Below, in pieces: positions 1-64,000 of a stretch of DNA of 64,000 bases. The translations under genes and the position numbers were made by a program. The notes beneath the pieces were generated by a model. That model saw only the letters and a list, made by a program, of their open reading frames with translations. It had not been told where the DNA came from and searched no databases. The stretch is from Bifidobacterium sp. WK012_4_13. GTDB lineage: Bacteria > Actinomycetota > Actinomycetes > Actinomycetales > Bifidobacteriaceae. The DNA is taken from positions 1,178,001 to 1,242,000 of the forward strand of contig NZ_CP129683.1 of NCBI RefSeq assembly GCF_041080835.1, written 5' to 3'. The first letter of the stretch is position 1, and each line of letters begins with the position of its first letter.

Positions 1-170
1 CGTATAGAACGAACATAGCTGCGTATGCAAGGACCGTCTCAACCGAATCACCTGTTGACTGGCTCTATGTCTCGACCCCGGTAACCGCCTTCAACCACAC
101 GGTGACGAATGTGCCGTCCAATTCAGTCACCCGCTATTTCCCCCTTCGGGCGATCAGCTCGGCGCAATGA
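1..170 (+). CDS. C-terminal end of an unidentified protein (truncated by window start)
   Basis: The frame beginning at base 3 is open from the window edge to a TGA at 168-170, giving 55 residues with a believable composition (aromatic, Thr and Val rich, for example SPVDWLYVSTPVTAF). No other frame is open here. I do not recognise the family. The alternating hydrophobic/Thr pattern would fit a beta-rich or secreted domain, but this is weak inference. It would be co-directional with valS, separated from it by about 270 bases that hold an inverted-repeat element. Confidence 0.4.
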   Translation, partial: YRTNIAAYARTVSTESPVDWLYVSTPVTAFNHTVTNVPSNSVTRYFPLRAISSAQ

Positions 171-241
171 TCGTTCGGCGTAGACATTTCGATGCTTGAA
201 TGTGCTGGTTCGTGCAGTCCTGAACGCTGCTTCTTCCCCTA

Positions 242-377
242 TTTGAGCCGAGATTGCAAGTTTTTGGCACTTCGTCGAGCATACAGACACAAAAATGGCA
301 TGATATCGGTCCATATTGCAACGATTTCGACGATTCATACTTCACCAAGTGCCAAAAACTTGCAATCCGAGCGCAAA
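242..377. repeat. Intergenic inverted-repeat element 1 (REPIN-like, reverse orientation)
   Basis: Two arms, 242-272 and 347-377, are near-perfect reverse complements; the inner 21 bases (252-272 against 347-367) match exactly and contain TGCCAAAAACTTGCAATC in the right arm. The core between them, read on the minus strand, shares TCGAAATCG with element 4 and TATCATGCC with element 3, so this copy lies in the opposite orientation to the other five. It lies 71 bases after the truncated upstream gene and 61 bases before the valS start. Confidence 0.8.
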
Positions 378-438
378 GCTGCCCAGCAGTGGCCCTCACA
401 ACCCATCTTTGTCACGCTAAATTCATACACTTGCGAGT

Positions 439-3174
439 ATGACTGAGAAGCAAGGACCAATATCCGCTCGACTGACCCCACTCCCCGACCGCGTTGCCGT
501 CGATGGTCTGGAATCCAAGTGGCAGAATCAATGGGAAACATCTGGAATCTATCAATTCAAGCACAATCGCGACCGCTCACAGGTGTACTCGATCGATACC
601 CCTCCGCCAACGGTTTCCGGGCATCTGCACGTCGGCCATGTGTTCTCATACACGCACACCGACATCATCGCCCGATACAAGCGCATGCGTGGCTTCGATG
701 TCTTCTATCCGATGGGTTGGGACGACAACGGCCTGCCGACCGAACGCCGCGTGCAGAACTACTATGGAGTGCGCGTCGACACCTCACTGCCCTATGACCC
801 CGACTTCAAGCCACCATTCGAAGGCACGGAAGGCAAGAAGCTCGAGGCGCGCGACCAGGTTCGCATCTCGCGTCAGAACTTCATCGAACTGTGCGAAAAA
901 CTGACCGCTCAGGACGAGAAGCTGTTCGAGGATCTTTGGCGTTCGCTTGGTCTTTCCATCGATTGGTCGCAGACCTATCACACGATCGGTGAACATCCAC
1001 GCCGTGTGGCGCAGAAGGCATTCCTGCGCAACCTGGCGCGAGGCGAAGCATATCAGCAGGATGCGCCTGGTTTGTGGGACGTCACCTTCCAAACGGCAGT
1101 CGCTCAGGCCGAGCTTGAGTCACGCGAATATCCTGGCTTCTATCACAAGATCGCATTCCGCTTCGAAGATGGCACGCCACTCTACATCGAAACGACCCGA
1201 CCTGAGTTGCTGGCTGCCTGCGGCGCACTGATCGCCCACCCAGACGACGAGCGCTACAAGAAGTACTTCGGTCAGAAGGTCTATTCTCCACTGTTCAAGG
1301 TTCCCGTGCCGATTCTCGCGCATCCGGCCGCCGAAATGGACAAGGGGGCCGGCATCGCGATGTGCTGTACCTTCGGCGATGTGACCGACGTCGAGTGGTG
1401 GCGCGACCTGAAGCTGCCGACCCGCTCGATCCTGCAGCGCAATGGCCGCATCGTCGGCGATGTTCCTGGCTGGATCACCGACGAGCATGGCCGTGAAGTC
1501 TTCGAGGAGACCTCGGGCAAGACCGTGTTCTCCGCACGTAAGATCGTCGTTGACGAGCTGCAGAAGAGCGGTGACCTGGACGGCGAGCCGACGCCGACCA
1601 AGCGCATGACGAACTTCTATGAGAAGGGTGACAAGCCGCTTGAGATCGTGACCTCGCGTCAGTGGTATCTGCGCAATGGCGGCACCGATGCGGCCCTGAA
1701 CGCAGAGCTGATCGAACGTGGCAAGCAGCTCAGCTTCCACCCCGACTTCATGCGCGTGCGCTACGACAACTGGGTGCACGGGCTGAACGGCGACTGGCTG
1801 ATTTCTCGCCAGCGCTTCTTCGGCGTGCCGTTCCCGCTGTGGTATCCGGTCAAGGCCGATGGTGAGACCGATTACGCTCACCCGATCACGCCGAACGAAG
1901 CGGATCTGCCGATCGATCCGACAAGCGACGTTCCGCAAGGCTTCGACGCCTCGCAGCGCAATGTTCCCGGTGGATTCACCGCTGAGAGCGACATCATGGA
2001 CACCTGGGCAACCAGCTCACTGACACCCCAGATCGTGACCCATTGGGCAGAGCCTGGCGAAGAGAACGAGCAGCTGTTCAAGTCCACCTTCCCGATGGAT
2101 TTGCGCCCGCAGGGGCAGGACATCATTCGTACCTGGCTGTTCAGCTCCATTGACCGCGCTCACCTTGAGAATCATTGCCTGCCGTGGTCGAATACCACAC
2201 TTTCAGGCTGGATTCTCGACCCCGATCACAAGAAGATGAGCAAGTCCAAGGGCAACGTGGTCGTGCCGAATGAGCCGATCGAGAAGTTCGGCGCCGACGC
2301 GGTGCGCTATTGGGCCGCATCGGCCCGTTTGGGACTCGATGCTACATACGACGTCGGTCAGATGAAGATCGGCCGTCGACTGGCCATCAAGCTGCTCAAC
2401 GCCACGAAGTTCGCCTTGGCGATTGGCCGCGAAGACGAGAATCATCATGTCGCCTCCGCCGCGAGCGTGACCTGGAACCCGGACGATGTGACCGAAACCA
2501 TCGATCGCGCAGTCCTGAGCCGTTTTGGCCAAGTCATCGCAGCCGCGACAGATTCCCTCGAAGCATATGAACACTCGAAGGCTCTCGAAGTCATTGAAAG
2601 CTTCTTCTGGGACTTCTGCGACGATTACATCGAACTGGTGAAGAACCGCGCCTATGGCACTGCAGACGCCACTGGCAAGATTCCTTCTGAAGCTGCCATA
2701 CAGTCCGCACGCACCACGCTTGGTCTTGGACTCGATGCCTTCGCCCGTCTGCTTGCCCCGTATCTGCCATTCTCCACCGAACAGGTATGGAGCTGGATGC
2801 ATGATGGAGCCGGTTCCGTACACACTGCTGGATGGCCTGACGCTGCACTCTATGCCGATGCAGGCAAGGGTGTGAACATGGACGTGCTGACTTGGTCGGG
2901 CAGCACTCTTGCCGAACTGCGCAAGATCAAGTCTGAAGCCAAGGTTTCCATGCGTACGCCAATCACCAGCGTTTCGCTGAGCGTTCCTGCAGAGGCTGTG
3001 GATGCGGTGCGCTCCTCACTGATCGATATTGCTGAAGCCGGTCGAGTCACCGGCGATATCGACATTGAGACCGCTGCAGTTCCAGATTCCGATGCGCAGG
3101 ATACCGAAGCGCCGTCGATCAGGGTCATCTCAAGCACCTTGGGCGAACCACCGGCAAAGAAACCCAGAAAGTAG
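439..3174 (+). CDS. valS: Valine--tRNA ligase
   Basis: Class I aminoacyl-tRNA synthetase charging tRNA-Val in the cytoplasm; 911 residues, normal for the family. The HIGH signature appears as HVGH in the segment PPPTVSGHLHVGHVFSYTH near residue 60, and KMSKS is present in KKMSKSKGNVVVP near residue 600. The editing (CP1) insertion lies between them, and the anticodon-binding domain is followed by a short basic tail ending PPAKKPRK. The ATG at 439 lacks a clear Shine-Dalgarno sequence, so the message may be leaderless or poorly led; the next in-frame starts would cut into conserved sequence. An inverted-repeat element lies directly upstream; I see no T-box leader. A strong hairpin follows the stop. 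Confidence 0.97.
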   Translation: MTEKQGPISARLTPLPDRVAVDGLESKWQNQWETSGIYQFKHNRDRSQVYSIDTPPPTVSGHLHVGHVFSYTHTDIIARYKRMRGFDVFYPMGWDDNGLPTERRVQNYYGVRVDTSLPYDPDFKPPFEGTEGKKLEARDQVRISRQNFIELCEKLTAQDEKLFEDLWRSLGLSIDWSQTYHTIGEHPRRVAQKAFLRNLARGEAYQQDAPGLWDVTFQTAVAQAELESREYPGFYHKIAFRFEDGTPLYIETTRPELLAACGALIAHPDDERYKKYFGQKVYSPLFKVPVPILAHPAAEMDKGAGIAMCCTFGDVTDVEWWRDLKLPTRSILQRNGRIVGDVPGWITDEHGREVFEETSGKTVFSARKIVVDELQKSGDLDGEPTPTKRMTNFYEKGDKPLEIVTSRQWYLRNGGTDAALNAELIERGKQLSFHPDFMRVRYDNWVHGLNGDWLISRQRFFGVPFPLWYPVKADGETDYAHPITPNEADLPIDPTSDVPQGFDASQRNVPGGFTAESDIMDTWATSSLTPQIVTHWAEPGEENEQLFKSTFPMDLRPQGQDIIRTWLFSSIDRAHLENHCLPWSNTTLSGWILDPDHKKMSKSKGNVVVPNEPIEKFGADAVRYWAASARLGLDATYDVGQMKIGRRLAIKLLNATKFALAIGREDENHHVASAASVTWNPDDVTETIDRAVLSRFGQVIAAATDSLEAYEHSKALEVIESFFWDFCDDYIELVKNRAYGTADATGKIPSEAAIQSARTTLGLGLDAFARLLAPYLPFSTEQVWSWMHDGAGSVHTAGWPDAALYADAGKGVNMDVLTWSGSTLAELRKIKSEAKVSMRTPITSVSLSVPAEAVDAVRSSLIDIAEAGRVTGDIDIETAAVPDSDAQDTEAPSIRVISSTLGEPPAKKPRK

Positions 3175-3211
3175 CCGACTTCTTCTATCTTCATTCTGAA
3201 GTTAGGGCTGC

Positions 3212-3257
3212 AAGTGCATGGAGATGACAGTTTCATGACTGTCTTCTCCATGCACTT
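3212..3257 (+). terminator. Hairpin terminator after valS
   Basis: AAGTGCATGGAGA (3212-3224) pairs with its complement at 3245-3257, and an inner GACAGT/ACTGTC pair extends the stem, leaving a six-base loop. The T-tract after the stem is short, so termination efficiency is uncertain, but the position 38 bases after the valS stop fits. Confidence 0.7.
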
Positions 3258-3311
3258 TCCCATATTCAAGACGAAATAACCGCATATCCATCTTCGCTGA
3301 CGCGGGGCTTG

Positions 3312-3417
3312 CAAGTTTTTGGCACTTGGCAAAGTATCAGACCCTCAGAAGCCGCATAGCTGCGACCAGATCAAGCCAAAAATCAGCGTTTATACTTCGC
3401 CAAGTGCCAAAAACTTG
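3312..3417. repeat. Intergenic inverted-repeat element 2
   Basis: Left arm 3312-3337 and right arm 3392-3417 are 26-base reverse complements with one mismatch. The right arm reads ATACTTCGCCAAGTGCCAAAAACTTG. The core contains AGCCAAAAA, also found in element 6. The right edge lies 15 bases from the chorismate mutase stop codon (minus-strand gene). Confidence 0.85.
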
Positions 3418-3431
3418 AAGGCCCACTGAAA

Positions 3432-3824
3432 TCATGCGAAGACGTCAAGGACACCGGGATTGCCGCCTGACTCTGCGATGCGTCTGTGACGCTTCTTGGC
3501 CTCGGTGACCACGAACTCCCTGTACTTTTCGGCTATTTCGGGATCGAGCCCGGCATCTATGGCTATCCGGTTCAGGCGTGCCATCTGACGGTCCTCGCGC
3601 TGATAGTCGGCGGGTGCAAAGCCTGCCTTTGCCTTGACGACGCCTACCATCGACGTGTATTTGAAACGTTCCGCAAGCAGGGAGACGATGGCGGCATCCA
3701 CATTGTCGATGGACTGTCTCAGTTCTCTTATCTGCTCGACTGCCTTGGCATTCTGAGGGTTCTCGGCAGCCATGTTCCTGTCTATCGTGGTCGAATTCTC
3801 ATCTTCAGGTTCAGCATCGCTCAT
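3432..3824 (-). CDS. aroQ: Chorismate mutase (AroQ-type)
   Basis: Converts chorismate to prephenate, the first step to phenylalanine and tyrosine. 130 residues. After an acidic 25-residue leader the all-alpha AroQ fold is recognisable: the IRELRQSIDNVDAAIVSLLAERF helix with its conserved Arg and Asp, then the VKAKAGFAPADYQREDRQ segment with the catalytic-site Lys and the Asp-x-x-Arg-Glu pattern. It is a stand-alone monofunctional enzyme, not fused to prephenate dehydratase. The start at 3824 has GAGG close upstream; a second Met 17 codons later also has an AGGA and could be the true start. It stands alone between valS (convergent) and rho. Confidence 0.88.
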   Translation of the reverse strand: MSDAEPEDENSTTIDRNMAAENPQNAKAVEQIRELRQSIDNVDAAIVSLLAERFKYTSMVGVVKAKAGFAPADYQREDRQMARLNRIAIDAGLDPEIAEKYREFVVTEAKKRHRRIAESGGNPGVLDVFA

Positions 3825-3994
3825 AGCCTCAAGAATAGCCGGGAGCTATAACCAATCAGCTGACCGAAAACGCATCGGCATCCGATGCATCTCAACGAAG
3901 AATCGCTTGTGGCCAGTGGAGTCGTGCATGATGCGATCGTTTTCCGAATGCTCCTGTTTGCTCTTGCTCTATGTGACAGTTTCGCATCCTTATG

Positions 3995-4112
3995 GCAAGT
4001 TTTGGGCACTCGTCTGAGTACAGACCGATGCAACCGGCCTCATGAGCCGCGTGTTCCACCAGTATCATGCCCTTTTCGCGCCTTTATACTCTGATGAGTG
4101 CCAAAAACTTGC
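3995..4112. repeat. Intergenic inverted-repeat element 3
   Basis: The left arm starts GCAAGTTTTGGGCACTCG (3995) and the right arm, 4087-4112, ends GAGTGCCAAAAACTTGC; they pair with three to four mismatches. The core shares TATCATGCC with element 1 (minus strand) and TTTCGCGCC plus TTATACT with element 4. It lies between two minus-strand genes, farther from a stop codon than most copies. Confidence 0.75.
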
Positions 4113-4273
4113 AATCCCGGCCTGTGAAGCAGTACCCATGAATGTCCGTCAGCCGCAGCCGGATGCAGAGAACGCCCTGCATGCCACCACCATGCGGTCA
4201 TGTATCGTCGCATGCTCCAAGCAGAAGAACAGCCAAGCTTGTCAGAGCTTGACAAGCCATCGGCGCTCATGCA

Positions 4274-4309
4274 AATGCCCTCAATGTCAGAAATGACATT
4301 GAGGGCATT
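4274..4309 (-). terminator. Hairpin terminator after rho
   Basis: A perfect 16-bp stem (AATGCCCTCAATGTCA at 4274-4289, complement 4294-4309) closes a four-base loop. It lies 27 bases beyond the rho stop codon. Only TTT follows the stem on the minus strand, so it may be a weak terminator or an mRNA 3'-end stabiliser. Confidence 0.65.
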
Positions 4310-4335
4310 GTCGCATTGCTGCGGACTGAGCTGAA

Positions 4336-6354
4336 TCAGGCCTGAGGGATGTTCTGGGTCAACGCTGCAAGGAAGTCCTTGTTCGTCATGGTCTTCTTCA
4401 AGCGTGGCACCAGTGTCTGATATGCCTGCTCCGGCTCCATGCCACCGAATGCACGGCGCAGACGATAGACGACCGCCAACTCGTTCGGAGGGGTGATGAG
4501 CTCTTCGCGGCGGGTGCCGGAGGCATTGATGTCGATGGCGGGGAACATGCGCTTCTCGGACAGTTCGCGGGACAGGCGCAACTCCATGTTGCCAGTTCCC
4601 TTGAACTCCTCGAAGATGACCTCGTCCATCTTGGAACCGGTTTCGACCAAGGCTGACGAGATGATGGTCAGGGAACCACCGTTCTCGATGTTTCGTGCCG
4701 CTCCGAAGAACTTCTTCGGAGGATACAGCGCCTGCGCGTCCACACCGCCGGAAAGGATTCGCCCAGATGCAGGTGCGGCGATGTTGTATGCGCGGGCAAG
4801 ACGGGTCATCGAATCGAGCAGCACGACGACATCCTGGCCAAGCTCGACCAGACGCTTCGCCCGCTCAATCGCGAGTTCGGCTACGGTCGTGTGGTCCGAT
4901 GCGGGGCGGTCGAAGGTCGAGGAAATGACCTCGCCCTGAACGGTGCGCTCCATGTCGGTGACCTCTTCAGGACGTTCGTCGACCAGCACGACCATCAGAT
5001 GCACCTCGGGATTGTTGGTCGTGATCGAATTGGCGATGTTCTGCAAGGTTATCGTCTTGCCTGCCTTTGGAGGCGAGACGATGAGTCCACGCTGCCCCTT
5101 GCCGATTGGCGAGACGATGTCGATCAGACGCCCGGTGATCTTGTTGGGCTGCGTCTCCATGCGAAGGCGTTCCTGCGGATAGAGCGGCGTGAGCTTGCTG
5201 AAATGGGGACGTGCCGAAGCATCTTCGACGCTCATGCCATTGATCGTGTCGATGGACTGCAGAGGAACGAACTTCTGGCGCTGGTTGCGGCGCTCCCCCT
5301 CATGCGGAGGACGAATCGAGCCATGGACGGCGTCGCCCTTGCGCAGGCTGTACTTCTTGACCTGCCCCATCGAGACATAGACGTCGTTCGGTCCTGGAAG
5401 GTAGCCTGAGGTTCTGATGAAGGCATAGGAATCGAGCACATCGACGATGCCTGCGACGGGAACCAGCTCCTCCTGCCGTGCATCCTCGCGCTTCTCCTCC
5501 TCGCGGGATTCGAAATCATGGTTGCGGTCACGTCTGTTGCGGCCCCTCCGGTCATTGCCTCGCTCATTGCGCTCCGACACATCATTGCGCTCGCTGCGAT
5601 CCGAACGCTCGCCGCGATCGTTGCGTGTGCCGCGGTCGCGACGGTCGCGTGTACGCCGACCGCCGTCCTGGCTCTCGCCACGCTCATCATTCTGACGCCG
5701 TGACGAACGCTCGCTGCGATTGGGAAGCGCTGCAAGGATATCGTCAAGATCGCGGACCTTCTCATGATCCTGCTCCGCATTGTCCTCTGACGAATCATGC
5801 TTGCGGCTTCTTCTTCTCAGAGGAAGCGGAAGGGCGTTGGAGCCATGAGATTCATCCTTGCCTTCACGACGTTCGTCACGCGCCTCACCGCGCTGTTCAC
5901 CCGCTTCCGTCCGTGACTCGTCGATGCCAAGCGCATCGAAGAGATCGTTCGAGCGACCCTGCCCGCTGGTCTTGCTCCGCGGACGCTGAGCACCGCGCTG
6001 ACCGGCATCCGAGGATGACGAAGGCTGGGCGGCATCTTCAGATGCTGCGGCCTCCTTGACCGGAGCACTCTTGCGATTGCGGCGCCGAATCAAAGAACGT
6101 TCTTCGGGAATTGTCGGAGAGATCCCGGAATTGTGCTGTTCCTCAGCCGATTCGGCTGAAGCATTGACCGAAGGCGTCTGCTTCGGAGACCTGACGGTCA
6201 CGCCCTCAGGCGCGGCGCCACCAGTACGTGCTGCCTGTATGGTCTCAACAAGTTTTGGCTTACGCATCGTGGATGTTCCACGCAGACCCATCTGCTTGGC
6301 GAGCTCTTTAAGCTCAGGCAGTTTCATATCATCAAGATTTTGGCTTGTTGCCAC
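4336..6354 (-). CDS. rho: Transcription termination factor Rho, with Arg/Asp-rich insertion
   Basis: Hexameric RNA helicase for factor-dependent termination; 672 residues, long because of the disordered region typical of actinobacterial Rho. A Rho_N/SAP-like segment ([15 protein letters not shown]) opens the protein. Residues about 50-290 are low complexity, with an Arg/Asp/Asn-rich block at about 205-290 ([19 protein letters not shown]). Then come the cold-shock-type RNA-binding domain and the RecA-type ATPase with Walker A PPKAGKT and Walker [13 protein letters not shown]. The start is a GTG at 6354 with GGAAAGG upstream; an ATG nine codons on is a weaker alternative. The gene is followed by a hairpin and stands as a single unit. 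Confidence 0.96.
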
Positions 6355-6529
6355 TGTATAATGCCTTTCCTACCGCTCGCTGACACAATGTCAGGCGTGG
6401 CTTGAAAATGATTGCAGATTCATCTGCATATGAATATCCGAGGCTGTCCCAGCAATCGGACTCCACATACCTTACAACGCCCCATGGATTCTTGCAAAAT
6501 AAAACGCCATGACTATCCCGAAATGCAAG

Positions 6530-6564
6530 AATCCGGCAAGGTGGTTCATCCACCCTGCCGGATT
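6530..6564 (-). terminator. Hairpin between the FAD oxidoreductase and rho
   Basis: AATCCGGCAAGGTGG (6530-6544) pairs with 6550-6564 apart from one mismatch, with a five-base loop. On the minus strand it ends with TCTTGCATTT, a loose T-rich tail, and lies about 90 bases beyond the oxidoreductase stop at 6653. Confidence 0.6.
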
Positions 6565-6652
6565 CAGTCGCTACTCCTGCCTCACAAATCCAAGTTTCAC
6601 ACCCATGCTGAAGGTTGTGAAGATTTGTGCGAGGTGCAGTTGGAGCGCTGCC

Positions 6653-8269
6653 TCACTTTTCCTCGTGATAGCTTTTCTCCGTATTCACGTTCCATACGTT
6701 TCGTTTGGACGTTCGGCCGTTCTCGATATTGCTCACAGCCTCCATGGCGGTCGCCATGGAATGATCCTGATTATTGTAGTGGTGCTGACCATTGCGACCC
6801 ACGCAATACAGATTACCGAAGGAATCCAGCCACTCGACAAGCTCTGGCATCTGAGGATAGGTGTCGAAGTATGCAGGGTATGCCTTGGGCACCTCTTCGC
6901 GATGAGAATCAATGACATCCTGAGGGCCGTTGATGATGCCCATGCGCGTGAGCTCGCTGATCGCAAACTTTCTGGCGTCATCTTCTGAGAGATTCCAGAA
7001 GTCATCGCCTTCATCGCAGAAGTATTCCAGGCCGATCCACACCGTGTTCTCGACATCCTTCACGAGATATGGACTCCAATTGTTAAAGACCTGAAGGCGT
7101 CCGACCTTGTAGCCGGGGTCTTGCACATAGATCCAGCAGTCTGGAACGATAGGCGGATGCCCAAGGGTCGGAATGCTTGTGGTGTTGCGAATCCTTAGCT
7201 TCTTGACAAGAAGCCCGATCGTGACGAAGTCGCGGTATGGCAGGCCATTGGCAATGTGCTGCATGTCCTTCGGCGCTGACTTCGGAGACTCCGCGATGGC
7301 ATGCACCAGATCCTTCACAGGCATCGAAGAGATGACCTGGTCGGCCTTCAGCTCGACTCGTTCGCCCTTTGCATTGGAATACACGACACCGGATATTCTG
7401 CCTTCGCTCTGATCTATCTCGACGACCCTGGCATCCGTAAGCACCTTGACACCGGCATCGGTGCAACGCTTTTCCACGGTTTCCCAGAGTTGACCTGGAC
7501 CGAGCTTGGGATACCAGAATTCCTCGATAAGGCTCGTCTCCACCTCGCGGGAGTCACGCTTCTTCGGCATCAGCTTCATCACGGCATTCTTGAGCACACC
7601 GATGATGCTCAGGCCCTTGACGCGCTGCGCGCCCCAATCGGCGCTGATCTGGCTTGGCGAACGACCCCAGAGCTTCTCGGTGTATCCCTCGAAGAACATC
7701 GAGTAGAGCTTGCGCCCAAAGCGGTTGATATAGAAGTTCTCGAGATTGTCCTCAGGCAGCTTGTGGACGCAGGATTTCAGATAGCTGAATCCAGCCTCCA
7801 TCGTCAGCTTGAAGCCCAAGGCCTTCAAGGTATTCGCGGAAAGCGAGATGGGATAGTCGAAGAAATGGTGGTTCCAGAAGATACGCGACACACGGTGGCG
7901 CTTGAGCATCACCTTGTCTGTCTTCTCTGGGTCCGGACCTCCGGGCTCCAGATCGTGGTGGCGTCCCAGCTTCCTGTCATCGTACGAGGGAGCGCCCTGC
8001 AGTGGAAGCATCGTCTTCCACCATTCCATGATTCTGTCGTCCTTGGAGAAGAATCTGTGGCCTCCAATGTCCATTCGGTTGCCGTTATGCTTCACGGTCC
8101 TTGATATGCCGCCGAATTCCTTTGTCGCTTCAAGAACGGTGACATCATAGTCGGTATTGCCATTCTTGACGAATTCCCAAGCTGCGGTGAGACCAGCGGG
8201 GCCTCCACCGACAATCACTATTGATTGCCTTTTCCCTGAATCCTTGTCTGTGGATTCTTGTTCAGTCAC
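6653..8269 (-). CDS. NAD(P)/FAD-dependent oxidoreductase, protoporphyrinogen oxidase / UDP-galactopyranose mutase-like
   Basis: Flavoprotein of the amine-oxidase/UGM-like superfamily; 538 residues from the chosen start. The N-terminal dinucleotide-binding motif IVIVGGGPAGLTAAWEF is intact, followed by LEATKEFGGISRT and NRMDIGGHRFFSKDD, which contact the flavin in related enzymes. The C-terminal segment GNLYCVGRNGQHHYNNQDHSM is the second flavin-contact region. Homologues often accompany cell-surface polysaccharide genes, but none lie next to it here, so the substrate is open. I prefer the GTG at 8269 because GAGGAGG sits five bases upstream; an ATG at 8308 would add 13 residues without a good site. 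Confidence 0.8.
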   Translation of the reverse strand: MTEQESTDKDSGKRQSIVIVGGGPAGLTAAWEFVKNGNTDYDVTVLEATKEFGGISRTVKHNGNRMDIGGHRFFSKDDRIMEWWKTMLPLQGAPSYDDRKLGRHHDLEPGGPDPEKTDKVMLKRHRVSRIFWNHHFFDYPISLSANTLKALGFKLTMEAGFSYLKSCVHKLPEDNLENFYINRFGRKLYSMFFEGYTEKLWGRSPSQISADWGAQRVKGLSIIGVLKNAVMKLMPKKRDSREVETSLIEEFWYPKLGPGQLWETVEKRCTDAGVKVLTDARVVEIDQSEGRISGVVYSNAKGERVELKADQVISSMPVKDLVHAIAESPKSAPKDMQHIANGLPYRDFVTIGLLVKKLRIRNTTSIPTLGHPPIVPDCWIYVQDPGYKVGRLQVFNNWSPYLVKDVENTVWIGLEYFCDEGDDFWNLSEDDARKFAISELTRMGIINGPQDVIDSHREEVPKAYPAYFDTYPQMPELVEWLDSFGNLYCVGRNGQHHYNNQDHSMATAMEAVSNIENGRTSKRNVWNVNTEKSYHEEK

Positions 8270-8361
8270 AGATGCCTCCTCTTTCTCTACATCAATTCCA
8301 AAACACATACAGATGCCGTCACTGCCTGCAATCCTGAATAAGACTACATATTGTTGAGAAG

Positions 8362-8676
8362 CTATGGCATCTCTTCAGGAATGTCGATGTCAGATTTCTG
8401 CACTTCTTCCACATTCACGTCCTTGAATGTGACGATGCGGACATTTTTCACAAACCTGCTTGAACGATACACGTCCCAAACCCAGGCATCGGTCAATTGC
8501 ACATCGAAGTACACATCGTTGCCCGCCGAGCGGACATTGAAGTCAACCTTGTTCGCCAAATAGAAGCGTCGCTCGGTTTCGACGACATAGGTGAAGAGCT
8601 TGATGACATCCCTGTATTCACGATACAGGGCAAGCTCCGCCTTGGTTTCGTAATTATCGAGATCCTCAGCACTCAT
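8362..8676 (-). CDS. DUF2469 family conserved actinobacterial protein
   Basis: 104 residues, matching the small acidic family typified by mycobacterial Rv2901c; the run VVETERRFYLANKV and the pattern DAWVWDVYR followed by FKDVNVEE are diagnostic. The molecular function is unknown. The start (MSAEDLDNYE) follows the stop of the upstream acetyltransferase gene by three bases, so the two are almost certainly co-transcribed. Confidence 0.9.
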   Translation of the reverse strand: MSAEDLDNYETKAELALYREYRDVIKLFTYVVETERRFYLANKVDFNVRSAGNDVYFDVQLTDAWVWDVYRSSRFVKNVRIVTFKDVNVEEVQKSDIDIPEEMP

Positions 8677-8679
8677 ATG

Positions 8680-9903
8680 TCAGTCTTTCCCGTCTTCTGG
8701 TGTCTGCCTATGCTTCGTACCCAGACTACGCCACCATGCACGCTTCGACGGCTTTCGGGTGGTTTGGTTATAAGGCCATTCGACCTGATCCGAAGCTTCG
8801 TCCGAGTCCTGTCTGCGACTGCCGAAATGCCAGTTCGATGACGGATTCTCCTCATAGGCCGCGCGCTGGGCGTCCTGTCCAATGGCATCAGGGGAACGTC
8901 GGTTCATGGAATCATCAGACGCTGATTCCATGCCCTTCGGAGCCTGCTGATTGGTTGGTGCCGAATCCGCAGCGACATTCCCTGCCGTCTGGGCATCCGT
9001 CGTCGAAGGCACCTTCGGCGCATCGCCGGTGACGGCGCCGCGACTCACCGCATTGATAGGCCCCTTGCCGATTCTGTCGGCAACGATGCCACGCTTGCTT
9101 TCGATGTGGTGCGGCTCAGGAGCGATGTGCTGCACCTGCATCGCCTCCTTGACGCCTGGATTTTCCTCAAAGACATGCATGCCGAACGCGTCGAGCGAAC
9201 GAATGGGATCATACTCGTCGACGAGCGTGTCCATCACGATGAGATCCTGATACTTCCCAGCCTGATCGTCCCACAGGGCATCGCGTGAGACGCCAAGTGG
9301 AAGGAATCCCAATGACTGATACACAGAAATGGAGCGAGTGTTCTTCTCGGGAATGCTCACCCAGATACGGTGAAGGCCCAGACCGACAGGTTCCGGGGCA
9401 AAGCCATAGGTCATCACGCGGGGCATCGCATCCCTGGAATAGCCACGACCACGATAATCACGGCCCAGCACGACCTGGATCCGTGCGGAACGAGCCCAGC
9501 CATCGATGTCGATAAGGAAGATCATCCCAATGACGCGATCCATGTCGGATTCCTCATCGACCGCATTGTCGGAATCACGGTCTGTGGGTTCTGCGACCAG
9601 CGCCCAGGCAACCGTACGCCGAAACTCCGGATCGCCAACTCCCGATTCCACGGTTTTCTGTCCCCAGGTCCAGGCAACCGATCGGCGGACCCAGGTGCGA
9701 ACGACGGCACGTTCCGTCTGCCTATCCTTGCCAGTGATTCCAGAAGCGTTGTAGAAGGCATCCAACTCTTCCATTCGCGACAGGTCATCGAGCGTGGCCG
9801 GACGTAGATGCACCATCTCCCCCTTGATGTCAGGAATGATGATGCGCTCCGGAAGTTCTCTCGACTGACCGGATAATGACCTGTCCCCAGTGCTGCGTGT
9901 CAT
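8680..9903 (-). CDS. GNAT-family N-acetyltransferase with long disordered C-terminus
   Basis: 407 residues. Residues about 20-215 form a GNAT domain (MVHLRPATLDDLSRM at the start; acetyl-CoA loop seen as GRDYRGRGYSRDAM, the R/Q-x-x-G-x-G/A pattern; then HRIWVSIPEKNTRSISVYQSLGF). RimJ/RimL-type enzymes of this build acetylate N-termini or small amines, but the substrate cannot be read from sequence. The last roughly 170 residues are polar and low complexity and end in basic residues (WRSLGTKHRQTPEDGKD). It is the first gene of a two-gene unit with DUF2469. Confidence 0.8.
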   Translation of the reverse strand: MTRSTGDRSLSGQSRELPERIIIPDIKGEMVHLRPATLDDLSRMEELDAFYNASGITGKDRQTERAVVRTWVRRSVAWTWGQKTVESGVGDPEFRRTVAWALVAEPTDRDSDNAVDEESDMDRVIGMIFLIDIDGWARSARIQVVLGRDYRGRGYSRDAMPRVMTYGFAPEPVGLGLHRIWVSIPEKNTRSISVYQSLGFLPLGVSRDALWDDQAGKYQDLIVMDTLVDEYDPIRSLDAFGMHVFEENPGVKEAMQVQHIAPEPHHIESKRGIVADRIGKGPINAVSRGAVTGDAPKVPSTTDAQTAGNVAADSAPTNQQAPKGMESASDDSMNRRSPDAIGQDAQRAAYEENPSSNWHFGSRRQDSDEASDQVEWPYNQTTRKPSKRAWWRSLGTKHRQTPEDGKD

Positions 9904-10102
9904 GATGCCACTCTCGAATTCGACGATTCTTTATCCGATACGATAATACTGCGTCACCTCCACCGGCAGTATCACCGTAAGTGAATGGGAGCTCACAGTT
10001 GCCTGACATGCCGCTGAATGTCGAGAAGCACCGAGATGGCACGACGTGGCCATGTCTACGCAATCTTCGTCGGTATTCAGCGGTGCATGGAGCGACCGGC
10101 CA

Positions 10103-11605
10103 TCACTTCTGATGAATCTTCTGGATGACGATCTTGCTGACGGCCTTGGCATCGGCCTGGCCATGCGTTGCGCGCATCACGGCACCGATAATCGCTCCCA
10201 TGGGCTTCATGTTGCCAGAACGCAGCTTTTCAGCAACGTCTGGGTTCTTCTCAAGGGCCTCTGTGACGGCACTTTCCAAGGCTCCATCGTCCGAAACGAC
10301 CTGGTATCCATGCTTGGCAACGACCTCGGCTGGCGTTCCTTCGCCCGCGAGCACGCCGGCAACGGTCTGCTTGGCGAGCTTATCGTTGAGCTTGCCCGTG
10401 GTGACCAGGTTCTGCACATCGGCAACGTTCTGCGGCGTGATCGACAGCTCTTCGAGAGATACGCCCTGCTCGTTGGCGATTCTGGACAGTTCGCCCATCC
10501 ACCACTTGCGCGCGCCCGCCGCATCGGTTCCAGCCTTGACGGTGTCTTCGATCAGATCAAGCGCGCCTGCGTTCACGGCATCGCGCATTTCCAGATCGGA
10601 GAACTTCCACTCCCCCTTCAACCGTGCCCTGCGTTCACGAGGCATCTCCGGCATGTTCGCCGCCAACTCATCGATGTGGCTCTTGGTCACGTGCACCATG
10701 ACCAGATCCGGATCGGGGAAGTAGCGGTAATCGTTCGCATCGGACTTGACGCGTCCACCTGCCGTGGTCTGGGTGGATTCATCCCAGTGGCGTGTTTCCT
10801 GCAGGATTTCGCCGCCCTTGTCAAGAATCGCAGCCTGACGGCGAATCTCATAGGTCAGGGTCTTTTCTATGCCCTTGAACGAGTTGACGTTCTTGGTCTC
10901 GGATCGCGTGCCCAACTGATCCTGTGGCGTCTTGCGCAGCGAGATGTTCACGTCGGCACGCATATTGCCCTGCTCCATGCGAGCATGGGAGATGTTCAGC
11001 GCGCGAACGATGTCACGAATAGTGCGCACATAGGCACCGGCGATCTCAGCGGCTCTCGCCCCTGCACCCTCGACTGGCTTGGTCACGATCTCAATGAGCG
11101 GCACGCCTGCGCGGTTGTAATCGCACAGGGAGTGATCCGCACCTTCGATGCGGCCATCCGCACCGCCGACGTGCGTGTTCTTGCCGGCATCGTCCTCAAC
11201 GTGAGCACGCTCGATAGGGACGCGGAAGATCTCACCGTCATCCAGCTCGACATCCAGATATCCGTTGCCATTCAAAGGCTTGTCGTACTGAGATATCTGG
11301 TAGTTGCGCGGCATATCAGGGTAGAAGTAGTTCTTGCGTGCGAACTGGCTCCACTCGGCGATATCGCAGTGCAATGCAAGGCCAAGCTTGATCGCGTAGT
11401 CAATCGCAGTCCTGTTCACCACAGGCAGGCTTCCTGGCAATCCGAGCGAGACAGGGGTCAGTTGCGTATTCGGCTCGCCACCGAATTCGATGTGGGCCGG
11501 GCAGAACAGCTTCGTGTTCGTGCTGAGCTCAACGTGGACTTCCAGACCGAAAACCGGATCGTATTTCTTGACGGCATCGGCAAACTTCATCAATGTATCA
11601 GCCAT
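10103..11605 (-). CDS. gatB: Asp-tRNA(Asn)/Glu-tRNA(Gln) amidotransferase subunit B
   Basis: GatB kinase-like subunit of GatCAB, which phosphorylates and then amidates mischarged Glu-tRNA-Gln or Asp-tRNA-Asn. 500 residues, standard length. The N-terminal catalytic cradle is evident ([42 protein letters not shown]), followed by the YqeY-like C-terminal tRNA-binding region ([21 protein letters not shown]). An AGGA lies just before the ATG. It is the last gene of a gatC-gatA-gatB operon, 22 bases after gatA. Confidence 0.97.
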
Positions 11606-11627
11606 GATTCCTAATTCCTTCCGATGC

Positions 11628-13184
11628 TTACTTTGCGAGACTCTCGAGCCACGGCGTCTTCATGGATTGCAGCATCGGGCCGCCACGGGCCTGATCGAGT
11701 GCAGCCTCGAGCGCTGCGGCTGGCCTATACATCAGGTCATCGCGCATCTGGGGGGCGAAGAACTGGAATCCGACCGGAAGTCCATCGTCGCTCAGACCCG
11801 CGGGAATGGACATTGCTGGAACGCCTGCAAGATTTGCGGGAATGGTGGCGACATCCTCAAGATACATGGTCAGGGGGTCGTTCATCTTCTCACCGAACTT
11901 GAACGCAGTGCTTGGACTGGTCGGCGAGACCAGCACGTCACACTGCTTGAATGCGTTCTCATAATCGCGAATTATCAGGGTTCTGACCTTCTGAGCCGAG
12001 CCATACCAGGCATCGTAATAGCCAGCGGAAAGCGCATAGGTTCCCAGGATGATACGACGCTTGACTTCGTCTCCAAAGCCTGCCTCGCGGGTCGCAGCCA
12101 TCATGTTGGCGGCCGTCTGGTCAGTGCCAGTCGGTGGCATCACTCGCAGACCGTAGCGCATGCCGTCGTAGCGGGCGAGGTTGCTCGAGACCTCGGAAGG
12201 CATGATGATGTAATACGCGCCAAGGGCATACGAAAGATGTGGGCACGAAACCTCGACGACCTCGGCACCCATGTTCTGCAATGCCTTCAATGCCTCGTCA
12301 AATCGTGCCTGAACGCCAGGCTGGAATCCTTCGCCAGAGATCTCCTTGATGAGGCCGACCTTCACGCCCTTCAGGTCCATCCTCTGCCCTTCTCGGGCAG
12401 CCTTCACGATCGAGGGCAATGGCTTGGGAATGGAGGTCGAATCATGCTCGTCGTATCCGCCGATGAGCTCATGGAGCAGCGCGGAATCGAGAACCGTGCG
12501 TGATACTGGACCGATCTGGTCAAGTGAGGATGCCATGGCGATGGCGCCAAAGCGCGATACGCCGCCATAGGTGGGCTTGACGCCGACCGTGCCAGTGAGT
12601 GCGCCAGGCTGACGAATCGAGCCGCCAGTGTCCGTTCCCAAGGCGATCGGAGCTTCGAACGATGCGACCGCCGAGGCCGAGCCACCGCCGGAACCGCCAG
12701 GGACGCGTTCGGTATCCCAGGGGTTGTGGGTTGTGGTGTATGCACTGTGCTCGGTAGATGAACCCTGCGCGAATTCGTCGAGGTTCGTCTTGCCCAGGAT
12801 GGGCATTCCCGCAGCCTTGATCTTCGTAATGACCGTTGCATCGTAAGGTGGAACCCAGCCTTCGAGAATCTTCGACGCCGCTGTGGTCTCGATGCCCTTG
12901 GTAACAATCATGTCCTTGATTGCGATTGGCACGCCGGCCAGCTCTGGCAGACCTTCGGTGTCTCCGGCGGCGTTCCTCGTATCGAAGGCATCGGCCTGCG
13001 CCAACGCCTCATCCTTGGAGACATGCAGGAAAGCCTGAATGCTCGGCTCGGCAGATTCGATGACCCTCAGCTCTGCCTCGACGAGCTCGCGGCTGGAAAC
13101 CTGCTTGTTCCTGATCTTTTCAGCCATCTCGGCTGCAGACAGTCTGACCAGGTCATCCTGTCGGAAATTCTCTTGCTGTGACAT
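11628..13184 (-). CDS. gatA: Asp-tRNA(Asn)/Glu-tRNA(Gln) amidotransferase subunit A
   Basis: Glutaminase subunit of GatCAB; supplies ammonia from glutamine. The amidase-signature triad is present: the Lys in [10 protein letters not shown], the Gly/Ser-rich [13 protein letters not shown], and the nucleophile region [13 protein letters not shown]. 518 residues from the ATG at 13184, which has GAGGAG eleven bases upstream. A GTG four codons earlier (13196) overlaps the gatC stop and has no visible site, so I disfavour it. It is followed closely by gatB. Confidence 0.96.
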
Positions 13185-13192
13185 ACCCGAAC

Positions 13193-13489
13193 TCACTCCT
13201 CACCCATGATTCGCGGTGCAACGAACATGCCATCCTCGGTCGCAGGCGCATCCGCCAAAGCCTGCTTCTGGGTCAGCGGAGTAGCGGCCTCGTCCGGGCG
13301 CAGATAGGCCTCGAGAGGTACGGGATTCGCTGTTGGTGGGATGTCGTCTGAAGCAACTTCCTGGACTTTTGCAATGGCATCGGCAATCACATTCAATTGC
13401 CCTTGCATTCGCGTGACTTCTTCATCGGTCAACGCGATACGGGCGAGATCACCAAGATGCTCGATTTCTTCACGTGTGAATGTTGGCAT
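13193..13489 (-). CDS. gatC: Asp-tRNA(Asn)/Glu-tRNA(Gln) amidotransferase subunit C
   Basis: Small scaffold subunit that wraps around GatA and GatB. 98 residues from the MPTFTREE start, which I prefer because the family starts there; two upstream Met codons (to 13501) are possible but lack a site. The family pattern [17 protein letters not shown] and the terminal DGMFVAPRI are clear. It is the first gene of the gatCAB operon; the stop lies nine bases ahead of the gatA ATG. Confidence 0.94.
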
Positions 13490-13535
13490 AGACCACATCA
13501 TATGTGTTCAGTGTGACACTGCCCTGACTCCTGTC

Positions 13536-14261
13536 CTATAGGTTAAAGACAGGTTTCGCGCGCTGAGCGATCCAGGCATGCATGGCCACTGCCGCCGCCG
13601 CGCCGGCATTTATCGAACGAACGGAGCCGTATTGGGATATGTATACGACATCATCGGCAAGCTCAAGCGCCCTTTGAGACAGACCAGGACCTTCCGCGCC
13701 GAAGATCATGAGACAGCGCTCTGGAAAGCGGTATGTCTCGATGGGAACCGAACCGGGCACATTGTCGATTGCAATGATCCGCGTATGGGCATGCTCCCGC
13801 TCGTCATTCGCCCGAATCGCTTCGACAAGGCTTTCGATGCTGGGACTGTGCTCGACATGCTGATAGAGCTCCGTCATCAGCGCGCCTTTTCGATTCCATT
13901 TATGCGGTCCGACAATGTGCACGGTTTTCGCCGTGAAGGCGTTGGCGGTCCTGACCATTGAGCCGATGTTGAAATCGTGCGTCCAGTTTTCCATGGCGAC
14001 TTCGAAGCCATGCCGTCCCTTGTGGTCCAAGTCATCCTTGATTGCCTGGACGGTCCAATAGCGATATTGATCCAGAACGTTGCGATGGTCGCCTGCATCA
14101 AGCAGATCCGAGTCAAAGCGCGGGTCAAACCCCGAAAAATCAGGATCGTCTGGTCTTGGTTCGCTGGGATGCGTTTCATTCCAAGGCCCGACTCCGATGG
14201 GACGGAAGCTTGGCTCACTGGATGCCGGAGCTGCCTTGGTGACTTCGTTGGGCTCTCTCAC
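13536..14261 (-). CDS. TrmH/SpoU-family RNA 2'-O-methyltransferase
   Basis: SPOUT-superfamily, SAM-dependent methyltransferase predicted to modify rRNA or tRNA ribose. 241 residues. The three SpoU motifs are visible: NIGSMVRTANAF, GAEGPGLS, and QYGSVRSINAGAAAAVAMH, which form the trefoil-knot SAM site. The exact target nucleotide cannot be inferred. The start is a GTG that overlaps the stop of the upstream gene by four bases (GTGA), so translation is coupled to the phosphoribosyltransferase-like protein described next. The N-terminal 60 residues are Pro/Asp rich and probably disordered. Confidence 0.88.
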   Translation of the reverse strand: MREPNEVTKAAPASSEPSFRPIGVGPWNETHPSEPRPDDPDFSGFDPRFDSDLLDAGDHRNVLDQYRYWTVQAIKDDLDHKGRHGFEVAMENWTHDFNIGSMVRTANAFTAKTVHIVGPHKWNRKGALMTELYQHVEHSPSIESLVEAIRANDEREHAHTRIIAIDNVPGSVPIETYRFPERCLMIFGAEGPGLSQRALELADDVVYISQYGSVRSINAGAAAAVAMHAWIAQRAKPVFNL

Positions 14262-15022
14262 CGGGCACTGTCCCGTGCATTGATTTCCTGAGCATCGGTG
14301 GCAGCAGCATCGTTCCTCTCAACATTGCTCCTGCCAGCATGAGGAGTGGAGGCGTCATCTCCGTCGGTGCAAGGATTGCTGCCTGCCCTCAACGAGTCCT
14401 CGTCATAGACCATGACAAAGGGAATCGCCGCATGCTCTTGCGTGGCCGGATTCACGGTCTCGATCTCGAATTTCCGGGCTCCGTCATCACCGGCATCGAC
14501 CTTTCCAGCTCCCATGAATTGTCTTCTGGAGCCAATGAGCGTTGCAATGGCGATGACGGTCGCCCCCTCCTTCGCGATGACGCCAAAATCGAGGCCAAGC
14601 TCATTGCCATTTCGCAGAGTGACCAATGAGGATGTCTGAATGTAGGACTTCTCACCGAGCCATGAATCGATCAGAATCACGCGCTTGCCATCAATCGACG
14701 GGCCCTTGATGCTCGGAAACACAAAATCCATGACGAACGCATCCAATGCTCCCCCCATGGATGCGGCTGCATGCACGATCGAATCGACGATGGGCACCGC
14801 AGCCGATGTCAAGGCGCCGACCGCATCGAAATCAGAAAGCGCATACCCGCATCGTTTCAGGGTTTCAAGGAACACGCTGCCGACCAGAGCAGCGCCCCTG
14901 TGATCAAATGTGACGGCTGAAAGCTCGCTGAAGGACTTGCCTTCCATCGCGGCAGAGAGCTGTCTGGCCAGACTCGTCCGTGATATGTCATCCGACTCTT
15001 CGGAAGCTTGTTGTGACATCAT
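14258..15022 (-). CDS. Orotate phosphoribosyltransferase-like protein lacking the PRPP motif
   Basis: 254 residues. The central part aligns by eye with actinobacterial OPRT (PyrE): DHRGAALVGSVFLETL, then DAVGALTSAAVPIVDSIV, then DGKRVILID followed by GATVIAIATLI. However, the PRPP loop, normally acidic-acidic then Thr-x-x-Thr/Ser-Gly, reads D119-S120-WLGEKSYIQ, and the Arg-Lys/Lys catalytic loop after the third strand is replaced by MDFVFPSIKG. The fold is thus probably retained and catalysis probably lost. The C-terminal 50 residues are low complexity. It is translationally coupled to the downstream SpoU methyltransferase. An alternative reading is a diverged enzyme with another substrate. 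Confidence 0.6.
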   Translation of the reverse strand: MMSQQASEESDDISRTSLARQLSAAMEGKSFSELSAVTFDHRGAALVGSVFLETLKRCGYALSDFDAVGALTSAAVPIVDSIVHAAASMGGALDAFVMDFVFPSIKGPSIDGKRVILIDSWLGEKSYIQTSSLVTLRNGNELGLDFGVIAKEGATVIAIATLIGSRRQFMGAGKVDAGDDGARKFEIETVNPATQEHAAIPFVMVYDEDSLRAGSNPCTDGDDASTPHAGRSNVERNDAAATDAQEINARDSAR

Positions 15023-15119
15023 GGCTACAGCCTATCTCATGACTTCGAAACCGAGCCAATGGTGGTTTCCCCACCAATCCTCGCTTCGCCCACGACTGTC
15101 GATTCGACATGCTGGGATA

Positions 15120-16526
15120 TCATTCATTGGGCTCTTCGGTAGACTCTTCGGTGGAACCAGAAGCGGAATCAGCAGCGGAACGCTCGTCATCGGCGAGCTC
15201 CGCCGCTGTCAGTTCACGGATATCGGCGCGATCCGGTTCGATGGGGCTCACCTCTTCGATCACCTTTGAGCCATCAAGCTTCTCGAGCTTCCTTCCAGTG
15301 ACAAGAACGCGGGACTCAAGGGTGACGGCAAACTTGTTGTACGCCTTGACTGAGTTGCTTATGGCCTTCCCCAGGGCATTCGCATGGGAACCGAGAGTGT
15401 GCATCCGCCCATAGAGCTCCCGTGAAAGATCGAAGAGTTTCTTGGCATCGTCACTCAGACTTTGCTGCTGCCACGCGAATGCCACGGACTTGAGAACCGC
15501 CCATAGGGTGACTGGAGAGGTCAGCGCCACCTTGCGGTTGAATGCGTCATCCATCAATGCAGGATCGGACTCCAACGCCGCCTGAAGCAGGGATTCATTG
15601 GGAATGAAAGCGATGACAAAGTCAGGAGCGGTCTTGAAGGCATTCCAGTAGGCCTTGTCGCCAAGTGCACGAACATGTTCGCGCAGATCCCTTGCATGCG
15701 CCTTCAGCAATTCTGAACGTCGATTGAGCTCATCTTCGGTAGCCGTGTCGGGAATCTCGCACGCTCTTTGATAATTCGAATACGGCGCCTTCGCATCGAT
15801 TGGAATGCTTTTCCCGCCAGGCAGATGAACGACCATATCCGGGCGATATACCTTGCCCTCTCCATCTTGAACGACGACCTGGGTATCGAAGTCCACATGT
15901 TCGAGCAATCCTGCAGATTCGACTATGTTCCTGAGCTGAGCCTCGCCCCATGCGCCACGGACCTTGTTGTTACGCAGCGCGGAGGCAAGGGAACTGGTCT
16001 CGCGCCCCAGCCGCAGCTGCTGCTCGCCAAGACCCTTCAGCTGCTGGTCAAGGGCCCCCATCTCGTGCTTTCTGCCCTCTTCGATCTGGGTCACCTTCTG
16101 CTGCAAGGTATCCAGGTTCTTCTGGACCGGAGCCAGCGCACTGAGCACCTTGCTCTGCTCCTGCAAGGCCTTCGCCTGTTCCTCGCGCTTCTTCTCCGCT
16201 TCGATCTGCACCCTCTCAGCTTCACGTCGCAGGCGCTGACGTGCCTCATCCTGCACCTGCCCCAACTGCTCCTTCACGAAGGTCAGCTGCTCCTGCAAGC
16301 CCTCGGTCTGGGTTCTGTACTGAACGACGGCGGCATTTGCCCGGTCCAGACGATCCTTGAGGCTTGCGCCCTCCGACTGAAGCTGTGCGAGTGCGGCGGA
16401 ATCCTCATCCTGACCTTGCGTCGCAGCATGATTCCTTCCCAGCAACCATCCGATTGCGAGGCCCAGCAAGGAAGTGACGACCGCAATGCCAAGCATGGCG
16501 ATGACAGAAGATGCGTTATCGAACAT
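15120..16526 (-). CDS. rmuC: DNA recombination protein RmuC homologue
   Basis: 468 residues. An N-terminal membrane anchor (AMLGIAVVTSLLGLAIGWLLG, about residues 9-29) is followed by a long coiled coil (residues about 40-160, rich in Glu, Gln, Lys) and then the RmuC domain with its PD-(D/E)XK-like core, including VRGAWGEAQLRNIVE and PIDAKAPYSNYQRA. E. coli RmuC limits inversions at short inverted repeats; a nuclease role is inferred from fold. The C-terminal tail is acidic. It is transcribed away from the P-type ATPase homologue, with which it shares a 176-base divergent region. Confidence 0.92.
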   Translation of the reverse strand: MFDNASSVIAMLGIAVVTSLLGLAIGWLLGRNHAATQGQDEDSAALAQLQSEGASLKDRLDRANAAVVQYRTQTEGLQEQLTFVKEQLGQVQDEARQRLRREAERVQIEAEKKREEQAKALQEQSKVLSALAPVQKNLDTLQQKVTQIEEGRKHEMGALDQQLKGLGEQQLRLGRETSSLASALRNNKVRGAWGEAQLRNIVESAGLLEHVDFDTQVVVQDGEGKVYRPDMVVHLPGGKSIPIDAKAPYSNYQRACEIPDTATEDELNRRSELLKAHARDLREHVRALGDKAYWNAFKTAPDFVIAFIPNESLLQAALESDPALMDDAFNRKVALTSPVTLWAVLKSVAFAWQQQSLSDDAKKLFDLSRELYGRMHTLGSHANALGKAISNSVKAYNKFAVTLESRVLVTGRKLEKLDGSKVIEEVSPIEPDRADIRELTAAELADDERSAADSASGSTEESTEEPNE

Positions 16527-16702
16527 ATGTTCTATGCAAGCAGGGAGTGTGGACGCTTCGTGACATCACTGGCATGCAGGCTCTCGAAGCCGACATTGCA
16601 CGGCAAATGGTGAGAAGATGAATGGGGCATTGTTATGATGCACATACGGTAGGCATATTGCGCAACTGACAGTCAGCTGGCAGAACCGTGCAGGGAGGCT
16701 TC

Positions 16703-18637
16703 ATGGGATTCGACATATTCATGCTTGGAATCACCATAGTCATTGCCGGAGCATTCACTTGGCTTATTCTGTGGTTCTTCTTCCCCAAAGGGCAGATGAG
16801 CGCCTCGGACAACGGCGGCGCATCTTCTCAAGACGCGCACGACAGCATTCCAACGACGCAACGCCTGTTCGTCATCGCGGCGATCCTGACCATTCCCGTG
16901 TTCCTCATCATCATGCTCCCGCTGATAAGCGACATCCTGATTCCTCAATGGCTTCGCAGTCCATGGATTCAGGCAATTCTCATCACCCCTGTCATGTTCT
17001 ATTGCGGCAGGACGATCCACAGCGAAGGATGGCGAGGGATAGCCCATCGCGCTCCCAACATCGACTCCATCGTTTCGCTCGGCGCGTGGGCGGCATATCT
17101 CTACAGTCTTTTCGTATGCTTTGCGCCTGAAGTGCTTCCTCTCGGGTCCCGGGACCCTTACTTCGAGTCCGTGGGAATCATCATCACCCTGGTGCTGCTT
17201 GGAAAGCTCCTGGAGGACAAGGTGAGAGCGGGTTCTGGAGAGGCGGTCTCTGGGCTGCAACGGCTGTACCCGCAGAATTCGCATAAGGTGGCGAACAGCG
17301 TCGTCGCTGGATTGATCTCATCCAGGGAGCGCCCCATCAGCGATCTGAGTGCCATGCATCTTCGTCAGGAGGACGTCGAGACCAGTGCTCTCAGGCCAGG
17401 CGACGCAGTATTCGTCAATGCGGGGGAACGCATGCCGGCCGACGGTCTTGTGATTGCCGGCTCCGCGCGGTTGGACGACTCTCCCGTCACCGGAAACCAT
17501 CAATCGGTGCACATCGAAGAAGGCCAGAAGGTATTTGCGGCGTCTCAGGTCATTCGGGGTTCACTCCTTGTGCAGGTCACCGCCATTCCCTCAGACACCG
17601 TGCTCGATCAGATCATCGAACTTGTCTCCAAGGCACGCAGCACGTCGGCACCGTTGCAGACCCTCGCACTCAAGCTCAGCAGGATCATCGTCACCGCCGT
17701 GATCATCCTTGCCATATGGACCTTTGCGATCTGGATCGTGGTCGGTCCGCAGCCGAGGCTCTCCCATGCCCTTGTCACCGGAATAAGCGTGCTTATCGTT
17801 GCATGCCCATGCGCCCTGGCCTTGGCGACTCCATTGTCCGCGTATGTATCCATGAATCTTGGAGCCACCCAGGGAATCCTGATGTCCTCCGGGCTGTCGC
17901 TTTCGCAGGCCCGCAGAATCAGAATGATCTGCTTCGACGTCGACATGCTCGCATCACACGACACGAGAGATCCCAAGGCAACGGTCGCCGCATTGCATAA
18001 GGCAGAAATCCTGGTCGGCATGTTCACTCACGAACCGATCGCAACGGCGATGCAGCAGGCCACGGCCTATGGAGTCGATGAGGTGATTCCATTGCAGCAG
18101 AGCGTCTCAGCGGAAGCCCACACGACGCACGAACGAGACTCCCAAGCGGATGAGAACCAGGAAAAGGCCACATGGATTCGTCACTTCGCAGAGCGCAATT
18201 CCAACAACGGTCTTGTGGCGATGGTTGGCGACAGCGAGCGCGACACCTTGGCATTCGGGGAGGCTGACATTGCATTCGCGCTTGGCACAGCCTCGCAGGA
18301 GGCCATGCAATCAGCGGATATCACGATTCTCAGTGGCGACATGCAGGGCGTATTGCACGCAATCTCACTGTCCCGGCAGACCATCGGCAACATGCGTGAG
18401 AATCTTGTGTGGGCCCTGGTCTACAACGTCATCGGCATCCCATTCGCGATGGGCATCCTATACCCCTTCACGGGTTGGCTGCTCACACCTGCAATAGCGG
18501 GACTCGCGATGACCTTCTCCCTCGTATGCGTGATCGTCAACGCTCACCGCCTCTCACATGCCGACATCAGGCACACATGGGAATATGTGGAGTCAGACGA
18601 TTCCCGTCGAACCCCACATATCGTGACTGAGGACTGA
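16703..18637 (+). CDS. P1B-type ATPase homologue with degenerate catalytic motifs
   Basis: 644 residues from the ATG preceded by GGGAGG (a GTG five codons earlier is less likely). The membrane plan of a heavy-metal P1B ATPase is kept, including the metal-binding CPC at residues 368-370 in VACPCALALATP. The catalytic parts are not: TGE is TGN (263-265), the phosphorylation motif DKTGT is D412 followed by VDML, GDGxND is GDSERD (Asp 510), and only about 98 residues separate D412 and Asp 510, so the nucleotide-binding domain with its HP motif is mostly gone. There is no N-terminal CxxC metal domain. The frame is intact, so it is probably expressed; transport by ATP hydrolysis is unlikely. A sensor, chaperone or decoy role is speculation. 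Confidence 0.75.
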   Translation: MGFDIFMLGITIVIAGAFTWLILWFFFPKGQMSASDNGGASSQDAHDSIPTTQRLFVIAAILTIPVFLIIMLPLISDILIPQWLRSPWIQAILITPVMFYCGRTIHSEGWRGIAHRAPNIDSIVSLGAWAAYLYSLFVCFAPEVLPLGSRDPYFESVGIIITLVLLGKLLEDKVRAGSGEAVSGLQRLYPQNSHKVANSVVAGLISSRERPISDLSAMHLRQEDVETSALRPGDAVFVNAGERMPADGLVIAGSARLDDSPVTGNHQSVHIEEGQKVFAASQVIRGSLLVQVTAIPSDTVLDQIIELVSKARSTSAPLQTLALKLSRIIVTAVIILAIWTFAIWIVVGPQPRLSHALVTGISVLIVACPCALALATPLSAYVSMNLGATQGILMSSGLSLSQARRIRMICFDVDMLASHDTRDPKATVAALHKAEILVGMFTHEPIATAMQQATAYGVDEVIPLQQSVSAEAHTTHERDSQADENQEKATWIRHFAERNSNNGLVAMVGDSERDTLAFGEADIAFALGTASQEAMQSADITILSGDMQGVLHAISLSRQTIGNMRENLVWALVYNVIGIPFAMGILYPFTGWLLTPAIAGLAMTFSLVCVIVNAHRLSHADIRHTWEYVESDDSRRTPHIVTED

Positions 18638-18641
18638 TCTC

Positions 18642-21377
18642 TCACATGCCTTCAGAGGGCGGATCCTCGCGGATGCCGTCGCCATGACCGTCCGGTCCGC
18701 CGTGAGATGCAAGATCTGCGTCATCGCTCACCAGCTTGTCCGTCGGCCAGGCTGTCAGTTCCAGATGTTCCCCGCCGGTCTGATCGACAAGCACTGTATC
18801 GCCATCGTGGATGCCGCCTGCAAGAAGCATCCTTGCGAGCTGATCTCCCACTTCGGTCTGCACCAGACGACGCAGTGGACGCGCACCATATGCAGGATCA
18901 TAGCCCGCGTCGGCAAGCCACTCACGCGCCGAATCGGTGACATCCAGAGAGATTCTGCGATCGGTGAGCCGCTGCGCGACCTGCTTGACCTGAATGTCGA
19001 CGATGCCGCCCAACTCCTCGCGAGTCAGTGGATCGAAGACGACCATCTCATCGAGTCTGTTGAGAAATTCCGGCTTGAAGTGAGCGTGCACGGCATCCAT
19101 GACCGCCCGATGCTTGGCCTCCTCGTCGAGTGAATCATCGATGAGGAACTGGGAGCCAAGATTCGAAGTCATGATGAGAATCGTGTTCTTGAAGTCGACG
19201 GTCCTTCCCTGTCCATCGGTCAGTCGACCGTCATCAAGCACCTGCAGCAAGATATCGAAGACCTCTGGGTTGGCCTTCTCGACCTCATCGAACAGCACCA
19301 CGGAATATGGCCGACGCCGAATCGCCTCGGTCAGCTGGCCTCCTTCCTCATACCCTACATATCCGGGAGCAGCGCCAATCAGACGCGAAACCGATGCCTT
19401 CTCCATGTACTCGCTCATGTCGATGCGAACCATCGCCTTCTCGTCGTCAAAGAGAAAGTCCGCGAGCGCCTTCGCAAGCTCGGTCTTGCCCACCCCGGTA
19501 GGACCAAGGAACATGAACGAACCGGTTGGTCGATCAGGGTCGGAGATACCCGCGCGAGAACGACGGACAGCGTCAGATACGGCACGGACGGCCGCTTTCT
19601 GACCGATGACCCTTCGCCCGAGCGCATCCTCCATGTGCAGCAGCTTCTCATTTTCGCCCTGAAGAAGCCGCCCTACCGGAATGCCAGTCCAATCTGCGAC
19701 GATCTCCGCGACGGAATCGGCGTCGACGTGATCGGGAACCATCGGCTCATCGGCAGGTCCACCGGCAGCGTCAGCGCCTTCTGCTGACTGCCCGTCAGCG
19801 GCCGCGTTCGACTGCTCGGCTGCGCTCTCGGCGGCCGCAAGCTCCTTCTCTATCGCTGGAATCTCACCGTAGAGAATGCGCGATGCCTCTTCAAGATTCC
19901 CCGCACGCGTCGCCTTGTCTGCGTCGACGCGCTTGGCATCAAGCTGAGCGCGCAGATCGCCGACCTTGTTATGCCCTGCCTTCTCCGCGTTCCATCGTGC
20001 CGTCAGACCACCGAGCTTCTCCTTGGTGTCAGCCAGATCGGACTGAAGCTTCTCATAGCGGTCCTTGGATGCCGGATCCTCAGCCTTTTTCAGCTGCATC
20101 TCCTCCATCTCAAGGCGAGTCACCTTACGCTGCAGCTCATCGATTTCCTCAGGCTGTGAATCAAGCTCCATTCTCAGATGGGCCGCCGCCTCGTCCACCA
20201 AGTCGATTGCCTTGTCTGGCAACTGACGACCGGTGATGTAGCGGTTCGAGAGGGACGCTGCCGCAACCAGCGCATCGTCGCCGATGGTCACCTTGTGATG
20301 GGCCTCGTAGCGCTGCTTCAAGCCACGCAGAATCGCAACGGTGTCGTCCACGGACGGCTCTCCGACGAAGACTTGCTGGAATCTGCGCTCCAACGCCGGA
20401 TCCTTCTCGATGTTTTCTCTGTATTCATCAAGCGTCGTGGCCCCTATCAGCCGGAGCTCTCCACGCGCAAGCATCGGCTTGAGCATGTTTCCTGCATCCA
20501 TCGAGCCTTCCGCCGCACCGGCACCCACTATGGTGTGGATTTCATCGATGAAGGTGATCACCTCGCCGTTCGCGCTCTTGATCTCGTTGAGAACGGCCTT
20601 GAGGCGTTCCTCGAACTCGCCACGATATTTGCTGCCTGCAACCATGGATCCCAGATCGAGCGAAATCAATCTCTTGCCCTGCAGTCCGGTGGGCACATCG
20701 CCTGCGACGATTCTCTCGGCAAGACCCTCGACGACGGCCGTCTTGCCAACGCCAGGCTCGCCTATCAGAACAGGGTTGTTCTTCGTGCGACGGCTCAGAA
20801 TCTGAATGACGCGTCGAATCTCACGATCGCGGCCTATGACGGGATCCAGCTTGCCATCCTTGGCCTGAGCCGTCAGATCGGCCGAATACTTCTCCAATGC
20901 CTTGTAATTGCCCTCAGCGTCAGGACTGGTAACCTTGGCACCTCCACGAACGCTTGGAATAACCTTCCGCAATTTCTCCGGCGTGACTCCAGAACCTCGC
21001 AGGATGTCAGAAGCCTGGGATGGGCCGACCGCAATGGCAATCAACAGATGCTCGGTCGAGACATAGTCGTCTCCCATCTGCTGCATCTCATGCTCAGCCT
21101 GCGTGAGCGCGACGGTCAGCTGACGGCTTGCCTGAGGCTGAGCGGTGCTTGAACCGCTCGCACTTGGCATCTCTACGAGGGCATTGCGTACCTGGGCGCC
21201 AATCCTTTGAGCATCGCCACCCGTCTCCTTCAGCAGTGAGCTGACGACCCCTCCTTGCTGACGCAAAAGCGAATCAAGCAGATGCAGCGTATCGACCTGC
21301 GCGTTTCCGGCAGCCGACGCGCCTTGAATCGCGTCACCGATCGCCTGCTGCGCCAGAGTGGTGAATTTCTGTTCCAT
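18642..21377 (-). CDS. clpB: ATP-dependent chaperone ClpB
   Basis: Hsp100 disaggregase; 911 residues. The N-domain ([16 protein letters not shown]), first AAA+ module with Walker A GEPGVGKT, the middle-domain coiled coil, and second AAA+ module with GPTGVGKT are in order. An Ala/Gly/Asp-rich insertion (about residues 540-570, with [15 protein letters not shown]) is longer than in most ClpB. The ATG at 21377 has TTGGAGG four bases upstream; the frame is open further upstream but that part contains the promoter region. A HAIR operator at 21532-21552 indicates repression by HspR. It converges with the P-type ATPase homologue with only four bases between the stop codons. Confidence 0.97.
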
Positions 21378-21531
21378 ATTTCCTCCAATAGGCCTTGGCG
21401 TCCGCAAGTCTGCGGCCGCATTCCCCATGCGGTCCGTTTGCGGCCTGATCTCGCGAATCGACGCCGACCATATGATGTAACGGTTATGTTCTGCAATGAA
21501 CAACCGATTGGAAAAAATAATATTCCCAAAA

Positions 21532-21552
21532 CTTGAGTCATACACGCTCAAG
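21532..21552. promoter_or_regulatory. HAIR element (HspR operator) of clpB
   Basis: CTTGAGT-N7-GCTCAAG at 21532-21552 differs by one base from the HAIR consensus CTTGAGT-N7-ACTCAAG bound by the heat-shock repressor HspR in actinobacteria. It lies 154 bases upstream of the clpB start, beside an AT-rich stretch that could hold the promoter. Confidence 0.85.
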
Positions 21553-21628
21553 TTTTAAAAAAGCACGTCTCTGCGATCATTTTCCGTGAATCTCAGATAT
21601 ATCCACGCCTTGCCCTGACGCGAATATG

Positions 21629-21734
21629 CAAGTTTTGGGCACTTCCCCAAGTATCATCGGTCGAAATCGCTGCTATGGGACACCACTTCAGGCCAATTTC
21701 GCGCCCTTATACTCTCGCAAGTGCCAAAAACTTG
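21629..21734. repeat. Intergenic inverted-repeat element 4
   Basis: Left arm 21629-21654 and right arm 21709-21734 (ending AAGTGCCAAAAACTTG) pair with a few mismatches. The core carries TCGAAATCG (shared with element 1) and TTTCGCGCC-TTATACT (shared with element 3). The right edge is 35 bases from the stop of the minus-strand FAH-family gene. Confidence 0.8.
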
Positions 21735-21769
21735 ACAAGGCCGATCCGCGCGGAACGGAACGGACGCAA

Positions 21770-22585
21770 TCAGCCTTGGACCACGACGTTGCGCAGGCTG
21801 CCGATACCTTCGATATGGACGACTGGCTCGTCCCCTGGCTTCAATTCCATCGAAGCATTCGGCGTCCCCGTCATGATGACATCACCGGGAAGCAGCGTCG
21901 AGAAGCTCGATATGAATGAGATCTGAGCAGGAATCGAATGGATGAGATTTGCTGTGGTCCCGCTTGCCTCTGGGACATCCTTGCCATTGAGGGAGAATGA
22001 GATCCTCGCGTCCGCATAGTCGACGTCCGTCTCAATCCAAGGTCCGAGAGGACACGAGGTGTCGAAGCCCTTCGCACGCGTCCACATCGGATCGCCGCCC
22101 TGCAAGTCGCGCAACGTCACATCATTGACGCACGTATAGCCAAGCACATACGACATCGCATCGGCCTCGGAGACATTCTTCGCGATCCTACCAATGACCA
22201 CAGCAAGCTCAGGCTCGAAGTTCATGTTGTGGGAGAAAGCCGGATACACGATCGGATCGTCAGGGCCGATGACCGAAGTCGAGGGCTTCGAGAAGATGAC
22301 CATCTGTTCTGGCGGCACTGGCGAGGAGGCCTGTCCTGCCTGCGCCATGAAGCTTGCATGTGCGGCATAGTTCTTTGCGAGGCCGAAGACCTTGGAAGGT
22401 ATCACCGGCGAAAGCAGACGAATGCCTTCCTCATCCAAAGCGTGACGCTCACCTGTCGGGCTCACCTGCTTCGCGCCTAGTGGATAGCCGTCAAGGCAGA
22501 TGAGATAGTCCTTGTCTTCCGTGTCATCATGCTGGACGAATGCATATTGTGGTTGGTCGTTCAATGAAAAGCGTGCAATTCTCAT
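21770..22585 (-). CDS. Fumarylacetoacetate hydrolase (FAH) family protein
   Basis: 271 residues from MRIARFSL, the usual N-terminus of the family; earlier Met codons lie in what looks like leader sequence. The catalytic region is intact: VFGLAKNYAAHA, the metal-binding acidic residues in NFEPELAVVIGR, and the terminal GDVIMTGTPNA. The family includes fumarylpyruvate hydrolases, oxaloacetate decarboxylases and related metal-dependent C-C hydrolases; without pathway neighbours the substrate cannot be chosen. It appears monocistronic, divergent from the sulfotransferase gene. Confidence 0.88.
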   Translation of the reverse strand: MRIARFSLNDQPQYAFVQHDDTEDKDYLICLDGYPLGAKQVSPTGERHALDEEGIRLLSPVIPSKVFGLAKNYAAHASFMAQAGQASSPVPPEQMVIFSKPSTSVIGPDDPIVYPAFSHNMNFEPELAVVIGRIAKNVSEADAMSYVLGYTCVNDVTLRDLQGGDPMWTRAKGFDTSCPLGPWIETDVDYADARISFSLNGKDVPEASGTTANLIHSIPAQISFISSFSTLLPGDVIMTGTPNASMELKPGDEPVVHIEGIGSLRNVVVQG

Positions 22586-22700
22586 GCACCCAGCATATCC
22601 CCACCGGACTCCATGCCGAGAACCATCATGATGGTGCAGCATGGCATCATCGCCATGCGTGCGTCAAAATATCAGTAAGTCTTCGAGAAAATCCCAGTGA

Positions 22701-22729
22701 GTTTCAAGTCTTCACAATATCATTGAAAC
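22701..22729. promoter_or_regulatory. Inverted repeat upstream of the sulfotransferase gene
   Basis: GTTTCAA (22701-22707) and TTGAAAC (22723-22729) form a perfect 7-bp inverted repeat with a 15-base spacer, about 75 bases before the sulfotransferase start and in the divergent region with the FAH gene. It could be a regulator site; a chance occurrence is not excluded. Confidence 0.3.
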
Positions 22730-22804
22730 ATATGGCCAAAGCATGGAATGCAGAAGGGGTCTGCACCAACTTGACTTCTCACAGGATAAGAAAGGATTCA
22801 CGCT

Positions 22805-24574
22805 ATGTCAGCGAAGACACCCGATGACAAGGATTCCAAATCCTCGTCATCGAATGAGACGACAACCCGAAAGCGTCTGAAGAAAATCCAGCAGGAGCTT
22901 CGAACTCCCATTGGCAAGATCGTTGCAGGACTTGTCACCGTGGCAATCATCACAGCCGTTGGATTTGCATCTGCGACAAGCGTGACTTCAACGATTGACA
23001 AGGTGAAGTTTTCACGCCTTACTGCGAAGATAGAGAAGATATACACACAGTCCTATCAGAAAAAGGCTCAGGCCGCCCTCGTGGCAGAACGCGACAAAAG
23101 CTCGCACGACCAGGACGACATCTTCGTGAAATACAACCCGTATGGGACTGACACCACGGGGGCATACATATATTTCACGACCGACCAACCCGCCAAGGTC
23201 AGCTATACGATTTCGGCGCCTGACACGGACTACCCCGATTTCAGCGCCACTCCGGACAAGGGCGATGAATATACGACGACCCATGAATTCCAGGCGCTCG
23301 GTCTCATCCCCGAGGCGACCAACACCATCACGATAAACATAACCCTGAAGAATGGCGAAAAGTTCACCCGCACCATCAAGCACAAGCAGGGCAAGCTCCA
23401 AAGCGAGGTGGAGATTCAGCTCAAGAGCACGAAAAAGAACACTTCCCAGGATCTGGGCAACGGACTGTATGCGATTCTTGGCAATGACAGCGACGATCAG
23501 GATTTCATGTACTACTACGACACCCATGGCGTGATTCGCGGTGAGATCCCGATTCTCTTCTACCGAAGCCACAGACTGCTCTTCCGCAATGACCTGATGT
23601 ATTTCAGCGCTTCCACGCATCTGATCGTCGGCATGAACAAGCTCGGCAGACTCGTAAAGTTCTATAACACCGGAACGAACTACATCCTGCACCACGACTA
23701 TGAGTTCGACAAGAATGGCAATTTCATCGTCTTGGCGACCGATCTGCGCGAGAAGACCATCCAGGACAAAATCATCAAGATCGATGCGAAGACCGGCAAG
23801 GTCAGCCTGCTGGTCGATATGGTGTCCCTCTTCAAGACGTATGAGGCCACGGCCAAGAACGCATCTCTGGGCTCTTCTTCGGATAGCACCACAACGTCAG
23901 ACAGCAACAGTGCCAATTTCAACGCCGATTCCACGCCGAAGAAGAAGGATTGGATCCATCTCAACACGATTCAGGTCCTGGACGATGGCAGCGCAATCGT
24001 GAGTTCACGTGAGACCTCGACCATCATCAAGATCAACTCCATCGAATCCAAGCCGAGCATCGGCTACATGATCGGCGAGAAGAACTTCTGGAAGGGTACC
24101 GACTACGCAAAGTACCTATTGACGCAGAAGGGTTCGTTCCCGAACACCGGCGGGCAGCATTCGGTCACGTATGTCAGCGATCCCAGCCTGCCAGACGGAG
24201 AATATTACCTCTACATGTTCGACAACAACTACGGGCTGAGCAACACTCGCCCCGACTATGACTGGGCTGCGAACACGCCGGGCATCAACACCAGCATGAC
24301 CAAGTACACGACATCGGACTACGACAAGTATCTCGTCAACGAAAAGACGGGCACATATCAGTTGGCAAGCACCTTCAAGGTTCCGTTCTCTCCCCTGGTG
24401 AGCAGCGCACAGGACCTTTCCAACGGCACGATCCTCATCGACTCGGGCATGCGCGGCACCTTCGGAGTCTACACATCGAATGGCAAGCTCATCAGCCAGT
24501 GGAAGATGCAGCTCCGAGATACCATCATCTATCGCGTGTACCAATACGATTTCCACAATTTCTATTTCGCCTGA
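22805..24574 (+). CDS. Membrane-anchored aryl-sulfate sulfotransferase
   Basis: 589 residues. A basic, Ser-rich cytoplasmic leader is followed by one membrane segment (about residues 39-62, GKIVAGLVTVAIITAVGFAS) and an extracytoplasmic beta-propeller of the PAPS-independent arylsulfotransferase (ASST) family, which moves sulfate between phenols through a sulfo-histidine. Conserved active-site elements are visible: HHD at 296-298, DWIHLN at 382-387, SSR ending at R402, and GQH with His 452, which I equate with the catalytic His of E. coli ASST (His436). A Ser/Thr-rich loop (about residues 357-378) interrupts the propeller. AGAAAGGA precedes the ATG. The usual DsbL/DsbI partners are absent. Identification is from motif order, not an alignment. 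Confidence 0.8.
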   Translation: MSAKTPDDKDSKSSSSNETTTRKRLKKIQQELRTPIGKIVAGLVTVAIITAVGFASATSVTSTIDKVKFSRLTAKIEKIYTQSYQKKAQAALVAERDKSSHDQDDIFVKYNPYGTDTTGAYIYFTTDQPAKVSYTISAPDTDYPDFSATPDKGDEYTTTHEFQALGLIPEATNTITINITLKNGEKFTRTIKHKQGKLQSEVEIQLKSTKKNTSQDLGNGLYAILGNDSDDQDFMYYYDTHGVIRGEIPILFYRSHRLLFRNDLMYFSASTHLIVGMNKLGRLVKFYNTGTNYILHHDYEFDKNGNFIVLATDLREKTIQDKIIKIDAKTGKVSLLVDMVSLFKTYEATAKNASLGSSSDSTTTSDSNSANFNADSTPKKKDWIHLNTIQVLDDGSAIVSSRETSTIIKINSIESKPSIGYMIGEKNFWKGTDYAKYLLTQKGSFPNTGGQHSVTYVSDPSLPDGEYYLYMFDNNYGLSNTRPDYDWAANTPGINTSMTKYTTSDYDKYLVNEKTGTYQLASTFKVPFSPLVSSAQDLSNGTILIDSGMRGTFGVYTSNGKLISQWKMQLRDTIIYRVYQYDFHNFYFA

Positions 24575-24756
24575 CACGCAAACCGCAAGGCATGACTGAG
24601 TCAGTGGCGAACACATCGCATACCGCGTCGCGGGTTCCTCACGACGCACCGCAAGGCATTTCGCCCTTGACGCAGTTGCAGCCAGACAGCTGAACTCTTC
24701 CCCACAAGCTGGCATTATTGAGGTGGATGGGTACCAGCGTCGAGAAAGGATTGAAA

Positions 24757-25311
24757 ATGGGTTCACTGCAACATGCAAAGGCTCTGATCATCGTCAACAA
24801 TTGGGGCATCGAAGAGACCGAGATGACGCGTCCGCTAGATGATCTGCGCAAGGCAGGGGCGACGGTCACCCTGGCTGCGCCGAACGCCGACGAGATAGCG
24901 ACCGTCGAGCATGACCGTCATGAGTCAGCGTCATACGCGCCGGATGCGATCCTCGACGATGTCGACTCGGCAGATTATGACATGCTGATCGTCCCTGGCG
25001 GCACATGCAACGTTGACCGCCTGCGCATAAATCCCAAGGCGATATCCCTGGCACAGGAATTTGCCAAGGCCAAGAAGCCCATCGCCGCGATATGCCACGG
25101 ACCGTGGTTGCTGGTCAACGCAGGTCTCACCTCGGGAAAGACGCTCACCAGCTGCCGCTACATTGCGGCCGATGTGGAGAATTCAGGAGGTGTGTATCGC
25201 GATCAGGAACTGCTTATCGACGATTCTCAGGACTGGCGACTGATCACATCTCGCAATCCTGGCGATTTGGATGCCTTCGTCGATGCAATCGAATCGACCC
25301 TGAGCGATTAA
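24757..25311 (+). CDS. DJ-1/PfpI family protein
   Basis: 184 residues. The nucleophile elbow AICHGPWLL carries the conserved Cys (followed by His), and the N-terminal EETEM supplies the family Glu. Members include deglycase/chaperone-like proteins and intracellular peptidases; assays differ and the activity here is not decidable. The ATG at 24757 is preceded by GAAAGGA. Upstream is the sulfotransferase gene (182 bases away), downstream a convergent acylphosphatase; a shared strong hairpin separates them. Confidence 0.88.
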   Translation: MGSLQHAKALIIVNNWGIEETEMTRPLDDLRKAGATVTLAAPNADEIATVEHDRHESASYAPDAILDDVDSADYDMLIVPGGTCNVDRLRINPKAISLAQEFAKAKKPIAAICHGPWLLVNAGLTSGKTLTSCRYIAADVENSGGVYRDQELLIDDSQDWRLITSRNPGDLDAFVDAIESTLSD

Positions 25312-25329
25312 TCCAATTCATTCGGATTC

Positions 25330-25381
25330 GTGCCTTCGGCATGGTCCAAGGCGAACAACCTTGAGTCCATGCCGAAGGCAC
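25330..25381. terminator. Hairpin shared by the DJ-1 and acylphosphatase genes
   Basis: GTGCCTTCGGCATGG (25330-25344) pairs perfectly with 25367-25381, and CAAGG/CCTTG pairs inside the loop. It sits between two convergent stop codons and could terminate both strands; neither side has a strong T-run. Confidence 0.65.
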
Positions 25382-25411
25382 ATTCATGATTCGAGAAGCT
25401 AAGCCTGGGAT

Positions 25412-25738
25412 TTACCTGACTACGAAGTCACGCTCCTTGCGAGGCCTGATTCGTTCAATCTCAATGTTGTCGACATGCGCCCATGAAGGCCCCTCGCCCA
25501 ACCACCGTTCCAACGCCCCGATCGCCTGATCACTTCCCTGAGCCTCGACCGTGACCGAGCCATCACGCTCATTGCGGACCCAGCCTGTGACTTGCACGCG
25601 CTTCGCGACCCTCACTGCAGAATAGCGAAAGCCGACGCCCTGTACCCGACCGAAGACCCTTGCATGAATTCGAATGTGACGCGGATGAATCGTCTCGCCG
25701 CCGTCTCCCGAATCACGATGGCGATCGTCGGATCGCAA
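25412..25738 (-). CDS. acyP: Acylphosphatase
   Basis: Hydrolyses carboxyl-phosphate bonds of acyl phosphates. The signature GRVQGVGFRYS (with the catalytic Arg) and the second signature GWVRNERDGSV (with the catalytic Asn) are intact. No ATG or GTG occurs in frame before the first signature; a TTG at 25738 has GGAGG five bases upstream and gives 108 residues, so I take it as the start. Another TTG four codons earlier would place that GGAGG inside the gene. The first 25 residues are extra compared with typical 90-residue enzymes and are Asp/Arg/Gly rich. Confidence 0.88.
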   Translation of the reverse strand: MRSDDRHRDSGDGGETIHPRHIRIHARVFGRVQGVGFRYSAVRVAKRVQVTGWVRNERDGSVTVEAQGSDQAIGALERWLGEGPSWAHVDNIEIERIRPRKERDFVVR

Positions 25739-25779
25739 CCATTCCTCCAATTCGGCGCCCCTCTCTCATCCGAATGACT

Positions 25780-25944
25780 CAACAGATCGCACATTGACGG
25801 CAGATCGCGCATCAATGACACGGACCACACATCGATGGCACAGCCCACACAGACAGATGATCCACCGAGCCACAGTCAGCCATGGCCACCAACTGCAGAT
25901 CAGTGGCAAATGGGTCTGTAGCAACACAGATCAGTGACAGCAGT
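25780..25944. repeat. Degenerate short repeats between yggS and acyP
   Basis: The gap holds loose repeats: CAGATCGCACATTGACGG, CAGATCGCGCATCAATGACA and a third CACATCGATGGCACAG, followed by two copies of CAGATCAGTG (with a GCA- or ACA-type tail). They are imperfect and roughly 20-25 bases apart. No gene or hairpin explains them. Confidence 0.35.
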
Positions 25945-26739
25945 CTAGATGAATGCCCTGGGCCCGAAGATTGCAGTGCCGACACGAACGATGGTCGAAC
26001 CTTCGCGAATCGCATATTTCATATCGTGGGTCATTCCCATGGAAAGCTCCCTGCAGTCCTCCGTCCCACTTTCTCCGGACTGTAGAATGCCATCGCGCAG
26101 AGTCCGCAGATGCTCGAACCCCTTTCGGATGACACCCTCATCGTCGACATGCGCGCCTATGGTCATAAGCCCCTGCAGCTTCAATCCCGGCAACGACGCC
26201 ATGGTGCATGCAAGCTCCATGGCCGCTTCTGGTTCGCAACCGGATTTGGCGGATTCTCCGGATTCATTTACCTCAAGCAGCATGCCGACATCGAGACCAT
26301 GTGCAACCGCGCGTCGACTGATGCGCTCTGCCAGCTGAAGATTATCGACCGATTCGATCGTGCCCACGTATGGCAGCACCTTGCTAATCTTATTCGCCTG
26401 CAATTGCCCGATCAGATGAAAGCCGACGCCATCGTCGGCCTTGAGATTCAGACCGCGCTCGGCACACAGGGCCTGCAGCCCTTCGGCCTTTGCCGTGACC
26501 TCTTGGGGACGATTTTCACCAATCAGTCGAATGCCGGCATCGATTGCCGCCATTATTTCGCCGACGGTGCGCGTCTTGGTAGCGGCCAGCAGACGAACAT
26601 CGCCGCACGACCTTCCCGCCTTCGCCTCGGTGTCTCGGATCTCTTCAACCACCGCAGCCACATTGTCACGTATCTGCGTCGCCCGCCCGGAATCGACCTG
26701 CCGTGCGGAAAGATCGATATGCCCCATATAGGAGACCAT
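25945..26739 (-). CDS. yggS: YggS-family pyridoxal phosphate homeostasis protein
   Basis: 264 residues; alanine-racemase N-terminal-like barrel that binds PLP and buffers its supply. The PLP lysine lies in RLLAATKTRTVGEI, and the family blocks IGENRPQEVTAKAE, FHLIGQLQANKISKVL and MGMTHDMKYAIREGSTIVRVGTAIFG are intact. The ATG at 26739 has AAGGGG ten bases upstream; the open frame extends to 26985 but without family similarity. Read in the same direction as gluQ, about 290 bases downstream of it. Confidence 0.93.
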   Translation of the reverse strand: MVSYMGHIDLSARQVDSGRATQIRDNVAAVVEEIRDTEAKAGRSCGDVRLLAATKTRTVGEIMAAIDAGIRLIGENRPQEVTAKAEGLQALCAERGLNLKADDGVGFHLIGQLQANKISKVLPYVGTIESVDNLQLAERISRRAVAHGLDVGMLLEVNESGESAKSGCEPEAAMELACTMASLPGLKLQGLMTIGAHVDDEGVIRKGFEHLRTLRDGILQSGESGTEDCRELSMGMTHDMKYAIREGSTIVRVGTAIFGPRAFI

Positions 26740-27031
26740 TTGCGACACCCCTTCATCTGCTCGTTTCCATTCATCATGGATACCACCGTTATCGGCATTC
26801 GGCCGATCAGGCTCGGTCGTTCCATTCCACGCCACGGAAGTCCTCTGCCCTTCACTCCCGGCAATCGTTCGGGTCCCATCCATTTCATGGCGAATCGCCG
26901 GACCTGCGATTGGCCCATGAAAGCCATGGTAGTCATATCTGTGGAACCATGAATCATCTGGCGCACATAGGCGCATGGAGTGCAATCACATCAGACGGCA
27001 CAGGGACATGGGCCAAGACACCATCGACCGG

Positions 27032-28072
27032 TCAAAGCCCAAGGATACGGAAGGCACGAGCGTCAAGACGGATGTCATCATGCCGGTCTCTGAGACGTTC
27101 CGAGGGGAAGAGGCCGATCAGTTCCTCCGGACTGCAAGGTCGGGGAGCGTCAATGATGCCAAGCCAATACGCGCACAGACCGATCACGGCCTGGGGTCGG
27201 ACACCGTGTGCCCTCAAAGCACCGATATCCATATCCTCATGGCGCTTCGCCAATCTTCGGCCATGGGAGTCAAGGATCAGAGGCAGATGAGCATATTCCA
27301 CCTGGGAACGATCTTCGAGGTCCCCGTGGCTGCGTCGCAGCTGCTGCATTATCCATCGCTGAATGGCGGTCGAAGGCAGCAGGTCCCTTCCCCTGACAAT
27401 CTGGTTCACACCCATGGAAAGGTCATCGACACTTACAGCGAATTGATATGCATATTCACCATCAGAACGTCTGATGACGGTATCGCCCACATCCTTGGCC
27501 AGGTTGAAGCGTCGCATTCCATATATCCGATCGCGAAATGCAAGCTCCACCTGCCGCCCCGCCGCATCTTCCGGAACTGCAATACGCAGGGAATGCCTGT
27601 CGCCGCGTGCGATTCGCCGCTCGCGCTCGGAGGCTGCGAGCCTTCTGCATCTACCGCCGTATACTCTGAAGCCATCGCCCTCGTTGGGCGCGGATGCGGC
27701 CTTGATATCGGCTCTGGAACAAAAGCATGGATAGACAAGAGGCTGTGGCTGGCTTTCGGATCCGCCGATGCCCTCTTCCACGTTCATCTCACTCAGTCGT
27801 CTCAGCTCGCGGTCATAGCAATCCATACGCTCAGACTGATAAACGACATCATCGTCCCAATCCAAACCAAGCCAGCTGCAATCATCCATAATCCAACGGT
27901 CGGCATCGGGCCTGACCCGTTCGACGTCCAGATCCTCGATGCGCAGACGGAGCTTTCCGCAGACCGAACGGGCTGCGAGCCATGCAGCCAGTGCCGCATA
28001 GACGTTGCCGACATGCATTCGCCCCGTCGGAGACGGCGCCATTCTCCCTATGACAGGCGACATACCCGGCAT
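27032..28072 (-). CDS. gluQ: Glutamyl-Q tRNA(Asp) synthetase
   Basis: Truncated GluRS paralogue that glutamylates queuosine in tRNA-Asp. The HIGH motif is PSPTGRMHVGN and the second motif is RRLAKRHED in place of KMSKS. The zinc site characteristic of GluQ is visible as YPCFCSR and, about 30 residues later, YGGRC. 346 residues, with no anticodon-binding domain, as expected. The ATG at 28072 has CAGGAAAG upstream and clears the preceding aquaporin gene by 67 bases. Activity presupposes queuosine in this organism, which cannot be judged here. Confidence 0.88.
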   Translation of the reverse strand: MPGMSPVIGRMAPSPTGRMHVGNVYAALAAWLAARSVCGKLRLRIEDLDVERVRPDADRWIMDDCSWLGLDWDDDVVYQSERMDCYDRELRRLSEMNVEEGIGGSESQPQPLVYPCFCSRADIKAASAPNEGDGFRVYGGRCRRLAASERERRIARGDRHSLRIAVPEDAAGRQVELAFRDRIYGMRRFNLAKDVGDTVIRRSDGEYAYQFAVSVDDLSMGVNQIVRGRDLLPSTAIQRWIMQQLRRSHGDLEDRSQVEYAHLPLILDSHGRRLAKRHEDMDIGALRAHGVRPQAVIGLCAYWLGIIDAPRPCSPEELIGLFPSERLRDRHDDIRLDARAFRILGL

Positions 28073-28139
28073 TGCTTTCCTGAGGCCTCTATCATTGCGA
28101 CATTCGCGAATCTCTGCTGACAAGTCTTCGGTCGATTCC

Positions 28140-28856
28140 TCAGGCGATGAAGTTGTGGAATATCTCGGCTCCAACAACCGCTCCGGCGATCGGAGCGACG
28201 ACCGGGATCCAAGCCTCACCCCAGCGTGATGACCCCTTGTTCGGGAAGGGAAGGAGCTGGTGCAGCAGCCTGGGCATAAGATCACGCGCAGGATTGAGAC
28301 CTGGCCCTGTGGGTCCGCCCATCGAAGTGACCAGACCCCACACGATAAAGCCGACGACGATGGAAGCGGCTGCTGGATCCTTGGCGCCCCAAGGAAGAAT
28401 AAGACAGCTCAGCGCACCGACGACGAGAATCATGGTGCCGAAGAATTCGTTGAGGAAATAATTCAGGCGCGACTGAGCAGCATCGGTCGTCGAGAAGGTG
28501 GCGAAGATCGAATCAGCGGACTCGGTTGCCTTGTAGTAGGGATAATACGTTGCGACGACTATCAGCTGCCCAGCTGCCGCGCCCAACAGCTGAGCGACTA
28601 TGTATGGCAGCATCTGCGATGCCGGAAACATGCCGACGACTACCTGTGCGATGGTCATGGCAGGGTTTATATGGGCCCCTGAGACGCCTCCGAACATCAG
28701 GACAGGGAACATCACACCAAAGCCGTAGCCCATGGCAATGGTTATCCAACCGGATTTGAATCCCTTGGTCCCCTTCAACTCGACATTGGCGACCGCCCCG
28801 TTGCCGAAAACCATAAGCAATGCAGTTCCAATAAACTCCGCGATCAATTCAGTCAT
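28140..28856 (-). CDS. Aquaglyceroporin (MIP family)
   Basis: 238 residues, six transmembrane helices plus two half-helices. Both NPA boxes are present: HINPAMT and GLNPARD. The Asp after the second NPAR is typical of glycerol facilitators rather than strict water channels, so glycerol or other small polyols are probable substrates. The ATG at 28856 begins the conserved helix 1 (MTELIAEFIGTALLM); the frame is open further upstream without similarity. Probably co-transcribed with gluQ, which starts 67 bases beyond its stop. Confidence 0.92.
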   Translation of the reverse strand: MTELIAEFIGTALLMVFGNGAVANVELKGTKGFKSGWITIAMGYGFGVMFPVLMFGGVSGAHINPAMTIAQVVVGMFPASQMLPYIVAQLLGAAAGQLIVVATYYPYYKATESADSIFATFSTTDAAQSRLNYFLNEFFGTMILVVGALSCLILPWGAKDPAAASIVVGFIVWGLVTSMGGPTGPGLNPARDLMPRLLHQLLPFPNKGSSRWGEAWIPVVAPIAGAVVGAEIFHNFIA

Positions 28857-28998
28857 GAGGGGATAATGCACAGTGACTCCTGTAGTGAGGTGCAACGAGA
28901 ATACGATGAATGGGGATGTGCAACCTCGAAATCCAACGAAAATGCAGCTCTCCAAAAAGAGTGTACAACAAGATTCGGCGACACAACGCCGTGCTGAG

Positions 28999-29026
28999 TT
29001 GCAAAAGAGCAAAAAGGGTGTATTGT
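28999..29026 (+). promoter_or_regulatory. Predicted promoter of tRNA-Lys
   Basis: TTGCAA (28999-29004) and TATTGT (29021-29026), 16 bases apart, lie 27 bases upstream of the tRNA. This is a reasonable sigma-70-type promoter; not confirmed. Confidence 0.45.
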
Positions 29027-29052
29027 TGTCACTCGGCTCTAGAAGTGCCAAC

Positions 29053-29126
29053 GCCCCTATAGCTCAGTTGGCTAGAGCAGCTGACTCTTAATCAGCGTGT
29101 CCGGGGTTCGAGTCCCCGTGGGGGCA
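29053..29126 (+). tRNA. tRNA-Lys (anticodon CTT)
   Basis: A full cloverleaf can be drawn: acceptor GCCCCTA/TGGGGGC, D arm with AGCTCAGTTGGCTAGAGC, anticodon loop CTCTTAA closed by GCTGA/TCAGC with CTT at 29087-29089, and T arm GGGGTTCGAGTCCCC. The discriminator is A at 29126. CCA is not encoded. A T-tailed terminator follows directly. Confidence 0.97.
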
Positions 29127-29135
29127 CAGGAGCAA

Positions 29136-29166
29136 TCCCTGCGATTTTCAATCGCAGGGATTTTTC
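29136..29166 (+). terminator. Intrinsic terminator of tRNA-Lys
   Basis: TCCCTGCGAT (29136-29145) and ATCGCAGGGA (29151-29160) form a 10-bp stem with a five-base loop, followed by TTTTTC. Classical Rho-independent form on the plus strand. Confidence 0.92.
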
Positions 29167-29202
29167 ATATCAGATCTGAGATTCAAAATTCCTAGGGCAG
29201 CG

Positions 29203-29242
29203 CAGACGATCCCCGCACCCGTGAGGATGCGGGGATCGTCTG
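29203..29242 (-). terminator. Strong hairpin downstream of fhs
   Basis: CAGACGATCCCCGCA (29203-29217) pairs perfectly with 29228-29242 around a ten-base loop. It lies 133 bases after the fhs stop on the minus strand, just past a small tandem repeat. A loose AT-rich tail (GGAATTTTG) follows about ten bases on, so termination is plausible but not certain. Confidence 0.55.
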
Positions 29243-29281
29243 TCTTCAGAAGACTGCTCTTGCCCTTTCCCTATCGTGCCG

Positions 29282-29348
29282 AAGCATCGTGCGCCTTGCA
29301 AAGCATCGTGCGCCCTGCGAAGCATCGTGCGCCTTGCAAAGCATGGGC
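29282..29348. repeat. 19-bp tandem repeat, three and a half copies
   Basis: AAGCATCGTGCGCCTTGCA repeats at 29282-29300, 29301-29319 and 29320-29338 with at most two changes, then a partial copy. The block is bracketed by GTGCC and GGCAC. It lies between the tRNA/fhs terminators and the fhs 3' end; I see no coding use. Confidence 0.8.
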
Positions 29349-29374
29349 ACATTTCGGCGAAATGGCTCCGGGAA

Positions 29375-30892
29375 TCAGACGATCTTGGGCATCGGCGTCG
29401 TGAGCGACGAGGTCAGATTGACCTGAACGAGTCCTGCACCGGCATGCACCTCGACCTTCTTCAAGGTCACCGAACGCGAACCCTCAGGAGCGGTGTCGTC
29501 ATCGGTCATCGTCGCGGGCGATTTGACTGCGACGACAGCATAGTCATTCAGATCGTGTCCGAGCGACCTGCATAGCGCACATGCAGCCTCAAGCGACTCG
29601 CTGAATCCATCACGCATGACCACGCGTTCTGCCGGGACTCCGTATGCACTGTCAGCGATCCAACGAACGTCTTCGAGAATATCCATGCCTTTGTGCGTCT
29701 CGGGCACCGCGGACGCCCCATCGCCTCGAAGCGCTTCCACGAAGCCATCGAGCTGGTTGACAAGCGCCTCTCCCCCATCGCGGAAGAGGTTGCCCATGAT
29801 CGGTTCACGGAATTCCAATTCCGAGGCCTGCCTGCGAAGATCAGGAATCTGGCCATCCTCACCGTCCCAAAGATTGATCAGCGGGAATGCGGGAATGCCA
29901 AGGCTTTCCAGGCGATGAACATGGAATGGGTAGCGCCAGCGCAAATCCGGATTGTCGCGCCACGTGCTTGCACGGGTCACCACGATGGCCGCGGAAGGCC
30001 ACTGGGCTCCATATTCGCGAGCTGCGATGTCCAGCCACTTCTGTGCACCGGCATCGGTCCCGTAGCCAGCCTCGACGATGACGACGTCATGTCTTGCGCA
30101 TGCCAGTTCCACCGAGACAAGGCTTGGAATGCCGATCGAGACATTGGCGAAAGGACCGCAGTGCACATACACTGGCGAGCCCTGCATCGTCTCTGTATAC
30201 GCAGGCTTGACCGCTTCGGTCAGGATGTTCGTAATGCGCCACAGGTCGATGAACTCGCCGAAACGAACCGGCTTGCCATCCTTCTCTCCGGCGACCATGT
30301 CCGACACTCTCGTGCCGATTTCCTGCATGCTCCGCGAAAGTACGACGATCTGCATCAATTCGCACGTCGGAGTGAGCACGACGCGCTCGGATACATCGTT
30401 CTTGCCCTCATCTACGCGAATGCGTCGCAGGGAGCGCGACGGCGTCTCGGATACGCGCGGAACGGCGATGGTGTCCAAGCTGCCATCATCGATGGCCTTT
30501 TCAGCAAAGGAGACCAGCAGATTCTGAGCGGCAGCTATTGCAGCCATCTCACCGCAAAGACCCCAATCCACAAGTTCGGGGTGCGTCAATGAAGCCTTGC
30601 CGCCACCTGACGCGCCACCTTTGGAACCGGCAGCGGTGATGCCCATGCTTGGCTGCCTCAGCACAGCCGCCGCATCGATGCCACGCGACCGAAGCGCATC
30701 GATCAAAGCGATCGAGGTCGTGGTCTTCCCCTCGCCGCGAGATGCCTTCAACGGTGTGTCCGCAGTGACGAGCACGACTTTTCCGTGCTTCCGTGGCTCA
30801 TCCTGATGACTCTTCAGGTAGTCCAGATAGGCGAATGCATCGATTTTCTTGAACTGACCGAACTGAGCGACATAGTTCTCGTAAGTTGACAT
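29375..30892 (-). CDS. fhs: Formate--tetrahydrofolate ligase (bifidobacterial type)
   Basis: ATP-dependent synthesis of 10-formyl-THF from formate, feeding purine and fMet supply. 505 residues, shorter than the usual 550-560. The P-loop region TPLKASRGEGKTTTSIAL, LRQPSMGI and KGGASGGG match the Fhs fold, and VYVHCGPFANVSIGIPS and VIVEAGYGTDAGAQKW correspond to the family's GPFANIAHG and EAGFGADLGAEKF blocks. The divergence from clostridial enzymes is considerable (normally TPAGEGKST and REPSLGP). The ATG at 30892 has AGAGGA upstream. Single gene between rpmB and tRNA-Lys. Bifidobacteria make formate, so the substrate is at hand. Confidence 0.88.
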   Translation of the reverse strand: MSTYENYVAQFGQFKKIDAFAYLDYLKSHQDEPRKHGKVVLVTADTPLKASRGEGKTTTSIALIDALRSRGIDAAAVLRQPSMGITAAGSKGGASGGGKASLTHPELVDWGLCGEMAAIAAAQNLLVSFAEKAIDDGSLDTIAVPRVSETPSRSLRRIRVDEGKNDVSERVVLTPTCELMQIVVLSRSMQEIGTRVSDMVAGEKDGKPVRFGEFIDLWRITNILTEAVKPAYTETMQGSPVYVHCGPFANVSIGIPSLVSVELACARHDVVIVEAGYGTDAGAQKWLDIAAREYGAQWPSAAIVVTRASTWRDNPDLRWRYPFHVHRLESLGIPAFPLINLWDGEDGQIPDLRRQASELEFREPIMGNLFRDGGEALVNQLDGFVEALRGDGASAVPETHKGMDILEDVRWIADSAYGVPAERVVMRDGFSESLEAACALCRSLGHDLNDYAVVAVKSPATMTDDDTAPEGSRSVTLKKVEVHAGAGLVQVNLTSSLTTPMPKIV

Positions 30893-30989
30893 GGAATCCT
30901 CTCTTTTGCGCGACCCGTCCATCATATCGAAGGGTTGTTATATCAAGCCGCTGCAATTTCGAACATCGGCAATGTTCGATGAGAGCGTA

Positions 30990-31064
30990 TTGAAAAGCAA
31001 AAAGTGTGCGTCCCTTATGGAAACACTGCCTAGAAGGCAATGCAGCGATAAGGAACGCACACTT
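30990..31064 (-). terminator. Intrinsic terminator of rpmB
   Basis: A 17-bp stem (31002-31018 against 31048-31064, one G-T mismatch, outer part AAGTGTGCGT) is extended by an inner TGCCT/AGGCA pair. On the minus strand it ends in TTTTTGCTTTTC, the U-tract of a Rho-independent terminator, 35 bases after the rpmB stop. Confidence 0.85.
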
Positions 31065-31098
31065 GGCGCATTTCAGATTACGAGGAAGCGAGTGGCAT

Positions 31099-31293
31099 TC
31101 AGGCCGCTACGCGCTGTATCTTTCCGGCCTTGAGGCACTTGGTGCATACGCGGACGCGCACGTTCTTGCCGTCGACGCTGGTATGGACCGCCTGCAGATT
31201 CGGACGGAAGCTGCGCTTATTGCGGATATGTGAATGCGAAACGCTGAACCCTGTCTGCGGTCCCTTGCCGCATACTGCGCAACGAGCTGCCAT
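31099..31293 (-). CDS. rpmB: 50S ribosomal protein L28
   Basis: 64 residues, normal for bacterial L28. Begins [22 protein letters not shown]; the two Cys in CAVCG and the later pair in [11 protein letters not shown] form the four-Cys zinc-ribbon type. The remainder is basic. The ATG at 31293 starts right after an AGTTATC leader; a longer reading frame upstream is not family sequence. Monocistronic, with its own strong terminator; rpmG, its frequent partner, is not adjacent. Confidence 0.96.
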
Positions 31294-31520
31294 GATAACT
31301 CCCTTTGTGTCTGTGTACATGTGTCGCACTTTGCGCATCTCTCCAATGCACAGATGTTCACTGTACGTGTGTTGCTCTAGTTCTCTGACATTCAAGTCTG
31401 TGAGGTGACCGGCAAGCTACGCACCTGCCTTACACACAATTTCACGATGATACCGCAAAAGACGAACAAGTGCAAATGACTCCATGCGTCCTCGTCTGAT
31501 GCTCACACGGGACTTGGAGC

Positions 31521-32711
31521 TCAACCCCAGCGCCTCGACCTCACCGCATCCGCCAATTCATGCAGCAACGCCGTGGTATCCGGCCATGAGATGCATCTAT
31601 CCGTTATGGACTTGCCATAGACAAGGTTGGAGAGTGGCGCAGCTGGCTGGTTGCCACCTTCGATGAAGCTTTCCATCATGATTCCTGCAATGCTGCGCTC
31701 TCCCTCGGCGACTCGTCGAGCCAACTCTCGGACGACACGAATCTCCTGCCGTTCGTCCTTGCCGGAATTGCCATGTGCCGCATCGATGACAAGGCCGTGG
31801 GCTGCCGCCGAGTCCGATGACATTTCACGACGAATCTCCTGCATGGCGTCGGTGACCGACTGGGCATCATAGTTTGGCCCGTGAGATGAACCGCGCAGAA
31901 CGACATGACAGTCAGGATTGCCAAGAGTCTCGACTGCCGCAGCCCGCCCCTGATGATCAATGCCGAAGAACGTATGACGCTGTGCTGCCGTATAGCAGCC
32001 GTCTATGGCCACCTTGACGCTGCCATCGGTGGCATTCTTGAAGCCTACTGGCATCGACAGTCCGCTTGCGAGCTGACGATGAATCTGACTCTCGGTGTTT
32101 CTCGCCCCGATCGCCCCCCAGGTCACCGCATCCGCTATGAACTGGGGCGACGTAGGTTCAAGGAATTCCGTCGCCGCAGCCAGACCCTCATCGAGTACGC
32201 CGATCAAGGTCTTGCGAGCGAGCAGCAGACCCTTGCGAATGTTATGGCTTCCATCAACGTCAGGATCGTTGATGAGTCCTTTCCACCCGATGGTCGTGCG
32301 TGGCTTCTCGAAATATACACGCATGATGATGAGCAGCTCGCCGTCAAGCTCCTTCTTCAGTGCCGCCAGCCGGTGCGCATAGTCGAGTGCGGCATTGGGA
32401 TCATGGACCGAACAGGGCCCGACGATCACTATCAGTCGATCATCCTGACCATACAGGCATGCCCTCAGCTCATCTCGCGAGTAGGCCACCAATTCTCTCG
32501 ACTTTTCAGTCAACGGGTACTTGGCGAGCACATCAGCAGGTGCGGGAAGGGGGTCCAGCTCCAGAACCCGGCGGTTGATGATCGGATCGATTCCGACCTC
32601 ATTCTCCCAGCGACTTATGCCCTGAATCGACAGAGGATTCCTTCCCTCGGCAATCGCCTCATGAATGGCATGAATCTGACCGCGTTCGGACTCGTGTGAA
32701 CTATCGGTCAT
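31521..32711 (-). CDS. 3-deoxy-7-phosphoheptulonate synthase (class I), copy 1
   Basis: DAHP synthase, first step of the shikimate pathway. 396 residues from the ATG at 32711 (AAAGGATGG upstream). Class I-alpha hallmarks: VGPCSVHDPNAALDYA, the PEP-binding EKPRTTIGWKGLINDP, SQFIAD-like PTSPQFIADAVTWGAIGARNTESQ, the catalytic GSSHGPNYD, and HGNSGKDE. The N-terminal 45 residues differ from copy 2, which lies 230 bases upstream on the same strand. The E. coli counterparts AroF/AroG/AroH differ in feedback inhibitor; two copies here suggest the same, but the specificities cannot be read with confidence. Confidence 0.93.
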   Translation of the reverse strand: MTDSSHESERGQIHAIHEAIAEGRNPLSIQGISRWENEVGIDPIINRRVLELDPLPAPADVLAKYPLTEKSRELVAYSRDELRACLYGQDDRLIVIVGPCSVHDPNAALDYAHRLAALKKELDGELLIIMRVYFEKPRTTIGWKGLINDPDVDGSHNIRKGLLLARKTLIGVLDEGLAAATEFLEPTSPQFIADAVTWGAIGARNTESQIHRQLASGLSMPVGFKNATDGSVKVAIDGCYTAAQRHTFFGIDHQGRAAAVETLGNPDCHVVLRGSSHGPNYDAQSVTDAMQEIRREMSSDSAAAHGLVIDAAHGNSGKDERQEIRVVRELARRVAEGERSIAGIMMESFIEGGNQPAAPLSNLVYGKSITDRCISWPDTTALLHELADAVRSRRWG

Positions 32712-32941
32712 GTCCCCATCCTTTCGTATGCAAGCGGCCCGGCATGGCCCAGGCGATCGCCACGGCAGCATCCCCTATCCGCCGGGATGCCATTGGAATC
32801 CCACCCGGATGCCATCGTGAACGGCAGCCGCTGCGAAGTCATGTCGGAACAAACTCTATCAGCTGGTTCATGCAGCACGCCAAATCCATGGCATCGCGAT
32901 GAATCATATGCGGTACATGATTGTAGTCCGCTACCCGAGTG

Positions 32942-34081
32942 TCAGCACGTCTGGCTGCGACGGGTGGCAATGCTGTCGGCCAGGGTATGCAGCAGCTCGC
33001 TGGTTCTGGCCCATGGAATGCAGCGATCGGTTACCGAGCAGCCATACACCAAGTCCTGCAATGGAGCGGGCTGCTGATTGCCTCCCTCCAGGAAGCTCTC
33101 CATCATGATGCCTGTGATGCCCGTCTCGCCTGCAGCCAGTCGTCCGGCAATGTCCTCGACGACGCAGGCTTCCACGTTTTCGTCCTTGCCGGAATTGCCG
33201 TGCGCGGCATCGATGATCAGTCCATGCTCACTCGGACCTGATGCCTTGGAGTCATGCAACTCATGCATGGCCGATTTCACGGACTCAGAATCGTAGTTCG
33301 GACCGTGCGATGATCCACGCAGAATCAGATGGCAGTTGGGATTTCCCTTTGTCTCCGCAGCGATGACATGCCCGTCGATGTTGATGGAAAGGAAATGATG
33401 CTCCGCTGAGGCGGAATAGCAGGAATCCGCGGCGGCCTTCACATTGCCATCCGTTGAATTCTTGAAGCCTATGGGCATGGACAGCCCGCTCGCCAATTCG
33501 CGATGCACCTGACTTTCGGTATTTCGCGCACCGATCGCACCCCAACTGATTGCATCCGACAGGTATTGCGGCGTGATCGGATCAAGCCATTCAGTCGCAG
33601 CGGGGACCCCCTTCGAGACCACGTCAAGCAGAACCTTTCGCGCCATCCACATGCCCTTGCGGATATCGAAGGTGCCATCCAGATCAGGATCGTTGATCAA
33701 TCCCTTCCATCCCACCGTGGTTCGTGGCTTCTCGAAATACACCCGCATCACAATCAGCAGACGGTCCTTGAGCTCACTATGCACCTTCGCCAGCCTTGAG
33801 GCGTATTCGGCTGCCGCTTTCGGATCATGAATCGAGCAGGGACCGACGATGACCAACAGCCTGTCGTCAACTCCGTTGAGCACGTCGCGAATCTCTTGCC
33901 TGGAACGAAGAACAAAGCGTGCCTCTGCCTGACCGAGTGGCAGCTCCTTGATGAATGCCCGTGGCGCTGGAATCGGATCGAGCTGACGTATGTTGATATC
34001 AACCGTTTCAGGGAACACCGCTTGGCGGCTCAATCGTGACTGCTCATCCTCAGAGCTATCGGGCCCGCGCAATTCTGCCAT
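32942..34081 (-). CDS. 3-deoxy-7-phosphoheptulonate synthase (class I), copy 2
   Basis: 379 residues from the ATG at 34081, which has GGAGGAG five bases upstream; a GTG four codons earlier would swallow that site. All class I-alpha motifs are present: VGPCSIHDPKAAAEYA, EKPRTTVGWKGLINDP, ISWGAIGARNTESQ, RGSSHGPNYD, HGNSGKDE. It shares most blocks with copy 1 but differs in its N-terminus and in many surface positions, so it is an old rather than a recent duplication. Upstream lies inverted-repeat element 5. Confidence 0.93.
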   Translation of the reverse strand: MAELRGPDSSEDEQSRLSRQAVFPETVDINIRQLDPIPAPRAFIKELPLGQAEARFVLRSRQEIRDVLNGVDDRLLVIVGPCSIHDPKAAAEYASRLAKVHSELKDRLLIVMRVYFEKPRTTVGWKGLINDPDLDGTFDIRKGMWMARKVLLDVVSKGVPAATEWLDPITPQYLSDAISWGAIGARNTESQVHRELASGLSMPIGFKNSTDGNVKAAADSCYSASAEHHFLSINIDGHVIAAETKGNPNCHLILRGSSHGPNYDSESVKSAMHELHDSKASGPSEHGLIIDAAHGNSGKDENVEACVVEDIAGRLAAGETGITGIMMESFLEGGNQQPAPLQDLVYGCSVTDRCIPWARTSELLHTLADSIATRRSQTC

Positions 34082-34191
34082 GTTCTCCTCCACAATACCT
34101 TGCTGCCGCTATACCGCCCGTCAAGCCTAGCGGACCATACACATTTTCGACGAATTTACGTCTATATTCTGGATATCGCAAACGATATTAC

Positions 34192-34294
34192 GAGTTTTGC
34201 GGCAATTGAAAGTATAAGGGTCGAAGATTGGCTTTCCACCGTAGAGGAATACACCAAAAATTCGCTTGTATACTTCCAGATTGCCGCAAAACTC
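34192..34294. repeat. Intergenic inverted-repeat element 5 (class B arms)
   Basis: Left arm 34192-34216 and right arm 34269-34294 pair with few mismatches; the right arm reads TATACTTCCAGATTGCCGC then AAAACTC. The arm motif GCCGCAAAACTC replaces the GTGCCAAAAACTTG of elements 1-4. The right edge is 24 bases from the pepC stop (minus strand). Confidence 0.8.
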
Positions 34295-34318
34295 ACAATT
34301 TGGATTTCCTGCACCCGA

Positions 34319-35659
34319 TTATTGGGCCAAAGCACCCATCGGATCCCATGCCGGAAGCTTGATCGCCGGCTTCCTGAGCGCCTCCTGATACTCCGCAGGC
34401 AACATCGACTTTGGAACCGCTATCTCATACACGAATTCCGAGAACCATGGGTCATCCATCGTGAAATAGCCCTTGTCTGCAATCTTGCAGCCCCAGGAAT
34501 TCTCAACGCGCCAACGACGCGTGGTCGTTCCGTCCTCGGCAACATCGACTCCGACGAAGGCCATGGCGTGGTTCATGGCGGAGTCGCCAAAGCGTACACG
34601 TTCCTCCTTGTCAAGGTCGAAGTCGAAGTCATAGACGCGTCCATATTCGAAGAGATCCGTCGCCCACGCGCCGTTCTTGCGATCCATCATCGGATGGCAG
34701 TCAGCGCCGAACCATACCGGGATGCCCTCCTCTGAGAGGATCTTGCGGGCGGCTTGCTTCATGAAATCGACGGAGACATTCAGATATTCGGTCGGATCGG
34801 CGCCAACGACATTGCCAAGATGCTCGATGGCGATCTTCTGACCCTTGGGATGCTCACTGCGAGGGTCGTCCACAAGACAGACGTAATCCTCGAGACCTGC
34901 ATCGACGTAGCGCTTCCAGAACTCCTGAGGGGTGATCTCACCCGCACGGTGGAAGTTATCGTCCTTGTCGGTCCATTCCCAATCGAAGCTGGTTGGCGGC
35001 GTCCCCAGATTGATGGTGAGCAGACGGTGCCCTGCCTCGAGGGTGGTCGCCACAATCTCGTCAATGCTGTCGTTGCTCTCATACATATGGGCAACAGCCT
35101 GCCGCAGAATCGCGCGAAGATGCACATTCATCTCTGATGTGCTCTTTGACGATGCGGTCTCAGGGAAAAGATCCTTTGGTACCGCGCCGTACTTCTTGTA
35201 TACATTCATGGCCATCGTCCATTGGCCGCCATCGCCCATGACTTCCTTGAGCAGGTGCTGCATCAACCTCGAATCGCTGGCCTCCCCGGCGCGAATCAGC
35301 TCAGCGGCATCCTGCAGGAAGTAGTTGATGCGTTCGAGCTTGTCATAGTACATCGCGTAATTCTGTGAAAATTCGAATTCCTTGAGATTCATCGACCTCT
35401 TGGCGATGAATCGCGCGACATTCAACGAGCTGAACAGCCAGCAACGTCCCGAACGCTCCTGCGAGGTGACTGAGCCGTTATCCACCGTGACCGAAAAGCG
35501 GCGCTGCAGCAGTCGTGACCGGTCATAGTTGCGGGCCACCTCACTGATTCCTGCATTCGTCACCGCATTCATGGCAACGCGGTTTGAGGCATTCCCATCA
35601 AAATCCTCGCGCATCCGTGCAAGCTGTTCTTGTCCAAGTGCCTGTAGATTCTCACCCAT
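34319..35659 (-). CDS. pepC: Aminopeptidase C (bleomycin hydrolase family, C1B)
   Basis: Cytoplasmic cysteine aminopeptidase; 446 residues. The papain-type triad is visible: Cys in SGRCWLFSSLN, His in NHAMAFVGVD, Asn in RVENSWG. The C-terminus (KLPAWDPMGALAQ) is the self-processing arm that fills the active-site cleft in homologues. AGAGGGG precedes the ATG. Cuts N-terminal residues from peptides imported by the cell. Single gene, with an inverted-repeat element right after its stop. Confidence 0.96.
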   Translation of the reverse strand: MGENLQALGQEQLARMREDFDGNASNRVAMNAVTNAGISEVARNYDRSRLLQRRFSVTVDNGSVTSQERSGRCWLFSSLNVARFIAKRSMNLKEFEFSQNYAMYYDKLERINYFLQDAAELIRAGEASDSRLMQHLLKEVMGDGGQWTMAMNVYKKYGAVPKDLFPETASSKSTSEMNVHLRAILRQAVAHMYESNDSIDEIVATTLEAGHRLLTINLGTPPTSFDWEWTDKDDNFHRAGEITPQEFWKRYVDAGLEDYVCLVDDPRSEHPKGQKIAIEHLGNVVGADPTEYLNVSVDFMKQAARKILSEEGIPVWFGADCHPMMDRKNGAWATDLFEYGRVYDFDFDLDKEERVRFGDSAMNHAMAFVGVDVAEDGTTTRRWRVENSWGCKIADKGYFTMDDPWFSEFVYEIAVPKSMLPAEYQEALRKPAIKLPAWDPMGALAQ

Positions 35660-35819
35660 TACTCATACCCCTCTGCAATCCACGCCATTGATGCGTTTAT
35701 CGACTTCTCCTATGCAATATCGCACTGTACTATTCGCCACAGAACTCTTGCTCGTGAGCGCAATCGCACGACCATTCCCAAGGTGTGTCCAGGCAGATCA
35801 CCGCAGCCAGGCAGTGCAA

Positions 35820-35861
35820 TGGATGTGCCCCTGCGAAGCCTTGCTCGCAGGGGCACATCCA
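35820..35861. terminator. Perfect 17-bp hairpin between pepC and the coiled-coil gene
   Basis: TGGATGTGCCCCTGCGA (35820-35836) pairs perfectly with 35845-35861 around an eight-base loop. It lies 34 bases beyond the stop of the minus-strand coiled-coil gene at 35895. There is no T-tract, so it may act with Rho or as a 3'-end stabiliser. Confidence 0.6.
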
Positions 35862-35894
35862 TGAAGTGCAATCAGCCTATGGTTTCATAGCATA

Positions 35895-37328
35895 TTAACG
35901 ATTGCTGCCTTGGACGGCCGGCATCGAATCGCTTGTGTTGTCGGCTTGTGCCTGGTCATTTCCGGGCTGACCCTGCGAAAGGGCCGACGATGGGACTGAA
36001 GGATCTGCTTCGCCATCCTGGTTGTCGGCACCGGTCGAAGATTTCGCAGAGGACTCGGATGACGACTGCGCATGCTCCTCCGAGAAATCGAAAGCGCCGA
36101 AGGACTTGGCAAAGATGGAGCGAAGATCATCGACACGAGCGGTTATGGTGGCTTCACGGTGCTGCAGCTTGGAGATGCTGGTCTTGAGACCCTTCAGCTC
36201 CTGCTCAGCCGCATGACGGCGATTCTCCACTTCGACCTGGGCATCCGCTGAAGCCTTGGTAAGAATCTGATCCGCCTGACGCTCAGCTTCCTCACGCTTG
36301 TGTGCAGCATAGGAATCGGCCTCTTCGCGAGCGCTCTTGGCCTGTCCAAGGAGCTCCTGCGTTTCCTTCTCGGTCTGGGCGCGACGCTCTTCAAGGTTCT
36401 TCAGCAATTCATTGACCTTTGCCGTGGCCTGATCCTGCTGCTGTGAGATGTCCTTGCGAATCTGCTGCACCTCAGCCGAAACCTTGGACAGTGTCTCCGC
36501 GCGGCTGACGACAGCCTCATCCGTGATCTGCTGAGCCTTGACATGAGCCGCATCGGTGATTTCACCGGCCTTGCGCTTCGCTTCGGTAAGATTTCGGGAT
36601 ACCTGCTCTCGAACGTCGGCAAGCTTCTTGTTGGCCTCCGCAAGAGCCTTCTGAATCTGATCGTTGGCTTCGCTCTTCAACTGGGTGATCTCCTGGTCGG
36701 CGACCTGACGCTGGTGCGCGGTTTCCTTGGTCGCCTCTGCTCGCATGGCAGCGATGTCACGCTCCTGCGAAGCCCTCTCGGCAGCCATGCGCTTCTCATG
36801 CTCCTCGCGCGAATTGCGCAATTCCAGTTCGACTGCCTGGCGCTGCTCGGACACCTTCTTGCTTGCCGTTGACTGAAGCTGATCTGCCTGCTGACTCGCG
36901 GTCGCCGTGACGGTTTGCGCCTTGTCCCTTGCCGAATCCAGCAGCGACTTCGCCTTTGACTCCGCCTCATCGAGGACGCGCTTGGCATCGATGTGAGCAT
37001 TGTTGATGGTGGTATCGGACTGCTCCTGGGCCGATGTCCTGATCGTGTTGGCATCCTGCTTTGCGCGATTCAGCAGCTCAGTGCTGGTCTGTTCCGCCGA
37101 AGCCAGAAGCTGCTGGGCATTTGCGCCCAGCGATGCGAACGAATCCTTCGATACCGTTGACTTTCGAGCCTTTTCATCCTGAAGTTCCGCTTCGAGTTTC
37201 AAGACCCTCGTATCATAGGCCTTGATCTGCTCGCGTAGACGGACGATGTTCTGACGCATGTCAGAAAGCGCTCCATCAACCTTATCCTTGTCATAACCGC
37301 GCAATACAACGGGGAAACTATCGACCAT
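35895..37328 (-). CDS. DivIVA-domain long coiled-coil protein (Scy/FilP-like)
   Basis: 477 residues. The start FPVVLRGYDKDKVDGALSDM is a DivIVA-type N-terminal segment that in other proteins binds membrane curvature. Residues about 25-400 are an almost unbroken Ala/Gln/Glu/Lys-rich coiled coil with hendecad-like spacing, and the last 75 are Ser/Gln/Asp rich. This plan matches cytoskeletal polarity proteins of actinobacteria (Scy, FilP, Wag31 relatives). AGGAG lies seven bases before the ATG. A role in pole organisation or branching of the cell is inferred. Single gene. Confidence 0.8.
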   Translation of the reverse strand: MVDSFPVVLRGYDKDKVDGALSDMRQNIVRLREQIKAYDTRVLKLEAELQDEKARKSTVSKDSFASLGANAQQLLASAEQTSTELLNRAKQDANTIRTSAQEQSDTTINNAHIDAKRVLDEAESKAKSLLDSARDKAQTVTATASQQADQLQSTASKKVSEQRQAVELELRNSREEHEKRMAAERASQERDIAAMRAEATKETAHQRQVADQEITQLKSEANDQIQKALAEANKKLADVREQVSRNLTEAKRKAGEITDAAHVKAQQITDEAVVSRAETLSKVSAEVQQIRKDISQQQDQATAKVNELLKNLEERRAQTEKETQELLGQAKSAREEADSYAAHKREEAERQADQILTKASADAQVEVENRRHAAEQELKGLKTSISKLQHREATITARVDDLRSIFAKSFGAFDFSEEHAQSSSESSAKSSTGADNQDGEADPSVPSSALSQGQPGNDQAQADNTSDSMPAVQGSNR

Positions 37329-37469
37329 CGAAACTCCTATTCAACGTAAACCGGCTCTGTACGTCAACCTCACCTCTTACGACTCTATATCCAATCGTGA
37401 TGGAAAAGTCTGAGTGTCAATTATTTCACACACTCTCAGCGCAACATTCATCATATTCACAGATACATC

Positions 37470-38186
37470 TCAGACAATTACCACATCTCGGGCAGCTGGT
37501 TCACGATAATACCGTAGCGTCTCCTTCACCACGTCACGCCCTGCGGCAATCTGCTGTTCAAGCGGCAGACCGTAGAGGTTGTCGCCATGCTCGTTCACGA
37601 GTGGGAAACTCACGAACCCCGAGAGCACTTTCGCCTGATGCGATGTCCAGTTCAGGAGATGGTAGAACAATGAATTGCATACATACGTTCCAGCATCGGA
37701 ACTCAGCGTGGCGGGGATGCCATGGGTCGAGAAGTCCTCGAGTATCGACCTCAGTGGCAGCCTCGTCCAATACGCTGCGGGGCCATCCTCGACGATTGGA
37801 ATCTTTCTCGGCTCCACGTTGTCGGCATCCGGACGGGCTGCATCCATGAGATTCGTCGCGCAGCGCTCCAATGCAATGCCTCTTGCGGCATGCTTCAGTC
37901 CTGTGGCAATGACGATGTCGGGTCGATATCTGTCAATTCCCGCCTTCAACGTCGGCCACGCCTTCGTGAAGCTCACGGGAAGGAGCACGCTGTGAATGTC
38001 GATCGCACAATCGAAACCGACAGCCGCATCAAGGTCTGCATCAAGTTCTGTCGTTGGATTCGTCTCATCTTTCGATCCAAATCTCAATCCTTGAGATTCC
38101 AAAGCCTCAGGAACTTCGCGCGAAGGGTTGACGTCAACGCCCTCATACCGGTCAAATCCGGATACAATAACAGAAAATCGCTCCAT
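37470..38186 (-). CDS. pcp: Pyroglutamyl-peptidase I (C15)
   Basis: Removes N-terminal pyroglutamate from peptides. 238 residues. The opening VIVSGFDRYEGVDVNPS matches the family GFxPFxGxxxNPS, and the nucleophile lies in SSDAGTYVCNSLFYHLL, the conserved Cys block; the His lies downstream in SGFVSFPL-like context. IATGLKHAARGIALER corresponds to the GLA-x-R-x-x-I-x-x-E block. The MERFS start is chosen because the motif begins immediately; the frame extends to 38252 without similarity. Confidence 0.9.
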   Translation of the reverse strand: MERFSVIVSGFDRYEGVDVNPSREVPEALESQGLRFGSKDETNPTTELDADLDAAVGFDCAIDIHSVLLPVSFTKAWPTLKAGIDRYRPDIVIATGLKHAARGIALERCATNLMDAARPDADNVEPRKIPIVEDGPAAYWTRLPLRSILEDFSTHGIPATLSSDAGTYVCNSLFYHLLNWTSHQAKVLSGFVSFPLVNEHGDNLYGLPLEQQIAAGRDVVKETLRYYREPAARDVVIV

Positions 38187-38341
38187 GCACCCAGTGTAGA
38201 CACAGTCCGTGCGCCTAACCACGGTTTCTTGAAGATTATGCCTTCGAGTCATCGTTCATCCAGACTCCAAGGCAATGCACCCCCAGGGACGCGACCTGCA
38301 CCATGGAGGAAAACGATCCGAGTGAAGACTGCGAAGACTGC

Positions 38342-39394
38342 CTAGTCGCGCTGCTCGATAAGTGCAAGCATGCGACCTTCATGCGATTTGCCAGCGAGCG
38401 CTGAGCGGCGATGAGAATACCAGAGCGGATTCTCCAGCGTGCACAGACCATGACGCATGTCGGCGACTCGCTTCGAAAGGGAACTCGGCCCCTCCCCGTC
38501 ATTGGAGCACAGATCGTCAAGCTCCTGATCATGCTCCAGATACTGCGTCGCGGCATTCACCCGAGACAGCGAAGACACAAGATCGTTCACTCCGGCATCG
38601 TGAAGCGCCATGGTTGCCGCACCAGCTATGTCGATGCCGCGTCCGCCAAAGCGGGTTTTCGTCGCCGTCCCGGGGAATTGCGCGTCGAACTCGGATGCAA
38701 TCCCATCTCCGACCTCATAGCAGTCACCGCAGATGCACGGTCCAAGCGTTGCGACGATGTCTTCGACCTGCGCGCCGCGCGCCTTCATCCTTGCTACGGT
38801 CGCAGCGATGATTCCGCGCTGCAATCCCTTTCTACCGCAGTGCGCGGCAGCTATGATGCGGTGGCGCGGATCGGCCAGAAGGACTGGCAGACAGTCGGCT
38901 GCAAACATGCCAAGAGCCAGATCGAACTGCCCGGAGACCTGACCGTCCGCCTCGATGACCATGCCTGCGATGCCCTGCACGGATGCGTCCGCCTGATCGG
39001 GCGTCTCCCCGTCTCCGCCGACCGTGCCGCTGGCATCGAAGCCGAACTCAGCATTGCGCTCGCATGCCTCGTCAATGTCAATCGCATGACCGGAATGCAC
39101 CTGGCTGACCAACGACAGCGGAGCATGCAGCGAAAGTGACAGCGCCTTGCGATTGGCAAGCACATGCTCTGGATCGTCGCCACCCTTGCCACCCAGATTG
39201 AGCTGAGCGAAGTCTCCGGATGAGACACCGCCAAGCCTCGTGGTATATGTCACGCGAATTCCGGGAGCCAGATCGATCGGTATGGTCACCGGAATGGGGT
39301 TGCCCGCCTCATCATGATCGTCGATGCGCGTATCGTCAAGGATCCGAGCCGATGCGTCCATTTCAGTGTGAGGGTTGAAGGATGATTCCTGCAT
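38342..39394 (-). CDS. PgeF/YfiH-family purine nucleoside phosphorylase / polyphenol oxidase-like protein
   Basis: 350 residues. Family hallmarks: SQVHSGHAIDID, FAADCLPVLLAD, AAHCGRKGLQRG and GPCICGDCYEVG, carrying the Cys/His metal site. Family members were first called laccases and are now linked to purine nucleoside cleavage (LACC1/YfiH) and to peptidoglycan amino-acid proofreading (PgeF). AGGAGATG precedes the ATG at 39394. The start overlaps the end of the nicotinamidase gene by 32 bases, so the pair is one transcription unit. The Asp-rich N-terminal 40 residues are extra. Confidence 0.88.
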   Translation of the reverse strand: MQESSFNPHTEMDASARILDDTRIDDHDEAGNPIPVTIPIDLAPGIRVTYTTRLGGVSSGDFAQLNLGGKGGDDPEHVLANRKALSLSLHAPLSLVSQVHSGHAIDIDEACERNAEFGFDASGTVGGDGETPDQADASVQGIAGMVIEADGQVSGQFDLALGMFAADCLPVLLADPRHRIIAAAHCGRKGLQRGIIAATVARMKARGAQVEDIVATLGPCICGDCYEVGDGIASEFDAQFPGTATKTRFGGRGIDIAGAATMALHDAGVNDLVSSLSRVNAATQYLEHDQELDDLCSNDGEGPSSLSKRVADMRHGLCTLENPLWYSHRRSALAGKSHEGRMLALIEQRD

Positions 39395-40040
39395 TATTCA
39401 TCTCCTTGCGCGCCTGTTCACCCAATTCCTGGCTCACGGGGACAGTCAGGTCGGTGAAGACGCGCACTCGTAGGCCATATTTTTGAGCATCGAGCGCGGT
39501 TTCCTTCACACAATGCGATTCCGCGATGCCCACGACATCGACGTCGGTCACGCCGCGCCGATCGAGCTCACCGTTCAATGTGTGCCCTGCCTTGCTCTGC
39601 TGGGCGAATTCCTCACGCGATGGTATCTGCGGACCGCCAAGGTCCTCGATGCCCTGAAAGCCTGAATACGCGGCCTCGTACTGGCCTTTCTTGAAATGAT
39701 GTTCGATGCCGAGCGCGGCGATCAGCGGATGAAGATTTGCATTCGTGGTTCCTGCGACACCATGTCTCGGCCATGTATCGACAAAATCGGGCGTGTCCGA
39801 GAAATGGCTGCCCGGCTCTATGTGCCAGTCCTGCGTCGTGGCGATATAGCAGTAATCGTCGCGGTGAGCGCTCACAAAGTCGTGGATTGACTGCGCGACG
39901 GCATTGCCTCCCTCGACGCCGAGTTCACCCCCCTCACAGAAGGTTGGCTGCACATCGACGACGATCAGCGCCCGATGGCCTTGCGCTCCTTGATGCTGTT
40001 CATGGTGCAATAATGCGCCGAATGGTTCTTCCACAGTCAT
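39363..40040 (-). CDS. pncA: Nicotinamidase (isochorismatase-like cysteine hydrolase)
   Basis: Deamidates nicotinamide to nicotinate for NAD salvage. 225 residues from the ATG at 40040 (GCAGGAGG upstream). Catalytic Asp in ALIVVDVQPTFC, Lys in FKKGQYEAAYSGF, Cys in GIAESHCVKETALDA; the metal-binding DWH is in TTQDWHIEPGSHF. Ends inside the next gene (32-base overlap). First gene of a two-gene unit with the YfiH-type protein. Confidence 0.92.
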   Translation of the reverse strand: MTVEEPFGALLHHEQHQGAQGHRALIVVDVQPTFCEGGELGVEGGNAVAQSIHDFVSAHRDDYCYIATTQDWHIEPGSHFSDTPDFVDTWPRHGVAGTTNANLHPLIAALGIEHHFKKGQYEAAYSGFQGIEDLGGPQIPSREEFAQQSKAGHTLNGELDRRGVTDVDVVGIAESHCVKETALDAQKYGLRVRVFTDLTVPVSQELGEQARKEMNNAGIILQPSH

Positions 40041-40133
40041 TGATCCTCCTGCCCGTGAGAAGCATCGCATGGTTTGCCAGCTTGCTATTGGCATAGCCTA
40101 GCAGCCCTGCATTGCAAAAGCCGCGGTTTCTTC

Positions 40134-41000
40134 TCAGCCGAGAATGGCAAGCTCATCATCGCTGAGCTCAAGCTGCCCGGCATGCAGCGAGTCAACGATG
40201 GTTTCTGGACGGTGAGCGCCGGGAATCACGAACATGTGATCGCCCTTGCTCAGTTCCCACGCGAGCACGACCTGCTGATAGCTGACACCGTGAGCCTTGG
40301 CGACCTTCTTGAACGGATCGAACATGCTCTCGTCCCTGGTCTTGCGGAAACCGCCGAGCGGACTCCAGCATACGAATGCGAGCCCGAGCTTTTCGGCATG
40401 CTCCAAGGTATCTTGGGTGCCGCGGCTGATGGGCGAATATTGGTTCTGCACAGCCACCAGCCTGTCTCCCAGGATTGTCCGTGCAAGGTCGATCTGCTCG
40501 ATGTCCACATTGGAGATGCCTGCCGCCCTTGCCACGCCATCATCGATCAGCTGCCTGATTGCCTGGATGGACTCGCCATAGGGCACTTTTGGATCTGGAC
40601 GGTGGAAATACAACAGATCGATGCTGTCTCTTCCCAGGGCCTGCGCTGACTGTCTGCCATTGCGCATCAAGGTTTCCGGACGCCCATCGACATCCCACGT
40701 CGGTCTGCCCTCGGTGAAGTTCCTGAAATGACCGACCTTGGTCGCCACCAGAACATCTTCACGCGGGCCACTCCAGGACTGCAGCGCCTGGCGCACGAGC
40801 TTTTCGCCGGTTTCCTCCTCGCCGCCAGATTCGTAATAGGCCCAGGCGGTATCTATGTGACGGCATCCCGCATCAAGCGCAGCATGAATGGTCTCTATCG
40901 CCCGTTCATGGCTGGGTTTGCCCTCGATCGTCAGCGGCATTTCCCCAAAACCAATGGCAGTGGTCCTGAACTGCCCGATTGTTCTGTGCAGTAGTTCCAT
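40134..41000 (-). CDS. Aldo/keto reductase
   Basis: 288 residues, NADPH-dependent carbonyl reductase with the TIM-barrel tetrad: Asp and Tyr in HIDTAWAYYE, Lys in VATKVGHF, His in LLYFHRPDP. The cofactor-binding end is seen as PGAHRPETIVDSL. It resembles the YdbC/pyridoxal reductase-like group by its GFGEMPLTIEGKP start, but the substrate is not clear. AGGGGTTCCTG precedes the ATG. Single gene. Confidence 0.9.
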   Translation of the reverse strand: MELLHRTIGQFRTTAIGFGEMPLTIEGKPSHERAIETIHAALDAGCRHIDTAWAYYESGGEEETGEKLVRQALQSWSGPREDVLVATKVGHFRNFTEGRPTWDVDGRPETLMRNGRQSAQALGRDSIDLLYFHRPDPKVPYGESIQAIRQLIDDGVARAAGISNVDIEQIDLARTILGDRLVAVQNQYSPISRGTQDTLEHAEKLGLAFVCWSPLGGFRKTRDESMFDPFKKVAKAHGVSYQQVVLAWELSKGDHMFVIPGAHRPETIVDSLHAGQLELSDDELAILG

Positions 41001-41068
41001 CAGGAACCCCTTTCGACTCGACGATGGTCACTCCCACCCTACACGCTGCCGAAGTCGTTGAAGGCAGC

Positions 41069-43324
41069 CTATCTGCCGCCGAAGGAACCGCCTCCTGAAC
41101 CACCGCCACCGCCCGCGAATCCACCACCGGAGAATCCGCCGCCGGAGGATGATGAAGGGGCAGCAGCATGAATCGTTGAACTGATTGATGAGAAGCTGGA
41201 TGTCAGCTGGCTTCCGATGTCGCCGATGCCAGGGTTGAAGTCTGCTCCCGCTGGCATCCCCGGAGCCGCTTCGCCAAAACTGCCCGCCATATAGCCATAG
41301 GTCATGAATGTCCACGGTCTGAACGACCAATAGAGCATCGAGCCGGAAGCGTTCGAATCAAGCCATTGAGGGTCGCTCAGCTTCGGATTGGCACGCGCGA
41401 GCTGCTGCAATGCTTCGTTGCTGATGCCGAATGCCGCGGCATAGACGAGGTAACGGTCCCACAGAGCGAGGTCATCGACCCCACGGTCTTCGAAGGAGCT
41501 GAAATCGAGCAGGTATCGCTGCAGTCCCTGGATCTGACCGGCATATTCCTGACCGGTGTCATTGAGCACCGTGACCTTGCCATACATGACCGCGAAGATG
41601 GAGCACACGAGGAGCAAGAAGCCGCATAGGCTGGCGATGACGAAGGTTCCCCCACCAAGCGTCATTCCGGCTGCAAGCGTGCCGACCAGCGCGACGACGA
41701 TGCCCAAGATTCCCAGGCCAATCGAACTTGAACGCGTCTGCGTGGCCCCGAGCAAAGCGAATTCTCCACTCACCGCATTGGTGAACTTCGCCTGTTCCGT
41801 ATAGCCCGACTCCCACTTCTTGAAGCTTCGCTGCATCTGCTTCAGGTCGAATACCGGTGAATCGAGTCGTTGCGCCGCGCATTCCAAGAGGTGCAATGCA
41901 GCATCTTCCGATGAGCTGAGCTTAAGAGAGTCGCGATCATGCGAGCAGACTGGATGAATGACAATCGTCGATGTCGAAGCAAGATCTTTTTGGAGGCGTT
42001 TGTCGCCGCTCGAAACCGCACTCGAAATCTGCACTGAATCTGCCTGCGTCAAATCAATGGTGCCATACGCGGCGACCGAGCCTGGATAAATTGAAATGGC
42101 ATGCTTGGATGCGAGCGACAGCACGCTTGCCGCCATTTGCCGCGAGGCCTTGTCCGAGGTTTTCCTGAGGACGATGTCATGCATGCCTGCTGCCGAGGCT
42201 GGGCTCATGTTCGGCGGTTCGCGCCAGTACTCCACATCGCCGTGATAGCGCGAGGCTCCATAGGTCTTGAAAGCGGCACGCACAGCGAAAATGCTGAGAA
42301 TGATTGCAACGATGCCGCCAATGATCCAGGCGATTATCGTGAGTCTTGCCTTCGACCTCGCTGCGTCTCTTGCTTTCGTCTCCTGCTGGGTCTCATCATC
42401 GATGATGCTGTGCTTGGCATTGGAGCTGCTCGTTCGCGCAACGCCGCTGCTGGCCGAGGAATCGAACATCGCGACCAGATCGAGATGCTCGCCTGCACTC
42501 ACATCCTGCGCCGTGAACTGCAAGGTGCCATCGCTTTTTCGCGATGTCTCGGATTGACCCGCGTAATGCAGCCATGCCCAGGAATTCTTCGATGAAACGC
42601 CCTCAGGGAAGCTGACGGTTGCATTGACCGTGCCGATTGGAATCTGATTGGCGTCGCCGAAAGGCTCCCACTGGAAGTTGGTCACATCCGGGTGAGCAGT
42701 CGAAACGCCGTGGAACGTCATCGTGATGTCAAAGACCATCGCCTTGGCAGAATCGGTTTCAGGAATGTTCCACCCGATCTCAACAGGATATTTGGAATCC
42801 TTGTCTGCACTTGAGGCATCATATTGTGTTGGATTGTCGGAATCGGAGACATTGGCGATATACCAATGATTTGCCTCGGTTGAATCCCAGTTGCTCGTAG
42901 AAGAGACATCATCGGGAGGAATGGGCTTGGTCTGCTTGTATGTGGTGCCGTCCGTGACATTGCGAACCGAAACGTCGGAAATCGAAGTCAGATTTTTCGG
43001 ATTGATCGTATATTGCTGATACATCTGACGCCATGGCCTGGTATCGCCATCGTCATCTTCGCGCTCGTTCAGCTTCATGGACACGCGCTGCTCAATTTTC
43101 AGATCGCCGTTCTTCAGCACCTGCGTCTTGTAATCGAGCGAATTATATGAGAGAGGTGCTTCGTTGAGACTCGACACACCAATCCCCAGGAGCAGGGCGA
43201 CTGCCACAGCCGCGATGATTATCGCCGCTCCAAGGCATAGAATGAACCGTCTCACATTCCACTCACGCTTCGAAGCCGGTGCTTCACCGGAGTCCGTGTG
43301 CAGAGATCGTTGAGTTGGTTGCAT
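41069..43324 (-). CDS. DUF2207-containing membrane protein
   Basis: 751 residues from the ATG at 43324 (GAAGGGAAAC upstream). One N-terminal membrane segment (FILCLGAAIIIAAVAVALLLG), then a roughly 250-residue extracytoplasmic DUF2207 domain, a second segment (LTIIAWIIGGIVAIILSIFAV), a cytoplasmic region, two more segments (about residues 560-610), and a Gly/Ser/Phe-rich tail (GGGFSGGGFAGGGGG). The tail resembles the Gly-rich end of TPM-type proteins found beside LemA. Function unknown. The LemA gene lies 213 bases upstream in the same orientation, a frequent pairing. Confidence 0.85.
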   Translation of the reverse strand: MQPTQRSLHTDSGEAPASKREWNVRRFILCLGAAIIIAAVAVALLLGIGVSSLNEAPLSYNSLDYKTQVLKNGDLKIEQRVSMKLNEREDDDGDTRPWRQMYQQYTINPKNLTSISDVSVRNVTDGTTYKQTKPIPPDDVSSTSNWDSTEANHWYIANVSDSDNPTQYDASSADKDSKYPVEIGWNIPETDSAKAMVFDITMTFHGVSTAHPDVTNFQWEPFGDANQIPIGTVNATVSFPEGVSSKNSWAWLHYAGQSETSRKSDGTLQFTAQDVSAGEHLDLVAMFDSSASSGVARTSSSNAKHSIIDDETQQETKARDAARSKARLTIIAWIIGGIVAIILSIFAVRAAFKTYGASRYHGDVEYWREPPNMSPASAAGMHDIVLRKTSDKASRQMAASVLSLASKHAISIYPGSVAAYGTIDLTQADSVQISSAVSSGDKRLQKDLASTSTIVIHPVCSHDRDSLKLSSSEDAALHLLECAAQRLDSPVFDLKQMQRSFKKWESGYTEQAKFTNAVSGEFALLGATQTRSSSIGLGILGIVVALVGTLAAGMTLGGGTFVIASLCGFLLLVCSIFAVMYGKVTVLNDTGQEYAGQIQGLQRYLLDFSSFEDRGVDDLALWDRYLVYAAAFGISNEALQQLARANPKLSDPQWLDSNASGSMLYWSFRPWTFMTYGYMAGSFGEAAPGMPAGADFNPGIGDIGSQLTSSFSSISSTIHAAAPSSSSGGGFSGGGFAGGGGGSGGGSFGGR

Positions 43325-43537
43325 CACATGTTTCCCTTCGTGTGCGCAATATGGAGCAGCGTCGCTGCGGCAACGCGCAGATTTCACCGAATTTCCCAGA
43401 ATTTCGAATTTCCCAGTGCGCAGTAATGCGCCATAATGCGCCGCAGTAAGCCGTTTGCTGGGCTTCGCTCGATCATAGGTGTGCGTGTGAATCGTTACGG
43501 CACTGCGCCAGGCATTCGAATACGAGCTGCCTGGGTG

Positions 43538-44119
43538 TCAGAACTTGACCTGCGGCACCGATCGATCCTGTTCGGCCACTGCAAAGAATTGCGCTTCCTT
43601 GAAGTGGAACATGCCCGCGATGATGTTGCTCGGCACCGACTGAATCTTGATGTTGAACTTCTGCACGACATCGTTATAGAACTGCCGCGCATAGGCGATT
43701 TTCTGCTCCAGCTGGCTCAGCTGATTCTGCAGGTCCATGAAGTTCTGATTCGCCTGCAATTGCGGGTATGCCTCGGCAGTCGCACGCAGATTCACCAGAG
43801 CATTGCTCAGCTGGTTCTCGGCCTGCGCGCGCTGCTCCGGATCGCCATGCTGCGCCGCTTCGACTGCCCCGGCCCTGGCTTCGGTGACCTTCTGAAACAC
43901 TTGAGACTCGTGAGTCGCATAGCCCTTCACGGTCTCGACAAGGTTTGGCACCAGATCGGCGCGCTGCTTGAGCTGAACATCAATCTGGGCCCAGCCATTG
44001 GCAACGCGGTTTCGCAAGGCAATCAGGCCGTTATATACCCCAATCCCCCACAACACCAGCACGACGACAATAACGACTATCACGAGTACAGCGATAAGTA
44101 ATCCGTTCATATCGTCCAT
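43538..44119 (-). CDS. LemA family protein
   Basis: 193 residues. One N-terminal membrane helix (LLIAVLVIVVIVVVLVLWGIGVYN) followed by the helical LemA domain: LIALRNRVANGWAQIDVQLKQR, DLVPNLVETVKGYATHE, NFMDLQNQLSQLE and the ending FNIKIQSVPSNIIAGMFHFK. Members are exported membrane-anchored proteins of uncertain function, sometimes with envelope stress or protease genes. The ATG at 44119 or the one three codons later (44110) may be the start; neither has a strong site. Divergent from yhbY. Confidence 0.9.
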   Translation of the reverse strand: MDDMNGLLIAVLVIVVIVVVLVLWGIGVYNGLIALRNRVANGWAQIDVQLKQRADLVPNLVETVKGYATHESQVFQKVTEARAGAVEAAQHGDPEQRAQAENQLSNALVNLRATAEAYPQLQANQNFMDLQNQLSQLEQKIAYARQFYNDVVQKFNIKIQSVPSNIIAGMFHFKEAQFFAVAEQDRSVPQVKF

Positions 44120-44199
44120 TGTCTCATGGACCGCGAATCTTTCGACTGCAGCGCACGCTAGCATGGTGTGCAGGATACATCACGAAGGGACATACGCAT

Positions 44200-44529
44200 A
44201 TGGAAGATAACGGCATCCGCTCGGCAAGGGAACTGAACAAGCATCAGGTCAAGCAGCTTCGTGCGCTTGGCAATCACCTGAATCCGCTCATCATCATCGG
44301 CAAGAGCAACCTCACCGAGACGAGCATCAGGCAGGCGGACGAAACCCTGGAAAATCGTGAGCTCATCAAATGTTCGGTGCTGAACGGCTCAGACTTGACA
44401 GCCCGCGATGCCGCTGCCGAGCTTTCAGAAAAGCTAGGGGCCTCTGTGGTCCAGGTCATCGGCAACCGCTTCGTCATATACCGTGAAAGCCATCGCGATG
44501 ACATCGAAAGAATAAAGCTCGTTCGTTGA
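44200..44529 (+). CDS. yhbY: YhbY-type CRM-domain RNA-binding protein
   Basis: 109 residues, essentially one CRM (CRS1-YhbY) domain. It shows LNKHQVKQLRALGNHLNPLIIIGKSNLT, which holds the GKxGLT-like loop (here GKSNLT), followed by ELIKCSVL and VQVIGNRFVIYR. E. coli YhbY binds pre-50S particles. GAAGGGA lies upstream of the ATG at 44200. Convergent with pnp; a strong hairpin lies between. Confidence 0.92.
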   Translation: MEDNGIRSARELNKHQVKQLRALGNHLNPLIIIGKSNLTETSIRQADETLENRELIKCSVLNGSDLTARDAAAELSEKLGASVVQVIGNRFVIYRESHRDDIERIKLVR

Positions 44530-44547
44530 AGATCTGCGTTGATCTTC

Positions 44548-44574
44548 GATTCTCAAGATTCTCAAGATTCTCGA
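44548..44574. repeat. 9-bp tandem repeat after yhbY
   Basis: GATTCTCAA repeats three times, the last copy ending CGA (44548-44574). Tandem micro-repeat in the 240-base yhbY-pnp gap. Confidence 0.7.
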
Positions 44575-44695
44575 GAGGGACCGCAAATTCCAAGCAGCTG
44601 AAATCCCGATGAGGCATCGGTGGCTGCGAAGGATGCGCCTGCAGCCCCAGCAGCCCCAGCAACGAAGCTCGCCACTCTCCGGCCGAGATATAGAA

Positions 44696-44735
44696 CTGCC
44701 ATGCAGCCCCGGGTCTTCCCTGGGTGCATGGCAGT
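44696..44735. terminator. Hairpin between yhbY and pnp
   Basis: ACTGCCATGCA (44696-44706) pairs with 44725-44735, and an inner CCCGGG/CCCTGGG-type pairing closes the loop. Situated 34 bases after the pnp stop on the minus strand; the minus-strand tail is TCTATATCTC. Confidence 0.7.
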
Positions 44736-44769
44736 CGTCTATTCAGCGATTAATGGACTCGTCCGCACA

Positions 44770-47409
44770 TCAGTCCTCGAATGGCTCGAAATCCTTGCGA
44801 ACTCTGCGGCGTGGTCGCTCAGTGCGCTCTTCGCGGTCTGCACGATACTCGTCATAGTGCTCGTCTGGAGCATAGTGAGGGACTTCGCGGCGTCCACGGT
44901 AGCCACCGCGACGGTCGTTGCGATCGTTGCGATCGCCACGATCATGCCGACGGTCATTGTGTTCGCTACGATCCGAACGGTCATCATGGCGGTCCCTGCG
45001 GTCGTATCCGCGATCGCCACGATCGCCACGATCGCCACGATCGGAGCGGTCAGAACGATCATCACGGTCATCGCGACGACGACGTGGGCGGTCATCGTTG
45101 CTGTAGCGTGAACGATATCCACCACGATCGCCACGGTCGCCACGACGATCGCTACGGTCAGAACGGCGGTCACCGCGATCGCCGTGTGACTGGCTGGCGC
45201 TCTCCTGGTTCTCGAATCCTGGGATGGCAAGCGAAATCTTGCCGCGGTCGTCAACGCCCTGAACGATGACCTCGACCGTGTCACCTTCCTTCAGCACGTC
45301 TTCGACGGCGTCGACGCGCTCACCGTTGGTGAGATTGCGAATCTGCGAGATGTGAAGCAGGCCATCGGTTCCTGGCGTCAGGTTGACGAAGGCGCCAAAG
45401 CTTGTGGTCTTCACGACCTTGCCGTTGAAGGTCTCTCCGGCTTCTGGAACGTGCGGATTGGCGATCTGATCGATCATTTCCTTGGCCTTGGCCGCGGCTT
45501 CGCCACCCTCGGAGGAGATATAGACCGTGCCGTCGTCCTCGATGGTGACGTCAGCTCCGGTGTCCTCCTGAATCTGGTTGATCATCTTGCCCTTCGGACC
45601 GATGACCTCGCCGATCTTCTCGACTGGAACGGTGGTGCTGATGATGCGAGGTGCGTATGGGCTCATCTCGGCCGGGCTGTCGATGCACTCATTGATGACC
45701 TCAAGGATGGTCGTGCGCGCTTCCTTGGCCTGCTGCAGGGCGGCTGCAAGAATGTCGGCAGGAATGCCGTCAAGCTTTGTGTCAAGCTGCAATGCGGTGA
45801 TGAACTCGGAGGTTCCGGCAACCTTGAAGTCCATGTCGCCGAAGGCATCTTCCGCACCCAGGATATCGGTGAGGGTCTTGAAGATGTGCTTGCCATCGAC
45901 ATCACCGGAAACCAATCCCATGGCGATGCCGGCAACAGGAGCCTTCAGTGGAACGCCGGCTGCGAGCAGCGACAGCGTCGAAGCGCAGACGGAACCCATC
46001 GATGTCGATCCGTTGGAGCCGATGGCCTCGGATACCTGACGAATGGCATAGGGGAACTCTTCACGCGAGGGCAGCACGGGAACCAGTGCGCGCTCCGCAA
46101 GGGCGCCGTGACCGATCTCGCGGCGCTTCGGCGAACCGACGCGGCCGGTCTCACCGGTCGAATATGGAGGCATCTCGTAATTGTGCATGTAGCGCTTCGA
46201 GGTTGGGCCGGAAAGCGCGTCGACCTGCTGCTCCATCTTGAGCATGTTCAGCGTGCTGACCCCAAGAATCTGGGTCTCGCCACGCTGGAAGAGAGCCGAT
46301 CCGTGAACGCGAGGAACGATGTCGACCTCGGCGGACAGGGTCCTGATGTCGCGAAGACCGCGGCCATCGATGCGGTAATCCTGCGTAAGGATGCGCTGAC
46401 GAACGATCTGGCGCTGCAGTTCCTTGAATGCGTTGCCAAGTTCCTTGTCCTTCTCGGCATCCTCCATATCGGTGAATTCCGAAGCAAGGGCAGCGCGGAC
46501 GCCCTCCTTGATCTCATGAATTCTATCCTGACGCGGAAGCTTGTCGGCGATGGAGAGCGCCTGATCCAAATCACCATGGGCGATTTGGTCGATGCGGTTG
46601 TACAGATCCTCAGTGTATTCAGGGAACAGAGGGAATTCCTTCGTCTCCTTGGCGACCTTGGACTTCAGCTCGTTCTGGGCTTCGCAGATTGCCTTGATGA
46701 AGGGCTTGGCCGCCTCAAGGCCCTGCGCGACGACATCCTCATCGGGCTTGATCTGGCCCTCGTCATAGATGAGCTTCCAGGCGTTCTTGCCTGCACCTGC
46801 CTCGATCATGGCGATGGCTACATCACCGTTGTCGATGACGCGACCTGCAACGACGATTTCGAACACTGCACGCTCACGCTCGCTCCAGCGTGGGAAGGCG
46901 ACCCACTGGCCATCGATCAAAGCCAGGCGGACGCCGGAAACCGGTCCTTCGAAAGGCAGACCGGAAATCATCGTGGAAGCAGATGCGGCGTTGAGCGCGA
47001 TCATGTCGTATGAGTCTTCAGGATTGACGGCCAATACGGTCTCGACTACCTGAACCTCGTTGCGCAGCGTGTGCGGGAACAGCGGGCGCAGAGGACGGTC
47101 AATGATTCGGCAGGCCAGAATGGCCTCCGAGGATGGACGGCCTTCACGGCGGAAGAACGAACCGGGAATCTTTCCGGCTGCGTACATCTTTTCTTCCACA
47201 TCAACGGTGAGTGGGAAGAAATCGTAATTCTCCTTGGGGCTTGAACCAGCTGTCGTGGTTGAAAGCACCATCGAATCATCATCAAGATAGGCTGCCACTG
47301 CACCGTCGGCCTGCTGGGCGAGACGGCCAGTTTCAAAGCGCAACGTGCGCGTGCCAAATGAGCCATTATCAATAGCCGCTTCTGCGGCTTGTATTTCGGG
47401 ACCCTCCAC
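44770..47409 (-). CDS. pnp: Polyribonucleotide nucleotidyltransferase (PNPase) with Arg/Asp-rich tail
   Basis: Phosphorolytic 3'-5' exoribonuclease and polymerase. 879 residues: two RNase PH domains (first with [14 protein letters not shown], second with [12 protein letters not shown]), an alpha linker, a KH domain ([15 protein letters not shown]) and an S1 domain ([18 protein letters not shown]). The last roughly 140 residues are Arg/Asp/Gly rich, for example [18 protein letters not shown] chose the GTG at 47409 because AAGGAGG lies five bases upstream and the family begins EGPEI; the frame is open to 47568 but that part uses rare codons and contains CTAG repeats. A terminator separates it from rpsO. 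Confidence 0.95.
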
Positions 47410-47443
47410 GGGTTCCTCCTTCACTATTTTTTTCATCAATTCG

Positions 47444-47478
47444 CTAGACAATCTAGCTAACAACCTAGCGCCATCTAG
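47444..47478. promoter_or_regulatory. Cluster of four CTAG sites in the pnp leader
   Basis: CTAG occurs at 47444, 47453, 47465 and 47475, twice as CTAGCG. CTAG is scarce in the rest of the window. The stretch lies 35-70 bases upstream of the pnp GTG and could form alternative short stems; PNPase genes are often autoregulated through their leaders. A link is inferred only. Confidence 0.35.
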
Positions 47479-47671
47479 CGCTTCATCCATCTTGTGCATC
47501 CCGGACGCGGTATACCTGACCGCGCGCTCCTTGCTGGAGATACCTGCTGTGTCTGCATTATTCGTCATACCCTGAACCGTCTGGCCTTTTTCAAGCCATC
47601 GCGACTCATCCGTCTAACCACCTGCCGTGCTCAGCATCTACCGTATTCACATGTTCCGAATGCCGGTATGC

Positions 47672-47698
47672 AAAAGCGCCCGAGCTATATGCTCGGGC
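47672..47698 (-). terminator. Intrinsic terminator of rpsO
   Basis: GCCCGAGC (47678-47685) pairs with GCTCGGGC (47691-47698) around ATATA-type loop bases; on the minus strand the stem is followed by GCTTTTG. Lies 13 bases after the rpsO stop. Confidence 0.85.
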
Positions 47699-47710
47699 GG
47701 AAGTATTCAA

Positions 47711-47980
47711 TTATCGACGCAATCCCAGACGGCCGATCAACGAACGGTAACGTTCGATGTCAACACGCTGGAGGTAATCGAGCAGACGACGACGGTCGCC
47801 AACCATGAGAAGCAGGCCACGACGTGAATGGTGGTCGTGCTTATGCTCCTTCAGGTGCTCGGTCAGGTCGCTGATGCGCTTGGTCAGCAACGCGATTTGA
47901 ACCTCGGGAGAACCCGTATCACCTTCATGCGTCGCGTACTTGGTGACGATCTCTTGCTTTTCCTGTGCCGTAAGTGCCAC
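47711..47980 (-). CDS. rpsO: 30S ribosomal protein S15
   Basis: 89 residues, the exact family length, starting from a GTG at 47980 with AAGGAGGAGCC just upstream. Family blocks [27 protein letters not shown] and RRRLLDYLQ are intact. Binds 16S rRNA early in assembly. rpsO-pnp order is conserved in bacteria; here an intrinsic terminator lies between, so pnp must be read from its own promoter or by readthrough. Confidence 0.97.
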
Positions 47981-48109
47981 GGCTCCTCCTTGATATTGCT
48001 GCGCGGTGCTGCGACCCAATGTCGAAGCGCTCTCTTTCCGCGGGCGGAACACGCCAAGACAAGAGTATACACTTACCCTGCTATTTCACCGCTTCATCTT
48101 TTCGCAGAC

Positions 48110-48766
48110 TTACACGATGGTCAGAAGACCACCGAAGAGGACGATTCCCAACGCGACCAACTCAATGACGAAGAACAGAGCCATGGCGGACCAGCTGTGC
48201 GTGAGTGCATTGAGAGGCGAATCCTTGCGCACGATCACGAGAATCGCGACGAAGAGAAAGGCGAACGCCGCAGCCCCGAGCGCAGCCGAGATGACTCCAA
48301 GATTCGCGGCGTTGGCGAGATAGGCATATTTGCCGAAAACGACATAGGTGCCGTACCAGAATGACATCTTCAGGAGGCATAGACCTGAGATGAATTGCTC
48401 GGAGGACAGCGCAACGATGAATATCGTGCGCCACCACCATGACTTCGATTCCAGAACGCACATGGCAAGTGCGATCAGCGTCACCACAGTGACCATCCAA
48501 CCGATCACCGCTATTCCTGGAGCCTCGATCATGTTGAGTCGGGATATGATGCCCTGCGTGTGGCGGAGCGCGATGTAGCGGCCATAGCCATACGGGGCGA
48601 TGATGGCGACGAGGATCAGAGCTATGAAAGCAATCCAGCTCGCAGGATTGGACTGCCTGCGCTCAATATCCGCCAAAGATAGCCTTGAGTCGGGAATTTC
48701 ACCTTTGCTCTTCTCACTCATATTCGCATGTGCCCGTTCGCTGCCCTGTGTCTGTTCGCTGCCCAT
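48110..48766 (-). CDS. Multispanning membrane protein of unknown function
   Basis: About 218 residues from the MGSEQTQGSE start (GGTTGGTGAC upstream); a Met 15 codons later is another candidate. After a polar 45-residue leader come about five hydrophobic helices (WIAFIALILVAIIAPYGYG; VIGWMVTVVTLIALAM; a central pair; AMALFFVIELVALGIVLFGG). Charged and Tyr/Trp residues between helices suggest a bundle. I do not recognise the family. Probably monocistronic: rpsO lies downstream on the same strand with a 130-base gap, and an inverted-repeat element lies upstream. Confidence 0.65.
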   Translation of the reverse strand: MGSEQTQGSERAHANMSEKSKGEIPDSRLSLADIERRQSNPASWIAFIALILVAIIAPYGYGRYIALRHTQGIISRLNMIEAPGIAVIGWMVTVVTLIALAMCVLESKSWWWRTIFIVALSSEQFISGLCLLKMSFWYGTYVVFGKYAYLANAANLGVISAALGAAAFAFLFVAILVIVRKDSPLNALTHSWSAMALFFVIELVALGIVLFGGLLTIV

Positions 48767-48939
48767 TGTCACCAACCGTTTATGCATCACACATAAGTAT
48801 AGAGGTTCATCAGCAAAGGCAAACCCTCGTTTCCCTCAAAGGGGCACCGAAGGGCACTGAGGATCACTGAAGGGGCGCTGAATTCAATCGATACTCCGGC
48901 TTTCTCCGCAGACTGGGTGAATATCATAGGCACATTATG

Positions 48940-49060
48940 CGAGATTCCGAGTTTTGCGGCAATTCCAAAGTATCAATGTCCGAAAACGTTGATATTTGAT
49001 TGCCAGTAAGCCAAAAAGTGGGTGCGATACTTTGGAATTGCCGCAAAACTCGGAATCTCG
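48940..49060. repeat. Intergenic inverted-repeat element 6 (class B, perfect 35-bp arms)
   Basis: 48940-48974 and 49026-49060 are perfect 35-base reverse complements with a 51-base core; the left arm starts CGAGATTCCGAGTTTTGCGG. The core contains AGCCAAAAA, as in element 2. The right edge is 23 bases from the stop of the XRE regulator gene (minus strand). Best-preserved copy of the family. Confidence 0.9.
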
Positions 49061-49083
49061 TCGCAAATTGAGCGAATCGAAGC

Positions 49084-50157
49084 TCAGCGCCTGCGTAACA
49101 GGGTCACGATGGGCTCGGCCAAACCACAGAGCACACCGCCGATCACCCACGGAATCCAGAATGGCAGCGTCATACTTCCAATCTGCAATTCGCCACGTCC
49201 TCCAAACAGAGCAAGCAGGGCGATCACGGTTGCGGTGAACATGATGATGCTGCAGATTGAATTGACCATTGCCCTTTTCCTTTTTCTCTCTTCGAGGGCT
49301 TCTGCATCGTGCCCGCTCACCGCAGTCAAGTCATCCTCATCTTCCTTGGCGTTATATTCATTGATGTCGAGCAAGCCATAGGAGATTCCGTAATAGACGA
49401 ATCCAAAAACCGCAGCTGCCACGCAGAGCAGCATGAAGGATTGCGTAAATGGATTGTCTTCGAGCACGAGGACTGCCACGCCCAGCAGTATCAAGGCGAT
49501 GCCGCCAGCAACAGCGAAGCCAAGCCTTCTGGCAGCGTTCGAACGATCAGCATCAGAATAGAAATCCTCGACATAGGGATGTCTTCTTCTAAAGCCGCCA
49601 TGCGCCAGACCGGCCGGGACAAGAAATGCCAGACCGAGAGCGACACCCGTGAACACACAGATCACCACAAGAAATTCAGAAAACGATGGGCTTGCGATCA
49701 GCCATCCGCCATCTTCAACGTCAAACAGTCTGCAGACTGCAACACCACAAAGAATCAGCGCCACTCCAGACGCAATCTTCAAGGCAAAGGATCTGCGTTC
49801 CAGATCGTATCCGGTAACGTCGGCGGGAAGAGTCGGCCCATCGGCACGAGACAGCGCGACGCTACCGGCACCTGTTCCAGGGCCATGCTCGTTTTCTGAC
49901 TCCTCATGATGGCTGCGAGTCGATTGCCGAGGATCTGCAGCCGACTGACCTGGCCTGTTCACATCGCCAAGAACCAGGTCATCGAGCGTGCATCCAAAGA
50001 GATCGCAGATGACCAGCAGCTTATCCATCTCCGGATATGCCTTCTCGGACTCCCACTTGGAAATCGCCTGACGTGAAACACCCAGCAGCATTGCAAGCTG
50101 TTCCTGAGTCATGTTGCGCTGGGCACGCAAGGACTGCAGGTTGGTCTTGAAACTCAT
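49084..50157 (-). CDS. Membrane-bound XRE-family transcriptional regulator
   Basis: 357 residues. Residues 1-65 are an HTH_3 domain (MTQEQLAMLLGVSRQAISKWESEKAYPEMDKL), then a polar linker, then about six membrane helices in three groups (residues about 125-185, 210-265, 295-350) joined by charged loops. Fusions of XRE domains to membrane segments are common in Firmicutes and bifidobacteria and may sense envelope or metabolite signals. The upstream region has several GTTGC/GCAAC palindromes that may be its own operators. Divergent from the adenine deaminase gene. Confidence 0.85.
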   Translation of the reverse strand: MSFKTNLQSLRAQRNMTQEQLAMLLGVSRQAISKWESEKAYPEMDKLLVICDLFGCTLDDLVLGDVNRPGQSAADPRQSTRSHHEESENEHGPGTGAGSVALSRADGPTLPADVTGYDLERRSFALKIASGVALILCGVAVCRLFDVEDGGWLIASPSFSEFLVVICVFTGVALGLAFLVPAGLAHGGFRRRHPYVEDFYSDADRSNAARRLGFAVAGGIALILLGVAVLVLEDNPFTQSFMLLCVAAAVFGFVYYGISYGLLDINEYNAKEDEDDLTAVSGHDAEALEERKRKRAMVNSICSIIMFTATVIALLALFGGRGELQIGSMTLPFWIPWVIGGVLCGLAEPIVTLLRRR

Positions 50158-50225
50158 GTCTTCTCCTCATAACGGTGAAAAGCATGGAAAGCTTTTTCGT
50201 ATATCCTCACCCTTGCAAAGAATCT

Positions 50226-50295
50226 GGCATATTGCCACCATCTTTGAGTTGCACCCGACATTGCAACCAAAATTCTCGCGCAACCTCCAGTTGCG
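50226..50295. promoter_or_regulatory. Palindrome cluster in the XRE/adenine deaminase divergent region
   Basis: Three dyads: GGCATATTGCC (50226-50236), GTTGCA-N8-TGCAAC (50248-50267) and CGCAAC-N5-GTTGCG (50279-50295). The last two are about 30 bases apart centre to centre, close to three helical turns, as for cooperative repressor binding. Candidate sites for the XRE protein or another regulator. Confidence 0.45.
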
Positions 50296-50441
50296 TCACC
50301 GGTGCCGCTCTGCAAAGGCAACGGTTCACCACTGAACCTATCCGTATGCGAACCGATATCGTATCCATCCATTCTAAGGTTTCAAGCTCGACTAAGATAC
50401 GAGCAAGATGGAACTTTTCGGACTCGATTGATTAGGAATTT

Positions 50442-51506
50442 ATGAAAAACGCCGTAGAAAACACAGAAGAAGTCGGAACAGAAGCAATTATGGCCGCTCT
50501 TGAGCAGCTGCCGAAGGCGGAGCTGCATCTGCACATCGAAGGCACCCTGGAACCCGAGCTGGCACTTGAACTGGCGCAACGTAATGGAGTCGCACTCCCC
50601 TATGCAAGCCTTGAAGAGCTGAAAGGCAAGTATCAGTTCACGAATCTGCAGTCATTTCTTGACCTTTATTACGAGCTGATGGGAACGCTCAAAACCGCAC
50701 AAGACTTTCGCGATCTCGCCTTGGCCTATTTCGCCAAAGTCAGCACGCAAGGCGTGAGACATGCCGAAATATTCTTCGATCCACAGGTGCACGTTGCCAA
50801 CGGACTCGATGTAAACATGGTGATGGATGGATTGCTTGAGGGCATGCACATCGCCAAGGAACGCTATGGAATCACAAGCGGACTGATTTTGAGCATCGTA
50901 CGCGATATGCCGCTCGAAACCGCCCAATCGGTAATCGATTCAGTAAAGAACAGAGCCTCGGACATACTCGGCATTGGTCTGGATTCCGCCGAAGTCGGCT
51001 ATCCTCCACATCTGTTCACCAAGCAATTCCAAGAGGCCAAGGCGCTTGGCTGGCATCGGGTCGCCCACGCCGGCGAGGAAGGGCCTGCGTCATATGTGAT
51101 CGATGCGCTCGACAACCTGCATGCGGAACGCATCGATCACGGCATTCACTCGGTCACCGACCCAGAGTTGCTGAAGCGCCTGGCATCAGAAAGAATCCCT
51201 CTCACCACCTGCCCACTTTCGAACAGGCGGCTCCAAGTCGTGGGCAGCCTTGACGAGCTGCCGCTGCGCAACATGATGGACCAGGGCGTGCTCATCAACG
51301 TCAATTCCGACGATCCTGCATACTTCGGTGGCTACATCGCCGATAACTACAAGGCACTTTCAGAAATCGGCTTCACACTTTCCGAGCTTGCAAGCTTCGC
51401 CGAGCACTCGATCGACGCCTCATTCATCGGCGATGACCAACGCAGGACCTTGCGCCAGCAGCTCGACGAATGGAAGACCAAGCATTCGAGTCTGCTCAAG
51501 GCTTAA
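50442..51506 (+). CDS. Adenine deaminase (ADE2/AAH1-type, adenosine deaminase superfamily)
   Basis: 354 residues, metal-dependent deaminase. The HxH ligands are in AELHLHIEGTLEP, the third His in VAHAGEEG, and the catalytic Asp pair in VNSDDPAYFGGYI. SDDPAYFGGY and CPLSNRRLQVV are typical of the AAH1-like adenine deaminases; true adenosine deaminases have a TDDP-x-x-F variant. I therefore favour adenine as the substrate, although adenosine is not excluded. The ATG at 50442 is used for the full frame; an internal Met 16 codons on is closer to the conserved start and could also serve. Converts adenine to hypoxanthine for salvage. Confidence 0.85.
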   Translation: MKNAVENTEEVGTEAIMAALEQLPKAELHLHIEGTLEPELALELAQRNGVALPYASLEELKGKYQFTNLQSFLDLYYELMGTLKTAQDFRDLALAYFAKVSTQGVRHAEIFFDPQVHVANGLDVNMVMDGLLEGMHIAKERYGITSGLILSIVRDMPLETAQSVIDSVKNRASDILGIGLDSAEVGYPPHLFTKQFQEAKALGWHRVAHAGEEGPASYVIDALDNLHAERIDHGIHSVTDPELLKRLASERIPLTTCPLSNRRLQVVGSLDELPLRNMMDQGVLINVNSDDPAYFGGYIADNYKALSEIGFTLSELASFAEHSIDASFIGDDQRRTLRQQLDEWKTKHSSLLKA

Positions 51507-51738
51507 CCCATATACGGTCGGCACGCCTTCTCCTGACTCGTATATGCAGATTTCAATCCAGAATTCAGTCAGCTTCCAAGAAATTCCCAGCAGCATGCTT
51601 TTATCTGAAACCAACTTGGTTCTCAGGCATCGCATGCGGGCATGCCTCGACTGGGATTGATCCGGACCCGTCCGTCAGCCCACGGCCAAGACGACCGATG
51701 TGATTCGAAACGCCTGTCAAGGAGCCGGGAGGGAAGCC

Positions 51739-52332
51739 ATGCGTCATACGAGTGACAGGACACATGCGCTGCGACGCCGCGCACTGGGAATGGCGTTGGC
51801 GGCCCTCATCGCCGTCTCGGCGGCAATCGATGTCGTCGTGCTCATTTTCAGACCAACCACCGAAAGCAGCCTGGCGACGAACGCCACGGATTCCACCGCG
51901 ATCGGCAGTCCATCCGAAGACTCAGCGCAGTCCTCGCAATCCACGGATAGCTCCGCAAGCCCGAGCGCAAGCGCTTCCGAAAGCTCGGGCAGTTCCAGCA
52001 GCAGCAGCTCATCGAAGTATGCCGATGGGACGTACACAGGCGAACTGATCCAGACGAATCGTGGCGACGTCCAGGTGCGCATCACCGTCTCGAACGGAAC
52101 GATCACGAATGTGACAGCCATAACATATCCGACGGAGACACAGCAATCGCAGACGATAAGCGCACAGGTGATTCCCACATATGAGTCCGAGGCAGAGAAG
52201 GCGCAAAGCGCCAGCATCCAACTCGTGAGTGGCGCGACGGAAACGTTCACCGGTTTCACCGGGTCTCTTCAGGACGCAATCAATCAGTCGATGGCAGGCA
52301 GCTCGACCAGCTCCTCACAGGGCCAATCATGA
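51739..52332 (+). CDS. Extracytoplasmic FMN-binding domain protein (flavinylated)
   Basis: 197 residues from the ATG at 51739 (GGGAGGGAAGCC upstream). A single N-terminal membrane segment (LGMALAALIAVSAAIDVVVLIF, residues 16-37) is followed by a Ser/Ala linker of about 50 residues (SASASESSGSSSSSSSS) and an FMN-binding domain starting KYADGTYTGE. The flavinylation motif SGATET lies at residues 163-168; the Thr of SGAT (166) is the probable site of covalent FMN attachment by ApbE. The usual acidic residue before the motif is replaced. Its gene overlaps apbE by four bases (ATGA). An anchored flavin carrier outside the membrane. Confidence 0.88.
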   Translation: MRHTSDRTHALRRRALGMALAALIAVSAAIDVVVLIFRPTTESSLATNATDSTAIGSPSEDSAQSSQSTDSSASPSASASESSGSSSSSSSSKYADGTYTGELIQTNRGDVQVRITVSNGTITNVTAITYPTETQQSQTISAQVIPTYESEAEKAQSASIQLVSGATETFTGFTGSLQDAINQSMAGSSTSSSQGQS

Positions 52333-53285
52333 TGCCCGCAGCGATGTTCGTCAGAGTCATCCACATGATGGACATCCCGTTCACGATAATGATCAAGCCA
52401 TGGGACCGCAGATCGACATATAGGGAAGAAAGACGAGACAGAAGAGACGGAAGTGAAGGAAGTGAAGCACAGAGATGGCAAGGGGAGTCTTCGCCACATA
52501 TCGAGTCGGTCGTATCAAGCATAGGAGAATTGCTGAACGATATCGATGAAAGGTTCTCGCCATATAGAGCCGATTCCCTCGTTTCCATGGCTCGTCGAGG
52601 AGACTGGAACGCATTGCTCTGCGACCCTGAATTCCATGAAGTCTATGCGCGGTCTGCCTTGGCGAGGCAAGTCACCCATGCATCCTTCGACGCCTTCGCC
52701 CAAGGCGCCTACGATCCGACTGGAATCGTAAAGGGGTGGGCGATAGAGAAGGCCTTTCGACGCTTTCTCAGACCGTTGACATACACGAGCGGCAACGGGT
52801 CCCAGCGTCCCTTTGCCGAAGCGGTCGCCTTGAACGGCGGTGGCGACATGCAGCTCGCCGTCGCCCAATGTTCGGATTTCAGATGGGACATCGGGATCGA
52901 GAGTCCTGTCGCCCCCGGTGAGCTCATCGCCCGATGCCATCTCCAGGATGGCGCCGTCGCCACGTCGGGGTTCAGCAAGCGCGGGCACCACATTGTGACC
53001 TCTCCGGAATTCGACGTTCATCCACTCTCTCAGGTCACGATCCTGTCGGAATCACTCACGGATGCCGACATGTGGTCGACCGCCTGCCTTTCCTCAGGAG
53101 AGCTCGGTGCCGTCGACATGGCTCGCCGCAATGGATTGACGATGCTGGCCATAAGACCGGATGCCAGACTCGTCGCATTTGAGCTACCGTCCCTGGCACA
53201 TGGCACTCCCTGCTTCGAGGTGAGCGATTCCATGGATTCCGACCCATCCCATGCACGCATGTCCACATCCATCCGAAAGGAATGA
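52329..53285 (+). CDS. apbE: FAD:protein FMN transferase (ApbE) without a visible signal peptide
   Basis: 318 residues; transfers FMN from FAD to Ser/Thr of target proteins. Motifs: YDPTGIVKGWAIEKA, VALNGGGDMQLAV, ATSGFSKRG, and ADMWSTACLSSGE (metal-binding Asp and Thr). Most ApbE proteins in Gram-positives are lipoproteins; here the start MMPAAMFVRVIHMMDIPF has no lipobox or leader, so the protein may act in the cytoplasm before the FMN-binding protein is exported, or the start may be mis-set. An insertion of Glu/Arg-rich residues follows. The start overlaps the preceding stop (translational coupling), and the next gene follows within five bases. Confidence 0.9.
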   Translation: MMPAAMFVRVIHMMDIPFTIMIKPWDRRSTYREERRDRRDGSEGSEAQRWQGESSPHIESVVSSIGELLNDIDERFSPYRADSLVSMARRGDWNALLCDPEFHEVYARSALARQVTHASFDAFAQGAYDPTGIVKGWAIEKAFRRFLRPLTYTSGNGSQRPFAEAVALNGGGDMQLAVAQCSDFRWDIGIESPVAPGELIARCHLQDGAVATSGFSKRGHHIVTSPEFDVHPLSQVTILSESLTDADMWSTACLSSGELGAVDMARRNGLTMLAIRPDARLVAFELPSLAHGTPCFEVSDSMDSDPSHARMSTSIRKE

Positions 53286-53289
53286 CACG

Positions 53290-54573
53290 ATGCCAAGACG
53301 ACTGCATCTGCCCATGACGATCACCTGGTTCACCGTCATATTCGTGGTTCCCATGCCCTTCGTACTGCTACTCAGCCGCGGCCTGCCGACACTCTATGAA
53401 CCTTCGGCGCGGATCATTCTTGTGGGAGCCATCGCATACTGCTGGATGCTGTCGGCAATCTACATGAGCACTCGCCCGAGATGGCTTGACCGTCTCATCG
53501 GCCTGCCAAAGATCTACATGGTGCATGGCATTCTCAGCCTTCTGGCCATCATTCTCGCCTTCGCGCACAAGTCCCTGATGAATTCCTATGGCCTGATTGC
53601 CCTCACCGGAAATGCAGCCTTCTACATCCTTGCCTTCCTTGGCGTCTGGTCCTTGGTTTTCATGTCGGGCTGGCTGTCTTCCAGATTCTCGATTCTGGGG
53701 AATGCCCGGCGAGCCTTGGAACGCATATTCCACCATGAACTCAACGTCTGGCTTCATCGCATCAACGTCATCGCCGTCGTCCTGATCTTCGTCCATGTCA
53801 ATCTCATCAGCTACATCAGGGCGATCACGCCTTTCATGGTTCTTTTCTATGCCGCTTCGGCGCTTGTCGCAATCGCGTATGCCTATGAAAAGCTCTATCA
53901 GAGATTCGGTTCATACCGAGGTGAAATCGAATCGGTGCAAGGAATCGCGCCCAACACCGTCGAGATCACCATGAAGGTTCACGGTCTTCGGGGCAGATGG
54001 GAGAACGGCGACTTCGCATTCATCCGTTTCCCGAGGGAGAGAAAGCTGCACGAGTTCCATCCTTTCTCCATCGTGAGCGTCCAGGGAAGGACCGACATCG
54101 TCAGCTTCGCCATCCGTGGTGACGGGGACTTCACTCGGACATTGGTCGCCAATGCCGCTCCCGGCATGCAATCTCGAATGATTCCGCCTTATGGCAGATA
54201 TCAGCGTTTCATAGAGGAGCATTCCGCGAACAGACCGATTGTCATCTTTGCCGGTGGCATCGGAGTCACTCCCCTGGTGCCTGTCGCTATGAGCTATGGA
54301 AATCAGGGCAGACGGATGCACTTCATGTATGCCGCAAGGAGCGGCGATCAGCTGCTGTATGCGGATCAGATTCGACGATGGGCCCAGACGGAGAGCTGCG
54401 ACGCGCAGCTCAAGGTCGGGCGCTTCTCTTCCGCTGAGATGAGGCATGCGATGGAAGACGATGCCCTGTATCTCATTGCAGGTCCTGCAACGATGCTCCG
54501 GTCCATACGGCGCATGCTGCTTGCCCATGGAGTGCGCTCGGACGACATCTGCTACGAACCATTCACCTGGTAA
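53290..54573 (+). CDS. Ferric reductase / NADPH oxidase-like membrane flavocytochrome
   Basis: 427 residues. Six predicted membrane helices (about residues 10-200) of the ferric-reductase-like domain, followed by a FAD-binding segment (HPFSIVS) and an NAD(P)-binding fold (FAGGIGVTPLVP) ending EPFTW. The heme ligands can be assigned: His 79 and His 93 in one helix, His 156 and His 169 in another, spacing 14 and 13, the same as the NOX family. The cytoplasmic NAD(P)H site feeds FAD, then two hemes, then an acceptor outside. Third gene of the operon with the FMN-binding protein and ApbE; it would pass electrons to the flavin. GAAAGGA precedes the ATG. Confidence 0.88.
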   Translation: MPRRLHLPMTITWFTVIFVVPMPFVLLLSRGLPTLYEPSARIILVGAIAYCWMLSAIYMSTRPRWLDRLIGLPKIYMVHGILSLLAIILAFAHKSLMNSYGLIALTGNAAFYILAFLGVWSLVFMSGWLSSRFSILGNARRALERIFHHELNVWLHRINVIAVVLIFVHVNLISYIRAITPFMVLFYAASALVAIAYAYEKLYQRFGSYRGEIESVQGIAPNTVEITMKVHGLRGRWENGDFAFIRFPRERKLHEFHPFSIVSVQGRTDIVSFAIRGDGDFTRTLVANAAPGMQSRMIPPYGRYQRFIEEHSANRPIVIFAGGIGVTPLVPVAMSYGNQGRRMHFMYAARSGDQLLYADQIRRWAQTESCDAQLKVGRFSSAEMRHAMEDDALYLIAGPATMLRSIRRMLLAHGVRSDDICYEPFTW

Positions 54574-54773
54574 GTCCCCATGGAGCAAAGAATGGTGGCA
54601 GATCCCCATGACGCCGCTCCAATGATGCCGACTTGGAACGGCAGACACCTCGCGGCACCGTGCAACGAGCGATTCCTGCGACCATAGCGAGCTTTCAGCA
54701 TGCGATAATCATTTCCGAGTATCGTACGGGATGAATATGCTGCAATCGATGTCGCAAACGACGAGAGGAAGAT

Positions 54774-55541
54774 ATGTCACAGTTCCTGGGTGTGGTGCAG
54801 GCCTGGCTTTCGAGCAATGCGAACCGAATCATCTTCCTTGCGATCGTTTTGGCCGCGACCGCGGCAATCGCATATGCGGCATCCAAGGCGCTATGGAGGC
54901 TGCTCGAGCATTCGCAGATTCCAAGTGCGACCTTCTTTGTCAACATCGTCATTGGCATCATCTGGATCATCGGAGCGATGATGGTGCTCGAGCCAGTGTT
55001 CGGCATCAATCCGACGACCTTGACGACCGCTCTTGGCGTTGGCGGCCTTGCCGTGTCGTTCGGCCTGAAGGATACGATTTCCAACATCGTCGGAGGATTC
55101 GGGCTTATGCTTGGCAAGGTCGTTCAGCCAGGAGACCTGATTTCCATTGCAGGAATCACCGGCACGGTCAAGGACGTGACATGGCGTCATACCATCGTGA
55201 TCGACCGTGCCGGCGAAGAGATGTGGATACCCAATTCCCTGCTCAACACGTCATCGCTCGAGAAAATGACGTTGGCTGGCGAGGCTCTGACACGCGTCCC
55301 GTTCGTGACGAGAGGCGACGTGGACCCAGCAATCGTCGAACAGACCATCCTGGCCAAGGTCTCCCGCGTGACCAACGGATTGGTACTTCCCGACAAGCCA
55401 GCATTGGTCAAATTCCAAGGATTCGACGTGACTGGGATCAAAGGCGAGATATGGGTGTTCGCCAAGCCCGAGGTCCTGCCGTCAACATTGCAGGATCTGG
55501 TCACGCGTTCCATAGCGGGCGAGGACTTCCTTGCGGGCTGA
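54774..55541 (+). CDS. Mechanosensitive ion channel, MscS family
   Basis: 255 residues. Two to three N-terminal helices, then the pore-lining helix ALGVGGLAVSFGLKDTISNIVGG with the Ala/Gly pattern of MscS TM3, then the beta-domain (VVQPGDLISIAGITGTVKDV) and VWIPNSLL-like EMWIPNSLL. Small type, without extra periplasmic domains. AGAGGAAG lies before the ATG. Releases solutes during hypo-osmotic shock. Separate promoter likely: 200 bases follow the reductase gene. Confidence 0.92.
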   Translation: MSQFLGVVQAWLSSNANRIIFLAIVLAATAAIAYAASKALWRLLEHSQIPSATFFVNIVIGIIWIIGAMMVLEPVFGINPTTLTTALGVGGLAVSFGLKDTISNIVGGFGLMLGKVVQPGDLISIAGITGTVKDVTWRHTIVIDRAGEEMWIPNSLLNTSSLEKMTLAGEALTRVPFVTRGDVDPAIVEQTILAKVSRVTNGLVLPDKPALVKFQGFDVTGIKGEIWVFAKPEVLPSTLQDLVTRSIAGEDFLAG

Positions 55542-55625
55542 CACCCACGGCGACGTCGCATGCCTCGCCGCACCCTTCGCCGCATGCTTCGACGACCTCG
55601 GCCGTGCAGCGAAGGAAGACGGGCC

Positions 55626-56528
55626 TCAGACGGCGAGAAGCGTGGCTGCTCCGATGGACACTGCAGCGACGTTGTCGGCGCATGGAAAGATATCCAAATG
55701 TCTGTTTCCCAATGGTGGATTCACCGAAAGCTCCCTGCGCACCGACTCCTCAAGCAGATCCCAGGATCGGCACACTCCACCGCCAAGAACAAAGGTCGTG
55801 ATGTCCAGCAGCCCCGCCTCCATCGACATTGCCTGGGCTATGGCTCTGCCTGCCTCCTCGAATATGAGCTTCGCATGAGCATTGCCGCCACGCGCCAGAT
55901 CGGCGACATCCCTGGCGCTGCCTACGCAAGCCGACGAAATCTCGCTATACCTTCTTGCAATCGCGTTGCCAGATGCCACGGTTTCCAAATGCCCATGCCC
56001 GCCACAGGTGCAAGGCGCATTGCCAAACCCGGATATGTGCCCGATTTCACCCGCGGCGCCGGTCTCACCCTGGAACAGGGCATCATCCATCCAGAGGGCT
56101 CCGCCCACTCCTGTTCCGAGCATGATGGCGAGGACGTTGCTTCTTCCCCGCGCGTCACCTGTGGTCACCTCGCCTCGGACGAAAGCGTTGACGTCGTTGT
56201 CTATGGCGCAGGGAACGCCAAAGTGGTCGGCGATCACCTTCGTCACCGGAAAACCCGCCCAGCCACGGAAGGAATTGCTGGCGACGGTGACCATGCCCTT
56301 GCTTGGATCCACCATTCCCGCCGCACCGACCCCAACACCGCGCAATGACGCATCGGTGTCCTCCAACAGCCGTTCGACAAGGGCGATAGCCGCCGAGACC
56401 ATGCTCGAACCACCCTCCTTCGCGGGAGTGCCTACCGAACCTTGCCTCAATATTCGATAATCGGGAGTGCATATGATTGCCTGCGTCTTCGTACCACCAA
56501 CATCGATTCCAGCAAGTACCTCGCCCAT
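55626..56528 (-). CDS. ROK-family sugar kinase
   Basis: 300 residues from the ATG at 56528 (AAGGAGA upstream). The ATP-binding DIGVGGTK-type motif is GIDVGGTKTQAI; the catalytic Asp is in VPCAIDNDVNAFVRGE; the ROK signature region is MLGTGVGGALWMDDALFQGETGAAGEIGH; the zinc motif is CTCGGHGHLE, where the third Cys is His. There is no DNA-binding domain, so it is a kinase rather than a repressor. The sugar substrate is unknown. It lies 93 bases downstream of the ABC transporter genes, probably in the same operon. Confidence 0.88.
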   Translation of the reverse strand: MGEVLAGIDVGGTKTQAIICTPDYRILRQGSVGTPAKEGGSSMVSAAIALVERLLEDTDASLRGVGVGAAGMVDPSKGMVTVASNSFRGWAGFPVTKVIADHFGVPCAIDNDVNAFVRGEVTTGDARGRSNVLAIMLGTGVGGALWMDDALFQGETGAAGEIGHISGFGNAPCTCGGHGHLETVASGNAIARRYSEISSACVGSARDVADLARGGNAHAKLIFEEAGRAIAQAMSMEAGLLDITTFVLGGGVCRSWDLLEESVRRELSVNPPLGNRHLDIFPCADNVAAVSIGAATLLAV

Positions 56529-56621
56529 CGACTGTCTCCTTATATGCTTACCGTTCAACTTCCATGACGTCACTGCACGAGACGCCATCGCTCGAGACGC
56601 CATCGCGCATGGCTCATGACG

Positions 56622-58313
56622 TCACCTCGCCATTCGCTCTCGTCTCTGCCGCTGCACGATGGGATTCGCAACAGGCACTGCATCCAGAAGCTTTCTTGTG
56701 TAGTCCGTCTTCGGGTGCGAAAGGGTGGATTGCGTCCTTCCCGACTCAACTATTCGCCCGGATTTCATGACATAGACGCGCTGGGTCATCTGCTGAACGA
56801 CCGCCAGATCGTGAGAGATGAACAGACATGAGAAGTGGAGGTCATCACGAAGGGATCCAAGGAGGTCGAGGACGACCTGCTGCACGCTGACATCGAGCGC
56901 GCTGGTAGGCTCATCGGCTACGAGCAGCTTCGGCTTGAGAATCAAAGCCCTCGCTAGGCTCACGCGCTGACGCTGGCCACCCGACAGTTCCCTTGGAGCG
57001 CGGTCAAGCACCGTCGACGGCAGCTGGACCGCGTCGACCATCTCTGCCACCATCGCGCGCTTCTCATGTCGAGACAGACGCATGTGAACGTCCAATGGCT
57101 CAGAGATGCAGCGGAACACACTCATTCTCGAGTCAAGCGATGCGACCGGATCCTGCAGGACGACCCCCACGCTTGCTCGCAGATGACGCTTGGCCCTGCC
57201 ACGGAGCTTCGCCGTATCGTGTTCGAAGAGACGGATCGAACCGCCGTTCAAGGCGTGCAAGCCGAGGATGGCCCGGGCCGCCGTGCTCTTCCCCGAACCT
57301 GATTCGCCCACAAGACCGACCGTCTCGGATTCGCCGACCGTGATATTGACATCCTGCAACGCCCTGACGGCCTGCTTGCCCTTGCCAAAGGTGATCTCCA
57401 TATGGTCCGCCTGAACGATCGAACCATCTGGACGATCGACGACTGACGTTCGAGAGCTGTCCTTGCCCTCGACCTCGCTCTCGCCCTCGACGCGCAGACG
57501 CGGCACTGCGGACAGCAGAAGGCGTGTATACGAATGCTGCGGATGCAGCAGCACGTCATCGACCGAACCGGATTCGACGATCGTTCCATGATGCATCACG
57601 GCGACGCTGTCGGCGGCATCCGCGACGACGCCCATGTTATGGGTGATGAAGAGCACAGCCATGGAATTGCGCTTTGAAAGTTCCCTCAGCACATCGAGTA
57701 TCTCTGCCTGCACGGTGACATCGAGGGCTGTGGTCGGCTCGTCGGCTATCAGGAGCTTTGGCCTGTTGGCTATCGCCATCGCGATGACCACGCGCTGGCG
57801 CTGACCGCCGGACATCTCGAAGGGATACGACTTCATTCGCTCCCGAGGATTGGGAATCCCAACCTGCTCGAGCAGCCCTTCGGCGCGTTCCAAGGCTTCC
57901 TTGGAATCCACCTTCGCATCATGGTTGCGAATGGTCCATGCAATCTGTTCGCCCACACGCATCAGAGGATTCAGAGCGGTGGCAGGCTCCTGGAACACTA
58001 TGGACATCAATGAGCCACGGAATTCATTCATCTGTCTTTCGGAACAGTCAGAAAGCTCATGACCATCGACATTCATGCTTCCACTCACATTCGCAGACCC
58101 TGGCAGTAACCCCATGACGGACAGGGCCACGGTACTTTTGCCCGACCCGGATTCGCCGACTATCGCCAGCGTCTCACCCACGTGGACCTGAAGGTCGACA
58201 CCACCTACCGCAGGAACCAGTCCCGCTTCCGTCGAAAAGGACACTCGAAGATCGGAAATCCGCAGCATGCAATCCCTCTCATCACCATTGCCGCGACCAT
58301 GCACTTCGCTCAT
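56622..58313 (-). CDS. Peptide/nickel-type ABC transporter, fused double ATPase (DppD-DppF)
   Basis: 563 residues with two ABC modules. First: Walker A GESGSGKSTVALSVMG, signature MSGGQRQRVVIAMA, Walker B LLIADEPTTALD. Second: GESGSGKSTAARAILG, LSGGQRQRVSLARAL, LLVADEPTSALD. The arrangement is that of a DppD/DppF fusion energising an oligopeptide importer. The ATG at 58313 shares its A with the TAA stop of the permease gene (TAATG), with GGGGGAGA upstream, so translation is coupled. An internal Met 15 codons later is possible. Confidence 0.95.
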   Translation of the reverse strand: MSEVHGRGNGDERDCMLRISDLRVSFSTEAGLVPAVGGVDLQVHVGETLAIVGESGSGKSTVALSVMGLLPGSANVSGSMNVDGHELSDCSERQMNEFRGSLMSIVFQEPATALNPLMRVGEQIAWTIRNHDAKVDSKEALERAEGLLEQVGIPNPRERMKSYPFEMSGGQRQRVVIAMAIANRPKLLIADEPTTALDVTVQAEILDVLRELSKRNSMAVLFITHNMGVVADAADSVAVMHHGTIVESGSVDDVLLHPQHSYTRLLLSAVPRLRVEGESEVEGKDSSRTSVVDRPDGSIVQADHMEITFGKGKQAVRALQDVNITVGESETVGLVGESGSGKSTAARAILGLHALNGGSIRLFEHDTAKLRGRAKRHLRASVGVVLQDPVASLDSRMSVFRCISEPLDVHMRLSRHEKRAMVAEMVDAVQLPSTVLDRAPRELSGGQRQRVSLARALILKPKLLVADEPTSALDVSVQQVVLDLLGSLRDDLHFSCLFISHDLAVVQQMTQRVYVMKSGRIVESGRTQSTLSHPKTDYTRKLLDAVPVANPIVQRQRRERMAR

Positions 58314-59188
58314 TATCTCCCCCTCACTTCGAACGCGTCTCGCAATCCGTCACCGACAGCATTGCACGCAAATACAACGAGAATGATTGACAAGCCAGGC
58401 GGAAGAATAAGCCACCATCTTCCGCTGTACATCGAGGTCAGACCGGAGCTGAGCATCCCTCCCCAATCGATCTGGGGAGGCTGCACGCCCAGACCCAGAT
58501 ATGACACGTAGGCGATCAGCAGAATGGCATCGGCGACCTGGAACGTTGCCGCCACGACTATCGTGCTCATCGCATTGGGAAGGATATGATGTCCTATCGC
58601 ACGTCCATGGCTTCCCCCGAATGCCCGAAGCGTCGCAATCGAATCGGCCTCCTTGAGATGCAGGGTCTCTGCATGAAGCAGACGCGAGGGTACAAGCCAG
58701 GATGTGAATCCGATTATCAGAATGAGTCCGACGACGTTCGGCGTCACGATTGCAGATATCACCAGCAGCAGGAACAGTGCGGGAATAGCGATCCCCGCAT
58801 CGACGAGTCTCATCATCGCACTTTCGACGATTCCTCCGACATATCCCGCTATCGCACCCCACAGCACTCCCAGGATCGTGGCCAGGATTCCAGCGGAGAG
58901 TCCGACGGTAAGGGAAATCGCGCCACCATACATCAGCCGCCCGAGTTCATCGTGGCCAACCGCATCCGTGCCGAGGATATGGTCGAGGCTTGGCGGAAGG
59001 TTGGCGCTGGCCAGATCGGTGACGGTCTGGTTGGTTCGATACACCAGCGGACCAATGAGCACGAACAGAACGAACACGATGATGATGCATGCACCGACCA
59101 CGGCGACTCGATTGCGCATGAATCGACGAAGCAGCAGATGCTTCACCCGCCTGTCCTCTTGCGCGGCAGCAGCGCTTGTGGCACTCAT
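58313..59188 (-). CDS. Peptide-type ABC transporter permease (DppC/OppC-like)
   Basis: 291 residues. N-terminal helix (VVGACIIIVFVLFVLIG) then five more; the permease loop is TLRAFGGSHGRAIGHHILPN, followed by LIAYVSYLGLGVQPP. The start overlaps the stop of the upstream permease by four bases, and the end overlaps the ATPase start. Confidence 0.94.
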   Translation of the reverse strand: MSATSAAAAQEDRRVKHLLLRRFMRNRVAVVGACIIIVFVLFVLIGPLVYRTNQTVTDLASANLPPSLDHILGTDAVGHDELGRLMYGGAISLTVGLSAGILATILGVLWGAIAGYVGGIVESAMMRLVDAGIAIPALFLLLVISAIVTPNVVGLILIIGFTSWLVPSRLLHAETLHLKEADSIATLRAFGGSHGRAIGHHILPNAMSTIVVAATFQVADAILLIAYVSYLGLGVQPPQIDWGGMLSSGLTSMYSGRWWLILPPGLSIILVVFACNAVGDGLRDAFEVRGR

Positions 59189-60144
59189 TTCATGTCTCCC
59201 TTCACTCTCGGATCGATCAACAGCTGCGCGATGTCAGCGAGGAAGGTTCCGCATACGGTCGCTATCGAAATAACCAGCACGCAGCCAAGCAGCACCGGGA
59301 AATCCGATGATTGCGCCGCATTCCAGAACAGCAGGCCCATTCCCGGAAAGTTGAACAGCTGCTCGACCACCAGGGAACCTCCAAAAATAACAGGGATGTA
59401 ATAGCCAAGCATGGCGACGACGGGGGTCAGCGAATTTCTCAGCACATGCCTCAGCAGAATCGCACGCGAAGGGGTACCGACTGCGCGGGCGGTTCTCACA
59501 TAATCCTCCTGCAGATTCTCTACCGTCGCCGAACGCATGTACCTTGAGAAAACGGCCAGAGTCCCGGCGGCACCCGTGACCACAGGCAATACCATTGCCG
59601 CAGGGTTCTCGAAGATGACCGCAATGCCATCCCCCTGAGGTGCCTGTGAGGACAGCAGCGGGATGTCCTGCGAGAACAGCATGATCAGCAGGATGCCGAG
59701 GAAGAAGACAGGCGTCGAATACAGCACCAGTGCCACTGTCGTGGTGACGTAGTCAGCCGCCCGTCCCCGTCTCCATGATTGCCACATTCCCAGCGGGATC
59801 GCGATTACCAGTGCGAGGATCGTTGACATGATGGTGAGGATCAGCGTTTTTGGAAGGCGCTGTGCGATAAGCGTCGCAACCGGAGTGTTCAGCGTGTATG
59901 AGGTTCCAAGGTTGCCATGGATCAGCGTGCCCAGATACATGAAGTATTGCTGGAACAACGGCTGATCCAAGCCCTGCTGCCTATTGAATTCGGCTATCTG
60001 CGCCGCAGTGGCCTGCGCACCCAGAATGCCGCGGGCGGGTCCTCCGGGCAGGGCCCTGAGAAGGCAGAACACGACGACCGTCACGACGAAGACGACGAAT
60101 ATTGCCTGCAACAGCCGCCGGACTATATACCAGAATGTTTGCAT
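59185..60144 (-). CDS. Peptide-type ABC transporter permease (DppB/OppB-like)
   Basis: 319 residues, six helices. Begins MQTFWYIVRRLLQAIFVVFVVTV and has the EAA-type loop YVRTARAVGTPSRAILLRHVLRN. Overlaps the DppC-like gene by four bases. First permease after the binding protein (42 bases away). Confidence 0.94.
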   Translation of the reverse strand: MQTFWYIVRRLLQAIFVVFVVTVVVFCLLRALPGGPARGILGAQATAAQIAEFNRQQGLDQPLFQQYFMYLGTLIHGNLGTSYTLNTPVATLIAQRLPKTLILTIMSTILALVIAIPLGMWQSWRRGRAADYVTTTVALVLYSTPVFFLGILLIMLFSQDIPLLSSQAPQGDGIAVIFENPAAMVLPVVTGAAGTLAVFSRYMRSATVENLQEDYVRTARAVGTPSRAILLRHVLRNSLTPVVAMLGYYIPVIFGGSLVVEQLFNFPGMGLLFWNAAQSSDFPVLLGCVLVISIATVCGTFLADIAQLLIDPRVKGDMK

Positions 60145-60186
60145 GATATTTGCTGCTATCCTTCCCGGGCCTTCTCCCCTTGATGA

Positions 60187-61986
60187 CTACTTGCTCCACG
60201 ACCACCGAGCGGGGTGGAAGTTCGCCAGAGTGTCCTGGGGAGCCGTGATCCCCGACTTGATGACCGAGATCTGGTAATCAGGCTCAGGAAGCCATACGAC
60301 TGGCAGCTCCTCCGCTCCAAGCTCGCTGTATGACTGAATCGCGCTGTTGTCCTTCGACTGAGTCGTCGCATCGATGGCGGCATCCATCGTTGCATCGGAA
60401 TAGTTGCCGAAGTTCGATCCGCCACCGGTCTTGAACAGTGAGTCTCCAGTCGGATACGCCGGGAAGTACCAGCTGCCCATGGTCCCGAAGTACGACAGCT
60501 GCCAGGAGCAGATGGCCTCGGACGCGGTGCACTGAGGCGTCTGGGCAAGCACCGTGTTCACCGGGGCCTTCTTGATCTTGAACTCTATGCCGCTCTTCTT
60601 GAAGGACGATTGCAATGCCAGGAGTTCGTTGTCCGTGACCTCGGATCCCGATTGGGCAAGCACCTGCATCGAGAATCTCGTTCCGCTCTTTACTCCTTCG
60701 CCGCACTGGTCGCTTCCGGTCCCCGCGTTCTCACAGACCAGGATTCCATCGCTTCCCGCCTTCCAGCCATGCGCGGTGAGCAATGCCTTCGCCTTGGAGT
60801 TGGAGAATGGGTATGGGTTGCTCTTCTGCTTGGACGAGACGAACGACGATGAGCTGGATTGGGGAATCGGGCCATACCCCGCCGTGGCCATTCCTGAGAA
60901 CACTGTGGAGATCAGACTTTTCTGATCGACGGATTTCTGAATCGCCTGTCGCGCATAGAGCTGCTTGAACACGGCTCCCATGGTCGGATTGTTGAAGTTG
61001 TATGGGAAGTAGGTTATCGCCCACCCATTCCATGGAACTACCTTGTATCCAAGCTGCGTGAACTGCGACTTGTTGGCGACGCTGGTCGGGCTGATGTAGC
61101 CATAGTCCACCTGCCCACTGCGCACGGCGTTCTCCTCAGCGGAGACGCTGGTGAACGGGAGGAGATTGACCGTCTTGATCTGTGCCTTCTCTCCACCGTC
61201 ATATTTGGCGTTGGCGACAAGGGTTACGTTCCCCGAGGTGCTGAAGGTCTTGATCGTGTAAGGGCCAGACACCACCTTCCACAGCTTGTTGGTGGCGTAG
61301 CTGCTCACGGAGTCGGCCTGATCGTTGAGATAGGTCCAGACCTGCTTCGCTCCTGCGGTCGTGGTGTCATAGTCGCCGACCTTGCCGGAATCACTTGTCT
61401 TGTCCCACGCGTGCTGAGGCAGCGGCGTTATCATGCTCAGCTGGTTCGCCAACATCCATTCCGAGTTGTATGTGCGGTCGAAGGTAAGCGTGAAATGCGT
61501 ATCGTCGATTATCTTCAGGCTCGTCCAATTGTCCGGAGCGAAGCCTTCGTTGTAGTTGGCCCAATCGGCCTTGTTCGCCTTGACGAGGTTGTACCAGAAT
61601 TCGACGTCACGGGAGGTGATCGGTTCATTGTCGCTCCACGTGCGATCGGCAAGGGTGATCTCGGCGCTCTTGCCGTCGGACGCGAACTTCACATCGTTGG
61701 CGATGCTTGCGTCCTTATGCCAGGCCACCTTCCCCGTCGAACCGTCATAGGCGACCAGAGGCTCCCACAGGGATGCGGCAATCGATATGTTGTTGGTGTT
61801 CAGCTTGCCTGCCTTGCCGATGGGCAGGATCCAGTTGGGAGTGAAATCCGCGGGCAGGGCATAGTTTATTTCATCTTTCGAGGATGCTTCCTGGCTGGAA
61901 CCGTTGCTCCCGCCACATCCGGACAGCAGCATTGCGAGAGCCGAGACAACGGCTGTCGCAATTGCAATTTTCTTGTTTCCCTTCAT
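60187..61986 (-). CDS. Family 5 solute-binding lipoprotein of a peptide-type ABC transporter
   Basis: 599 residues. Lipoprotein signal peptide MKGNKKIAIATAVVSALAML with lipobox LSGC. The family 5 fold follows (NYALPADFTPNWILPIG; WSDNEPITSRDVEFWYNLVK). AAAGGATGAAAG lies just upstream of the ATG. Ligand not readable: family 5 proteins bind peptides, nickel, heme, oligosaccharides or opines. It is the first gene of the binding protein-permease-permease-ATPase operon, divergent from a ROK regulator. Confidence 0.95.
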   Translation of the reverse strand: MKGNKKIAIATAVVSALAMLLSGCGGSNGSSQEASSKDEINYALPADFTPNWILPIGKAGKLNTNNISIAASLWEPLVAYDGSTGKVAWHKDASIANDVKFASDGKSAEITLADRTWSDNEPITSRDVEFWYNLVKANKADWANYNEGFAPDNWTSLKIIDDTHFTLTFDRTYNSEWMLANQLSMITPLPQHAWDKTSDSGKVGDYDTTTAGAKQVWTYLNDQADSVSSYATNKLWKVVSGPYTIKTFSTSGNVTLVANAKYDGGEKAQIKTVNLLPFTSVSAEENAVRSGQVDYGYISPTSVANKSQFTQLGYKVVPWNGWAITYFPYNFNNPTMGAVFKQLYARQAIQKSVDQKSLISTVFSGMATAGYGPIPQSSSSSFVSSKQKSNPYPFSNSKAKALLTAHGWKAGSDGILVCENAGTGSDQCGEGVKSGTRFSMQVLAQSGSEVTDNELLALQSSFKKSGIEFKIKKAPVNTVLAQTPQCTASEAICSWQLSYFGTMGSWYFPAYPTGDSLFKTGGGSNFGNYSDATMDAAIDATTQSKDNSAIQSYSELGAEELPVVWLPEPDYQISVIKSGITAPQDTLANFHPARWSWSK

Positions 61987-62062
61987 CTTTCATCCTTTTC
62001 TTCAGTCTGGGCTTAAGGATGAATTCAAGATATCGTCCATACAAATCGAACAGCACCCATTG

Positions 62063-62085
62063 CCGTAAATTGCAAGTTTCTACGG
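62063..62085. promoter_or_regulatory. Palindrome between the binding protein and the ROK regulator
   Basis: CCGTA-N13-TACGG with the near-symmetric centre AATTGCAAGTTT (62063-62085) lies in the 155-base divergent region. Likely operator of the adjacent ROK repressor; assignment inferred from position. Confidence 0.5.
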
Positions 62086-62141
62086 AATTGAAGAAACCAG
62101 CCACGCTTTTCACGGTTACAAAGAACTGTCATCATTGAAAT

Positions 62142-63305
62142 ATGACAAAAAGGCGAGCCGTGGTCAAGAACAGTTCGAAGCATATTCTCTTCCTGCTCGC
62201 AAGCGGGCAGGCCAACACAAGAACGGAGCTTGCCCATCTCACCGGATCGCCGCTCTCGACCATCTCGGACACCGTCCAGTCGCTCATCAGACAGGGTCTG
62301 GTGAGCGACGAGGGCTCCGTCTGCTTCAGCGGCGGAAGGCCGAGACAGGTTCTTGCGATTTCCCATAGCGACGAATTCGCCCTGGTCGCCGATATCGGCA
62401 GGCATCATGTCCGTGCTGGCATCGCAAGATACGGCGGTTCTACCGAACTCGTGCGAACCAGTCAGTTCGATACCTTCAAAGGGCCGGAACCTGGGTTGCA
62501 GGCTCTGGATTCCATCTTCGAATCAGTTCTTTCGCAGGCTTCGGGATCGTTCCGAAGCATAGGCATCGCACTTCCGTCACCGGTGAATCTAGATACAGGT
62601 TCGCCGAACCAGCCGGCTACCATGCCAGGTTGGGATGGATACCCAGTTCGTCGACATTTCGAAGAGCACTTTGGCGTTCCGGTCACCGTCGACAACGATG
62701 CCAATCTTCTGGCGGTGGGTGAGAGCTCATTCCGTCGGCTCTCGCATTCCAACCTCATTGCGGTCAAGGTGGGCACTGGCATCGGTGCGGGGGTGATAGT
62801 GGGAGGCAATCTCTATCATGGCGCATGGAATGAGGCAGGCGACATCACTCATGTCAGAGTCGTCGACTCGAATCCGCTGCGTTGCTCATGCGGACAGATG
62901 GGCTGCCTTGAAACGGTGGCTTCCGGATATGCCTTGGTGCGAACGCTGTCCGAGGCTGGGATAGCCGTCTCACAGACCATGGATGTCGTGGATCTCGCAA
63001 GGCGGGATGTCCCGGAAGTCGTGTCAGCACTGCGCCGGGCAGGGGCATACCTTGGTCAGGTTCTGGCCGTATCCGTCAATTTCTTCAATCCTGAGGCAGT
63101 CTACATTGGCGGCATCTTCTCGACTCTCAAGCCGTTCATATCCGCTGTCCAGCAGGAAATCAGACAACGCTGCCATCCGCTCGTGATGAAGGGCCTTGCC
63201 ATCGAGCGGACGCAATCCGGCATCGATGCCGAATTCATCGGTGCCGGCGTCTTCGCGCTTCAGCAGGCGTTGCGCAACGACATGCAAACGTTCATGCGGC
63301 AATAA
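62142..63305 (+). CDS. ROK-family transcriptional regulator
   Basis: 387 residues. A winged helix-turn-helix (SSKHILFLLASGQANTRTELAHLTGSPLSTISDTVQSLI) precedes a ROK sugar-binding domain (VTVDNDANLLAVGE; VGTGIGAGVIVGG) with the zinc site CSCGQMGCLE complete. Such NagC/Mlc-type proteins repress sugar-related operons and are released by a sugar or its phosphate. Placement next to a peptide-type importer and a ROK kinase suggests that the transported compound carries a sugar. Divergent from the binding protein gene. Confidence 0.92.
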   Translation: MTKRRAVVKNSSKHILFLLASGQANTRTELAHLTGSPLSTISDTVQSLIRQGLVSDEGSVCFSGGRPRQVLAISHSDEFALVADIGRHHVRAGIARYGGSTELVRTSQFDTFKGPEPGLQALDSIFESVLSQASGSFRSIGIALPSPVNLDTGSPNQPATMPGWDGYPVRRHFEEHFGVPVTVDNDANLLAVGESSFRRLSHSNLIAVKVGTGIGAGVIVGGNLYHGAWNEAGDITHVRVVDSNPLRCSCGQMGCLETVASGYALVRTLSEAGIAVSQTMDVVDLARRDVPEVVSALRRAGAYLGQVLAVSVNFFNPEAVYIGGIFSTLKPFISAVQQEIRQRCHPLVMKGLAIERTQSGIDAEFIGAGVFALQQALRNDMQTFMRQ

Positions 63306-63349
63306 TCATCCAAAAACAATCATCCAAAGACATGGGGGAACCATAGACA

Positions 63350-64000
63350 ATGGAAAAACACAACATTCCTGAGATTGCCATCGCCGGACTTGGCATCGAA
63401 GCCAGCACATTCTCGCCGGCGAGAACCGACGCTGCTGCGTTTCATCCTCACCGTGGCGATGAGGTTTTTGACCTGTATCCATTCATGTCACCGGGAAGCC
63501 CTTTGCGGGAGGCGGCACATTGGCATCCTGCCCTGGTCGGCAAGGCCCTTCCTGGAGGAATCGTGACGCGCGAGGGCTTCGAGGAGCTCACGGCTGAAAT
63601 GGTCCAGCGCCTTGAAGCCATGCCGCATCTTGATGGACTCTGGTTCGACATCCATGGTGCGATGACGGTGGAGGGTCTTGATGACGCGGAATCCGTGCTG
63701 CTCTCACGCATACGTGACTGCGTGGGGCCAGATACGCTCATTTCCACTTCCATGGACCTGCACGGCAATGTATCTCAACGCTTTGCCCACATGATTGACC
63801 TGATAACCTGCTATCGCATGGCTCCACACGAAGATGCCATGGACACCAAGGAACGCGCGGCGAGGAATCTCGTGGAACGACTCGAATCTGGCAAAGGCAG
63901 GCCAATCAAGGCATGGATACCAGTTCCCGTGCTGCTTCCCGGCGAGAAGACGTCCACCCGCATAGAGCCTGCAAAGTCTCTCTATGCACAGGTACCGCTC
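63350..64000 (+). CDS. M81 (MlrC-like) metallopeptidase, truncated by window end
   Basis: 217 residues are visible, from an ATG with GGGGGAA upstream, with no stop before the window ends. The start EIAIAGLGIEASTFSPAR matches the M81/DUF1485 family N-terminus; DIHGAM, STSMDLHGN and YRMAPHED supply the His/Asp metal ligands. The founding member MlrC cleaves linearised microcystin; relatives are often next to dipeptide ABC transporters, as here. It follows the ROK regulator by 45 bases, likely co-transcribed. Confidence 0.88.
   Translation, partial: MEKHNIPEIAIAGLGIEASTFSPARTDAAAFHPHRGDEVFDLYPFMSPGSPLREAAHWHPALVGKALPGGIVTREGFEELTAEMVQRLEAMPHLDGLWFDIHGAMTVEGLDDAESVLLSRIRDCVGPDTLISTSMDLHGNVSQRFAHMIDLITCYRMAPHEDAMDTKERAARNLVERLESGKGRPIKAWIPVPVLLPGEKTSTRIEPAKSLYAQVPL

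Follow-up and report, generated by a model that had tools for sequence, protein, structure and literature searches.

Palindromic Elements in the Window

The window, i.e., the whole stretch of 64,000 nucleotides of Bifidobacterium DNA that was analyzed, contains six elements that fold into long hairpins (Table 1). A preliminary description had placed them at about these positions, divided them into four of class A and two of class B with ATACT at the inner ends of the arms, and considered element 1 to be inverted relative to the rest, all of which was confirmed. Its claim that arm substitutions are matched in the partner arm also holds, as 13 of the 26 stem pairs are changed on both sides and none of 500 shuffles equals that number. 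In element 3, the outermost bases are unpaired, and this element was located through its arm pair and not by the covariance model described below.

Table 1. Palindromic elements in the window.
Element	Class	Position	Strand	Features
1	A	249..370	-	122 bp; X/Y core in the opposite orientation to that of the others
2	A	3304..3425	+	122 bp; orthologous gap in G018 scored empty
3	A, long form	3988..4119	+	116 nt from arm to arm (+10); orthologous gap in G018 scored empty
4	A	21621..21742	+	122 bp; orthologous gap in G018 scored empty
5	B	34183..34303	+	121 bp; same site filled in G018 and G015
6	B	48940..49060	+	121 bp; perfect 35-bp arms; orthologous gap in G018 filled

A scan of the window for hairpins (span 90-135, score at least 13) revealed six of them, i.e., five of the elements and a hairpin at 44915-45031 that overlaps reading frames; element 4 was below the cut. 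The same scan of three shuffled windows yielded no hairpin reaching the cut. The segment 44911-45182 contains nine-base tandem-like repeats (ACGATCGCC and variants), overlaps several reading frames, and scores as a hairpin. Another repeat, a 19-bp tandem repeat in three copies, is found at 29280-29344, ~150 bp past a tRNA gene (29053-29126).

A Genome-Wide Population with Sharp Ends

The family extends far beyond the six copies of the window: the genome contains at least 93, which are 121 or 122 bp long, have sharp ends and two inverted arms, and are intergenic. A covariance model, built from 23 copies, recognized 92 distinct places, all with E < 1e-12, among at least 150 scored matches; the number of 93 is a lower bound, since the listed matches of the model left out element 3, which is known from its arms. 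In the alignment of the 23 copies, the 26 stem pairs show standard pairing in 90.4% of the cells. The arm AGTGCCAAAAACTTG, with up to three mismatches allowed, has 83/75 matches in the genome vs. 32/21 for the reversed pattern.

Conservation begins and ends within one base, rising from 0.02 to 0.98 bits at the left end and falling from 1.11 to 0.07 bits at the right end, and the stem pairing also stops at the element ends when the flanks are analyzed. The consensus ends are CGAGATTG...CAATCTCG, spanning 121/122 bp. The core between the arms is asymmetric, with the segments X (GAAATCGTTGA) and Y (AAGCCAAAAATC), and is variable across copies, whilst the arms are fixed. From arm to arm, the 92 places found by the model measure 106 (n = 60), 105 (25), 116 (4), 107 (2), or 104 nt (1). 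This near-constant length of 105/106 nt with a minor class of 10 nt more would be compatible with both arms facing the same side of the helix. No target-site duplication was found at these 92 copies, as matches between the flanks at 1-15 bp were close to those of shuffled flanks. The copies at positions 206582, 2393048, and 2396835 of the chromosome, and likewise those at 689719 and 1593909, have flanking sequence in common beyond the element, and some copies have thus probably multiplied via larger duplications.

When genes were called with a simple codon-score script rather than a gene finder, none of the 92 places reached more than 20 bp into a called gene. Called genes are present on both sides of 84 copies, which are located in 55 codirectional, 23 convergent, and 6 divergent gaps. 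The usual position is just 3′ of a stop codon: in the codirectional gaps, 44 of the 55 copies are closer to the upstream stop, at a median distance of 46 bp vs. 226 bp to the next start. The core shows no bias in its orientation relative to transcription (30 vs. 25), and a strand-specific RNA was rejected on this basis. A known RNA family was rejected as well, since the only Rfam match in the window is a tRNA and the elements have none.

A Nuclease Gene Bracketed by Each Dialect

Dialects A and B each bracket their own nuclease gene, which encodes a protein of 275 amino acids and is located between two copies of that dialect. The N-terminal half of the nuclease has an AbiEi-like predicted fold, and the C-terminal domain, with a Vsr-like EDxHD predicted fold, is nearest to the EDxHD homing endonuclease I-Bth0305I. 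Residues E171, D204, E215, and D231 are invariant in 70 alignment rows and H222 in 7; these residues may correspond to the E, D, H, D motif of EDxHD homing endonucleases. The Pfam scores for DUF559/MTES_1575 are below the curated cut-offs, at 24.5 and 19.0 bits vs. 38.2 and at 20.1 and 18.3 bits vs. 20.6. The own genome contains a further match to MTES_1575 (PF18741) at 970936-971217, within a long reading frame. No AbiEii-sized partner gene was found, by reading and by Pfam names, among the open reading frames of at least 200 amino acids in five nuclease loci (L144, L145, L146, L149, and L150). The possibility that the nuclease is cargo of phages or plasmids was rejected: there was no match on phages, and the single match in a plasmid collection was a weak one (29.8% over 53% of the query) to an 11.85-Mb Nonomuraea record.

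The preliminary description had recognized in the elements the plan of REPIN/BIME repeats and had proposed a RAYT, i.e., a Y1 transposase, as their mobilizer. The plan stands as far as it concerns dispersed, extragenic copies in large number, with paired inverted arms, a variable core, and an adjoining cognate gene. The proposed mobilizer had to be abandoned. The Y1 transposase profile PF01797 has no match in any of 27 genomes of the same genus, the own genome included, although the same search matched 5 of 14 control genomes; the accompanying gene is that of the DUF559/MTES_1575-like nuclease. In agreement with the preliminary description, the searches made did not reveal any named bifidobacterial family with such a sequence.

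Pairing of Nuclease and Arm in Other Genomes

Among the 27 genomes of the genus, strong matches to the nuclease are found in the own genome (G000), G015, G018, and G004, and a weak one in G012. The element model has at least 35 matches only in G000, G015, and G018, and weak ones in G007 (3) and G017 (2). All seven strong nuclease genes adjoin at least one paired-arm element with their own arms; the left copy of L145 and the right copy of L146 were recognized by reading alone. In G004, the arm next to the nuclease gene, a dialect that was new at that point, has 104/105 matches, compared with 0-5 per strand in three other genomes. A second arm read beside a nuclease gene has paired counts of 49/48 in G138 and 34/34 in G168, again vs. 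0-5 per strand in comparison genomes, and the same arm has smaller populations in G112 and G148, all four genomes belonging to the family. A third arm revealed smaller populations in G237 and G259, from another family of the same class. Thus, arms read at nuclease genes elsewhere led to dispersed populations in those genomes, which makes the pairing predictive. Furthermore, arm similarity follows nuclease similarity, a comparison in which the arm used for L150 is that of a neighboring hairpin, not an element arm. Genomes without the nuclease may carry populations in other dialects.

Homologs of the nuclease are found at 1e-10 in 106 of 189 genomes of the family. At the family loci outside the genus, a long hairpin is present within 450 bp in 24 of 26 cases and on both sides in 5, and the density of hairpins near these 26 loci is 12 times that farther off. 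At the class level, a near hairpin was found at 7 of 15 loci with shorter reading frames and at none of 15 with reading frames of at least 500 amino acids, most of which extend past one end of the locus, leaving only the other end visible. The 26 family loci and the 30 class loci were drawn from the best 30 matches each, of many more. In Actinotalea sp. K2, four related short hairpins surround the nuclease gene.

Several further hairpins deserve mention. In G138 and G168, each side of an element can carry two arms instead of one, with a distance of 42 bp between them (e.g., G138:C19:6186-6369), so that these elements are nested. The loci L057, L059, and L068 of G007 and G017 contain hairpins with TTTTGGGCACTTT or GAGTTTTCAGCCATT arms, and no such nuclease is listed in either genome. 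In Bifidobacterium cuniculi (L154), a hairpin at 4714-4819 is located 126 bp from a distant homolog of the nuclease (match at 4001-4588). Another hairpin, of 79 bp and with a perfect 34-bp arm, is found apart from it at 5616-5694.

Turnover at Shared Sites

In three genomes, G000, G018, and G015, the gap between rplQ and truA (encoding, according to Pfam, ribosomal protein L17 and tRNA pseudouridine synthase) is occupied by a nuclease unit. The units are flanked by copies of the element, which are in three different arm dialects in the three genomes. In the other 24 of the 27 genus genomes, no nuclease is present in this gap.

The comparison of orthologous gaps between relatives, a check that the preliminary description had suggested, revealed both filled and empty sites. 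The synteny test took 55 hairpins of G018 and 37 of G015, of at least 58 and 41 places, respectively. Among the places listed, 18 of the 92 own copies have both flanking genes in common with a G018 copy and 11 with a G015 copy, and the same applies to 19 of the 55 G018 copies relative to G015. The copies shared with G018, among the same places, comprise 14 of 27 of class B vs. 4 of 65 of class A (p = 2e-6), and those shared with G015 are 8 of class B and 3 of class A. Conversely, among the orthologous gaps of G018, those of class A copies were empty in 11 of 15 cases and those of class B copies in 4 of 19 (p = 0.005; for the window elements, see Table 1), counts in which occupied gaps are favored since 52 G018 regions were picked for containing a model match; one class B gap scored empty (609446, L225) belongs to a region fetched for a model match that fell under the hairpin cut. 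In the 20 contiguous G018 regions alone, themselves selected by synteny around class A copies, 1 class A gap was filled and 11 were empty, vs. 6 and 3, respectively, for class B (p = 0.016). Thus, class B is mostly found at shared sites and class A mostly faces empty ones, indicating that dialect A has spread more recently. Exact empty-site junctions were not recovered, because the intergenic DNA of the species has diverged too far.

Core similarity exceeds the random 99th percentile in 24 of 48 syntenic pairs; the two cores have the same orientation in 18 of these pairs and opposite orientations in 6. Such core flips may also come about without an enzyme, as is the case for small inversions between inverted repeats. 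The arms belong to different dialects in 12 of the 24 pairs, with the difference confined to GCGGC/GTGGC in 10 and going beyond it in 2. The G015 counterpart of element 6 has a near-identical core with GTGGC in place of GCGGC in the arms. The site of the own copy at 1936230 has GCGGC in the own genome, GTTGCC in G015, and TTCATTGTGAACTT in G018. Shared cores and sites with differing arm dialects indicate that sites can persist through arm replacement.

Proposed Mechanism and Alternatives

Elements and nuclease are associated, the two arms of an element remain paired by virtue of compensating substitutions, and the copies turn over. As nuclease genes adjoin copies here and in relatives, the nuclease is the likely agent by which the repeats are spread or rewritten. 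On balance, we consider it probable that the population of at least 93 inverted-arm copies, each dialect of which brackets its own predicted Vsr/EDxHD nuclease, is spread or converted by these nucleases, which are predicted to bind the arms. Cleavage and mobilization would then be the task of the nuclease, and the whole is likely a REPIN-like system run by a Vsr/EDxHD-type enzyme. The nuclease would recognize its own dialect in the paired arms, either as duplex or as extruded hairpin, and would nick or cut the element, probably in dimeric form and acting either on the pair of inverted arms or on the hairpin they form. Subsequent repair or ligation could create new copies at extragenic sites without duplication, could convert arms to the current dialect, and might sometimes flip the core.

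The main alternative, which we regard as rather unlikely, is that the palindromes came first, as host or selfish DNA spread by other means, and that the nuclease gene lands in them as a homing parasite without moving them. The predicted C-terminal fold is indeed that of a homing endonuclease, some populations lack a detected nuclease, and the rplQ-truA unit, flanked by copies, is absent in 24 of 27 genomes. However, a passive landing site does not need three dialects around three such units, arm likeness tracks nuclease likeness, and the arm beside a nuclease gene reveals genome-wide populations. Moreover, no other candidate mobilizer was found, PF01797 being the sole family searched. It is quite improbable that nuclease and repeats form a defense or addiction system in which the palindromes serve as a mark of self or as a means of regulating a toxic nuclease through its AbiEi-like control domain: self-marking does not require ~100 scattered copies with dialect turnover, an AbiEii-sized partner is missing among the reading frames of at least 200 amino acids at five loci, and there is hardly a trace on phages (no match) or in the plasmid collection (one weak match). 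Least probable by our estimate is that the elements are structural RNAs or terminators at gene 3′ ends with an incidental link to the nuclease, since their proximity to upstream stop codons and the arm covariation, which would suit this role, are countered by the unbiased core orientation, the lack of an Rfam match in the window besides the tRNA, the constancy of the arms while cores vary, the empty G018 gaps at most class A sites, and the recurrence of the nuclease link over many genomes.

With regard to a wider distribution of nuclease-driven repeats, we are inclined to believe that they represent a form of mobile DNA found throughout the Actinomycetes, i.e., populations of palindromes that cognate AbiEi-EDxHD nucleases move and rewrite in place, each nuclease lineage having a single dialect. 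They would be an independent counterpart of REPIN/RAYT and provide a role for many orphan DUF559-type proteins.

Comparison with Known Systems

The elements resemble the MITEs of DDE insertion sequences in being short, non-coding, and present in many copies with inverted ends, but they differ by the absence of a target-site duplication at 92 copies and by the compensating changes along the stem. The nuclease resembles AbiE toxin-antitoxin systems in the predicted fold of its AbiEi-like N-terminal half and differs in that no AbiEii gene is adjacent in five loci. Its C-terminal domain matches, below threshold, DUF559/MTES_1575 (PF04480, PF18741). In contrast to Vsr and to EDxHD homing endonucleases such as I-Bth0305I, it is a free-standing protein whose N-terminal half is AbiEi-like, and it is bracketed by dispersed palindromes instead of residing in an intron.

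To our knowledge, no enzyme that serves such repeats is related to the Vsr/EDxHD-type nucleases, and for this reason the system appears to be new in kind. In those parts of a limited open-licence literature that were available (including PMC3943268, PMC3733652, PMC3116915, and PMC8049555), no DUF559/Vsr-type nuclease tied to palindromic repeats was found.

A close likeness exists to REPIN/RAYT, which, according to its description (PMC3116915), shares two conserved inverted ends, a variable spacer, a hairpin, an extragenic location, ~100 copies, and a cognate gene adjoining copies. In REPINs, the best-known bacterial repeats of such shape, the job is done by a domesticated transposase, an enzyme unrelated to the nuclease. 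The Bifidobacterium elements lack a Y1 transposase in all 27 genomes and are accompanied by an enzyme of unrelated fold. They also have their own end sequences and dialects: the GTAG/CGTC tag is missing from the consensus CGAGATTG...AAGTATAAA, and GTAG is present only in the 14-17% of arms that have a G after AAGTA. Thus, the system is REPIN/RAYT-like in its working, yet not a member, because the defining transposase was tested for and is absent; in a stricter view, it may be the REPIN plan in altered form. If the proposed mechanism is true, the large family of orphan actinobacterial nucleases gains a testable role, and the nucleases and their arm dialects provide naturally matched pairs for measuring specificity, conversion, and spread. 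A second system on the REPIN plan, under an unrelated nuclease, would then imply that this life style has evolved more than once.
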